A DNA stretch of 64,000 nt, from positions 13,634,275 to 13,698,274 of the forward strand of contig NC_134032.1 of NCBI RefSeq assembly GCF_964204645.1, in the 5' to 3' direction. This DNA is from Tubulanus polymorphus. Lineage: Eukaryota > Nemertea > Palaeonemertea > Tubulaniformes > Tubulanidae. Below the pieces are notes generated by a model that was not told the DNA's origin, made no database searches, and was given only the letters and a program-made list of their open reading frames with translations. Below, piece after piece: positions 1-64,000 of the stretch. A program made the translations under genes and the position numbers. Every line of letters starts with the position of its first letter. Position 1 is the first letter of the stretch.

Positions 1-165
1 AGGATTAGAGAACAAATAGCATCTTTCAACTGAAGAAAAACAACAAATTTATAAATGCACTTCAAAGAATGACTGGTGTGACTTCTTAAAAGAAAATCGA
101 TTTTCGGTTTGGATACAAACCACTTATATTTTTATCGTAATCAACAATGGACAGTAAGTGACGGG

Positions 166-233
<68 letters not shown>

Positions 234-1263
234 TGCTGCTACTGCTGTTGGCGCTGCTCAAGTGCGATCAAAATGATGTTCTTTATGGACTTGTTCATTA
301 CACATTGATCGACCTTTTACATGGTATTGAACTGAAAATAAAATAAAAGATTCTTTATTAATTCATTTTCAAATATAGAAACCAATAGGGAGAATTGCCA
401 ATTTTACACAATTCTACTTACATACTGCAGTAATTGGACGTCAAGTTTACCAGACAGTGTCAGGGGTGAAGATTTTGCAGTACTTGCAAATCATTTTTCA
501 TGGCGCTGATCTAAAGTAGAATTAAGAATTCGAAATTGATATACATTTTCAAACATGGAAACCAATAGTTAGGATTTCCAAATTTACACGTTTCTCCTCA
601 CATTCTGTAACACTCCCATGCTGAGGTCACCAGCCACTCATTGGAGGTGGATGGAGTCTACAATAGTTGCATATCAAGTTGATCAGGGTCTCACCAGTAA
701 CAGATTCTGCAGCACTCTTGAATCCAATTGTGGAATTTGTGAATGATTCCACACCAGGTGTTTCTAAATCAGTACAATATTGTATAGCAGATGAGTATAA
801 ACAGCGCCAGCCAAAAAACAGGCATAATTGATAATGGATGATATCAACTTTGAAAACTAGTTTTACTTACTCAGACTTAATGTCGAATGAATGAGTCTGT
901 TTGTGAAGAGAACATATTGCATCATTTATCTGAAGGAAAACAAGAAATAGAAAAAAATTATTTCTGCAGATTATTGATGATTTCTTTATTTTGGTCTGAA
1001 TACATACCACTAATATTTCTATCGTAATCAAATGAGTGTCAGGGCGGCGGCTTCTCAGGCCCGATCAAAATGATGTTCTTTATGGACTAACTTGTTCATT
1101 ACTTAGAGAATCAGCTTGTTACATGGTATTGAACTGAACATGAAATGAAAGATTCTTCATAGATTAATTTTCAAACAAAGAAACTAGTAGGGGTAATTTC
1201 CAATTCTAACTTTTTCTACTCACATTCTGGAGCACTTGTATGCTGATTTCACCAGATAAAAAC
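1..1263 (-). repeat. Diverged cassettes at the left edge
   Basis: This stretch holds one to two cassettes that diverge more than those further right. CTG-bearing D modules lie near 160-335 and near 1040-1135 (the second degenerate, with CGG triplets). An A-like module lies near 420-510 and a B-like module near 610-770. A C-like module near 870-930 is followed by an A-like stretch near 1210-1260. No gene is recognisable beyond the array modules. Confidence 0.7.
170..247 (+). repeat. CTG trinucleotide microsatellite
   Basis: There are sixteen uninterrupted CTG triplets at 170-217, then CTT, six CTG, CTA, CTG and TTG. It sits exactly where every D module carries a shorter CTG tract of usually 3-5 triplets, so it is an expanded version of a resident feature. 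The plus-strand poly-leucine reading frame across it is a by-product of the repeat. Confidence 0.95.
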
Positions 1264-2837
1264 GGGCATTATCAATAATGGACGATACCAAACTTAAAAA
1301 AATATGTTTTACTTACTAGAAATCAACTGCGATCAAGTGTCCAATTTAGTGTTTGTGGAGAGGATGGTGAGAGAACATACGGCTCATATTTCTTTCATCT
1401 AAAGAAAAATAGAAAATTATTGGAAATGTATTTCAAAAGATGATTATTATATTATATAAAATGAAATTGAATTTCGGTCTGAACACATACCACTTATGTT
1501 TCTATTGTAATCAACGATGGACTGTAAGTGTCAAGGGCTGCTACAGTTCAGATCACTTTGATCAAAATGAAAATCCTTATAGACCCGTGCATTACATAGA
1601 TATTCCAACCTTTTACATGGTATTGAACTGAAAATAAAAGATTCTTCATAAATCCATTTTCAAACATAGAAACCAATAGGGAGCTTTTCCAATTTTGCAG
1701 AATTCTACTCACATTCTACAGCACTTGGACGTCAAGTTTACCGGACAGTGTCTCACTGGGGATAGATTCTGCAGTACTTGCAAATCATTTTTCATGACAC
1801 TGAACTAGATTAGAATAAATAATTCATCAGGAATAATTCATTTTCACACATAGAAAACAACAGTGAGGATTTCCAAATTTACACATTTCTTATTACATTC
1901 TTTGGCACTTCGATGCCGAGTTTACCAGTATCTATCTTGCATATCAAACTGATCAGCGTCTCACCAGTGACAAATTCTGCAGCACTCTGAATCCAATTGT
2001 GGAATTTGTAAATGATTCCACACCAGGTGTTTCTAAAACAGTACAAAATTGTTTAGAAGTTTTAACCAACAGTGCCAGCCACAAAAAAAAACGGGCATAA
2101 TTAATAACGGATATCAAACTTTGAACATTTCTTTTACTTACTCGGAATCAATGTCAAATGAATGGATCTGTTTGTGAAGAGAACGTATTGCATCATTCTA
2201 TCTGAAGAAAAACAAAAGATAGATGAAAAATTCATTTCTACAGATAATAGATGATTTCTTAATTTCAGTCTGAATACAAACCACTAATATTTCTATCGTA
2301 ATCAAACAATGTTCTGTAAGTTTGAAGGGCTGCTGCTGCTACTGCTGCTGCTGCTACTGTTGGTGCTGCTCAAGTCCGATCAAAATGATGTTCTTTATGG
2401 ACTTGTTCATTACATAGAGGATTGACCTTTCACACAGTATTGAACTGAAAATAGAATGAGATTTTCCATTACCGGTATTCATTTTCAAACATAGAAACCG
2501 ATTAGGGAGGATTTCCAATATGACATGATTCTATACTCACATTCTGCAGCACTTGGGTGTGAGTTCACCAGACAGTGTCTCACTGGGGGTAGATTCTACA
2601 GCACTCGGACGTCAAGTTCACGGGACAGTGCACTTGACTAATTTCACGGTTTCGCACTTGGGATGTCAGGTTCGCCAGACAGTGCCTCAATGGAGCAGTT
2701 CTGCGGCACTTGGAATCCATGTCACATTTTGTGGAACTTAATTATGATGACAATTTCATTTTTTGCTTTATCAGTTTTCAGAGCTTTCCGTAAATAATTC
2801 CACACCAGGCGTTTCTAAAATCAATACATTCATACAT

Positions 2838-3022
2838 GTAAAAGCCGTAGGCATTTTTCTTCATCTTCAAATACGGGATTGGCCCTGTTATTTATTTAAT
2901 TGGTAGATTTCATTTGATTTGTTTTGATTGAGTGTCCCTTACAAGCGCCAGATTGGGGTTTTCGTTGTTGGTTACTTAGTTTAAAACATTGAAATTTTCT
3001 TAATATCCGTAACTATACTAAG
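2838..3022. other. Non-array spacer repeated in all five 2.68-kb copies
   Basis: About 185 bp here do not match any module of the array. Equivalents are at 5520-5704, 8161-8345, 10864-11048 and 13538-13719. On the minus strand the spacer contains an ATG at 2864 followed by codons for KKNAYGFYMYE, which run into the following B module and stop at 2778. This peptide resembles the start of an HMG-box-like domain such as that of Maelstrom, but eleven residues are too few to name it. It interrupts the region between the B-module acceptor and the C-B spacer. Confidence 0.6.
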
Positions 3023-3189
3023 CAGAGATGCTAGGGCCAAAGTACCAAAATTTCGGAATTCAGAACGGGGGCCTGGGGATCCTCCCCCAGAAAAAATTTT
3101 GCGTTTTTGCATCGCCGGAGATGCAGTATCACGATCGGCATCTTTCATCTGAAAATATGACGGCAGGCATTCGTTGTGCTTCACACCCC

Positions 3190-3444
3190 TCACTGCTTAT
3201 GCCGCGCGCTATCCGGATGACGAAGAATATCTTTTTTCCCGCCACTACCGTATTTGACCTGGTCTTTACAAACGACGCAGTACGCCACGCCAGCTAAGTC
3301 TAACTTACGAATGTAGTTCGATAAGTAGTCCCCGTTACTGTCCTTACACTCTAGCCAGTGCCAGTTAAATTTATTTTTTATACCGCTGTCAATTGCCTTT
3401 ATATCGGCCGACTCCCGACTGACAATCTTTCCGTGCGTGCTCAT
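3190..3444 (-). CDS. Truncated hAT-associated zinc-finger ORF, copy 1
   Basis: This 84-codon ORF begins with ATG at 3444. An aromatic patch FNWHWLE (residues 26-32) precedes a C-x2-C-x16-H-x5-H zinc-binding pattern: Cys56, Cys59, His76, His82. The combination is characteristic of the N-terminal zinc finger of hAT-type and related transposase proteins of invertebrates, where it is followed by several hundred residues of catalytic and dimerisation domain. Here it stops right after the second histidine. The adjacent frame starting at 3193 (VRGVKHNECLPSYF and on) looks like its shifted continuation and reaches the left terminal repeat. It could be a short DNA-binding peptide or just a remnant. 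Residue 48 is Leu here and Ile in the other copies. Confidence 0.6.
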   Translation of the reverse strand: MSTHGKIVSRESADIKAIDSGIKNKFNWHWLECKDSNGDYLSNYIRKLDLAGVAYCVVCKDQVKYGSGGKKDILRHPDSARHKQ

Positions 3445-3529
3445 TTTGCAGACCGTCCCGCTTGACAGCCGCAGGCAAAAAGAAAGTTACAAAGCTGCGT
3501 GCCTCAGGACATAGCACGCGCGTGGTTAT

Positions 3530-3564
3530 AATTAAGATGATATTTATTAAATATCATCTTAATT
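3530..3564. repeat. 35-bp perfect palindrome in transposon copy 1
   Basis: The two 17-bp arms at 3530-3546 and 3548-3564 are exact reverse complements around a single T. Flanking cgtgg and ccacg extend the symmetry imperfectly. It lies upstream of the zinc-finger ORF on the minus strand. Confidence 0.93.
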
Positions 3565-5871
3565 AATACCACGTGCATCTTCACATTGTTGGCCGTCAGC
3601 GGGACGATGTACAACGGCGCGTTAAGATAATTGACTTTCAATTGGAAATGGCGTCACAACAGTGGCGCTCCGCCTACGCACGCGCACAGATACCACAACA
3701 AGCACACATATATACATTGTAGCAGAACGTCCTCGGAAACGGAGACCAAGATAAAATAACACAGAAGCTACGATGAGTGTAAGCAAACGAACGCTTTTAC
3801 GGTCCGTGCCATTACTGGTCGCCGCGAGGAATTCTCACCAAATTTCCGGAATTCTGGATATTTCCGGAAAACTAGCATCTCTGATTAATACAAAACTATA
3901 TAGGCATGAAGAACGTATCTAAAAGCTGATAGTAGCAGCTAAAAATGGGCATTATTAATAATGGACGATACCAAGTTTTGAAAATATGTTTTACTTACTA
4001 GAAATCAACTGCGATCAAGTGTCCAATTTAGTGTTTGTGGAGAGGATGGTGAGAGAACATATGGCTCATATTTCTCTCATCTGAAGAAAAAAAGAAAATT
4101 ATTGGAAATGTATTTCAAAAGATGATTATTATATTATATAAAATGAAATTGAATTTCGGTCTGAACACATACCACTTATGTTTCTATTGTAATCAATGAT
4201 GGACTGTAAGTGTCAGAGCTGCTGCAGTTCAGATCACTTTGATCAAAATGAAAATCCTTAAAGACCGTGCATTACATAGATGTTCCAACCTTTTACATGG
4301 TATTGAACTGAAAATAAAATAAAAGATTCTTCACAAATCCATTTTCAAACATAGAAACCAATAGGAACCTTTCCAATTTTGCAGAATTCTACTCACATTC
4401 TACAGCACTTGGACGTCAAGTTTATCTCACTGGGGATAGATTCTGCAGTACTCGCAAATCATTTTTCATGACACTGAACTAGATTAGAATAAATAATTCA
4501 TCAGGAATAATTCATTTTCACACATAGAAAACAACAGTGAGGATTTCCAAATTTACACATTTCTTATTACATTCTTTGGCACTTCGATGCCGAGTTTACC
4601 AGTATCTATCTTGCATATCAAACTGATCAGCGTCTCACCAGTGACAAATTCTGCAGCACTCTGAATCCAATTGTGGAATTTGTAAATGATTCTACACCAG
4701 GTGTTTCTAAAACAGTACAAAATTGTTTAGAAGTTTTAACCAACAGTGCCAGCCACAAAAAAAAAACCGGCATAATTAATAACGGATATCAAACTTTGAA
4801 CATTTCTTTTACTTACTCGGAATCAATGTCAAATGAATGGATCTGTTTGTGAAGAGAACGTATTGCATCATTCTATCTGAAGAAAAACAAAAGATAGATG
4901 AAAAATTCATTTCTACAGATAATAGATGATTTCTTAATTTCAGTCTGAATACAAACCACTAATATTTCTATCGTAATCAAACAATGTTCTGTAAGTTTGA
5001 AGGGCTGCTGCTGCTACTGCTGCTGCTGCTACTGTTGGTGCTGCTCAAGTCCGATCAAAATGATGTTCTTTATGGACTTGTTCATTACATAGAGGATTGA
5101 CCTTTTACACAGTATTGAACTGAAAATAGAATGAGATTTTCCATTACCGGTATTCATTTTCAAACATAGAAACCGATTAGGGAGGATTTCCAATATGACA
5201 TGATTCTATACTCACATTCTGCAGCACTTGGGTGTGAGTTCACCAGACAGTGTCTCACTTGGGGATATTCTACAGCACTCGGACGTCAAGTTCACGGGAC
5301 AGTGCACTTAACTAATTTCACGGTTTCGCACTTGGGATGTCAGGTTCGCCAGACAGTGCCTCAATGGAGCAGTTCTGCGGCATTTGGAATCCATGTCACA
5401 TTTTGTGGAACTTTATTATGATGACAATTTCATTTTTTGCTTTATCAGTTTTCAGAGCTTTCCGTAAATAATTCCACACCAGGCGTTTCTAAAATCAATA
5501 CAAACATACATTCATACATGTAAAAGCCGTAGGCATTTTTCTTCATCTTCAAATACGGGATTGGCCCTGTTATTTATTTAATTGGTAGATTTCATTTGAT
5601 TTGTTTTGATTGAGTGTCCCTTACAAGCGCCAGATTGGGGTTTACGTTGTTGGTTACTTAGTTTAAAACATTGAAATTTTCTTAATATCCGTAACTATAC
5701 TAAGCAGAGATGCTAGGGCCAAAGTACCAAAATTCCGGAATTTAGAACGGGGGCCTGGGGATCCTCCCCCAGAAAAAATTTTGTGTTTTTGCATCGCCGG
5801 AGATGCAGTATCACGATCGGCATCTTTCATCTGAAAATATGACGGCAGGCATTCGTTGTGCTTCACACCCC

Positions 5872-6126
5872 TCACTGCTTATGCCGCGCGCTATCCGGAT
5901 GACGAAGAATATCTTTTTTCCCGCCACTACCGTATTTGACCTGGTCTTTACAAACGACGCAGTACGCCACGCCAGCTAAGTCTATCTTACGAATGTAGTT
6001 CGATAAGTAGTCCCCGTTACTGTCCTTACACTCTAGCCAGTGCCAGTTAAATTTATTTTTTATACCGCTGTCAATTGCCTTTATATCGGCCGACTCCCGA
6101 CTGACAATCTTTCCGTGCGTGCTCAT
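5872..6126 (-). CDS. Truncated hAT-associated zinc-finger ORF, copy 2
   Basis: This is the 84-codon sister of the ORF at 3190-3444. It keeps the four zinc ligands Cys56, Cys59, His76 and His82, and has Ile at residue 48. It stops at the same place, with the shifted continuation starting at 5875. Confidence 0.58.
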   Translation of the reverse strand: MSTHGKIVSRESADIKAIDSGIKNKFNWHWLECKDSNGDYLSNYIRKIDLAGVAYCVVCKDQVKYGSGGKKDILRHPDSARHKQ

Positions 6127-6211
6127 TTTGCAGACCGTCCCGCTTGACAGCCGCAGGCAAAAAGAAAGTTACAAAGCTGCGTGCCTCAGGACATAGCACG
6201 CGCGTGGTTAT

Positions 6212-6246
6212 AATTAAGATGATATTTATTAAATATCATCTTAATT
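6212..6246. repeat. 35-bp perfect palindrome in transposon copy 2
   Basis: Same arms and same central T as in copy 1; no arm mutations are seen. Confidence 0.92.
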
Positions 6247-8512
6247 AATACCACGTGCATCTTCACATTGTTGGCCGTCAGCGGGACGATGTACAACGGC
6301 GCGTTAAGATAATTGACTTTTAATTGGAAATGGCGTCACAACAGTGGCGCTCCGCCTACGCACGCGCACAGATACCACAACAAGCACACATATATACATT
6401 GTAGCAGAACGTCCTCGGAAACGGAGACCAAGATAAAATAACACAGAAGCGACGATGAGTACAAGCAAACGAACGCTTTTACGGTCCGTGCCATTACTGG
6501 TCGCCGCGAGGAATTCTCACCAAATTTCCGGAATTCCAGATATTTCCGGAAAACTAGCATCTCTGATTAATACAAAACTATATAGGCATGAAGAACGTAT
6601 CTAAAAGCCGATAGTAGCAGCTAAAAACGGGCATTATTAATAATGGACGATACCAAACTTTGAAAATAAGTTTTACTTACTACAAATCAACTGCGATCAA
6701 GTGTCTAATTTAGTGTTTGTGGAGAGGATGGTAAGAGAACATACGGCTCATATTTCTTTCATCTTAAGAAAAATAGAAAATGATTGGAAATGTATTTCAA
6801 AAGATGATTATTATATTATATGAAATGAAATTGAATTTCGGTCTGAACACGTACCACTTATGTTTCTATTGTAATCAACGATGGACTGTAAGTGTCAAGG
6901 GCTGCTACAGTTCAGATCACTTTGATCAAAATGAAAATCCTTATAGACCCGTGCATTACATAGATGTTCCAACCTTTTACATGGTATTGAACTGAAAATA
7001 AAATAAAAGATTCTTCACAAATCCATTTTCAAACATAGAAACCAATAGGGAGCTTTTCCAATTTTGCAGAATTCTACTCACATTCTACAGCACTTGGACG
7101 TCAAGTTTACCGGACAGTGTCTCACTGGGGATAGATTCTGCAGTACTCGCAAATCATTTTTCATGACACTGAACTAGATTAGAATAAATAATTCATCAGG
7201 AATAATTCATTTTCACACATCGAAAACAACAGTGAGGATTCCCAAATTCACACATTTCTTATTACATTCTTTGGCACTTCGATGCCGAGTTTACCAGTAT
7301 CTATCTTGCATATCAAACTGATCAGCGTCTCACCAGTGACAGATTCTGCAGCACTCTGAATCCAATTGTGGAATTTGTAAATGATTCTACACCAGGTGTT
7401 TCTAAAACAGTACAAAATTGTTTAGAAGTTTTAACCAACAGTGCCAGCCACAAAAAAGCGGGCATAATTAATAACGGATATCAAACTTTGAACATTTCTT
7501 TTACTTACTCGGAATCAATGTCAAATGAATGGATCTGTTTGTGAAGAGAACATATTGCATCATTCTATCTGAAGAAAAACAAAAGATAGATGAAAAATTC
7601 ATTTCTACAGATAATAGATGATTTCTTAATTTCAGTCTGAATACAAACCACTAATATTTCTATCGTAATCAAACAATGTTCTGTAAGTTTGAAGGGCTGC
7701 TGCTGCTACTGCTGCTGCTGCTACTGTTGGTGCTGCTCAAGTCAGATCAAAATGATGTTCTTTATGGACTTGTTCATTACATAGAGGATTGACCTTTTAC
7801 ACAGTATTGAACTGAAAATAGAATGAGATTTTCCATTACCGGTATTCATTTTCAAACATAGAAACCGATTAGGGAGGATTTCCAATATGACATGATTCTA
7901 TACTCACATTCTACAGCACTCGGACGTCAAGTTCACGGGACAGTGCACTTGACTAATTTCACAGTTTCGCACTTGGGATGTCAGGTTTGCCAGACAGTGC
8001 CTCAATGGAGCAGTTCTGCGGCACTTGGAATCCATGTCACATTTTGTGGAACTTTATTATGATGACAATTTCATTTTTTGCTTTATCAGTTTTCAGAGCT
8101 TTCCGTAAATAATTCCACACCAGGCGTTTCTAAAATCAATACAAACATACATTTATACATGTAAAAGCCGTAGGCATTTTTCTTCATCTTCAAATACGGG
8201 ATTGGCCCTGTTATTTATTTAATTGGTAGATTTCATTTGATTTGTTTTGATTGAGTGTCCCTTACAAGCGCCAGATTGGGGTTTACGTTGTTGGTTACTT
8301 AGTTGAAAACATTGAAATTTTCTTAATATCCGTAACTATACTAAGCAGAGATGCTAGGGCCAAAGTACCAAAATTCCGGAATTTAGAACGGGGGCCTGGG
8401 GATCCTCCCCCAGAAAAAATTTTGCGTTTTTGCATCGCCGGAGATGCAGTATCACGATCGGCATCTTTCATCTGAAAATATGACGGCAGGCATTCGTTGT
8501 GCTTCACACCCC

Positions 8513-8767
8513 TCACTGCTTATGCCGCGCGCTATCCGGATGACGAAGAATATCTTTTTTCCCGCCACTACCGTATTTGACCTGGTCTTTACGAACGACG
8601 CAGTACGCCACGCCAGCTAAGTCTATCTTACGAATGTAGTTCGGTAAGTAGTCCCCGTTACTGTCCTTACACTCTAGCCAGTGCCAGTTAAATTTATTTT
8701 TTATACCGCTGTCAATTGCCTTTATATCGGCCGACTCCCGACTGACAATCTTTCCGTGCGTGCTCAT
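8513..8767 (-). CDS. Truncated zinc-finger ORF, copy 3, zinc ligand lost
   Basis: It is 84 codons long like its sisters, but the second metal-binding cysteine (residue 59) is arginine, a T-to-C change in the TGT codon near 8591. Residue 42 is proline instead of serine. Loss of one of four ligands should abolish zinc binding, so this copy is probably non-functional as a DNA-binding finger. Confidence 0.55.
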   Translation of the reverse strand: MSTHGKIVSRESADIKAIDSGIKNKFNWHWLECKDSNGDYLPNYIRKIDLAGVAYCVVRKDQVKYGSGGKKDILRHPDSARHKQ

Positions 8768-8852
8768 TTTGCAGACCGTCCCGCTTGACAGCGGCAGGCA
8801 AAAAGAAAGTTACAAAGCTGCGTGCCTCAGGACATAGCACGCGCGTGGTTAT

Positions 8853-8887
8853 AATTAAGATGATATTTATTAAATATCATCTTAATT
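8853..8887. repeat. 35-bp perfect palindrome in transposon copy 3
   Basis: Same arms and same central T as in copies 1 and 2. Confidence 0.92.
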
Positions 8888-10333
8888 AATACCACGTGCA
8901 TCTTCACATTGTTGGCCGTCAGCGGGACGATGTACAACGGCGCATTAAGATAATTGACTTTTAATTGGAAATGGCGTCACAACGTGGCGCTCCGCCTACG
9001 CACGCGCACAGATACCACAACAAGCACACATATATACATTGTATCAGAACGTCCTCGGAAACGGAGACCAAGATAAAATAACACAGAAGCGACGATGAGT
9101 ACAAGCAAACGAACGCTATTACGGTCCGTGCCATTACTGGTCGCCGCGAGGAATTCTCACCAAATTTCCGGAATTCCAGATATTTCCGGAAAACTAGCAT
9201 CTCTGATTAATACAAAACTATATAGGCATGAAGAACGTATCTAAAAGCCGATAGTAGCAGCTAAAAAGGGGCATTATTAATAATGAACGATACCAAACTT
9301 TGAAAATATGTTTTACTTACTACAAATCAACTGCGATCAAGTGTCTAATTTAGTGTTTGTGGAGAGGATGGTAAGAGAACATACGGCTCATATTTCTTTC
9401 ATCTTAAGAAAAATAGAAAATGATTGGAAATGTATTTCAAAAGATGATTATTATATTATATAGAATGAAATTGAATTTCGGTCTGAACACGTACCACTAA
9501 TGTTTCTATTGTAATCAACGATGGACTGTAAGTGTCAAGGGCTGCTGCAGTTCAGATCACTTTGATCAAAATGAAAATCCTTATAGACCCGTGCATTACA
9601 TAGATGTTCCAACCTTTTACATGGTATTGAACTGAAAATAAAATAAAAGATTCTTCACAAATCCATTTTCAAACATAGAAACCAATAGAGAGCTTTTCCA
9701 ATTTTGCAGAATTCTACTCACATTCTACAGCACTTGGACGTCAAGTTTACCGGACAGTGTCTCACTGGGGATAGATTCTGCACTACTCGCAAATCATTTT
9801 TCATGACACTGAACTAGATTAAAATAAATAATTCATCAGGAATAATTCATTTTCACACATAGAAAACAACAGTGAGGATTTCCAAATTTACACATTTCTT
9901 ATTACATTCTTTGGCACTTCGATGCCGAGTTTACCAGTATCTATCTTGCACATCAAACTGATCAGCGTCTCACCAGTGACAGATTCTGCAGCACTCTGAA
10001 TCCAATTGTGGAATTTGTAAATGATTCCACACCAGGTGTTTCTAAAACAGTACAAAATTGTTTAGAAGTTTTAACAAACAGTGCCAGCCACAAAAAACGG
10101 GCATAATTGATAACGTATATCAAACTTTGAACATTTATTTTACTTACTCGGAATCAATGTCAAATGAATGGATCTGTTTGTGAATTGCATATTGCATCAT
10201 TCTATCTGAAGAAAAACAAAAGATAGATGAAAAATTCATTTCTACAGATAATAGATGATTTCTTAATTTCAGTCTGAATACAAACCAGTAATATTTCTAT
10301 CGTAATCAAACAATGTTCTGTAAGTTTGAAGGG

Positions 10334-10337
10334 CTGC

Positions 10338-10371
<34 letters not shown>

Positions 10372-10380
10372 GCTACTGTT
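10334..10380 (+). repeat. Expanded CTG tract in D module
   Basis: Eight CTG triplets, CTA, four CTG, CTA, CTG and TTG. The equivalent D modules of 2.68-kb copies 1-3 have three CTG before the first CTA, so this tract grew after the copies separated. Confidence 0.9.
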
Positions 10381-11215
10381 GGTGCTGCTCAAGTCCGATC
10401 AAAATGATGTTCTTTATGGACTTGTTCATTACATAGAGGATCAGCCTTATACATGGTATTGAACTGAAAAAAGAATGAGATTTTCCATTACCGGTATTCA
10501 TTTTCAAACATAGAAACCGATAGGGAGGATTTCCAATATGACATGATTCTATACTCACATTCTGCAGCACTTGGGTGTGAGTTCACCAGACAGTGTCTCA
10601 CTGGGGGTAGATTCTACAGCACTTGGACGTCAAGTTCACGGGACAGTGCACTTGACTAATTTCACGGTTTTGCACTTGGGATGTCAGGTTCGCCAGACAG
10701 TGCCTCAATGGAGCAGTTCTGCGGCACTTGGAATCCATGTCACATTTTGTGGAACTTTATTATGATGACAATTTCATTTTTTGCTGTATCGGTTTTCAGA
10801 GCTTTCCGTAAATAATTCCACACCAGGCGTTTCTAAAATCAATACAAACATACATTCATACATGTAAAAGCCGTAGGCATTTTTCTTCATCTTCAAATAG
10901 GGGATTGGCCCTGTTATTTATTTAATTGGTAGATTTCATTTGATTTGTTTTGATTGAGTGTCCCTTACAAGCGCCAGATTGGGGTTTACGTTGTTGGATA
11001 CTTAGTTTAAAACATTGAAATTTTCTTAATATCCGTAACTATACTAAGCAGAGATGCTAGGGCCAAAGTACCAAAATTTCGGAATTCAGAACGGGGGCCT
11101 GGGGATCCTCCCCCAGAAAAAATTTTGCGTTTTTGCATCGCCGGAGATGCAGTATCACGATCGGCATCTTTCATCTGAAAATATGACGGCAGGCATTCGT
11201 TGTGCTTCACACCCC

Positions 11216-11470
11216 TCACTGCTTATGCCGCGCGCTATCCGGATGACGAAGAATATCTTTTTTCCCGCCACTACCGTATTTGACCTGGTCTTTACAAACG
11301 ACGCAGTACGCCACGCCAGCTAAGTCTATCTTACGAATGTAGTTCGATAAGTAGTCCCCGTTACTGTCCTTACACTCTAGCCAGTGCCAGTTAAATTTAT
11401 TTTTTATACCGCTGTCAATTGCCTTTATATCGGCCGACTCCCGACTGACAATCTTTCCGTGCGTGCTCAT
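11216..11470 (-). CDS. Truncated hAT-associated zinc-finger ORF, copy 4
   Basis: It is an 84-codon ORF with the same sequence as copy 2 and all four zinc ligands present. It is terminated at the same codon, and the shifted continuation starts at 11219. Confidence 0.58.
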   Translation of the reverse strand: MSTHGKIVSRESADIKAIDSGIKNKFNWHWLECKDSNGDYLSNYIRKIDLAGVAYCVVCKDQVKYGSGGKKDILRHPDSARHKQ

Positions 11471-11555
11471 TTTGCAGACCGTCCCGCTTGACAGCCGCAG
11501 GCAAAAAGAAAGTTACAAAGCTGCGTGCCTCAGGACATAGCACGCGCGTGGTAAT

Positions 11556-11590
11556 AATTAAGATGATATTTAATAAATATCATCTTAATT
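11556..11590. repeat. 35-bp palindrome in transposon copy 4, centre changed
   Basis: The arms are unchanged, but the central base is A instead of T, and the left flank reads gtggtaat instead of gtggttat. The centre change amounts to inversion of the loop base. Confidence 0.9.
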
Positions 11591-11963
11591 AATACCACGT
11601 GCATCTTCACATTGTTGGCCGTCAGCGGGACGATGTACAACGGCGCGTTAAGATAATTGACTTTTAATTGGAAATGGCGTCACAACAGTGGCGCTCCGCC
11701 TACGCACGCGCACAGATACCACAACAAGCACACATATATACATTGTAGCAGAACGTCCTCGGAAACGGAGACCAAGATAAAATAACACAGAAGTGACGAT
11801 GAGTACAAGCAAACGAACGCTTTTACGGTCCGTGCCATTACTGGTCGCCGCGAGGAATTCTCACCAAATTCCAGATATTTCCGGAAAACTAGCATCTCTG
11901 ATTAATACAAAACTATATAGGCATGAAGAACGTATCTAAAAGCCGATAGTAGCAGCTAAAAAC

Positions 11964-13719
11964 GGGCATTATTAATAATGGACGATACCAAACTTTGAAA
12001 ATATGTTTTACTTACTACAAATCAACTGCGATCAAGTGTCTAATTTAGTGTTTGTGGAGAGGATGGTAAGATAACATACGGCTCATATTTCTTTCATCTT
12101 AAGAAAAATAGAAAATGATTGGAAATGTATTTCAAAAGATGATTATTATATTATATAGAATGAAATTGAATTTCGGTCTGAACACGTACCACTAATGTTT
12201 CTATTGTAATCAACGATGGACTGTAAGTGTCAAGGGCTGCTGCAGTTCAGATCACTTTGATCAAAATGAAAATCCTTATAGACCCGTGCATTACATAGAT
12301 GTTCCAACCTTTTACATGGTATTGAACTGAAAATAAAATAAAAGATTCTTCACAAATCCATTTTCAAACATAGAAACCAATAGGGAGCTTTTCCAATTTT
12401 GCAGAATTCTACTCACATTCTACAGCACTTGGACGTCAAGTTAACCGGACAGTGTCTCACTGGGGATAGATTCTGCAGTACTCGCAAATCATTTTTCATG
12501 ACACTGAACTAGATTAAAATAAATAATTCATCAGGAATAATTCATTTTCACACATAGAAAACAACAGTGAGGATTTCCAAATTTACACATTTCTTATTAT
12601 ATTCTTTGGCACTTCGATGCCGAGTTTACCAGTATCTATCTTGCACATCAAACTGATCAGCGTCTCACCAGTGACAGATTCTGCAGCACTCTGAATCCAA
12701 TTGTGGAATTGTAAATGATTCCACACCAGGTGTTTCTAAAACAGTACAAAATTGTTTAGAAGTTTTAACCAACAGTGCCAGCCACGAAAAAAACAGGCAT
12801 AATCAATAACGGATATCAAACTTTGAACATTTCTTTTACTTACTCGGAATCAATGTCAAATGAATGGATCTGTTTGTGAAGAGAACATATCGCATCATTC
12901 TATCTGAAGAAAAACCAAAGATAGATAAAAAATTCATTTCTACAGATAATAGATGATTTCTTAATTTCAGTCTGAATACAAACCAGTAATATTTCTATCG
13001 TAATCAAACAATGTTCTGTAAGTTTGAAGGGCTGCTGCTGCACTGCTACTGTTGGTGCTGCTCAAGTCCGATCAAAATGATGTTCTTTATGGACTTGTTC
13101 ATTACATAGAGGATTGACCTTTTACACGGTATTGAACTGAAAATAGAATGAGATTTTCCATTACCGGTATTAATTTTCAAACATAGAAACCGATTAGGGA
13201 GGATTTCAAATATGACATGATTCTATACTCACATTCTGCAGCACTTGGGTGTGAGTTCACCAGAAAGTGTCTCACTGGGGGTAGATTCTACAGCACTCGG
13301 ACATCAAGTTCACGGGACAGTGCACATGACTAATTTCACGGTTTGGCACTTGGGATGTCAGGTTCGCCAGACAGTGCATCAATGGAGCAGTTCCACGGCA
13401 CTTGGAATCCATGTCACATTTTGTGGAATTTTATTATGATGACAATTTCATTTTTTGCTGTATCGGTTTTCAGAGCTTTCCGTAAATAATTCCACACCAG
13501 GCGTTTCTAAAATCAATACAAACATACATTCATACATGTAAAAGCCGTAGGCATTTTTCTTCATCTTGAAATAGGGGATTGGCCCTGTTATTTATTTGAT
13601 TGGTAGATTTCACTGGATTTTTGATTCAGTGTCCCTTACAAGCGCCCGATCGGGGTTTACATTGTTGGCTACTAAGTTTAACACATCGAAATTTTCGTAA
13701 CAACTGGAACTATACTAAG
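11964..13719. repeat. Partial fifth copy of the 2.68-kb repeat, without transposon
   Basis: It follows the same order as copies 1-4 through two cassettes (D near 12236 and 13030), the A stretch at 13230-13430 and the spacer at 13538-13719. The sequence then continues into array DNA where the other copies hold the transposon. Its spacer is more diverged than the others, which suggests it is the boundary copy of the amplified block. Confidence 0.82.
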
Positions 13720-14884
13720 GTTTAAGAATGGGTCGCCAAATAACGACATTATCGACAATGGATGAGACCAAAATTCTAAAATATGTTTTACTTACTGGGA
13801 ATCTATCGGCAAATAATTGGTCTTTCATGAAGAGATGGCAAGTTCACCAGACAGTGTATTACTATAGGGTAGATTCTGCAGCACTTGAATCCATCTCAAA
13901 TGGTACTCAACTGTAAATGAAATACAAGATTCATTATGATACTTAGAAAACAATAGGAAACATTTAAAATGTACAATTATACACAGATATCATGTTTACC
14001 AGATAGCGTCTCACTGAGGGTAGATTCTGCATCACTTGGAATCCATGTGTGGAATTTGTGAACGATTCTACACCAGGCGTTTCTAAATCAGTACAAAATT
14101 GTATAGAAAGTGAGTATTATCCAAAAGTGGCGGCCAAAAATGGGAATAATTGGTAAATGGCTGATATCAAACTTAATATATAAATTTGTTTTACTCACTC
14201 AGAATCAATGTCAAATGAATGTCCGGTTTGTGACAAGATGTTGAGAGAAAAGATTTCAGCATCTAAAAACATAAAATAGATGAAAAACTCATTTCTAAAG
14301 ATGATTGATCATTTATGTCCGAGTACATACCACTTATAATTTCGATTGTAAAAAACTATATGAATTGTAAGTGCTGCTGATTCTATAATATGTGATATCT
14401 ATTTGTAGAAAATTTCAATGATTCCACACCAGCCCTATCTGAATTAATACAAAACTATATAGGCATGAAGAACGTATCTAAAAGCCGATAGTAGCAGCTA
14501 AAAACGGGCATTATTGATAATGGACGATACCAAATTTTGAAAATATATTTTACCTACTCGAAATCAACTGCGATCAAGTGTCTAATTTATTGTTTGTGGA
14601 GAAATGGTGAGAAAACATTTGGCTCATATTTCCTTCATCTGAATGAAAAAACAAAATAATTGGAAATGCATTCCAAAAGATTATTAATATAAGATTAAAT
14701 TGAATTTCGGTCAAAGATATACCACTTATGTTTCTAACGTAATCAATGACTTGTTCATTACATAGATGATTACATGGTACATTAAACTGAAAATAAAATG
14801 AAATATTCTTTACAAATACATTTTCAAACATAGAAACCAATAGGGAGGTTTTCCAATTTTACACAATTCTACTCACATTCTGCG
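13720..14884 (-). repeat. Cassettes without transposon next to the 2.68-kb block
   Basis: This stretch resumes the array at the place where copies 1-4 carry the transposon. It includes a C-like stretch (13780-13830), A and B modules (13840-14130), a C module near 14205-14270, a D-like stretch (14330-14380) and the start of another B module at 14400-14480. The text from 14443 onward (attaatacaaaactatatagg) matches the right flank of the transposons. Confidence 0.75.
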
Positions 14885-15413
14885 GTATTGGACGGTGATT
14901 TCACCAGACAGTGTCTCACTGGGGGTAGATTCTGCAGCACTTGGATGTCAAGTTCACCAGACAGTGTCTCAATGGGGGTAGACTCTGCAGTACTTGGATG
15001 TCGAGTTCACCGGACAGTGTTTCACTGGGGGTAGTTTCTGCAGCACTTTGATGTCAAGTTCACCAGACAGTGTCTCAATGGGGGTAGACTCTGCAGTACT
15101 TGGATGTCGAGTTTACCGGACAGTGTTTTACTGGGGGTAGATTCTGCAGCACTTTGATGTCAAGTTCACCAGACAGTGTCTCAATGGGGGTAGACTCTGC
15201 AGTACTTGGATGTCGAGTTTACCGGAAAGTGTTTCACTGGGGGTAGATTCTGCAGCACTTTGATGTCAAGTTCACCAGACAGTGTCTCACTGGGGTAGAC
15301 TCAGCAGTACTTGGATGTCAAGTTCACTGGACAGTGTCTCAATGGGGCTAGATTCTGCAGTACTTGGATGTCAAGTTTACCGGACACTGTTTCACTGGGG
15401 GTGGACTCTGCAG
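14885..15413. repeat. 53-bp minisatellite array with 106-bp dimer pattern
   Basis: Ten units end in ctctgcag or attctgcag, with unit starts at 14938, 14991, 15044, 15097, 15150, 15203, 15256, 15308, 15361 and an end at 15413. All steps are 53 bp except one of 52. Units alternate between a tcaagttcaccagacagtgtctcaat form and a tcgagttcaccggacagtgtttcact form, so the true period over most of the array is 106 bp. The same 53-bp unit is the building block of module A elsewhere. Confidence 0.93.
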
Positions 15414-18180
15414 TACTTGTAATCCATTTTTCATGGTCCTCTATAAATTAGAATAAAGAATTCATCGTGAATAATACATTTCGGACATAGAAAGCAATAG
15501 TGAGGATTTCCAAAATTACAGTATTTCTTCTCACATTCTGTAACACTTTGATGCTGAGTTCACCAGTCTCCAACTGCAGCACTCTGAATCCAATTGTGGA
15601 ATCTGTGAATGATTCCACACCAGGCATTTCTGAATCAGTCCAAAATTGTATAGAAGGTGGTTGGATATTGCACCATTTATCTGAAGGAAAACAAGAAATA
15701 GAAAAATCCGTTTCTACAGATAATTGATGATTTCTTAATTTCGTTCTGAATACATACCACTAATATTTCTAACGTAATCGATCGATGGACTGTAAGGGTC
15801 AGGGGCTGCTGCTGCTCAAGTTCATTCAAAATGATGTTCATTATGGACTTGTTCATTACTGATACATAGAGATCAACCTACATGATGTTGAACTGAAGAT
15901 AAAATAAAACATTTCTCATTATTTCATTTTCAAACATAGAAACCAATAGGGAATATTTCCAATTTCCCACAATTCTACTCACATTCGGCAGGACCTGGAC
16001 GTCAAGTTCACCAGACAGTGTCTCACTGGGACAGATTATGCAGTACTTGCAAATCTATCTCACATGGGAATGAACTGAAAATAAAATCAAAGATTCATTA
16101 CGAATATATTTTCACTTTTAGAAAACAAAATTAGGAGGATTTATAAATTCCAATTTACATAGTTCTTCCCACATTCGGTAACACTTGGATGCTGAGTTCA
16201 CCAGTCTGTAACAGATTCTGGAGTACTCTGAATCCTTTTGTGGAATTTGTGATTGATTCATCTCCAAATAGATGGTAAGAGATATGCCGGGTTCACCAGT
16301 CTCTCATTGGAGGTGGATGGAGTCTACAATAGTTGCATATCAAGATGATCAGCATCGCGAACACCTCTGCAGTACTCTGAATCCTTTTGTGGAGTTTGTG
16401 AATAATCAATCTTCAAATAGATGGAGAGAGAAGATATTTCACCTGTTAACCGAAAGAAGGCCCAAAGAACATACGAATTAGTCAATAAGGGCAGCCAAAC
16501 AACAGGCATTACTGATTACTGGTGATGGATGAAATCAAACTTTTAAAACATGTAATAACTTACTCAGAATATTATGTCGAATGAATGGATCTGAAGAGAT
16601 GATGAGAGAACAAAGTGCAGCTTTCATCTGAAGGAAAACGAAAAGAGTTGCAAATCAACAATCCTCTTTTGAGGTGCATTTTTCAAATACCCGTAATGGA
16701 TGAAACCAAACTGAAAATGAAATTGAATTTCGTCTGCATTCGTACCATTTATATGTTTCGATTGCAAATAGCTATGGACTGTCAGTGTGTCAAAGTCTGC
16801 TGCCGTTCAAACCAAATCAATCAAGATAAAAATCTCTGTGGACTTGTGAGAATCAACCTCTTACTTGGTACTGGACTGAGAATTGAACACTTGACATGTT
16901 CACTAGACATTGTTTCACCAGTGGCAGAATGATTCCACACCAGGCGTTTCTAAATCAGTACCAAATTATATAGAGGGCGAATGAATGTTCTGTTTATCAA
17001 AAGATGTTGAGAGAAGGTATTGCAGCATTTGTCTGAAAGAAAATATAAATGAAAAACTCATTTTTAATGATGAATGATGATTTTTTAATCTCGGTCTGAA
17101 AATGCATACCACTAATATTTCTATCCTAATCAACCGATGGATGGAAAGTGACAAGGGCTGCTACTGCTGCTCAATCCAGATCAAAATGATGTTATGGTTT
17201 TGTACTGAAATGAAAAATGTGATTCTCCATTAATTCATTTTCATACATAGAAACCAACACGAAGGATTTCCGATTTTACATGATTCTACCGGTACTCACA
17301 TTCTGCAGCACTTGGATGTTAAGTTCAACTGACAGTGTCTCGACTATGGACAGATTATGCAGGACTAGAAATCAATTTTTCAAGGCACTGATCTATCAAG
17401 ATAGAATAAAAATTTTTTATTAATACATTTTCACACATAGAAACCAATAGGTTAGATTTCCAATTTTACACAGTTCTACTCACATTCTACAGCATTTGGA
17501 CATAAGTTTACCACACAATGTTTCACTAGGGGTAGATTCTGCACAACTTGAAATCCATTTCACATGGAAATGAACTGAAAATAAAATGAAATATTCATTT
17601 TGAATATTTTCAAACTTAGGAAACAAAAGGAAAAATTTCCAATTTCAAATCTTAAAAATTTCTTCTTACATTCCGTAGCACTTGGATGCAGAGTTCACCA
17701 GGCTCTCACTTAGGATAGTTTCTGCATCTTGGATGTCAAATTGATCAAACAACATTTCACCAGTGGCAGATTCTGCAGCACTCGATTCTTTTTGTGGAAT
17801 TTGTGAGTGATTCCACACCATTCGTTTCTAAAACAGTACAAAAACTGCATTGAAGGCGAGTACTAGCCATGGCATAAAAACATCTGGCTTAATTGATAAT
17901 GGATATGATAAATAATTGAAGATGCACTTCAAAAGATGATATATAATTTTTTCAAAATGAAATTGAATCCCGGTCCACATACATACCATTGATATTTCTA
18001 TCGTAATCAACAATAGACTTTAAGTACCAAGGGCTGCTGCTGTTCAGGTCACAACGATCAAAATGAATATCTCCATAGACTCGTTCATTACATGGTAAAT
18101 CAACCTCTGATGTGGTACTGAATGGAAATGAAATTGCAGATTCTCCATGAACATATTTTCAACAAACCAATAAGGAAGAT
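15414..18180 (-). repeat. Strongly diverged cassettes
   Basis: Array landmarks persist but are decayed. D modules lie near 15808, 17158 and 18033. B-type phrases (aatccttttgtggaatttgtg and similar) lie near 15575, 16225, 16375 and 17785. A-type stretches lie near 15985, 17300, 17490 and 17680. A duplicated phrase (ccagtctctcattggaggtggatggagtctacaatag, also near 640-670) links 16290-16340 to the left edge of the window. No independent gene is recognised. Confidence 0.65.
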
Positions 18181-18840
18181 TTCTAATGTTACACAATCCT
18201 ACTCACATTCTGCAACATTCGGACGTCAAGTTTACCAGGCAATCGTCTCACTGGGGACTCGTTCATTGAATGGTGGATCAACCTCTGATATGGTACTGAA
18301 CTAAAAATGAAATTGCAGATTCTCCATAAATATATTTTCAAACATAAGGGGGATTTCTAATTTTACACAATGCTAACCACACTCTGCAGCACTTGGATGT
18401 CAAGTTTACCAGGCAACTGTCTCACTGGGGACTCGTTCATTACATGGTGAATCATCAACCTATGATATGGTACTGAACTGAACTGAAAATGAAATTCCAG
18501 ATTTTCCATTAAACACATATTCAAGAACATCGAAACCAATAAAATTTCTAATTCTACAAAATTCTACTCACATTCTGCACTTGGACGTCAAGTTTACCAG
18601 GCAACTGTCTCACTGGGTACATGTTCATTACATGGTGAATCATCAATCTCTGATATGGTACTGAACTGAAAAATGCAATTGAAGATACTCCATTAAACAC
18701 ACATTCAAGAACATAGAAACCAATAAGATTTCTAATTTTTCACAATTCTACTCACATTCTGTAGCACTTGAACGTCAAGATTAGCGGGCATTCTAACAGG
18801 GGGTAAATTCTGTAGAACTTCTTTAATCTGAACAAAACAA
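18181..18840 (-). repeat. Run of A modules only, first copy
   Basis: Four A-type modules follow each other without B or C, each with the phrase tctcactgggga/tactcgttcatt. Starts of that phrase are near 18246, 18418 and 18606, about 172-188 bp apart, and the last is degenerate near 18770. Each repeat is an A module plus its spacer. A matching run lies at 22471-23300. Confidence 0.8.
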
Positions 18841-18991
18841 AAGGAAATAGAAACAAAAAATACATTTTCGTTTTCTCATTGACGGCGAATTTTCAATTTG
18901 ACTGCATACATACTTATGCCATTGAATCAGCTGTAGATTGATTTGCATCTTCACAAACGCCATCTACAAGTTCTTTTCATGTTCCTCGTAC

Positions 18992-19042
18992 CTTCCTGAC
19001 GAGTTCGCCGATCATACCGTTCCACGTTCCGTTGCTGTCCTT
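18992..19042 (-). pseudogene. Ionotropic glutamate receptor exon fragment
   Basis: Seventeen minus-strand codons read KDSNGTWNGMIGELVRK. WNGM(I/V)GEL is a hallmark of the ligand-binding domain (S1 segment) of ionotropic glutamate receptors, just before the segment that usually reads ADIAVAPLTI. The fragment ends AGGAAG followed by GTACGAGG, a plausible 5' splice site, which suggests an exon end captured with part of its intron. Upstream (beyond 19043) the receptor frame is lost within a few codons. The GC-richer composition of 18941-19043 contrasts with the array. It is too short to be a gene and is called a captured remnant; the family call rests on this single motif. Confidence 0.6.
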
Positions 19043-19078
19043 GCAGTTATCAGTTTAGACGGGTTTCAGGAACTATAG

Positions 19079-19310
19079 GTGGTTGTCGAGGGTGTGGGTG
19101 GAAGTCAGTAGCTGCAGTCGAGGGTGTGGGTGGAAGTCAGTAGCTGCAATCGAGGTTTTGGGTGGAAGTCAGGAGATGCAATCGAGGGTGTGGGTGGAAG
19201 TCAAGAGGTCTAGTCGAGGGTGTAAGTGGAAGTCGGGAGCTGTGCGTGGCAGTCGAGGGCTCGGATGGTTGTCGGAAGGTTTAGGTTGCAGTCAAGGGTT
19301 CGGACGGGTT
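19079..19310 (+). repeat. 32-bp G-rich minisatellite, first copy
   Basis: Repeats of gtcgagggtgtgggtggaag plus cagtagctgca have a 32-bp period (gtcgag at 19085 and 19117) and decay rightward. The strand is strongly G-biased, with many GGG and GTGGG runs. Plus-strand frames rich in Val, Trp, Ser and Gly across it are repeat by-products. Confidence 0.88.
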
Positions 19311-19379
19311 TTCGAGAGGTTTTGCAGGTGTAGCCTATTGTCCAAAATTCTATCAATTACAACCGACTTTCAAGTGCAA

Positions 19380-19735
19380 GTTATAGAGGATTAAGAGTAG
19401 GTTGAAGAAGAATTAGTGTGGGAAGTGTTGAGAGATTAAGAGTTAGGTTGAAGAAGGAATATTTATACGTGCTATAAGTTGAGAAGAGTTTGTCAAAAGT
19501 TGGCTGTAACTGATAGGATTGAAGACACGTGGCAGTAGAATGAAGATGCAAATTAAGCGTAAATGAGATGTTTGGGCCGGGGAGAGGGAAGTGAGAGTTG
19601 TCCGAAGACAGTAGAGGGCAAGGGGAGGTAGGGGGAGGGAGGTAAGTCAAGAGGTGCATGGGGAAAGGAGGTAGAAGGTAACGTAAGGGGGGAAGGAGGG
19701 TTGAAGTTAGAACTGGCGTTTATTTTAGCGTGTTT
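19380..19735 (+). other. Purine-rich, G-rich tract, first copy
   Basis: This stretch is dominated by A and G on the plus strand (gaagaagaattag, gttgaagaagg, and a run of agaggg, ggagg and gggga at 19575-19710). It has a tandem-like repeat of agattaagagttaggttgaagaag near 19390-19460. No gene or array module is visible in it. It matches 23880-24260. Confidence 0.8.
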
Positions 19736-19751
19736 GACTAATTCCACTATT

Positions 19752-20233
19752 CTGCAGCACTTGAAAGTCAAGTTCACCAGATAGTGTCTCACTGGGGGTT
19801 GATTCTGCAGCACTTGGATGTTGAGTTCACCAGTGTCTCACTGGGGGTAGATTCTTCAGCACTTGGATGTCGAGTTCACCAGACAGTGTCTCACTGGTGG
19901 TAGATTCTGCAGCACTTGGATGTCGAGATCACCAGACAGTGTCTCACTGGGGGTAGATTCTGCAGCACTTGGATGTCGAGTTTACCAAACAGTCTCTCAA
20001 TGGGGGTAGATTCTGCAGCACTTGGATGTCGAGTTCACCAGACAGTGTCTCACTGGTGGTAGATTCTGCAGCACTTGGATGTCGAGTTCACCAAACAGTC
20101 TCTCAATGGGGGTAGATTCTGCAGCACTCAAATGTTGAGTTCATCAGACTGTGTCTCACAGGGGGTAGATTCTGCAGCACTTGGATGTCCGGTACACCCA
20201 GACAGTGTCTCAATGGTTGAGTAGATTTTGCAG
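19752..20233. repeat. 53-bp minisatellite array, second
   Basis: About nine units end in ctgcag at 19757, 19810, 19859, 19912, 19965, 20018, 20071, 20124, 20177 and 20233. Steps are 53 bp, except one short unit (49) with a 4-bp deletion and a last one of 56. Unlike the array at 14.9 kb there is no clean dimer pattern. Confidence 0.92.
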
Positions 20234-22470
20234 CACTCGAAATCCATTTGTGAAACTTCATCATGATGGCAATTCTATTCTGTATATCAGTTTTCAGTTC
20301 TTTGTGAATGATTCCACACAAGGCGTTTCTAAATTAATACAAACATGTTAAGGCCCAGAAAACGTACAAATTAGTCATTGAGGGCAGCCAAACAACGGGC
20401 ATTACTGATAATGGATGAAAGTGCAAACTTAGGAACTTACTAGAAATCGATGTTGAATGAATCGTCTGTTTGTGAATAGATGGCAAGAGAACATATTGCA
20501 GCATTTGATTGATCTGAAGGAAAAAATACTCTAAAGCTCATTTCTTAAGATGATTGACGATGAAATTGAATTCCAGTCTGATTACATACCACTTATGTTT
20601 CTATTGTAATCAACGATGGACTGTAAGTGTCAAGGGCTGCTACTGTTCAGGTACCTTCAATCAAAATAATGTTCGTAGGGACGTGTTAACTACATAGAGG
20701 ATCAACCTACACGGTGTTGAAAGGGAAATAAAATAAAACATTCTTCATGAATACATTTTCTTCAAACTAAGAAACCAATAGGGAAGATTTCCACTTTTCC
20801 GCAATTCTACTCACATTCTGCAGCATTGGATCCTGATTTCACCAGACAGTGTATCACTGGGGGTAGACGCTGTAGTTCTTGTAATTCATTTTTCATAGTG
20901 CTGATCTACGACATAGAATTTGAAATTCTTTATGAATACATATTCAAACGTAGAAACCAAAAGAGAGGATTACCAATTTTACACTTTTCTACTCACATTC
21001 TGCAGCGCTTGGACGCCGAATTCACCAGACAGTGTTTCACTAGGGGTAGATTCTGCACAACTTGGAATTCATTTATCATGTCATTGATCTTCATCAAATG
21101 GGAATGAACTGAAAATATGATTAAAGATTCATCACAAATTTATTTTCACACCTAGAGAACAATTGTAAAGATTTTCAATTTCCAATTTTACAAGTTTCTC
21201 CTCACATTCTTGAACACTTGGATTCACTGAGGGTCGAGTCTACAATAGTTGCATATCAAGTTGATCAGACAGCGTCTCACCAGTAATAGATTCTGCAGCA
21301 CTCTTAAATCCAATCGTGGAATCAATGTCGCATGAATGATCTGTTGGCGAATAGATGATGATATTGCAACTCATCTGAACCTCATCTGAAAGAAACAAAT
21401 GGATGAAAAATACACTTCAAAAGATGATTAATAATTTCTTTAATATGAAATTGAATTTCGGTCTGAACACAAACCACTTATATTTCTATCACAATCAACG
21501 ATGGACTGTAAGTGTCGAGGGCTGCTGCTGTTGAGGTCCCATTGATCAAAATATAAATCTCTGTTGACTTAAGAGAATCAGCATCTTTCATGGAACTGAA
21601 AATCTGAAAATAAAAGAAAAGATTCTCGATAAATACATTTTCAAATTTAGAAAAAAATTGGGATTTTCCAATATTACACTTCTACTCACATTCTGCAGTA
21701 CTAAAATACCAAGTTCACCACACATTGTCTCAGTAGGGGTCGATTCTGTAGGAGATTCTGTATCCATCTTACATGGTACTGAACATAGAATAAGAGAGTC
21801 TTCACGAATTCAATTTCTAACATAGAAATGGGGTGGATTTCAAATTCTTTGCATTTCTACTCACATTTTGTAGCACTTGGATGCAATTCAGCGAGTCAGC
21901 GAGTAGTAAGTAGATCAGCATCTCACCAGTGACAGATTCTGCAGCACTCTTGAATCCAATTGTGGAATTTGTGAATGATTCTACACCAGGGGTTTCTGTA
22001 TCAGTACAAAATTGCATAAAAGGTGAATATTTGCAAAAAAGGGAAGCCAAAAATGGGAATAAATGGTAATGGCTGATATCAAAATATGCTTTACTTTATC
22101 GGCATCAACGTTGAAGGAATGTTCTGTTTGTGAAGAGATGTTGAGAGAAGATATTTCAGCATCTAAAAACATGTAATAGATGGAAAACTCATTTCTAAAG
22201 ATAATTGATGAATTCTTTAAAAGAAAATTGAATTTCAGTCAGCATACATACCACATTTCGATTGTAATCAATGATGAACTGTAAGTGTCAGGGGCTTCTG
22301 CTGCTACTCAGACTTGATCAAAATAATGTTCTTTATGGACTTGTTCATTACTTAGAGGATCAACCTTTTACATCAAGTTGAACTGAAAATAAAATAAATC
22401 ATTTTTCATTAATTCATTTTCAAACATAGAAACCAATAGGAAGATATTCAAATTTCACTCTTTTCTACTC
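20234..22470 (-). repeat. Cassettes of the 4.4-kb repeat, copy 1, and continuation
   Basis: Cassettes have D modules near 20637, 21520 and 22297, A modules near 20815-20890, 21000-21075, 21685-21760 and 21850-21900, B modules near 21290-21320 and 21930-21990, and C modules near 20460 and 22100-22170. Right of 21830 it no longer matches the second 4.4-kb copy and instead resembles 42195-42700. Confidence 0.8.
20256..20300 (-). other. B-module variant with 15-codon in-frame addition
   Basis: Ordinary B modules read, in one minus-strand frame, ...HKFHNWIQSAAES. Here 45 bp encoding ELKTDIQNRIAIMMK sit between HK and FHKWISSAAKS, and the frame is kept on both sides. The same addition is at 24670-24714, and decayed relatives occur in the 2.68-kb repeats (for example 2745-2790). 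It may be an older, longer form of the module. Confidence 0.6.
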
Positions 22471-23300
22471 ACATTCTGCAGCACTTGGACGTCAAGTTTA
22501 CCACGCAACTGTCTCACTGGGGACTCGTTCATTAAACGGTGAATCAACCTCTGATATGGTACTGAACTAAAAATGAAATTGCAGATTCTCGATAAATATA
22601 TTTTCAAACATAGAAACCAATAAGGAGGATTTCTAATTTTACACAATGCTAACCACACTCTGCAGCACTTGGATGTCAAGTTTACCACGCAACTGTCTCA
22701 CTGGGGACTCGTTTATTACATGGTGAATCAACCTCTGATATGGTACTGAACTGAAAATTAAATTGCAGATTCTATATTAAACATATATTCAAGAACATCG
22801 AAACCAATTAGATTTCTAATTTCACACAATCCTACTCACATTCTGCAGCACTTGGACGTCAAGTTTACCAGAAAGTAGGGGTATAGATTCTGCAGCACTT
22901 GGATGTCAAGTTTACCTGGCAACTCACTCACTGGGGACTCGTTCATTACATGGCGAGTCATCAACCTCTGATGTGGTACTGAACTAAAAATGAAATTGCA
23001 GATTCTCCATAAATATATTTTCAAACATAGAAACCAATAAGGGGGATTTTTAATTTTACACAATGCTAACCTCCACTCTGCAGCACTTGGATGTCAAGTT
23101 TACCAGGCAACTGTCTCACTGGGGACTCGTTCATTACATGGTGAGTCATCAATCTCTGATATGGTACTGAACTGAACTGAAAATGAAATTGCAGATTCTC
23201 CACTAAACACATATTCAAGAACATAGAAACCAATAAGATTTCTAATTTTACACCATTCTACTCACATTCTGTAGCACTTGGACGTCATGATTACCGGGCA
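22471..23300 (-). repeat. Run of A modules only, second copy
   Basis: The phrase ctgtctcactggggactcg recurs near 22509 and 22692, a variant lies near 22925, and again near 23110, about 183-233 bp apart. It parallels 18181-18840 but has one more complete unit (22840-22910 holds an extra shortened A module). The decayed last A module ends near 23330. Confidence 0.8.
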
Positions 23301-23486
23301 TTCTAACAGGGGGTAAATTCTGTGGAACTTCTTTAATCTGAACAAAAACAAAAGGAAATAGAAACAAAAAATACATTTTCATTTTCTCATTGACGTCGAA
23401 TTTTCAATTTGACTGCATTCATACTTATGCCATTGAATCAGCTGTAGATTGCAGTCATCAGTTTAGACAGGTTTCAGGAACTATAT

Positions 23487-23830
23487 GTGGTTGTCGAGGG
23501 TGTGGGTTGAAGTCAGTAGCTGCAGTCGAGGGTGTGGGTGGAAGTCAGTAGCTGCAGTCGAGGGTGTGGGTGGAATTCGGGAGCTACAGTCGAGGGTTTG
23601 GGTGGAATTCAGGAGCTGCTGTCGAAGGGTGATGTGGAAGTCAGGAGCTGTGCATGGCAGTCGAGGGTTTGGGTGGAAGTCAGGAGATGCAGTCGAGGGT
23701 GTGGGTGGAAGTCAGGAGGTCTAGTCGAGGGTGTAAGTGGAAGTCGGGAGCTGTGCGTGGCAGTCGAGGGCTCGGATGGTTGTCGGAAGGTTTAGGTTGC
23801 AGTCAAGGGTTTTGACGGGTTTTCTAGAGG
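23487..23830 (+). repeat. 32-bp G-rich minisatellite, second copy
   Basis: It has the same unit as at 19079 but about 100 bp more of it, with units altered by single-base indels (gtcgaagggtgatgtgg). The copy number has therefore changed since the 4.4-kb duplication. Confidence 0.87.
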
Positions 23831-23879
23831 TTTTGTGGGTGTAACTGAAGCCTATTGTCCAAAATTCTATCAATTACAA

Positions 23880-24260
23880 CCGACTTTCAAGTGCAAGTTA
23901 TAGAGGATTAAGAGTAGGTTGAAGAAGAATTAGTGTGGGAAGTGTTGAGAGATTAAGTTAGGTTGAAGAAGGAATATTTATACGTGCTATAAGTTGAGAA
24001 GAGTTTGTCGAGAGTTGGCTGTAACTGATAGGATTGAAGACACGTGGCAGTAGAATGAAGATGCAAATTAAGCGTAAATGAGATGTTTGGGCCGGGGAGA
24101 GGAAGTGAGAGTTGTCAAGGTGACGGAAGACAGTAGAGGGCAAGGGGAGGTAGGGGGAGGGAGGTAAGTCAAGAGGTGCATGGGTAAAGGAGGTAGAAGT
24201 CAAGGTAAGGGGGAAGGAGGGTTGAAGTTAGAACTGGCGTTTATTGTAATGTGTTTGACT
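23880..24260 (+). other. Purine-rich, G-rich tract, second copy
   Basis: This is the counterpart of 19380-19735, with a small insertion (caaggtgacgg near 24116) and a few substitutions. No gene or array module is seen. Confidence 0.8.
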
Positions 24261-24272
24261 AATTCCACGATT

Positions 24273-24647
24273 CTGCAGCACTTCAAGTCAAGTTCACCAG
24301 ATAGTGTCTCACTGGGGGTAGATTCTGCAGCACTTCAGTCAAGTTCACCAGATAGTGTCTCACTGGGGGTAGATTCTGCTGCACTTGGATGTCGAGTTCA
24401 CCAGACAGTGTCTCACTGGGGGTAGATTCTGCAGCACTTCAGTCAAGTTCACCAGATAGTGTCTCACTGGGGCTAGATTCTGCTGCACTTGGATGTCGAG
24501 TTCACCAGACAGTGTCTCACTGGGGGTAGATTCTGCAGCACTTGGACGTTGAGTTCATCGGACTGTGTCTCACAGGGGGTAGATTCTGCAGCACTTGGAT
24601 GTCCGGTACACCCAGACAGTGCCTCAATGGTTGAGTAGATTTTGCAG
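24273..24647. repeat. 53-bp minisatellite array, third
   Basis: Unit ends fall at 24278, 24330, 24381, 24434, 24485, 24538, 24591 and 24647. Steps of 51-53 bp reflect units reading cacttcagtcaag in place of cacttggatgtcaag. Two of these short units alternate with full-length ones. Confidence 0.92.
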
Positions 24648-26464
24648 CACTCGAAATCCATTTGTGAAACTTCATCATGATGGCAATTCTATTCTGTATA
24701 TCAGTTTTCAGTTCTTTGTGAATGATTCCACACAAGGCGTTTCTAAATTAATACAAACATGTTAAGGCCCAGAAAACGTACAAATTAGTCATTGAGGGCA
24801 GCCAAACAACGGGCATTACTGATAATGGATGAAAGTGCAAACTTAGGAACTTACTAGAAATCGATGTTGAATGAATCGTCTGTTTGTGAATAGATGGCAA
24901 GAGAACATATTGCAGCATTTGGTTGATCTGAAGGAAAAAATACTCTAAAGCTCATTTCTTAAGATGATTGACGATGAAATTGAATTCCAGTCTGATTACA
25001 TACCACTTATGTTTCTATTGTAATCAACGATGGACTGTAAGTGTCAAGGGCTGCTACTATTCAGGTACCTTCAATCAAAATAATGTTCGTAGGGACGTGT
25101 TAACTACATAGAGGATCAACCTACACGGTGTTGAAAGGGAAATAAAATAAAACATTCTTCATGAATACATTTTCTTCAAACATAGAAACCAATAGGGAAG
25201 ATTTCCACTTTCAGCAATTCTACTCACATTCTGCAGCATTGGATCCTGATTTCACCAGACAGTGTCTCACTGGGGGTAGACGCTGTAGTACTTGTAATTC
25301 ATTTTTCATGGTGCTGATCTACGACATAGAATTTGAAATTCTTTATGAATACATATTCAAACGTAGAAACCAAAAGAGAGGATTTCCAATTTTACACTTT
25401 TCTACTCACATTCTGCAGCGCTTGGACGCCAAATTCACCAGACAGTGTTTCACTGGGGGTAGATTCTGCACAACTTGGAATTCATTTATCATGGCATTGA
25501 TCTTCATCAAATGGGAATGAACTAAAAATATAATTAAAGATTCATCACAAATTTATTTTCACACCTAGAAAACAATTGTAAAGATTTTAAATTACCACTT
25601 TTACAAGTTTCTCCTCACATTCTTGAACACTTGGATTCACTGAGGGTCGAGTCTACAATAGTTGCATATCAAGTTGATCAGACAGCGTATCACCAGTAAT
25701 AGATTCTGCAGCACTCTTACATCCAATCTGGGAATCAATGTCGCATGAATGATCTGTTGGCTGAACCTCATCTGAAAGAAACAAATGGATGAAAAATACA
25801 CTTCAAAAGATGATTAATAATTTCTTTAAAATGAAATTGAATTTGGGTCTGAATACAAACCAGTTATATTTCTATCACAATCAACAATGGACTGTAAGTG
25901 TCAAGGGCTGCTGCTGTTGAGGTCCCATTGATCAAAATAAAAATCTCTGTTGACTTGAGAGAATTAACCTCTTTCATGGAACTGAACTGAAAATCTGAAA
26001 ATAAAAGAAAAGATAAATACATTTTCAAATTAAGAAACAGATAGGAAGGATGGATTTTCCAATAATTATACTTTTAGTCTCATACCGCAGTACTAAAATA
26101 CCAAGTTCACCACACATTGTCTCAGTAGGGGTCGATTCTGTATGAGATTCTGTATCCATCTTATAAACATGGTACTGAACATAGAATAAGAGAGTCTTCA
26201 TGAATTTATTTCAAACAGAGAAACCAATAGGATGGATTTCGAATTTATTGCAATTCTACTCACATTCTACAGTACATGAATGCAATGCATACCAGACATA
26301 GTCTTGGGGGTTGATTCCGCAGCACTTGGAATCCATTTCACACGGCATTGACAACTGAAAAAAAAATGAAAGATTCATTTTGCATTTATTTTCAAACTTA
26401 GAAAACAAAAGGGAGAATTTCCAAATTACACGTTTCTCCTCACATTCTGTGGCATTTTGTCACA
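24648..26464 (-). repeat. Cassettes of the 4.4-kb repeat, copy 2, and continuation
   Basis: D modules lie near 25047 and 25910, A modules near 25230-25300, 25405-25475, 26080-26160 and 26260-26350, and B near 25695-25735. At 26450-26470 the A module runs directly into the C module (ctgtggcattttgtcacatgaatg), so module B is absent. The same fusion recurs at 31660, 37400, 54975 and 62415. Confidence 0.78.
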
Positions 26465-29400
26465 TGAATGATCTGTTTGTGAATAGATGATGATATCGCA
26501 CTTCATCTGAAAGAAACAAATAAATGAGAAATACACTTCAATAGATGATTAATGATTTCTTTAAAAGAAAATTGATTTCAGTCTGAATACAAACCACATT
26601 TCTATCGTAATCAACAATGGACAGTAAGAGTCGGGGGCTGCTGCTGCTGCTCAGGCCAGGTCAAAATGACGTTCTTTATGGACTTGTTCATTACGAAGAG
26701 AGGATCAACCTTTTACATGATGTTGAACTGAAAATAAAACGAATCATTTTTCATTAATTTTCAAGCATAGAAACCAATAGGAAGATATTCCAGTTTCACA
26801 CTTTTCTACTCACATTCTACAGCACTTGGATATCAAGTTTACCAGAAAGTGTTTCACTAGGGGTAAATTCTGTAGCACTTGGAATCCATCTCTTATCGGA
26901 ATGAACTGTAAATATAATGAAAGATTCATTTTTCACACCTTGTAAACTAAAGGGTGGATTCTGAATTTCCATTTAAAAATTTCTTCTCACATTCTGTAGT
27001 ACTTAGATGCTGAGTTCACCAGACAAAGTCTCCCTGACGGTTGTTTCTACAATACTTTGATATGAAAGTTGCTAAGACAGCTTCTCACCAGTGACAGATT
27101 CTGCAGCACTCTGAATCCAACTGTGGAATTTGTAAATGATTCTACACCAGGCATTTCTAAATAAGTACAAAATTATATAGAAGATGAGTATTAAATGTGG
27201 TGGCCAAAAGTGGGCATAATTGATAATGGGTATCAAATTCATATATGATTTACTTGCAATCAATGTCACATGAATGGTCTGTTTGCAAATAGATGATGAT
27301 ATTGCACCTCATCTGAAAGAAACAAATAGATGGAAAATACACACTTCAATCAGATGATTAATAATTTCTTTAAAATGGAATTGAATTTCGGTCTGAACAC
27401 AAACCAGTTATATTTCTATCACAATCAACAATGGACTGTAAGTGTCAAGGGCTGCTGCTGTTGAGGTCCCATTGATCAAAATAAAAATTTCTGTTGACTT
27501 GAGAGAATAAACCTCTTTCATGGTACTGTAAAAGAAAAGATTCTCAATAAATACATTTTCAAATTTAGAAACTGATAGGTACGGGTTTTCAATAATTACA
27601 CTTTTACTCACATTCTGCAGCACTAAAATACCAAGTTCACCACATATTGTCTCAGTAGGGGTCGATTCTGTAGGAGATTCTGTATCCATCTTACATGGTA
27701 CTGAACATAGAATAAGAGAGTTTTCACGAATTCAATTTCAAACATAGAAACCAATGGGGTGGATTTCAAATTCTTTGCATTTCTACTCACATTCTGCAGC
27801 ACTTGGATACAATGCATACCGGACAGAGTCTCACTTGGGGGTTGATTCCGCAGCACTTGGAATACATTTCACACGGCATTGACAACTGAAAATAAAATGA
27901 CAGATTCATTTTGAATATATTTTCAAACTTAGAAAACAAAAAGAATTTTTAATTTCCAATTTTACACATTTCTCCTCGCATTCTGTGGCACTTCCATGCT
28001 GAGTTCCTCAGACAGTCTCACTGAGGGTCGAGTCTACAATACTTGCATATTGTTGATCAGTCAGCAAGTTGCAAGTTGATCAGCTTCTCACCAGTGACAG
28101 ATTGTGCAGCACTCTGAATCCAATTGTGGAATTTGTGAACAATTCTACACCAGACATTTCTAAATCAGAACAAAATTGTATAAAAGGTGAATATTTGCAA
28201 AAAAGGAAGCCAAAAATGGGAATAATTGGTAATGGCTGATATCAAGCTGATATCAAACTTTGAAAATATACTTTACTTTATCGGTATCAATGTTGAAGGA
28301 ATGTTCTGTTTGTGAAGAGATGTTGAGAGAAGATATTTCAGCACCTAAAAACATAAAATAGATGAAAAACTCATTTCTAAAGATGATATGACTTCCTTAA
28401 AAGAAAATTGAATTTTGGTCTGAATATACATACCACTTATATTTTGATTGTTATCAACGATGATTAGTTTCGGGGGGCTGCTGCTGCTAGACTAGATCAA
28501 AATGATGTTCTTTATGGACTTGTTCATTACATAGAGGATCGACCTTTAACATGACGTTGAACTGGAAATAGAATAAAACATTCTCCATTAATTCATATTC
28601 AAACATAGAAACCAATAGGGAGGATTCCAATGTCACACTATTCTACTAACATTCTACAGCACTTGAACGTCAAGTTTACCAGAAAGTGTTTCACTAAGGG
28701 TAAATTCTGCAGCACTTGGAATCCAACTCTCATGGGAACAAACTGAAAACATAATGAAAGATTCATCACAAATATATTTTCACTCCTAGAAAACAAAATG
28801 GGGTCCAAGATTACACATTTCTTCTCACATACTGTAGCACACCGATGCCGAGTTCACCAGTCTCTAACTGATGGTAGATTCTACAACTCTCGGATATCAA
28901 GTTGATCAGACAGCGTCTTACCGGCAACAGATTCTGCAGCACTTTGAATCCAATTGTGGAATGTGTGAACGATTCTACACCAGTCGTTTCTAAATAAGTA
29001 CAGAATTATATAGGAGATGAGTATTATCCTAAAGTGGCAGCCAAACGAAGCATAATTGATAATGGATATCAAACTCATATATGATTTACTTGGAATCAAT
29101 GTCGCATGAATGGTCTGTTTGCAAATAGATGATGATATTGCACCTCATCTGAAAGAAACAAATGGATGAAAAATACACACTTCAAAAGATGATTAATAAT
29201 TTCTTAAAGATGAAATTGAATTTCGGTCTGAATACAAACCAGTTATATTTCTATCATAATCAACGATTGACTGTTAAGCATCAAGGGCTGCTGCTGTTGA
29301 GGTCCCATTGATCAAAATAAAAATTTCTGTTGACTTGAGAGAATCAACCTCTTTCATGGTACTGAACTGAAAATAAAAGAAAAGATTCTCAATAAATACA

Positions 29401-30940
29401 TTTTCAAATTTAGAAACTGATAGGTATGGGTTTTCAATTCTACTCACATACTGCAGTACTAAAATACCAAGTTCACCACAGATTGTCTCAGTATGGGGTC
29501 GATTCTGTAGGTGATTCTGTATCCATCTTACTAACATGGTACTGAACATAGAATAAGAGAGTCTTCACGAATTCTATTTCAAACATAGAAACTTATGGGG
29601 TGGATTTCAAATTCTTTGCATTTCTACTCACATTCTGCAGCACTTGGATACAATGCATACCGGACAGAGTCTCACTTGGGGGTTGATTCTGCAGCACTTG
29701 GAATACATTTCACACAGCAATGAACTGAAAAATAAAATGGAAGATTGATTTTTGAATATATTTTCAAACTTAGAAAACAAAAAGGAGAATTTTTGATTTC
29801 CAATTTTACACATTTCTCCTCACATTCTGTGGCACTTCCATGCCGAGTTCCTCAGACAGTCTCACTGAGGGTCGAGTCTACAATACTTGCATATTGTTGA
29901 TCAGTCAGCGAGTTGCAAGTTGATCAGCTTCTCACCAGTGACAGATTCTGCAGCACTCTGAATCCAATTGTGGAATTTGTGAACAATTCTACACCAAACA
30001 TTTCTAAATCAGAACAAAATTGTATAAAAGGCGAGTATTTGCAAAAAAAGGGAAGCCAAAAATGGGAATATATGGTAATGGCTGATATCAAAATATGCTT
30101 TACTTTATCGGAATCAATGTTGAAGGAATGATCTGTTTGTGAAGAGATGTTGAGAGAAGATATTTCAGCATCTAAAAACATAGAATAGATGAAAAACTCA
30201 TTTCTAAAGATGATATGACTTCCTTAAAAGAAAATTGAATTTTGGTCTGAATATACATACCACTTATATTTTGATTGTTATCAACGATGATTAGTTTCGG
30301 GGGGCTGCTGCTGCTAGACTAGATCAAAATGATGTTCTTTATGGACTTGTTCATTACATAGAGGATCGACCTTTAACATGACGTTGAACTGGAAATAGAA
30401 TAAAACATTCTCCATTAATTCATTTTCAAACATAGAAACCAATAGGGAGGATTCCAATGTCACACTATTCTACTAACATTCTACAGCACTTGACCGTCAA
30501 GTTTACCAGAAAGTGTTTCACTAAGGGTAAATTCTGCAGCACTTGGAATCCAACTCTCATGGGAACAAACTGAAAATATAATGAAAGATTCATCACAAAT
30601 ATATTTTCACTCCTAGAAAACAAAATGGGGTCCAAGATTACACATTTCTTCTCACATACTGTAGCACACCGATGCCGAGTTCACCAGTCTCTAACTGATG
30701 GTAGATTCTACAACTCTCGGATATCAAGTTGATCAGACAGCGTCTTACCAGCAACAGATTCTGCAGCACTTTGAATCCAATTGTGGAATTTGTGAACGAT
30801 TCTACACCAGTCGTTTCTAAATAAGTACAGAATTATATAGGAGATGAGTATTATCCTAAAGTGGCAGCCAAACGAAGCATAATTGATAATGGATATCAAA
30901 CTCATATATGATTTACTTGGAATCAATGTCGCATGAATGT
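26465..30940 (-). repeat. Block P, first copy
   Basis: About 4.48 kb matches 47397-51872 almost base for base at an offset of 20932. Its right part (28270-30940) also matches 39050-41725 at 10779-10780. Internally it has D modules at about 26637, 27450, 28477, 29287 and 30303, giving spacings of about 810 and 1020 bp. It ends where the C module text changes from gtctgtttgcaaatag to ttctgtttgtgaatag. Confidence 0.88.
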
Positions 30941-33627
30941 TCTGTTTGTGAATAGATGATGATATTGCACCTCATCTGAAAGAAACAAATAGATGAAAAA
31001 TACACACTTCAAAAGATGATTAATAATTTCTTCTAAATGAAATTGAATTTCGGTCTGAACACAAACCACTTATATTTCTATCACAATCAACGATGACTGT
31101 AAGTGTCAAGGGCTGCTGCTGTTGAGGTCCCATTGATCAAAATAAAAATCTCTGTTGACTTGAGAGAATCAACCTCTTTCATGGTACTGAACATCTGAAA
31201 GTAAAAGAAAAGATTCTCAATAAATACATTTTCAAATTTAGAAACTGATAGGTACGGGTTTTCAATAATTACACTTCTACTCACATACTGCAGCACTAAA
31301 ATACCAAGTTCACCACACATTGTCTCAGTAGGGGTCGATTCTGTAGGTGATTCTGTATCCATCTTACTAACATGGTACTGAACATAGAATAAGAGAGTCT
31401 TTACGAATTTATTTTCAAACATAGAAACAAATAGGATGGATTTCGAATTTATTGCAATTCTACTCACATTCTGCAGTAAATGGATGCAATGCATACCAGA
31501 CAGAGTCTTGGGGGTTGATTCCGCAGCACTTGGAATCCATTTCACACGGCATTGACAACTGAAAATAAAATGAGAGATTCATTTTGCATTTATTTTCAAA
31601 CTTAGAAAACAAAAGGGAGAATTTCCAAATTACACGTTTCTCCTCACATTCTGTGGCATTTTGTCACATGAATGATCTGTTTGTGAATAGATGATGATAT
31701 CGCACCACATCTGAAAGAAACAAATAAATGAAAAATACACTTCAATAGATGATTAATGATTTTTTTAAAAGAAAATTGATTTCGGTCTGAATACAAACCA
31801 CATTTCTATCGTAATCAACAATGGACAGTAAGAGTCGGGGGCTGCTGCTGCTGCTCAGGCCAGGTCAAAATGACGTTCTTTATGGACTTGTTCATTACGA
31901 AGAGAGGATCAACCTTTTACATGATGTTGAACTGAAAATAAAATAAATCATTTTTCATTAATTTTCAAGCATAGAAACCAATAGGAAGATATTCCAGTTT
32001 CACACTTTTCTACTCACATTCTACAGCACTTGGATATCAAGTTTACCAGAAAGTGTTTCACTAGGGGTAAATTCTGTAGCACTTGGAATTCATCTCTTAT
32101 CGGAATGAACTGTAAATATAATGAAAGATTCATTTTTCACACCTTGTTAACTAAATGGTGGATTCTGAATTTCCATTTAAAAATTTCTTCTCACATTCTG
32201 TAGCACTTGGATGCTGAGTTCACCAGACAAAGTCTCCCTGACGGTTGTTTCTACAAAACTTTGATATGAAAGTTGCTAAGACAGCTTCTCACCAGTGACA
32301 GATCCTGCAGCACTTCGAATCCAATTGTGGAATTTGCAAATGATTCCATACCAGGCATTTCTAAATAAGTACAAAATTATATAGAAGATGAGTATTAAAT
32401 GTGGTGGCCAAAAGCGGGCATAATTGATAATGGGTATCAAATTCATATATGATTTACTTGCAATTAATGTCACATGAATGATTTGTTTGTGAATAGATGA
32501 TGATATTGCACCTCATCTGAAAGAAACAAATAGATGAAAAATACACTTCAAAAGATGATTAATTATTTCTTTAAAATGAAATTGAATTTCTGTCTGAATA
32601 CAAACCACTTATATTTCTATCATAATCAACAATGGACTGTAAGTACAAAGCTGCTGCTGTTAAGGTCCAATTGATCAAAATAAAAATCTATGGTCACTTG
32701 AGAAAATTAACCTCTTTCATGGAACTGAACTGAAAATCTGAAAATAAAAGAAAAGATTCTCGATAAATACATTTTCAAATTTAGAAACCGATAGGGAGGA
32801 TTTTCCAATATTACACTTCTACTCACATTCTGCAGTACTAAAATACCAAGTTCACCACACATTGTCTCAGTAGGGGTCGATTCTGTAGGTGATTCTGTAT
32901 CCATCTTACTAACATGGTACTGAACATAGAATAAGAGAGTCTTTATGAATTCAATTTCAAACATAGAAACCAATGGGGTGGATTTCAAATTCTTTGCATT
33001 TCTACTCACATTCTGCAGCACTTGGATACAATGCATACCGGACAGAGTCTCACTTGGGGGTTGATTCTGCATCACTTGGAATCCATTTATCACGGCAATA
33101 AACTGAAAATAAAATGAAAGATTGATTTTTTAATATAACTTAGAAAACAAAAGGGGAATTCATAATTTCCTAATTACACTTTTCTCCTCACATTCTGTGG
33201 CACTTGCATGCTGAGTTCATCAGACAGTCTCACTGAGGGTCGAGTCTACAATAGTTGCATGTCAAGTTGATAAGACAGGGTCTCACCAGTGACAGATTCT
33301 GCAGCAATTTGAATCCAATTGTGGAATTTGTGAACGATTCTACACCAGGCGTTTCTAAATCAGTACAAAATTATATAAAAAGTGAGTATTATCCAAAAGT
33401 GGAAGCCAAAAATGGGAATAATTGGTAAATGGCTGATATCAAACTTTGATAATATGTTTTACTCACTCAGAATCAATGTCAAATGAATGTTCTGTTTGTG
33501 ACAAGATGTTGAGAGAAGAGATTTCAGCATCTAAAAACATAAAATAGATGAAAAACTCATTTCTTAAGATGATTGATCATTTTGGTCTGAGTACATACCA
33601 CTTATAATTTCGATTGTAATCGTAGTG

Positions 33628-33648
33628 CTGCTGCTGCTGCTGCTGCTG
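33628..33648 (+). repeat. CTG tract, seven triplets
   Basis: Seven CTG lie in a D module whose relatives at 45270 and 59547 carry four or five, followed by the same ctcctcaggccatatc. Confidence 0.88.
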
Positions 33649-36001
33649 CTCCTCAGGCCATATCAAAATGATGTTCTGTATGGACTTACTTGTTCATTAC
33701 TTAGAGAATCAGCCTTTTACATGGTATTGAACTGAAAATAGAATAAAACATTCCCAATTGATTTATTTTCAAACATAGAAACCAATAGGGAGGATTTCCA
33801 ATTTTACACAATTCTACTCACACGCTGCAGCACTTTGAATCCAATTGTGTAATTTGTAAATGATTCCACACCAGGCACTTCTAAATAAGTACAAAATTAT
33901 ATAGAAGATGAGTATTAGCTAAATGGGGCAGCCAAAAGCGGGCATAATTGATGATGGATATCAAATTCATATATGATTTACTTGCAATCAATGTCGCATG
34001 AATGATCTGTTTGTGAATAGATGGTGATATGGCACCTCATCTGAAAGAAACAAATAGATGAAAAATACACACTTCAAAAGATGATTAATCATTTCGTTAA
34101 AATGAAATTGAATTTCTGTCTGAATACAAACCACTTATATTTCGATCACAATCAACAATGGACTGTAGGCTGCTGCTGTTGAGGTCCCATTGATCAAAAT
34201 AAAAATTTCTGTTGACTTGAGAGAATCAACCTCTTTCATGGAACTGAACTGAAAATAAAAGAAAAAGATTCTCGATAAATACATTTTCAAATTCAGAAAC
34301 CGATAGGGAGGGTTTCCAATATTACACTTCTACTCACATTTTGCAGCACTAAAATACCAAGTTCACCACATATTGTCTCAGTAGGGGTCGATTCTGTAGG
34401 AGTTTCTATATACATCTTGGTACTGAACATAGAATAAGAGTCTTCATGTATTCATTTTCAAACATAAAAACAAATAGAAAGGATTTCGAATTTTTTGCAA
34501 TTCTAATCACATTCTTTGGATGTCAAGTTTACCGGAGAGTCTTACTGGGGATAGATTTTGTAGCATTTGAAATCCATCTCTCACAGGAATGGACTGTAAA
34601 TATAATGAAAGATTCATTTTTCACACCTTGTAAACAAAAGGGTGGATTTTAAATTTGCAATTTAACATTTCTTCTCACATTCTGTAGCACTTCTCACAGT
34701 CTGTAGCACTTGGATGCTGAGTTCACCAGACAAAGTCTCCCTGACGGTTGTTTCTACAATACTTTGATATGAAAGTTGCTAAGACAGCTTCTCACCAGTG
34801 ACAGATTCTGCAGCACTTCGAATCCAATTGTGGAATTTGTAAATGATTCCACACCAGGTGTTTCTAAATAAGTACAAAATTATATAGAAGATGAGTATTA
34901 GCTAAAAGTGGCAGTGGGCATAATTGATAATGGATATAAAATTCATATATGATTTACTTGCAATCAATGTCGCATGAATGTTCTGTTTGTGAATAAATGA
35001 CGATATTGCACCTCATCTGAAAGAAACCAATAGATGAAAAATACACACTTCAAAAGATGATTAATAATTTCTTTAAAATGAAATTGAATTTCGGTCTGAA
35101 TACAAACCAGTTCTATCATAATCAACAACGGACTGTTAGTGTCAAGGGCTGCTGCTGTTGAGGTCCAATTGATCAAAATAAAAATCTCTGTTGACTTGAG
35201 AGAATTAACCTCTTTCATGGAACTGAACTGAAAATCTGAAAAGAAAAGATAAATACATTTCAAATTTAGAAACTGATAGGGAGGATGGATTTTCCAATAT
35301 CACACTTCTACTCACATACTGCAGTACTAAAATACCAAGTTCATCACACATTGTCTCAGTAGGTGTCGATTGCGTACTTGAAATCTAAACATGGCAATGA
35401 ACTGAAAATGAAATGAAAGATTCATTTTGAATATATTTTAGAACTTAGAGAACAAAAGGGAGAGTTTCTAATTTCTAATTTTACACATTTCTCCTCACAT
35501 TCTGTGGCACTTCCATGCTGAGTTCACCAGACAGTCTCACTGAGGGTCGAGTCTACAGTAGTACCATATTGTTGATCAGTAAGCGAGTTGCAAGTTGATC
35601 AGCTTCTCACCAGTGACAGATTCTGCAGCACTCTTGAATCCAATTGTAGAATTCGTGAACGATTCCACACCTGGCATTTCTAAATCAGTACAAAATTGTA
35701 TGAAAGGTGAATATTTGCAAAAAAGGAAGCCAAAAATGGGAATAATTGGTAATGGCTGATATCAAGCTGATATCAAACTTTGAAAATATGCTTTACTTTA
35801 TCGGAATCAACATTGAAGGTATGTTCTGTTTGTGAAGAGATGTTGAGAGAAGATATTTCAGCACCTAAAAACATAAAATAGATGAAAAACTCATTTCTAA
35901 AGATGATATGACTTCCTTAAAAGAAAATTGAATTTTGGTCTGAATATACATACCGCCACTTATATTTTGATTGTAATCAACGATGAACTATAAGTGTCGG
36001 G

Positions 36002-36003
<2 letters not shown>

Positions 36004-36043
<40 letters not shown>

Positions 36044-36060
36044 GGCTGCTGCTGCTGCTG
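36004..36060 (+). repeat. Expanded CTG tract, nineteen triplets
   Basis: Thirteen CTG, one CGG and five CTG. The closest relatives (for example 30303, 41084) have three. This makes the D module 183 bp instead of about 126. Confidence 0.93.
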
Positions 36061-36226
36061 CTCAGACTAGATCAAAATGATGTTCTTTATGGACTTGTTC
36101 ATTACATAGAATATTGACCTTTTACATAAAGTTGAACTGGAAATAGAATAAAACATTCTCCATTAATTCATTTTCAAACATAGAAACCAATAGGAAGGAT
36201 TTCCAATGTTACACAATTCTACTCAC

Positions 36227-36318
36227 ATTCTGCAGCACTTGGACGTCAAGTTCCCCGGACATTGTCTCACTCGGGGTAAATTCTGCAGCACTTGGAATCC
36301 GACTCTCATGGGAATGAA
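36227..36318 (-). other. Exon-like module A (92 nt)
   Basis: The acceptor ATTATATTTTCAG ends at 36319, and the donor after CTGCAGAAT is GTGAGTAG. The body is derived from the 53-bp unit, two partial copies joined. Two frames are open: one reading SAAEFTPSETMSGELDVQVLQN, the other VLQNLPRVRQCPGNLTSKCCR. Because 53 is not a multiple of three, the same DNA is read in both frames within one module. Confidence 0.42.
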
Positions 36319-36404
36319 CTGAAAATATAATGAAAGATTCATCACAAATATATTTTCACTTCTAGAAAACAAAAGGGGGTCCAAGATTACACATTTTTTC
36401 TCAC

Positions 36405-36561
36405 ATACTGTAGCACACCGATGCTGAGTTCACCAGTCTCTAACTGATGGTAGATTCTACAACTCTCGCATATCAAGTAGATCAGCGTCTCACCAGTGAC
36501 AGATTCTGCAGCACTTTGAATCCAATTGTGGAATTTGTGAACGATTCTACACCAGACATTT
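36405..36561 (-). other. Exon-like module B (157 nt)
   Basis: The acceptor is GTACTGATTTAG before 36561. The AG is kept in the copies I compared although the preceding bases vary (TTTAG, TTCAG, TACAG). An upstream TACTCAC-like motif (minus strand of the gtgagtat phrase) could serve as branch point. The donor is GTGAG at 36404. One frame is open for all 52 codons and links in frame with modules C and A. Most other copies carry indels here, such as five extra bases in the relatives near 39690, which bring in a stop. Confidence 0.42.
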
Positions 36562-36661
36562 CTAAATCAGTACAAAATTATATAGAAGGTGAGCATTATC
36601 CTAAAGTGGCGGCCAAAAGAAGCATAATTGATAATGGATATCAAACTTATATATGATTTAC

Positions 36662-36720
36662 TTGGAATCAATATCGCATGAATGGTCTGTTTGCAAATAG
36701 ATGATGATATTGCACCTCAC
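36662..36720 (-). other. Exon-like module C (59 nt)
   Basis: The acceptor-like tract TTTGTTTCTTTCAG ends at 36721, and the donor GTAAATC starts at 36661. Other C modules have the stronger donor GTAAGT (for example near 6680 and 12010). Frame 1 is open (VRCNIIIYLQTDHSCDIDS) with two bases left over. A longer C subtype of 64 nt, reading DAEISSLNISSQTDHSF, alternates with this one in the array (for example near 30115-30180). Confidence 0.42.
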
Positions 36721-36809
36721 CTGAAAGAAACAAATAGATGAAAAATACACTTCAAAAGATGATTAATAATTTCTTAAAGATGAAATTGAAATTCGGTCTG
36801 AATACAAAC

Positions 36810-36935
36810 CACTTATATTTCTATCACAATCAACAATGGACTGTAAGTGTCAAGGGCTGCTGCTGTTGAGGTCCCATTGATCAAAATAAAAATCTCTGTT
36901 GACTTGAGAAAATCAGCATCTTTCATGGTACTGAA
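36810..36935 (-). other. Exon-like module D (126 nt)
   Basis: The acceptor-like end is AGATTTTCAG before 36935, and the donor-like end is GTG then GTTTGT at 36809. In frame 1 it reads STMKDADFLKSTEIFILING... through poly-Ala to a TAA three bases before the donor; the other two frames stop early. Other D modules use GTATGT as the donor. As a full exon it cannot be translated through, which argues for a noncoding or decayed nature. Confidence 0.4.
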
Positions 36936-39049
36936 CTGAAAATCTGAAAATAAAAGAAAAGATAATTACATTTTCAAATTTAGAAACAGATAGGGAGGAT
37001 GGATTTTCCAATAATTATACTTTTAGTCGCATACCGCAGTACTAAAATACCAAGTTCACCACACATTGTCTCAGTAGGGGTCGATTCTGTAGGAGATTCT
37101 GTATCCATCTTACTAACATGGTACTAAACATAGAATAAGAGAGTCTTTATGAATTTATTTTCAAACATAGAAACAAATAGGATGGATTTCGAATTTATTG
37201 CAATTCTACTCACATTCTGCAGTAAATGGATGCAATGCATACCAGACAGAGTCTTGGGGGTTGATTCCGCAGCACTTGGAATCCATTTCACACGGCATTG
37301 ACAACTGAAAATAAAATGAAAGATTCATTTTGCATTTATTTTCAAACTTAGAGAACAAAAGGGAGAATTTCCAAATTACACGTTTCTCCTCACATTCTGT
37401 GGCATTTTGTCACATGAATAATCTGTTTGTGAATAGATGATGATATCGCACCTCATCTGAAAGAAACAAATAAATGAAAAATACACACTTCAATCAGATG
37501 ATTAATAATTTCTGTTAAAACAAAATTGATTTCGGTCTGAATACAAACCACATTTCTATGGTAATCAACAATGGACAGTAAGAGTCGGGGGCTGCTGCTG
37601 CTGCTCAGGCCAGGTCAAAATGACGTTCTTTATGGACTTGTTCATTACGAAGAGAGGATCAACCTTTTACATGATGTTGAACTGAAAATAAAACGAATCA
37701 TTTTTCATTAATTTTCAAGCATAGAAACCAATAGGAAGATATTCCAGTTTCACACTTTTCTACTCACATTCTACAGCACTTGGATATCAAGTTTACCAGA
37801 AAGTGTTTCACTAGGGGTAAATTCTGTAGCACTTGGAATCCATCTTTTATCGGAATGAACTGTAAATATAATGAAAGATTCATTTTTCACACCTTGTAAA
37901 CTAAAGGGTGGATTCTGAATTTCCATTTAAAAATTTCTTCTCACATTCTGTAGTACTTAGATGCTGAGTTCACCAGACAAAGTCTCCCTGACGGTTGTTT
38001 CTACAATACTTTGATATGAAAGTTGCTAAGACAGCTTCTCACCAGTGACAGATTCTGCAGCACTCTGAATCCAATTGTGGAATTTGTAAATGATTCCACA
38101 CCAGGCATTTCTAAATAAGTACAAAATTATATAGAAGATGAGTATTAAATGGGGCAGCCAAAAGCGGGCATAATTGATAATGGGTATCAAATTCATATAT
38201 GATTTACTTGCAATCAATGTCACATGAATGGTCTGTTTGCGAATAGATGATGATATTGCACCTCATCTGAAAGAAACAAATAGATGAAAAATACACACTT
38301 CAATCAGATGATTAATCAGATGATTAATAATTTCTTTAAAATGAAATTTAATTTTGGTCTGAATACAAACCAGTTATATTTCTATCATAATCAACAATGG
38401 ACTGTAAGTGTCAAGGGCTGCTGCTGTTGAGGTCCCATTGATCAAAATAAAAATCTCTGTTGACTTGAGAGAATCAGCATCTTTCATGGAATTGAACTGA
38501 AAATCTGAAAATAAAAGATAAATACATTTTCAAATTTGGAAACAGATAGGGAGGATGGATTTTCCAATAATTACACTTTTACTCACATCTATACTGCAGT
38601 ACTAAAATACCAAGTTCATCGCACATTGTCTCAGTAGGGGTCGATTCCGTACTTGAAATCTAAACATGGCAATGAACTGAAAATAAAATGAAAGATTCAT
38701 TTGAATATATTTTCAAACTTAGAAAACAAAAGGGAGAGTTTTTAATTTCTAATTTTACACATTTCTCCTCATATTCTGTGGCACTTGCATGCTAAGTTCC
38801 TCAGACAGTCTCACTGAGGGTCGAGTCTACAGTAGTTGCATATTGTTGATCAGTCAGCGAGTTGCAAGTTGATCAGCTTCTCACCAGTGACAGATTCTGC
38901 AGCACTCTTGAATCCAATTGTGGAATTTGTGAACGATTCTACGTTACACCAGGCATTTCTAAATCAGAACAAAATTGTATAAAAGGCGAGTATTTGCCAA
39001 AGAGGAAGCAAAAAATGGGAAAAATTGATAATGGCTGATATCAAAATAT

Positions 39050-41725
39050 GCTTTACTTAATCGGAATCAATGTTGAAGGAATGATCTGTTTGTGAAGAGA
39101 TGTTGAGAGAAGATATTTCAGCACCTAAAAACATAAAATAGATGAAAAACTCATTTCTAAAGATGATATGACTTCCTTAAAAGAAAATTGAATTTTGGTC
39201 TGAATATACATACCACTTATATTTTGATTGTTATCAACGATGATTAGTTTCGGGGGCTGCTGCTGCTAGACTAGATCAAAATGATGTTCTTTATGGACTT
39301 GTTCATTACATAGAGGATCGACCTTTAACATGACGTTGAACTGGAAATAGAATAAAACATTCTCCATTAATTCATTTTCAAACATTGAAACCAATAGGGA
39401 GGATTCCAATGTCACACTATTCTACTCACATTCTACAGCACTTGAACGTCAAGTTTACCAGAAAGTGTTTCACTAAGGGTAAATTCTGCAGCATTTGGAA
39501 TCCAACTCTCATGGGAACAAACTGAAAATATAATGAAAGATTCATCACAAATATATTTTCACTCCTAGAAAACAAAATGGGGTCCAAGATTACACATTTC
39601 TTCTCACATACTGTAGCACACCGATGCCGAGTTCACCAGTCTCTAACTGATGGTAGATTCTACAATTCTCGGATATCAAGTTGATCAGACAGCGTCTCAC
39701 CAGTGACAGATTCTGCAGCACTTTGAATCCAATTGTGGAATTTGTGAACGATTCTACACCAGTCGTTTCTAAATAAGTACAGAATTATATAGGAGATGAG
39801 TATTATCCTAAAGTGGCAGCCAAACGAAGCATAATTGATAATGGATATCAAACTCATATATGATTTACTTGGAATCAATGTCGCATGAATGGTCTGTTTG
39901 CAAATAGATGATGATATTGCACCTCATCTGAAAGAAACAAATGGATGAAAAATACACACTTCAAAAGATGATTAATAATTTCTTAAAGATGAAATTGAAT
40001 TTCGGTCTGAATACAAACCAGTTATATTTCTATCATAATCAACGATTGACTGTTAAGCATCAAGGGCTGCTGCTGTTGAGGTCCCATTGATCAAAATAAA
40101 AATTTCTGTTGACTTGAGAGAATCAACCTCTTTCATGGTACTGAACTGAAAATAAAAGAAAAGATTCTCAATAAATACATTTTCAAATTTAGAAACTGAT
40201 AGGTATGGGTTTTCAATTCTACTCACATACTGCAGTACTAAAATACCAAGTTCACCACAGATTGTCTCAGTATGGGGTCGATTCTGTAGGTGATTCTGTA
40301 TCCATCTTACTAACATGGTACTGAACATAGAATAAGAGAGTCTTCACGAATTCTATTTCAAACATAGAAACTTATGGGGTGGATTTCAAATTCTTTGCAT
40401 TTCTACTCACATTCTGCAGCACTTGGATACAATGCATACCGGACAGAGTCTCACTTGGGGGTTGATTCTGCAGCACTTGGAATACATTTCACACAGCAAT
40501 GAACTGAAAAATAAAATGGAAGATTGATTTTTGAATATATTTTCAAACTTAGAAAACAAAAAGGAGAATTTTTGATTTCCAATTTTACACATTTCTCCTC
40601 ACATTCTGTGGCACTTCCATGCCGAGTTCCTCAGACAGTCTCACTGAGGGTCGAGTCTACAATACTTGCATATTGTTGATCAGTCAGCGAGTTGCAAGTT
40701 GATCAGCTTCTCACCAGTGACAGATTCTGCAGCACTCTGAATCCAATTGTGGAATTTGTGAACAATTCTACACCAAACATTTCTAAATCAGAACAAAATT
40801 GTATAAAAGGCGAGTATTTGCAAAAAAAGGGAAGCCAAAAATGGGAATATATGGTAATGGCTGATATCAAAATATGCTTTACTTTATCAGAATCAATGTT
40901 GAAGGAATGATCTGTTTGTGAAGAGATGTTGAGAGAAGATATTTCAGCATCTAAAAACATAGAATAGATGAAAAACTCATTTCTAAAGATGATATGACTT
41001 CCTTAAAAGAAAATTGAATTTTGGTCTGAATATACATACCACTTATATTTTGATTGTTATCAACGATGATTAGTTTCGGGGGGCTGCTGCTGCTAGACTA
41101 GATCAAAATGATGTTCTTTATGGACTTGTTCATTACATAGAGGATCGACCTTTAACATGACGTTGAACTGGAAATAGAATAAAACATTCTCCATTAATTC
41201 ATTTTCAAACATAGAAACCAATAGGGAGGATTCCAATGTCACACTATTCTACTAACATTCTACAGCACTTGACCGTCAAGTTTACCAGAAAGTGTTTCAC
41301 TAAGGGTAAATTCTGCAGCACTTGGAATCCAACTCTCATGGGAACAAACTGAAAATATAATGAAAGATTCATCACAAATATATTTTCACTCCTAGAAAAC
41401 AAAATGGGGTCCAAGATTACACATTTCTTCTCACATACTGTAGCACACCGATGCCGAGTTCACCAGTCTCTAACTGATGGTAGATTCTACAACTCTCGGA
41501 TATCAAGTTGATCAGACAGCGTCTTACCAGCAACAGATTCTGCAGCACTTTGAATCCAATTGTGGAATTTGTGAACGATTCTACACCAGTCGTTTCTAAA
41601 TAAGTACAGAATTATATAGGAGATGAGTATTATCCTAAAGTGGCAGCCAAACGAAGCATAATTGATAATGGATATCAAACTCATATATGATTTACTTGGA
41701 ATCAATGTCGCATGAATGTTCTGTT
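39050..41725 (-). repeat. Block P, partial copy
   Basis: It matches 28270-30946 at an offset of 10779-10780 with very few differences. D modules lie at 39256, 40067 and 41084. It overlaps the left part of block Q, showing that P and Q are pieces of one larger unit of about 10 kb. Confidence 0.87.
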
Positions 41726-44510
41726 TGCAAATAGATGATGATATTGCACCTCATCTGAAAGAAACAAATAGATGAAAAATACACTTCAAAAGATGATTAA
41801 TAATTTCTTTAAAATGAAATTGAATTTCGGTCTGAATACAAACCACATATATTTCTATCACAATCAACGATGAACTGTAAGTGTCGAGGGCTGTTGCTGT
41901 TGAGGTCCCATTGATCAAAATAAAAATTTCTGTTGACTTGAGAGAATAAACCTCTTTCATGGTACTGTAAAAGAAAAGATTCTCAATAAATACATTTTCA
42001 AATTTAGAAACTGATAGGTACGGGTTTTCAATAATTACACTTTTACTCACATTCTGCAGCACTAAAATACCAAGTTCACCACAGATTGTCTCAGTAGGGG
42101 TCGATTCTGTAGGAGATTCTGTATCCATCTTACTAACATGGTACTGAACATAGAATAAGAGAGTCTTTACGAATTCAATTTCAAACATAGAGACTTATGG
42201 GGTGGATTTCAAATTCTTTGCATTTCTACTCACATTTTGTAGCACTTGGATGCAATTCAGCGAGTCAGCGAGTTGCAAGTCGATCAGCATCTCACCAGTG
42301 ACAGATTCTGCAGCACTCTTGAATCCAATTGTGGAATTTGTGAATGATTCTACACCAGGGGTTTCTGAATCAGTACAAAATTGCATAAAAGGTGAATATT
42401 TGCAAAAAAGGGAAGCCAAAAATGGGAATAAATGGTAATGGCTGATATCAAAATATGCTTTACTTTATCGGCATCAACGTTGAAGGAATGTTCTGTTTGT
42501 GAAGAGATGTTGAGAGAAGATATTTCAGCATCTAAAAACATGTAATAGATGGAAAACTCATTTCTAAAGATAATTGATGAATTCTTTAAAAGAAAATTGA
42601 ATTTCGGTCAGCATACATACCACATTTCGATAGTAATCAATGAGGAACTCTAAGTGTCAGGGGCTTCTGCTGCTGCTCAGACTTGATCTGAATAATGTTC
42701 TTTATGGACTTGTTCATTATTTAGAGGATCAACCTTTTACATCACGTTGAACTGAAAATAAAATAAATCATATTTCATTAATTCATTTTCAAACATAGAA
42801 ACCAATAGGAAGATATTCAAATTTCACTCTTTTCTACTCACATTCTGCAGCACTTGGATGTTAAGTTTACCAGAAAGTGTTTCATTAGGGGTAAATTCTG
42901 CAGCACTTGAAATCCATCTCTTATCGGAATGAACTGAAAATATAATGAACGATTCATCACAAATATATTTTCACACCTAGAAAACAAATGTGGTCCAAGA
43001 TTACACATTTCTTCTCACATTCCGAAGCACTTCAATGCTGAGTTCATCAGTCTCTCACTGAGAGTTGATTCCACAACACTTGCATATCAAGTAGATCAGA
43101 CAGCGTCTCACCAGTGACAGATTCTGCAGCATCCCGAATCCAAATGTGGAATTGTGAATGATTCCACACCAGGCATTTCTAAATCAGTACAAAATTATAT
43201 AGAAGGTGAGTACTAGCTAAAAGTGGTGGCCAAAAGCGGGCATAATTAATGATGGATATCAAACTTATATGATTTACTTGGAATCAATGTCACATGAATG
43301 ATCTGTTTGTGAATAGATGATGATATTGCACCACATCTGAAAGAAACAAAAAAATGAAAAATGCACTTCAATAGATGATTAATGATTTCTTTAAAAGAAA
43401 ATTGATTTCGGTCTGAATACAAACCACATTTCTATCGTAATCAACAATGGACTGTAAGAGTCGGGGGCTGCTGCTGCTGCTCAGGCCAGGTCAAAATGAC
43501 GTTCTTTATGGACTTGTTCATTACGAAGAGAGGATCAACCTTTTACATGATGTTGAACTGAAAATAAAACGAATCATTTTTCATTAATTTTCAAGCATAG
43601 AAACCAATAGGAAGATATTCCAGTTTCACACTTTTCTACTCACATTCTACAGAACTTGGATATCAAGTTACCAAAAAGTGTTTCACTTGGGGTAAATTCT
43701 GTAGCACTTGGAATCCATCTCTTATCGGAATGAACTGTAAACATAATGATAGATTCATTTTTCACACCTTGTAAACTAAAGGGTGGATTCTGAATTTCCA
43801 TTTAAAAATTTCTTCTCACATTCTGTAGTACTTAGATGCTGAGTTCACCTGACAAAGTCTCCCTGACGGTTGTTTCTACAATACTTGGATATGAAAGTTG
43901 CTAAGACAGCTTCTCACCAGTGACAGATTCTGCAGCACTCTGAATCCAATTGTGGAATTTGTAAATGATTCCACACCAGGCATTTCTAAATAAGTACAAA
44001 ATTATATAGAAGATGAGTATTAAATGTGGTGGCCAAAAGCGGGCATAATTGATAATGGGTATCAAATTCATATATGATTTACTTGCAATCAATGTCACAT
44101 GAATGATTTGTTTGCGAATAGATGATGATATTGCACCTCATCTGAAAGAAACAAATAGATGGAAAATACACACTTCAATCAGATGATTAATAATTTCTTT
44201 AAAATGAAATTGAATTTCGGTCTGAACACAAACCAGTTATATTTCTATCACAATCAACGATGCACTGTAAGTGTCGAGGGCTGCTGCTGTTGAGGTCCCA
44301 TTGATCAAAATAAAAATTTCTGTTGACTTGAGAGAATCAACCTCTTCCATGGTACTGAACATCTGAAAGTAAAAGAAAAGATTCTCAATAAATACATTTT
44401 CAAATTTAGAAACTGATAGGTACGGGTTTTCAATAATTACACTTCTACTCACATACTGCAGCACTAAAATACCAAGTTCACCACATATGGTCTCAGTAGG
44501 GGTCGATTCT
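39090..44510 (-). repeat. Block Q, first copy
   Basis: About 5.4 kb is repeated at 49243-54663 with an offset of exactly 10153 at many checked points. D modules lie at 39256, 40067, 41084, 41889, 42665, 43470 and 44281. The match ends in an A module where the next text switches from gaattcaatttcaaacatag to gaatttattttcaaacaaag. Confidence 0.88.
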
Positions 44511-44701
44511 GTAGGAGATTCTGTATCCATCTTACTAACATGGTACTGAACATAGAATAAGAGAGTCTTCACGAATTCAATTTCAAACATAGAAACCAAT
44601 GGGGTGGATTTCAAATTCTTTGCATTTCTACTCATATTCTGCAGCACTTGGATACAATGCATACCGGACAGAGTCTCACTTGGAGGTTGATTCTGCAGCA
44701 C
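44237..44701 (-). other. Open frame through two A modules and a D module
   Basis: A 154-codon frame runs through A, spacer, A, spacer and D without a stop, because both spacers (about 90 bp) happen to be open. Relatives are at 31087-31545 (152 codons), 54390-54866 and 61823-62299 (158 codons each). All end at the TAA just before the D-module donor. The spacers keep GT and AG-like ends, so the frame is more likely read-through of intron-like DNA than a protein. No known domain is recognised. Confidence 0.3.
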
Positions 44702-45998
44702 TTGGAATCCATTTCATACGGCAATGAACTGAAAATAAAATGAAAGATTGATTTTTGAATATATTTTCAAACTTAGAAAACAAAAGGGGAATTCATATTT
44801 CCTAATTACACTTTTCTCCTCACATTCTGTGGCACTTGCATGCTGAGTTCATCAGACAGTCTCACTGAGGGTCGAGTCTACAATAGTTGCATATCAAGTT
44901 GATCAGACAGCGTCTCACCAGTGACAGTTTCTGCAGCAATTTGAATCCAATTGTGGAATTTGTGAACGATTCTACACCAGGCGTTTCTAAATCAGTACAA
45001 AATTATATAAAAAGTGAGTATTATCCAAAAGTGAAAGCCAAAAATGGGAATAATTGGTAAATGGCTGATATCAAACTTCGATAATATGTTTTACTCACTC
45101 AGAATCAATGTCAAATAAATGTTCTGTTTGTGACAAAATGTTGAGAGAAGAGACTCAGCATCTAAAAACATAAAATAGATGAAAAACTCATTTCTAAAGA
45201 TGATTGATCATTTTGGTCTGAGTACATACCACTTATAATTTCGATTGTAATCAATTATATGAACTGTAAGTGCTGCTGCTGCTGCTCCTCAGGCCATATC
45301 AAAATGATGTTCTGTATGGACTAACTTGTTCATTACTTAGAGAATCAGCCTTTTACATGGTATTGAACTGAAAATAGAATAAAACATTCCCAATTAATTC
45401 ATTTTCAAACATAGAATCCAATAGGGAGGATTTCCAATTCAGCACAATTTCTACTCACATTCTGCAGCACTTGGATATCAAGTTTACCAGAAAGTGTTTC
45501 ACTAGGGGTAAATTCTGTAGCACTTGGAATTCAACTCACATAGGAATGAACTGTAAATATAATGAAAGATTAATTTTTCACACCTTGTAAACCAAATGGT
45601 GGATTCTAAATTTCCATTTAAGAATTTCTTCTCACATTCTGTAGTACTTAGATGCTGAGTTCACCAGACAAAGTCTCCCTGACGGTTGTTTCTACAATAC
45701 TTTGATATGAAAGTTGCTAAGACAGCTTCTCACCAGTGACAGATTCTGCAGCACTACGAATCCAGTAGTGGAATTTGTAAATGATTCCACACCAGGCATT
45801 TCTAAATCAGTACAAAATTATATAGAAGATGAGTATTAGCTTAAAAGTGTATGAAAATGGATGAAAAATACACTTCAAAGGATGATTAATAATTTCTTTA
45901 AAATGAAAGTGAATTTCGGTCTGAATACAAACCAGTTATATTTCTATCACAATCAACAATGCACTGTAAGTGTCAAGGGCTGCTGCTGTTGAGGTTCC
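44240..45998 (-). repeat. Block T, first copy
   Basis: It matches 58515-60272 at an offset of about 14274-14278. D modules lie at 44281, 45269 and 45980. At 45998 the first copy continues with attgatcaaaat, whereas the second copy jumps to other array text. Confidence 0.83.
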
Positions 45999-47396
45999 AT
46001 TGATCAAAATATAAATCTCTGTTGACTTAAGAGAATCAGCATCTTTCATGGAACTGAAAATCTGAAAATAAAAGAAAAGATTCTCGATAAATACATTTTC
46101 AAATTTAGAAAAAAATTGGGATTTTCCAATAATTACACTTCTACTCACATACTGCAGCACTAAAATACCAAGTTCACCACACATTGTCTCAGTAGGGGTC
46201 GATTCTGTAGGAGATTCTGTATCCATCTTACAAACATGGTACTGAACATAGAATAAGAGAGTCTTCACGAATTCAATTTCTAACATGGAAACTTATGGGG
46301 TGGATTTCAAATTCTTTGCATTTCTACTCACATTTTGTAGCACTTGGATGCAATTCAGCGAGTCAGCGAGTTGCAAGTAGATCCACGTCTCACCAGTGAC
46401 AGATTCTGCAGCACTCTTGAATCCAATTGTGGAATTTGTGAATGATTCTACACCAGGGGTTTCTGAATCAGTACAAAATTGCATAAAAGGTGAATATTTG
46501 CAAAAAAGGGAAGCCAAAAATGGGAATAAATGGTAATGGCTGATATCAAAATATGCTTTACTTTATCGGCATCAACGCTGAAGGAATGTTCTGTTTGTGA
46601 AGAGATGTTGAGAGAAGATATTTCAGCATCTAAAAACATGTAATAGATGGAAAACTCATTTCTAAAGATAATTGATGAATTCTTTAAAAGAAAATTGAAT
46701 TTCGGTCAGCATACATACCACATTTCGATTGTAATCAATGATGAACTGTAAATGTCAGGGGCTTCTGCTGCTGCTGCTCAGACTTGATCAAAATAATGTT
46801 CTTTAAGGACTTGTTCATTACTTAGAGGATCAACCTTTTACATCAAGTTGAACTGAAAATAAAATAAATCATTTTTCATTAATTCATTTTCAAACATAGA
46901 AACCAATAGGAAGATATTCAAATTTCACTCTTTTCTACTCACATTCTGCAGCACTTGGATGTTAAGTTTACCAGAAAGTGTTTCACAAAGGGTAAATTCT
47001 GCAGCACTTGAAATCCATCTCTTATCGGAATGAACTGAAAATATAATGATAGATTCATCACAAATATATTTTCACACCTAGAAAACAAATGTGGTCCAAG
47101 ATTACACATTTCTTCTCACATTGCGAAGCACTTCAATGCCGAGTTCATCAGTCTCTCACTGAGAGTTGATTCCACAACACTTGCATATCAAGTTGATCAG
47201 ACAGCGTCTCACCAGTGACAGATTCTGCAGCATCCCGAATCCAAATGTGGAATTGTGAATGATTCCACACCAGGCATTTCTAAATCAGTACAAAATTATA
47301 TAGAAGGTGAGTATTAGCTAAAAGTGGCGGCCAAAAGCGGGCATAATTAATGATGGATATCAAACTTATATGATTTACTTGGAATCAATGTCACAT
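45999..47396 (-). repeat. Cassettes between T and the second P block
   Basis: A modules lie near 46150-46240, 46325-46370, 46935-47030 and 47120-47200, B near 46385-46460 and 47210-47285, C near 46570-46640, and D near 46763. The left part (46280-46740) closely resembles 42180-42640. Confidence 0.8.
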
Positions 47397-50300
47397 AAAT
47401 GATCTGTTTGTGAATAGATGATGATATCGCACCACATCTGAAAGAAACAAATAAATGAAAAATACACTTCAACACATGATTAATGATTTCTTTTAAAACA
47501 AAATTGATTTCGGTCTGAATACAAACCACATTTCTATCGTAATCAACAATAGACAGTAAGAGTCGGGGGCTGCTGCTGCTGCTCAGGCCAGGTCAAAATG
47601 ACGTTCTTTATGGACTTGTTCATTACGAAGAGAGGATCAACCTTTTACATGATGTTGAACTGAAAATAAAATGAATCATTTTTAATTAATTTTCAAGCAT
47701 AGAAACCAATAGGAAGATATTCCAGTTTTACACTTTTCTACTCACATTCTACAGCACTTGGATATCAAGTTTACCAGAAAGTGTTTCACTAGGGGTAAAT
47801 TCTGTAGCACTTGGAATCCATCTCTTATCGGAATGAACTGTAAATATAATGAAAGATTCATTTTTCACACCTTGTAAACTAAAGGGTGGATTCTGAATTT
47901 CCATTTAAAAATTTCTTCTCACATTCTGTAGTACTTAGATGCTGAGTTCACCAGACAAAGTCTCCCTGACGGTTGTTTCTACAATACTTTGATATGAAAG
48001 TTGCTAAGACAGCTTCTCACCAGTGACAGATTCTGCAGCACTCTGAATCCAATTGTGGAATTTGTAAATGATTCTACACCAGGCATTTCTAAATAAGTAC
48101 AAAATTATATAGAAGATGAGTATTAAATGTGGTGGCCAAAAGCGGGCATAATTGATAATGGGTATCAAATTCATATATGATTTACTTGCAATCAATGTCG
48201 CATGAATGATCTGTTTGTGAATAGATGATGATATTGCAACTCATCTGAAAGAAACAAATAGATGGAAAATACACACTTCAATCAGATGATTAATAATTTC
48301 TTTAAAATGGAATTGAATTTCGGTCTGAACACAAACCAGTTATATTTCTATCACAATCAACAATGGACTGTAAGTGTCAAGGGCTGCTGCTGTTGAGGTC
48401 CCATTGATCAAAATAAAAATTTCTGTTGACTTGAGAGAATAAACCTCTTTCATGGTACTGTAAAAGAAAAGATTCTCAATAAATACATTTTCAAATTTAG
48501 AAACTGATAGGTACGGGTTTTCAATAATTACACTTTTACTCACATTCTGCAGCACTAAAATACCAAGTTCACCACATATTGTCTCAGTAGGGGTCGATTC
48601 TGTAGGAGATTCTGTATCCATCTTACATGGTACTGAACATAGAATAAGAGAGTTTTCACGAATTCAATTTCAAACATAGAAACCAATGGGGTGGATTTCA
48701 AATTCTTTGCATTTCTACTCACATTCTGCAGCACTTGGATACAATGCATACCGGACAGAGTCTCACTTGGGGGTTGATTCCGCAGCACTTGGAATCCATT
48801 TCACACGGCATTGACAACTGAAAATAAAATGACAGATTCATTTTGAATATATTTTCAAACTTAGAAAACAAAAAGAATTTTTAATTTCCAATTTTACACA
48901 TTTCTCCTCGCATTCTGTGGCACTTCCATGCTGAGTTCCTCAGACAGTCTCACTGAGGGTCGAGTCTACAATACTTGCATATTGTTGATCAGTCAGCAAG
49001 TTGCAAGTTGATCAGCTTCTCACCAGTGACAGATTGTGCAGCACTCTGAATCCAATTGTGGAATTTGTGAACAATTCTACACCAGACATTTCTAAATCAG
49101 AACAAAATTGTATAAAAGGTGAATATTTGCAAAAAAGGAAGCCAAAAATGGGAATAATTGGTAATGGCTGATATCAAGCTGATATCAAACTTTGAAAATA
49201 TACTTTACTTTATCGGTATCAATGTTGAAGGAATGTTCTGTTTGTGAAGAGATGTTGAGAGAAGATATTTCAGCACCTAAAAACATAAAATAGATGAAAA
49301 ACTCATTTCTAAAGATGATATGACTTCCTTAAAAGAAAATTGAATTTTGGTCTGAATATACATACCACTTATATTTTGATTGTTATCAACGATGATTAGT
49401 TTCGGGGGGCTGCTGCTGCTAGACTAGATCAAAATGATGTTCTTTATGGACTTGTTCATTACATAGAGGATCGACCTTTAACATGACGTTGAACTGGAAA
49501 TAGAATAAAACATTCTCCATTTATTCATATTCAAACATAGAAACCAATAGGGAGGATTCCAATGTCACACTATTCTACTAACATTCTACAGCACTTGAAC
49601 GTCAAGTTTACCAGAAAGTGTTTCACTAAGGGTAAATTCTGCAGCACTTGGAATCCAACTCTCATGGGAACAAACTGAAAACATAATGAAAGATTCATCA
49701 CAAATATATTTTCACTCCTAGAAAACAAAATGGGGTCCAAGATTACACATTTCTTCTCACATACTGTAGCACACCGATGCCGAGTTCACCAGTCTCTAAC
49801 TGATGGTAGATTCTACAACTCTCGGATATCAAGTTGATCAGACAGCGTCTTACCAGCAACAGATTCTGCAGCACTTTGAATCCAATTGTGGAATTTGTGA
49901 ACGATTCTACACCAGTCGTTTCTAAATAAGTACAGAATTATATAGGAGATGAGTATTATCCTAAAGTGGCAGCCAAACGAAGCATAATTGATAATGGATA
50001 TCAAACTCATATATGATTTACTTGCAATCAATGTGGCATGAATGATCTGTTTGTGAATAGATGATGATATTGCACCTCATCTGAAAGAAACAAATAGATG
50101 AAAAATACACACTTCAAAAGATGATTAATAATTTCTTAAAGATGAAATTGAATTTCGGTCTGAATACAAACCAGTTATATTTCTATCATAATCAACGATT
50201 GACTGTTAAGCATCAAGGGCTGCTGCTGTTGAGGTCCCATTGATCAAAATAAAAATTTCTGTTGACTTGAGAGAATCAACCTCTTTCATGGTACTGAACT

Positions 50301-51872
50301 GAAAATAAAAGAAAAGATTCTCAAAAAATACATTTTCAAATTTAGAAACTGATAGGTATGGGTTTTCAATTCTACTCACATACTGCAGTACTAAAATACC
50401 AAGTTCACCACAGATTGTCTCAGTATGGGGTCGATTCTGTAGGTGATTCTGTATCCATCTTACTAACATGGTACTGAACATAGAATAAGAGAGTCTTCAC
50501 GAATTCTATTTCAAACATAGAAACTTATGGGGTGGATTTCAAATTCTTTGCATTTCTACTCACATTCTGCAGCACTTGGATACAATGCATACCGGACAGA
50601 GTCTCACTTGGGGGTTGATTCTGCAGCACTTGGAATACATTTCACACGGCAATGAACTGAAAAATAAAATGGAAGATTGATTTTTGAATATATTTTCAAA
50701 CTTAGAAAACAAAAAGGAGAATTTTTGATTTCCAATTTTACACATTTCTCCTCACATTCTGTGGCACTTCCATGCCGAGTTCCTCAGACAGTCTCACTGA
50801 GGGTCGAGTCTACAATACTTGCATATTGTTGATCAGTCAGCGAGTTGCAAGTTGATCAGCTTCTCACCAGTGACAGATTCTGCAGCACTCTGAATCCAAT
50901 TGTGGAATTTGTGAACAATTCTACACCAAACATTTCTAAATCAGAACAAAATTGTATAAAAGGCGAGTATTTGCAAAAAAGGGGAAGCCAAAAATGGGAA
51001 TGATTGGTAAATGGCTGATATCAAAATATGCTTTACTTTATCAGAATCAATGTTGAAGGAATGATCTGTTTGTGAAGAGATGTTGAGAGAAGATATTTCA
51101 GCATCTAAAAACATAAAATAGATGAAAAACTCATTTCTAAAGATGATATGACTTCCTTAAAAGAAAATTGAATTTTGGTCTGAATATACATACTACTTAT
51201 ATTTTGATTGTTATCAACGATGATTAGTTTCAGGGGCTGCTGCTGCTAGACTAGATCAAAATGATGTTCTTTATGGACTTGTTCATTACATAGAGGATCG
51301 ACCTTTAACATGACGTTGAACTGGAAATAGAATAAAACATTCTCCATTAATTCATTTTCAAACATAGAAACCAATAGGGAGGATTCCAATGTTACACTAT
51401 TCTACTAACATTCTACAGCACTTGAACGTCAAGTTTACCAGAAAGTGTTTCACTAAGGGTAAATTCTGCAGCACTTGGAATCCAACTCTCATGGGAACAA
51501 ACTGAAAATATAATGAAAGATTCATCACAAATATATTTTCACTCCTAGAAAACAAAATGGGGTCCAAGATTACACATTTCTTCTCACATACTGTAGCACA
51601 CCGATGCCGAGTTCACCAGTCTCTAACTGATGGTAGATTCTACAACTCTCGGATATCAAGTTGATCAGACAGCGTCTTACCAGCAACAGATTCTGCAGCA
51701 CTTTGAATCCAATTGTGGAATTTGTGAACGATTCTACACCAGTCGTTTCTAAATAAGTACAGAATTATATAGAAGATGAGTATTATCCTAAAGTGGCAGC
51801 CAAACGAAGCATAATTGATAATGGATATCAAACTCATATATGATTTACTTGGAATCAATGTCGCATGAATGG
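47397..51872 (-). repeat. Block P, second copy
   Basis: This is the counterpart of 26465-30940. D modules lie at 47571, 48383, 49412, 50220 and 51238. Differences are rare substitutions, such as ttattcatattc for ttaattcatattc near 49520, pointing to a recent duplication. Confidence 0.88.
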
Positions 51873-54663
51873 TCTGTTTGCAAATAGATGATGATATTGC
51901 ACCTCATCTGAAAGAAACAAATGGATGAAAAATACACTTCAAAAGATGATTAATAATTTCTTTAAAATGAAATTGAATTTCGGTCTGAATACAAACCACA
52001 TATATTTCTATCACAATCAACGATGAACTGTAAGTGTCGAGGGCTGTTGCTGTTGAGGTCCCATTGATCAAAATAAAAATTTCTGTTGACTTGAGAGAAT
52101 AAACCTCTTTCATGGTACTGTAAAAGAAAAGATTCTCAATAAATACATTTTCAAATTTAGAAACTGATAGGTACGGGTTTTCAATAATTACACTTTTACT
52201 CACATTCTGCAGCACTAAAATACCAAGTTCACCACAGATTGTCTCAGTAGGGGTCGATTCTGTAGGAGATTCTGTATCCATCTTACTAACATGGTACTGA
52301 ACATAGAATAAGAGAGTCTTTACGAATTCAATTTCAAACATAGAAACTTATGGGGTGGATTTCAAATTCTTTGCATTTCTACTCACATTTTGTAGCACTT
52401 GGATGCAATTCAGCGAGTCAGCGAGTTGCAAGTAGATCAGCATCTCACCAGTGACAGATTCTGCAGCACTCTTGAATCCAATTGTGGAATTTGTGAATGA
52501 TTCTACACCAGGGGTTTCTGAATCAGTACAAAATTGCATAAAAGGTGAATATTTGCAAAAAAGGGAAGCCAAAAATGGGAATAAATGGTAATGGCTGATA
52601 TCAAAATATGCTTTACTTTATCGGCATCAACGTTGAAGGAATGTTCTGTTTGTGAAGAGATGTTGAGAGAAGATATTTCAGCATCTAAAAACATGTAATA
52701 GATGGAAAACTCATTTCTAAAGATAATTGATGAATTCTTTAAAAGAAAATTGAATTTCGGTCAGCATACATACCACATTTCGATTGTAATCAATGAGGAA
52801 CTGTAAGTGTCAGGGGCTTCTGCTGCTGCTCAGACTTGATCTGAATAATGTTCTTTATGGACTTGTTCATTACTTAGAGGATCAACCTTTTACATCACGT
52901 TGAACTGAAAATAAAATAAATCATATTTCATTAATTCATTTTCAAACATAGAAACCAATAGGAAGATATTCAAATTTCACTCTTTTCTACTCACATTCTG
53001 CAGCACTTGGATGTTAAGTTTACCAGAAAGTGTTTCACTAGGGGTAAATTCTGCAGCACTTGAAATCCATCTCTTATCGGAATGAACTGAAAATATAATG
53101 AACGATTCATCACAAATATATTTTCACACCTAGAAAACAAATGTGGTCCAAGATTACACATTTCTTCTCACATTCCGAAGCACTTCAATGCTGAGTTCAT
53201 CAGTCTCTCACTGAGAGTTGATTCCACAACACTTGCATATCAAGTAGATCAGACAGCGTCTCACCAGTGACAGATTCTGCAGCATCCCGAATCCAAATGT
53301 GGAATTGTGAATGATTCCACACCAGGCATTTCTAAATCAGTACAAAATTATATAGAAGGTGAGTACTAGCTAAAAGTGGTGGCCAAAAGCGGGCATAATT
53401 AATGATGGATATCAAACTTATATGATTTACTTGGAATCAATGTCACATGAATGATCTGTTTGTGAATAGATGATGATATTGCACCACATCTGAAAGAAAC
53501 AAAAAAATGAAAAATGCACTTCAATAGATGATTAATGATTTCTTTAAAAGAAAATTGATTTCGGTCTGAATACAAACCACATTTCTATCGTAATCAACAA
53601 TGGACTGTAAGAGTCGGGGGCTGCTGCTGCTGCTCAGGCCAGGTCAAAATGACGTTCTTTATGGACTTGTTCATTACGAAGAGAGGATCAACCTTTTACA
53701 TGATGTTGAACTGAAAATAAAACGAATCATTTTTCATTAATTTTCAAGCATAGAAACCAATAGGAAGATATTCCAGTTTCACACTTTTCTACTCACATTC
53801 TACAGAACTTGGATATCAAGTTACCAAAAAGTGTTTCACTAGGGGTAAATTCTGTAGCACTTGGAATCCATCTCTTATCGGAATGAACTGTAAACATAAT
53901 GATAGATTCATTTTTCACACCTTGTAAACTAAAGGGTGGATTCTAAATTTCCATTTAAAAATTTCTTCTCACATTCTGTAGTACTTAGATGCTGAGTTCA
54001 CCTGACAAAGTCTCCCTGACGGTTGTTTCTACAATACTTGGATATGAAAGTTGCTAAGACAGCTTCTCACCAGTGACAGATTCTACAGCACTCTGAATCC
54101 AATTGTGGAATTTGTAAATGATTCCACACCAGGCATTTCTAAATAAGTACAAAATTATATAGAAGATGAGTATTAAATGTGGTGGCCAAAAGCGGGCATA
54201 ATTGATAATGGGTATCAAATTCATATATGATTTACTTGCAATCAATGTCACATGAATGATTTGTTTGCGAATAGATGATGATATTGCACCTCATCTGAAA
54301 GAAACAAATAGATGAAAAATACACACTTCAATCAGATGATTAATAATTTCTTTAAAATGGAATTGAATTTCGGTCTGAACACAAACCATTTATATTTCTA
54401 TCACAATCAACGATGCACTGTAAGTGTCGAGGGCTGCTGCTGTTGAGGTCCCATTGATCAAAATAAAAATTTCTGTTGACTTGAGAGAATCAACCTCTTC
54501 CATGGTACTGAACATCTGAAAGTAAAAGAAAAGATTCTCAATAAATACATTTTCAAATTTAGAAACTGATAGGTACGGGTTTTCAATAATTACACTTCTA
54601 CTCACATACTGCAGCACTAAAATACCAAGTTCACCACATATTGTCTCAGTAGGGGTCGATTCT
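49243..54663 (-). repeat. Block Q, second copy
   Basis: This is the counterpart of 39090-44510. D modules lie at 49412, 50220, 51238, 52044, 52820, 53620 and 54435. It overlaps the second copy of block P. Confidence 0.88.
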
Positions 54664-55370
54664 GTAGGTGATTCTGTATCCATCTTACTAACATGGTACT
54701 GAACATAGAATAAGAGAGTCTTTACGAATTTATTTTCAAACAAAGAAACCAATAGGATGGATTTCGAATTTATTGCAATTCTACTCACATTCTGCAGTAC
54801 ATGGATGCAATGCATACCAGAAATAGTCTTGGGGGTTGATTCCGCAGCACTTGGAATCCATTTCACACGGCATTGACAACTGAAAATAAAATCAAAGATT
54901 CATTTTGCATTTATTCTCAAACTTAGAAAACAAAAGGGAGAATTTTCAAATTACACGTTTCTCCTCACATTCTGTGGCATTTTGTCACATGAATAATCTG
55001 TTTGTGAATAGATGATGATATCGCACCTCATCTGAAAGAAACAAATAAATGAAAAATACACACTTCAATCAGATGATTAATAATTTCTGTTAAAACAAAA
55101 TTGATTTCGGTCTGAATACAAACCACATTTCTATGGTAATCAACAATGGACAGTAAGAGTCGGGGGCTGCTGCTGCTGCTCAGGCCAGGTCAAAATGACG
55201 TTCTTTATGGACTTGTTCATTACGAAGAGAGGATCAACCTTTTACATGATGTTGAACTGAAAATAAAACGAATCATTTTTCATTAATTTTCAAGCATAGA
55301 AACCAATAGGAAGATATTCCAGTTTCACACTTTTCTACTCACATTCTACAGCACTTGGATATCAAGTTTA
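52841..55370 (-). repeat. Block S, first copy
   Basis: It matches 60273-62803 at an offset of 7431-7433. The first copy continues past 55370 into an A module (ccagaaagtgg), where the second copy is cut. Confidence 0.86.
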
Positions 55371-58300
55371 CCAGAAAGTGGTTCACTAGGGGTAAAATTC
55401 TGTAGCACTTGGAATCCATCTCTTATCGGAATGAACTGTAAATATAATGAAAGATTCATTTTTCACACCTTGTAAACTAAAGAGTGGATTCTGAATTTTC
55501 ATTTAAAAATTTCTTCTCACATTCTGTAGTACTTAGATGCTGAGTTCACCAGTCAAAGTCTCCCCGACGGTTGTTTCTACAATACTTTGATATGAAAGTT
55601 GCTAAGACAGCTTCTCACCAGTGACAGATCCTGCAGCACTCTGAATCCAATTGTGGAATTTGTAAATGATTCCACACCAGGCACTTCTAAATAAGTACAA
55701 AATTATATAGAAGATGAGTATAAGCTAATTGTGGCAGCCAAAAGCGGGCATATTTTATAATGGGTATCAAATTCATATATGATTTACTTGGATTCAATGT
55801 CGCATGAATGATCTGTTTGTGAATAGATGATGATATTGCACCTCATCTGAAAGAAACAAATGGATGAAAAATACACTTCAAAAGATGATTAATAATTTCG
55901 TTAAAATGAAATTGAATTTCTGTCTGAATACAAACCACTTATATTTCTATCATAATCAACAATGGACTGTAAGTGTCAAAGGCTGCTGCCGCTTAGGTTC
56001 CATTGATCAAAATAAATTGCGAGAATCACCCTCTTTCAAGGTACTGAACTGAAAATCTGAAAATTAATGGAAGATTCTTAATAAATACATTTTAAAATTC
56101 AGAAACCGACGAGAAGGATTTTCCAATATCACACTTCTACTCACATTCTGCAGTACTAAAATACCAAGTTCACCACACATTGTCTCAGTAGGGGTCGATT
56201 CTGTAGGAGGTTCTGTATTAATCTTACATGGTTCTGAAAATGGAATAAGAGAGTCACTTAGAATTTCTTGCAATTCAACTCACATTCTGCAACACATTGG
56301 ATGTAATGCATACCAGACAGTCTCACTTGGGTAGATTCTGCAGCACTTGAAATCTATTTCACATGGCAATGAACTGCAAATATAATGAAAGATTCATCAC
56401 AATGATATTCTCACATCTAGAAAACAAAAGTGGGTCCAAGATTACATTTTTTCTCCCATACCGTAGCACTCCGATGCTGGGTTCACCAATCTCCAACTGA
56501 TGGTAGATTCTCTTGCATATCAAGTTGATCGTACAGCATCTCACCAGTAACAGATTCTGCAGCATTCAGAATCCAATTGTTGAATTTGTGAACGATTCTA
56601 CACCAGGCGTTTCTAAATCAGTACAAAATTGTATAAAAGGTGAGTATTATCCAAAAGTGGAAGCCAAAAATGGGAATAATTGGTAAATGGCTGATATCAA
56701 ACTTTGATAATATGTTTTACTCACTCAGAATCATTGTCAAATGAATGTCCGGTTTGTGACAAGATGTTGAGAGAAAAGATTTCAGCATCTAAAAACATAA
56801 AATAGATTAAAAAAACTCCTTTCTAAAAAGATGATTGATAATTTTGGTGTGAATAAATACCACTTATGATTTCGTTTGTAATCAGCAATGGACTGTAAGT
56901 GTCAGGGCTGCTGAAGCTGCTGCAAGCTAAATCAAAATGATGTTCTTCATGGACTTGTTCATCGCATAAAGGATCGATCTTTTACATGGTTTTGAACTTA
57001 AAATAAGATAAAACATTCTCTTTTCAAGTCATTTTGAAGCATAGAAACAAATAGGTTAGATTTCCAATTTGACACTTTTCTACTCACATTCTGCAGCGCT
57101 TGGACGTCAAGTTTACCAGACAGTGTTTCACTAGGGGTTGGATTCTGCAGCACTTGGAATTCATCTCTTATGGGAATGAACTGAAAATATAATGAAAGAT
57201 TCATCGTGAATACATTTTCACACCTAGAAAACAAAATGGAGTATTTCAATTTCCAATTTTACACATTTTTTCTCACATTCTGCAGCACTTTGATGCTGAG
57301 TTCACCAATCTCTAACTGATGGTAGATTCCAAAATACTTGTATATCAACGTTGATCAGACAGCGTCTCACCAGTAACAGATTCTGCAGCACCCTGAATCC
57401 AATTGTGGAATTTGTGAATGATTCTACACCCGACATTTCTAAATCAGTACAAAATTATATAAAAAGTGAGTATTATCCAAAAGTGAAAGCCAAAAATGGG
57501 AATAATTGGTAAATGGCTGATATCAAACTTTGATAATATGTTTTACTCACTCAGAATCAATGTCAAATAAATGTTCTGTTTGTGACAAAATGTTGAGAGA
57601 AGAGACTCAGCATCTAAAAACATAAAATAGATGAAAAACTCATTTCTAAAGATGATTGATCATTTTGGTCTGAGTACATACCACTTATAATTTCGATTGT
57701 AATCAATTATATGAACTGTAAGTGCTTCTGCTGCTGCTGCTCAGGCCATATCAAAATGATGTTCTGTATGGACTTACTTGTTCATTACTTATAGAATCAG
57801 CCTTTTACATGGTATTGAACTGAAAATAGAATAAAACATTCCCAATTAATTCATTTTCAAACATAGAATCCAATAGGGAGGATTTCCAATTTAGCACAAT
57901 TTCTACTCACACTCTGCAGCACTTGGATATCAAGGTTACCAGAAAGTGTTTCACTAGGGGTAAATTCTGTAGCACTTGGAATTCAACTCTCATAGGAATG
58001 AACTGTAAATATAATGAAAGATTAATTTTTCACACCTTGTAAACCAAATGGTGGATTCTAAATTTCCAATTAAGAATTTCTTCTCACATTCTGTAGTACT
58101 TGGATGCTAAGTTCACTAGACAAAGTCTCCCTGACGGTTGTTTCTACAATACTTTGATATGAAAGTTGCTAAGACAGTTTCTCACCAGTGACAGATCCTG
58201 CAGCACTCTGAATCCAATTGTGGAATTTGTAAATGATTCCACACCAGGCACTTCTAAATAAGTACAAAATTAAATAGAAGGTGAGTATTAGCTAAACGTG

Positions 58301-58514
58301 GCAGCCAAATGCGGGCATAATTCATAATGGGTATCAATTTCATATATGATTTACTTGGATTCAATGTCACATGAATGTTCTGTTTGTGAATAGATGATGA
58401 TATCGCACCTCATCTGAAAGAAACAAATGGATGAAAAATACACTTCAAAAGATGATTAATCATTTCATTAAAATGAAATTGAATTTCTGTCTGAATACAA
58501 ACCACTTATATTTC
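54664..58514 (-). repeat. Cassettes between Q and the second T block
   Basis: D modules lie at 55168, 55982, 56910, 57727 and 58550. The unit at 56000-57330 is more diverged than its neighbours (D near 56910 has only interrupted CTG). The stretch 57440-58510 resembles both 44990-45900 and 59260-60180. Confidence 0.8.
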
Positions 58515-60272
58515 TATCACAATCAACAATGGACTGTAAGTGTCAAGGGCTGCTGCTGTTAAGATCCCATTGATCAAAATAAAAATTTCTGTTGACTTGT
58601 GACAATCAACCTCTTTCATGGTACTGAACTGAAAATCTGAAAGTAAAAGAAAAGATTCTCAATAAATACATTTTCAAATTTAGAAACTGATAGGTACGGG
58701 TTTTCAATAATTACACTTCTACTCACATACTGCAGTACTAAAATACCAAGTTCACCACACATTGTCTCAGTAGGGGTCGATTCTGTAGGAGATTCTGTAT
58801 CCATCTTACTAACATGGTACTGAACATAGAATAAGAGAGTCTTCACGAATTCAATTTCAAACATAGAAACCAATGGGGTGGATTTCAAATTCTTTGCATT
58901 TCTACTCACATTCTGCAGCACTTGGATACAATGCATACCGGACAGAGTCGTACTTGGAGGTTGATTCTGCAGCACTTGGAATCCATTTCATACGGCAATG
59001 AACTGAAAATAAAATGAAAGATTGATTTTTGAATATATTTTCAAACTTAGAAAACAAAAGGGGAATTCATATTTCCTAATTACACTTTTCTCCTCACATT
59101 CTGTGGCACTTGCATGCTGAGTTCATCAGACAGTCTCACTGAGGGTCGAGTCTACAATAGTTGCATATCAAGTTGATCAGACAGCGTCTCACCAGTGACA
59201 GTTTCTGCAGCAATTTGAATCCAATTGTGGAATTTGTGAACGATTCTACACCAGGCGTTTCTAAATCAGTACAAAATTATATAAAAAGTGAGTATTATCC
59301 AAAAGTGAAAGCCAAAAATGGGAATAATTGGTAAATGGCTGATATCAAACTTTGATAATATGTTTTACTCACTCAGAATCAATGTCAAATAAATGTTCTG
59401 TTTGTGACAAAATGTTGAGAGAAGAGACTCAGCATCTAAAAACATAAAATAGATGAAAAACTCATTTCTAAAGATGATTGATCATTTTGGTCTGAGTACA
59501 TACCACTTATAATTTCGATTGTTATCAATTATATGAACTGTAAGTGCTGCTGCTGCTGCTCCTCAGGCCATATCAAAATGATGTTCTGTATAGACTAACT
59601 TGTTCATTACTTAGAGAATCAGCCTTTTACATGGTATTGAACTGAAAATAGAATAAAACATTCCCAATTAATTCATTTTCAAACATAGAATCCAATAGGG
59701 AGGATTTCCAATTCAGCACAATTTCTACTCACACTCTGCAGCACTTGGATATCAAGGTTACCAGAAAGTGTTTCACTAGGGGTAAATTCTGTAGCACTTG
59801 GAATTCAACTCACATAGGAATGAACTGTAAATATAATGAAAGATTAATTTTTCACACCTTGTAAACCAAATGGTGGATTCTAAATTTCCATTTAAGAATT
59901 TCTTCTCACATTCTGTAGTACTTAGATGCTGAGTTCACCAGTCAAAGTCTCACCGACGGTTGTTTCTACAATACTTTGTTATGAAAGTTGCTAAGACAGC
60001 TTCTCACCAGTGACAGATTCTGCAGCACTTCGAATCCAGTTGTGGAATTTGTAAATGATTCCACACCAGGCATTTCTAAATCAGTACAAAATTATATAGA
60101 AGATGAGTATTAGCTTAAAAGTGGATGAAAATGGGTGAAAAATACACTTCAAAGGATATTTAATAATTTCTTTAAAATGAAAGTGAATTTCGGTCTGAAT
60201 ACAAACCAGTTATGTTTCTATCACAATCAACAATGGATTGTAAGTGTCGAGGGCTGCTGCTGTTGAGGTTCC
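58515..60272 (-). repeat. Block T, second copy, truncated at a chimeric junction
   Basis: This is the counterpart of 44240-45998. It ends inside a D module at gaggttcc, after which the text is aaaataatgttcattatgg from a different D subtype. Confidence 0.85.
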
Positions 60273-62803
60273 AAAATAATGTTCATTATGGAGTTGTTCA
60301 TTACTTAGAGGATCAACCTTTTACATCAAGTTGAACTGAAAATAAAATAAATCATATTTCATTAATTCATTTTCAAACATAGAAACCAATAGGAAGATAT
60401 TCAAATTTCACTCTTTTCTACTCACATTCTGCAGCACTTGGATGTTAAGTTTACCAGAAAGTGTTTCACTAGGGGTAAATTCTGCAGCACTTGAAATCCA
60501 TCTCTTATCGGAATGAACTGAAAATATAATGAAAGATTCATCACAAATATATTTTCACACCTAGAAAACAAATGTGGTCCAAGATTACACATTTCTTCTC
60601 ACATTCCGAAGCACTTCAATGCTGAGTTCATCAGTCTCTCACTGAGAGTTAATTCCACAACACTTGCATATCAAGTTGATCAGACAGCGTCTCACCAGTG
60701 ACAGATTCTGCAGCATCCCGAATCCAAATGTGGAATTGTGAATGATTCCACACCAGGCATTTCTAAATCAGTACTAAATTATATAGAAGGTGAGTATTAG
60801 CTAAAAGTGGCGGCCAAAAGCGGGCATAATTAATGATGGATATCAAACTTATATGATTTACTTGGAATCAATGTCACATGAATGATCTGTTTGTGAATAG
60901 ATGATGATATTGCACCTCATCTGAAAGAAACAAATAAATGAAAATTACACTTCAACACATGATTAATGATTTCTTTAAAAGAAAATTGATTTCGGTCTGA
61001 ATACAAACCACATTTCTATCGTAATCAACAATGGACAGTAAGAGTCGGGGGCTGCTGCTGCTGCTGCTCAGGCCAGGTCAAAATGACGTTCTTTATGGAC
61101 TTGTTCATTACGAAGAGAGGATCAACCTTTTACATGATGTTGAACTGAAAATAAAACGAATCATTTTTCATTAATTTTCAAGCATAGAAACCAATAGGAA
61201 GATATTCCAGTTTCACACTTTTCTACTCACATTCTACAGCACTTGGATATCAAGTTTACCAGAAAGTGTTTCCCTAGGGGAAAATTCTGTAGCACTTGGA
61301 ATCCATCTCTTATCGGAATGAACTGTAAATATAATGAGATTCATTTTTCACACCTTGTAAACTAAAGGGTGGATTCTGAATTTCCATTTAAAAATTTCTT
61401 CTCACATTCTGTAGTACTTGGATGCTGAGTTCACCAGACAAAGTCTCCCTGACGGTTGTTTCTACAATACTTTGATATGAAAGTTGCTAAGACAGCTTCT
61501 CACCAGTGACAGATTCTGCAGCACTCTGAATCCAATTGTGGAATTTGTAAATGATTCCACACCAGGCATTTCTAAATAAGTACAAAATTATATAGAAGAT
61601 GAGTATTAAATGTGGTGGCCAAAAGCGGGCATAATTGATAATGGGTATCAAATTCATATATGATTTACTTGGAATCAATATCACATGAATGATTTGTTTG
61701 CGAATAGATGATGATATTGCACCTCATCTGAAAGAAACAAATAGATGAAAAATACACACTTCAATCAGATGATTAATAATTTCTTTAAAATGGAATTGAA
61801 TTTCGGTCTGAACACAAACCAGTTATATTTCTATCACAATCAACGATGCACTGTAAGTGTCGAGGGCTGCTGCTGTTGAGGTCCCATTGATCAAAATAAA
61901 AATTTCTGTTGACTTGAGAGAATCAACCTCTTCCATGGTACTGAACATCTGAAAGTAAAAGAAAAGATTCTCAATAAATACATTTTCAAATTTAGAAACT
62001 GATAGGTACGGGTTTTCAATAATTACACTTCTACTCACATACTGCAGCACTAAAATACCAAGTTCACCACATATTGTCTCAGTAGGGGTCGATTCTGTAG
62101 GTGATTCTGTATCCATCTTACTAACATGGTACTGAACATAGAATAAGAGAGTCTTTACGAATTTATTTTCAAACAAAGAAACCAATAGGATGGATTTCGA
62201 ATTTATTGCAATTCTACTCACATTCTGCAGTACATGGATGCAATGCATACCAGAAATAGTCTTGGGGGTTGATTCCGCAGCACTTGGAATCCATTTCACA
62301 CGGCATTGACAACTGAAAATAAAATCAAAGATTCATTTTGCATTTATTCTCAAACTTAGAAAACAAAAGGGAGAATTTTCAAATTACACGTTTCTCCTCA
62401 CATTCTGTGGCATTTTGTCACATGAATAATCTGTTTGTGAATAGATGATGATATCGCACCTCATCTGAAAGAAACAAATAAATGAAAAATACACACTTCA
62501 ATCAGATGATTAATAATTTCTGTTAAAACAAAATTGATTTCGGTCTGAATACAAACCACATTTCTATGGTAATCAACAATGGACAGTAAGAGTCGGGGGC
62601 TGCTGCTGCTGCTCAGGCCAGGTCAAAATGACGTTCTTTATGGACTTGTTCATTACGAAGAGAGGATCAACCTTTTACATGATGTTGAACTGAAAATAAA
62701 ACGAATCATTTTTCATTAATTTTCAAGCATAGAAACCAATAGGAAGATATTCCAGTTTCACACTTTTCTACTCACATTCTACAGCACTTGGATATCAAGT
62801 TTA
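60273..62803 (-). repeat. Block S, second copy
   Basis: This is the counterpart of 52841-55370, starting at the chimeric D module and ending at ggatatcaagttta. D modules lie at about 61050, 61866 and 62600; the CTG tract at 61050 has one triplet more than its partner. Confidence 0.86.
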
Positions 62804-64000
62804 ATAAATACATTTTAAATTCAGAAACTGACGAGAAGGATTTTCCAATATTACACTTCTACTCACATTCTGCAGTACTAAAATACCAAGTTCACCAAAT
62901 ATTGTCTCAGCAGGGGTCGATTCTGTAGGAGATTCTGTACTAATCTTACATGGTACTGAAAATGGAATAAGAGTCACTTAGAATTTCTTGCAATTCAACT
63001 CACATTCTGCAACACTTGGATGTAATGCATACCAGACAGTCTCACTTGGGTAGATTCTGCAGCACTTGGAATCTATTTCAAATGGCAATGAACTGAAAAT
63101 ATAATGAAAGATTCATCACAAATATATTTTCACACCTATAAAACAAAAGTGGGTCCAAGATTACACATTTTTTCTCACATACTGTAACACTCCGATGCTG
63201 AGTTCACCAATCTCTAACTGATGGTAGATTCCAAACACTTGCATATCAACGTTGATCAGACAGCGTCTCACCAGTAACAGATTCTGCAGCACCCTGAATC
63301 CAATTGTGGAATTTGTGAACCATTCTACACCAGACATTTCTAAATCAGTACAAAATTATATAGAAGGTGAGTATTAGCTAAAAGTGGCGGCCAAAAGCGG
63401 GCATAATTAATGATGGATATCAAACTTATATGATTTACTTGGAATCAATGTCACATAAATGATCTGTTTGTGAATAGATGATGATATTGCACCTCATCTG
63501 AAAGAACACAAATAAATGAAAAATACACTTCAACACATGATTAATGATTTCTTTAAAAGAAAATTGATTTCGGTCTGAATACAAACCACATTTCTATCGT
63601 AATCAACAATGGACAGTAAGAGTCGGGGGCTGCTGCTGCTGCTGCTCAGGCCAGGAAGATATTCCAGTTTCACATTTTTCTACTCACATTCTACAGCACT
63701 TGGATATCAAGTTTACCAGAAAGTGTTTCCCTAGGGGTAAATTCTGTAGCACTTGGAATTCATCTCTCATAGGAATGAACTGTAAATATAATGAAAGACT
63801 CATTTTTCACACCTTGTTAACTAAATGGTGGATTCTGAATTTCCATTTAAAAATTCCTTCTCACATTCTGTAGTGCTTAGATGCTGAGTTCACCAGTCAA
63901 AGTCTCCCCGACGATTGATTCTACAATACTTTGATATGAAAGTTGCTAAGACAGCTTCTCACCAGTGACAGATTCTGCAGCACTCTGAATCCAATTGTGG
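62804..64000 (-). repeat. Chimeric cassettes at the right edge
   Basis: 62804-63350 follows 56081-56620. From about 63360 it follows the type seen at 47300 and 60780. At 63655 a D module is cut short (ccagg joined to aagatattcc), removing its acceptor end and most of the D-A spacer. The window ends inside a B module. Confidence 0.8.

What the first reader, a model, noticed from the sequence alone, without database searches (positions are those of the whole stretch)
1..64000. A 64-kb nested array: 53 bp inside 0.8-kb cassettes inside 2.7-10.8 kb repeats
Four levels of tandem organisation are visible by direct reading, and they differ by region: 2.68-kb repeats on the left, 4.4-kb in the middle, overlapping blocks offset by 7.4-20.9 kb on the right. 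This resembles higher-order satellites, but the basic unit has a composite, exon-like structure. The array leaves the window on both sides, so its true size is unknown.
Basis: seen in the sequence. Interest (0 to 1): 0.75.

Follow-up and report, generated by a model that had tools for sequence, protein, structure and literature searches.

The report
Giant noncoding gene of repeated exons
The 64-kb repeat array is most likely the inside of one very large gene that makes a spliced RNA but no protein, in which a block of four small exons has been copied about 75 times; its shorter relatives in the same unnamed animal genome mostly lie near the ends of the assembled pieces.

Summary
The nested array is real: 53-bp units, ~0.83-kb cassettes, 2.68-kb, 4.4-kb and 7-21-kb repeats. 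It runs on ~8.5 kb right and ~6-10 kb left of the window and, as a cassette array, was found at one place in a 268-Mb genome. The cassette is not a plain satellite: on the minus strand it carries four exon-like segments with splice signals (74 E1, 75 E4, 80 E3-type hits). Across 52 of 73 cassettes the 16 splice-dinucleotide columns changed 17 times against 42.8 expected, while exon and intron bodies drift alike, without codon rhythm. The array sits between a GC-rich promoter-like element and a 3'-end signature. The same pair, same order and strand, bounds units of about 3.0-5.5 kb at 12 other loci; here they are 84 kb apart. My reading: one ~84-kb spliced noncoding RNA gene with nearly 300 exons, a hyper-expanded member of a multi-copy family, grown by unequal exchange. 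No transcript data were available: transcription, splicing and function are inferred. Closest known: Firre-type exon-repeat lncRNAs and SNHG14-type tandem noncoding exons; no snoRNA or strong hairpin was found.

The parts
1..64000 (-). Part of the ~78-kb cassette array that falls in the window: 60 E1, 62 E4, 68 E3-type (42 E3 + 26 E3b) exon-model hits, order E1-(53-mers)-E2-E3-E4. Its two gene-like ends lie outside the window: the family 5' element at C8:13707209-13707805 (window +72935 to +73531) and the 3'-end signature at C8:13623328-13623364 (window -10946 to -10910)
   Evidence: nhmmer with exon models; self-BLAST; ends
47280..48088 (-). One representative cassette (809 bp, E1 acceptor to next E1 acceptor)
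47923..48088 (-). Exon-like E1 of that cassette (166 bp; after ...TTTAG, before GTGAGAAG)
   Evidence: read; consensus
47746..47837 (-). Exon-like E2 (92 bp; after ...TTTACAG, before GTGAGTAG); holds 53-mer cores
   Evidence: read; consensus
47527..47659 (-). Exon-like E3 (133 bp; CAG-repeat bearing; donor GTTTGT)
   Evidence: read; consensus
47379..47437 (-). Exon-like E4 (59 bp; after TTTCAG, before GTAAATC)
   Evidence: read; consensus
14900..15419 (-). 53-bp tandem array (9.8 copies)
   Evidence: TRF
19749..20237 (-). 53-bp tandem array (9.2 copies)
   Evidence: TRF
24269..24651 (-). 53-bp tandem array (7.3 copies)
   Evidence: TRF
19085..19242 (.). 32-bp minisatellite (4.9 copies)
   Evidence: TRF
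23493..23753 (.). 32-bp minisatellite, second array (7.9 copies), ~4.4 kb from the first
   Evidence: TRF
2880..3900 (.). Stretch holding a dispersed ~0.83-kb repeat element (query 141-974), copy 1 of 4 co-amplified with the 2.68-kb unit; lies between an E4/E3 hit and an E1 hit, i.e. in an intron of the model
5562..6582 (.). Same, copy 2 (99% to copy 1)
8203..9222 (.). Same, copy 3 (98%)
10906..11917 (.). Same, copy 4 (98%)

Best explanation
The window is the interior of one minus-strand gene of about 84 kb (C8:~13,707,500 to 13,623,330) that makes a spliced, polyadenylated long noncoding RNA. An ancestral short member of the family (5' element, exons with 53-nt units, terminal exon, shared 3' end) had a four-exon cassette (E1-E4, ~455 nt of exon in ~833 bp) amplified to about 75 copies by unequal exchange, with a dispersed element caught in one sub-array and minisatellites in another. 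The mature RNA would be of the order of 34 kb (75 x 455), with nearly 300 small exons and well over 100 copies of a CAAGTGCTGCAGAAT core. Shown from sequence: the array, its single strand, kept splice dinucleotides, lack of coding signal, and the flanking family elements. Inferred: transcription, splicing, polyadenylation. Most likely mode of action (speculative): a repeat-bearing scaffold RNA; the 53-mer is the main body module seen in several family branches, while most exon sequence drifts so long as the cassettes stay spliceable.
For: One place, one strand: all 78 protein-level matches to a cassette lie in C8:13634594-13705730, minus (150 of 217 candidates scored); among the DNA matches listed (output cut, 319 in all) those outside this locus are 53-mer-sized pieces. 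Splice signals: four consensus acceptors with Y-rich tracts and four donors; AG kept in 96-98% at the 4 acceptors against 73% for 45 other AG; GT kept in 92, 98, 83 and 77% against 71% for 46 other GT; on a tree of 52 cassettes 17 changes in the 16 splice columns against 42.8 base-matched expectation, P about 0.0004. Strand bias: TTTTCAG 115 sense/9 antisense (shuffle 18.8), AATGTGAG 124/0 (3.8) (copies are not independent). Noncoding: consensus E1 and E3 closed in all frames, exon lengths spread over all residues mod 3, gap runs multiple of 3 in 27 of 171 (exon) and 38 of 202 (intron); no Pfam hit in 4 ORFs; exon 2.47 against intron 2.62 changes per column. Family frame: the 5' element occurs at 20 loci; a 3' signature occurs 18 times, 0 in the reversed control; 13 of the 20 element loci have it downstream on the same strand: 11 at 4.8-5.5 kb (8 of 8 on C3, 3 of 3 on C6), one at 3.0 kb (C8:11.88 Mb), this one at 84.4 kb with no other element or signature found in between. 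A C3 member reads as 5' element, 53-mer array, ten exon-like segments of which nine are closed in all frames, then AATAAA and the signature.
Against: No RNA evidence at all. Seven of 20 element loci (5 on C8, C1, C10) lack the exact 3' signature, and 5 of the 18 signatures have no element match. The 3' pattern was written from three of its 18 matches and the others are near-identical C3/C6 copies, so only its rarity elsewhere is independent. Splice boundaries were picked by eye from a few copies (mild ascertainment); donors alone are weaker (11 changes against 21.5, P 0.04) and not significant in the rank test (0.086). GTRAGT is above shuffle on the antisense strand too (137 sense, 76 antisense, shuffle 47.5). 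A replicate on C3-C6 bodies was too small (acceptors 2 of 2 and 4 of 4, donors 4 of 5 and 5 of 7; other AG 28 of 38 and 44 of 61, other GT 47 of 57 and 71 of 84). E1, E2 and E4 have more open frames than mononucleotide shuffles (mean 0.35, 0.60, 1.38 against 0.12, 0.34, 0.87), and stretches of 147-169 aa through E2b/E3b and their introns are open in six ORFs. Other family bodies that were fetched do not show the cassette.
Confidence: 0.57

Rival explanations
1. A higher-order satellite or dead gene: the cassette array is a non-functional tandem repeat that grew from a fragment of a once-spliced gene; splice motifs are fossils.
For: Nested repeats of 2.68, 4.4 and 7-21 kb at 79-98% identity are what unequal exchange makes; exon and intron bodies diverge alike, and in the 66 closest pairs exons even diverge more (ratio 1.54); related 53-bp arrays lie in outer parts of C3, C6 and C8.
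Against: Splice dinucleotides took about 2.5 times fewer changes than base-matched columns; 38 of 52 cassettes hold all eight sites within a few bases; family 5' and 3' ends flank the array in order.
Confidence: 0.23
2. A protein-coding gene with repeated exons, or its decayed remnant: cassettes once encoded a short repeat such as the peptide read through E2/E2b.
For: Open stretches of 147-169 aa in six ORFs; E4 (59 nt) has an open frame in 52 of 52 cassettes, E2 in 25, E1 in 17, each above shuffled expectation.
Against: E3 open in 4 of 52, at shuffle level; consensus E1 and E3 closed; lengths, indels and variation show no triplet signal; no Pfam match; longest ORF in a spliced cassette averages 68 aa (maximum 127) against 57 shuffled, 95th percentile 86; the 53-bp period breaks frame.
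Confidence: 0.09
3. A host transcript whose product is small RNA: tandem introns or exons carrying snoRNAs or miRNAs (SNHG14-like), or a unistrand piRNA precursor.
For: Tandem noncoding exons with short introns on one strand; outer chromosomal location of most relatives; pyrimidine-rich start motif of the element (by eye).
Against: No Rfam hit at gathering score in the window; in five family stretches ten hits with E up to 5, best 0.027, all below gathering score; sliding consensus folds of 21 cassettes give one window under z -2 (z -2.25, sense); introns are no more conserved than exons. A piRNA role would leave no such trace and is untested.
Confidence: 0.1

Closest known systems
Firre lncRNA with exonic RRD local repeats (PMC4820808; passages read)
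   Same: Spliced noncoding RNA in which one repeat makes up about half the exons (7 of 13 human, 11 of 23 mouse exons in the passages read); repeats largely confined to one locus
   Different: Here nearly 300 inferred exons in strict cassette order, nested 2.7-21-kb duplications, and some 20 loci sharing the 5' element; no sequence relation was tested; RNA not shown
SNHG14 / SNORD115-SNORD116 host gene (PMC11608373, PMC5748676; abstract starts in the search listing)
   Same: Dozens of tandem units in one long noncoding transcript
   Different: No snoRNA or other conserved structure found in the cassettes; four exons per unit
Higher-order satellites, alpha-satellite type (recalled, no call)
   Same: Nested tandem repeat levels that differ by region
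   Different: Unit is exon-like with kept splice sites; array is bounded by gene-like ends; relatives are units of a few kb
Giant repeated-exon protein genes, titin type (recalled, no call)
   Same: Many duplicated exons in one gene
   Different: No steady reading frame here

Membership tests
Exon-repeat long noncoding RNA (Firre-like) | No conserved reading frame | tested here: met
   (with the open-frame excess in E1, E2, E4 noted)
Exon-repeat long noncoding RNA (Firre-like) | Repeat lies in exons with functional splice sites | tested here: inconclusive
   Splice dinucleotides conserved but no RNA seen
Exon-repeat long noncoding RNA (Firre-like) | Transcribed, nuclear-retained RNA | not testable with these tools
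   needs RNA data
snoRNA host gene (SNHG14-like) | Intronic box C/D or H/ACA RNAs | tested here: not met
   No Rfam hit in the window, no strong conserved fold in cassettes; box motifs only looked for by eye
Higher-order satellite | Nested tandem repeats with region-specific higher-order units | tested here: met
Higher-order satellite | No gene organisation | tested here: not met
   5' element and 3' signature flank it; splice columns slow
Repeated-exon protein gene | Open frames, triplet indels, codon-position bias | tested here: not met
   open frames in excess for E1, E2, E4 but not E3
piRNA cluster | piRNA reads, Piwi dependence | not testable with these tools
   needs small-RNA data

The most novel reading that the evidence does not exclude
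A family of some 20 noncoding genes in an animal in which one member has become an ~84-kb gene of nearly 300 exons where selection holds the splice sites of the cassettes but not the exon or intron sequence: an RNA whose function needs cassette-by-cassette splicing and bulk repetition of a short core (a multivalent scaffold), not a particular sequence.
Probability: 0.3. Interest if true: 0.75.

Novelty: new variant of a known kind. Interest (0 to 1): 0.58.

Why it matters
If transcribed as read, this would be an exceptionally exon-rich noncoding gene, and a natural experiment: about 75 diverged copies of the same four-exon module in one gene let one measure what evolution keeps in a noncoding RNA. 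The result here, splice sites kept and sequence not, is a direct, testable claim about long noncoding RNAs. It also shows how a 'satellite' can hide inside a gene and be lost to repeat masking.

Tried and rejected
Coding gene: judged unlikely on frames, indels, codon position and Pfam, though E1, E2 and E4 have more open frames than shuffles. snoRNA/miRNA array: no Rfam match, no strong conserved fold. tRNA-type repeats: none (bacterial code setting). Short ORF inside the 5' element: I first thought it coding; gaps of 7, 8 and 6 bases in some copies and the lack of its start in the diverged C8:545k copy speak against. Structured RNA in the 5' element: single-sequence z -3.46; consensus z -2.78 sense and -0.18 antisense on 15 distinct rows of 16, found in 15 of 17 loci given (L028 and L029 gave none; L017, L019, L020, L021, which also hold copies, were not given). 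Few compensatory changes, so only suggestive. Organism: no COX1 or STING hit (the STING search rang nowhere, so it shows nothing); a TRPM exon matched a PDB channel that I recall as Nematostella's only in part, so I dropped my first guess of that species; a genome-size paper search found nothing. Independent splice test on C3 against C6 bodies: too few sites. Paper searches with the terms shown: the listed papers (15, 10, 0 and 10 shown) do not appear from title and abstract start to describe this array or family; I read none of them, and that is no proof that none exists.
Full report
OBSERVATION. The window is G000:C8:13634275-13698274 of a 267.8-Mb, 77-contig genome. TRF finds three 53-bp arrays and two 32-bp minisatellites, among 28 rows. 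The 30 longest self-matching blocks have identities of 79-98%. Self-BLAST of 114 kb (window plus flanks) shows dense same-strand repeats from about window -6000 to +72500, with only traces on the reverse strand (mean coverage at most 0.2 in any 1-kb bin of that range).

CASSETTE. Reading the minus strand suggested exons: CAG before and GTGAGT/GTAAGT after short segments. Exon models found 517 non-overlapping hits: 74 E1, 75 E4, 48 E3, 32 E3b and 288 of the 53-mer-bearing types E2/E2b, in the order E1, 53-mers, E2 (sometimes E2b), E3, E4. The 73 E1-to-E1 spacings have a median of 830 bp. Of these intervals, 52 of 650-1100 bp were aligned (21 outside that range were left out): E1 163, intron 96, E2 92, intron 90, E3 141, intron 89, E4 59, intron 103 columns.

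IS IT CODING? Probably not. Consensus E1 and E3 are closed in all frames; E1 is open in 17 of 52 copies, E2 in 25, E3 in 4, and E4 (59 nt) in 52. Against this reading, E1, E2 and E4 have more open frames than mononucleotide shuffles (0.35, 0.60, 1.38 against 0.12, 0.34, 0.87), and the longest ORF per spliced cassette averages 68 aa against 57 shuffled (95th percentile 86). For it: exon lengths spread over all three residues; 27 of 171 exon gap runs and 38 of 202 intron gap runs are multiples of three; variation has no steady codon rhythm; Pfam finds nothing in the four ORFs scanned.

ARE THE SPLICE SITES KEPT? Yes. The four acceptor AGs are kept in 96-98% of ungapped copies (other AGs 73%, n=45); donors in 92, 98, 83 and 77% (other GTs 71%, n=46). 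With shifts of a few bases allowed, 38 of 52 cassettes hold all eight sites; in a rank test the eight together reach P 0.001, acceptors 0.0006, donors 0.086. On a FastTree of the 52, the 16 splice columns changed 17 times against 42.8 expected from base-matched columns (P about 0.0004; acceptors 6 against 21.3, P 0.0016; donors 11 against 21.5, P 0.04). Exon and intron columns change alike (2.47 and 2.62). By pairs, exon distance is 0.212 and intron 0.229 on average; the ratio is 1.54 in the 66 closest pairs and 0.83 in the 98 most distant. Among the slowest 15-column windows are the 53-mer core CAAGTGCTGCAGAAT, other stretches of E1, splice junctions and some intron pieces; the core with at most one mismatch occurs 152 times sense and 0 antisense in the 83-kb stretch. 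Caveats: I chose the boundaries by eye from a few copies; copies exchange sequence, so the tree is approximate; a replicate on other family bodies was too small.

FRAME OF THE GENE. Just right of the array, on the same strand, lies a GC-rich element (C8:13707209-13707805). It is found at 20 loci: 8 on C3, 3 on C6, 7 on C8, 1 on C1, 1 split on C10; eight further matches of the 29 are short or diverged pieces. Sixteen of the 20 lie within 1.7 Mb of a contig end; ours does not (with the contig lengths). Alignment of 21 rows shows a TATA-like motif, a pyrimidine-rich start, a GGTAAG donor-like site and a strongly conserved block (labels by eye). 53-bp arrays follow it in the five examples near contig ends that were fetched whole: L008 (two elements), L009, L010, L011, L012. 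In the C3 member read in full (L013), ten exon-like segments between Y-rich AG and GTATGT follow, nine of them closed in all frames and one of 42 nt open, then AATAAA. The same 3' end is seen left of our array and at C8:11.88 Mb. A pattern for it, written from those three, has 18 matches in the genome and none in the reversed control: 9 on C3, 7 on C6, 2 on C8. Thirteen of the 20 element loci have it downstream on the same strand, counted from the element's start: 8 of 8 on C3 and 3 of 3 on C6 at 4.8-5.5 kb, C8:11.88 Mb at 3.0 kb, and ours at 84.4 kb. Seven element loci (five on C8, C1, C10) have none, and five signatures (one on C3, four on C6) have no element match. Neither element nor signature was found inside the array.

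SO WHAT IS IT? The simplest account is one ~84-kb unit of a noncoding gene family, in which one member's exon cassette multiplied. The other bodies examined (stretches of C3, C6, C8:15.58, C8:11.88, C1, C10) match our array mainly through 53-mers and the 5' element, not the cassette. The C3-type exons have their own relatives on C6 and C2, with shorter matches elsewhere. A dispersed element (36 other near-full copies among 40 scored of 972 candidates, so a lower bound) entered between E4/E3 and E1 on the left and was co-amplified: its four copies here are 98-99% alike against 89-95% for the others. So the 2.68-kb level is younger than that insertion.

HOW IT MIGHT WORK. Shown: order, strand, splice-column constraint, weak or no coding signal. 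Inferred: transcription from the 5' element, splicing of nearly 300 exons (229 E1, E3-type and E4 hits plus the 54 E2 with an acceptor taken) into an RNA of the order of 34 kb, and polyadenylation. Speculative: the repeated core acts as a multivalent binding site, as local repeats do in Firre (PMC4820808, passages). An alternative within the same reading is that the payload is the ~270-nt block of the 5' element (consensus fold z -2.78 sense, -0.18 antisense) and the array is a tolerated, spliced tail.

KNOWN AND NEW. Works like: exon-repeat lncRNAs and tandem noncoding-exon hosts. Member of: not established for any named family; snoRNA-host membership fails on the missing snoRNAs. What seems new is the scale, the nested duplication, and the contrast between kept splice sites and drifting bodies. 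The paper searches listed nothing that by title or abstract start describes it.

Noticed in passing
C8:545500-546500 (L030) and C11:859500-864500 (L029): Diverged (about 72%) relatives of the 5' element; on C11 they form tandem units spaced about 1.5-1.9 kb, with a 53-mer relative and exon-like segments (read by eye), so the element/53-mer pairing looks old.
   Followed up: partly
C8:9662800-9664000 (L031): The promoter-like part of the element alone (78%) stands in front of other sequence, as if one promoter type serves several genes.
   Followed up: no
C3:430001-480000 (L013-L017): The C3 member lies in a segmental duplication with a ~44.4-kb period, 98% identical over the 5.6 kb compared; further copies at similar spacing.
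   Followed up: partly
L006:3000-7000 (about C8:13.711-13.715 Mb): GC-rich repeat of 'gggcccgagccaaatttggcccgggcc' type with direct and inverted copies just right of the gene.
   Followed up: no
L004:5200-7900 and L003:7600-8700: Several minisatellites containing a CCTCGACT motif towards the 3' end of the gene; the 32-bp minisatellite in the window contains GTCGAGG, the reverse complement of CCTCGAC.
   Followed up: no
L032:3800-4100 and nearby: A small secreted cysteine-rich peptide frame and repeated receptor-like fragments next to the C8:11.88-Mb family member (read by eye, no search).
   Followed up: no
window 2880-3900, 5562-6582, 8203-9222, 10906-11917: Dispersed ~0.83-kb element, many copies genome-wide at 89-95% identity, caught in the 2.68-kb repeat.
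   Followed up: partly
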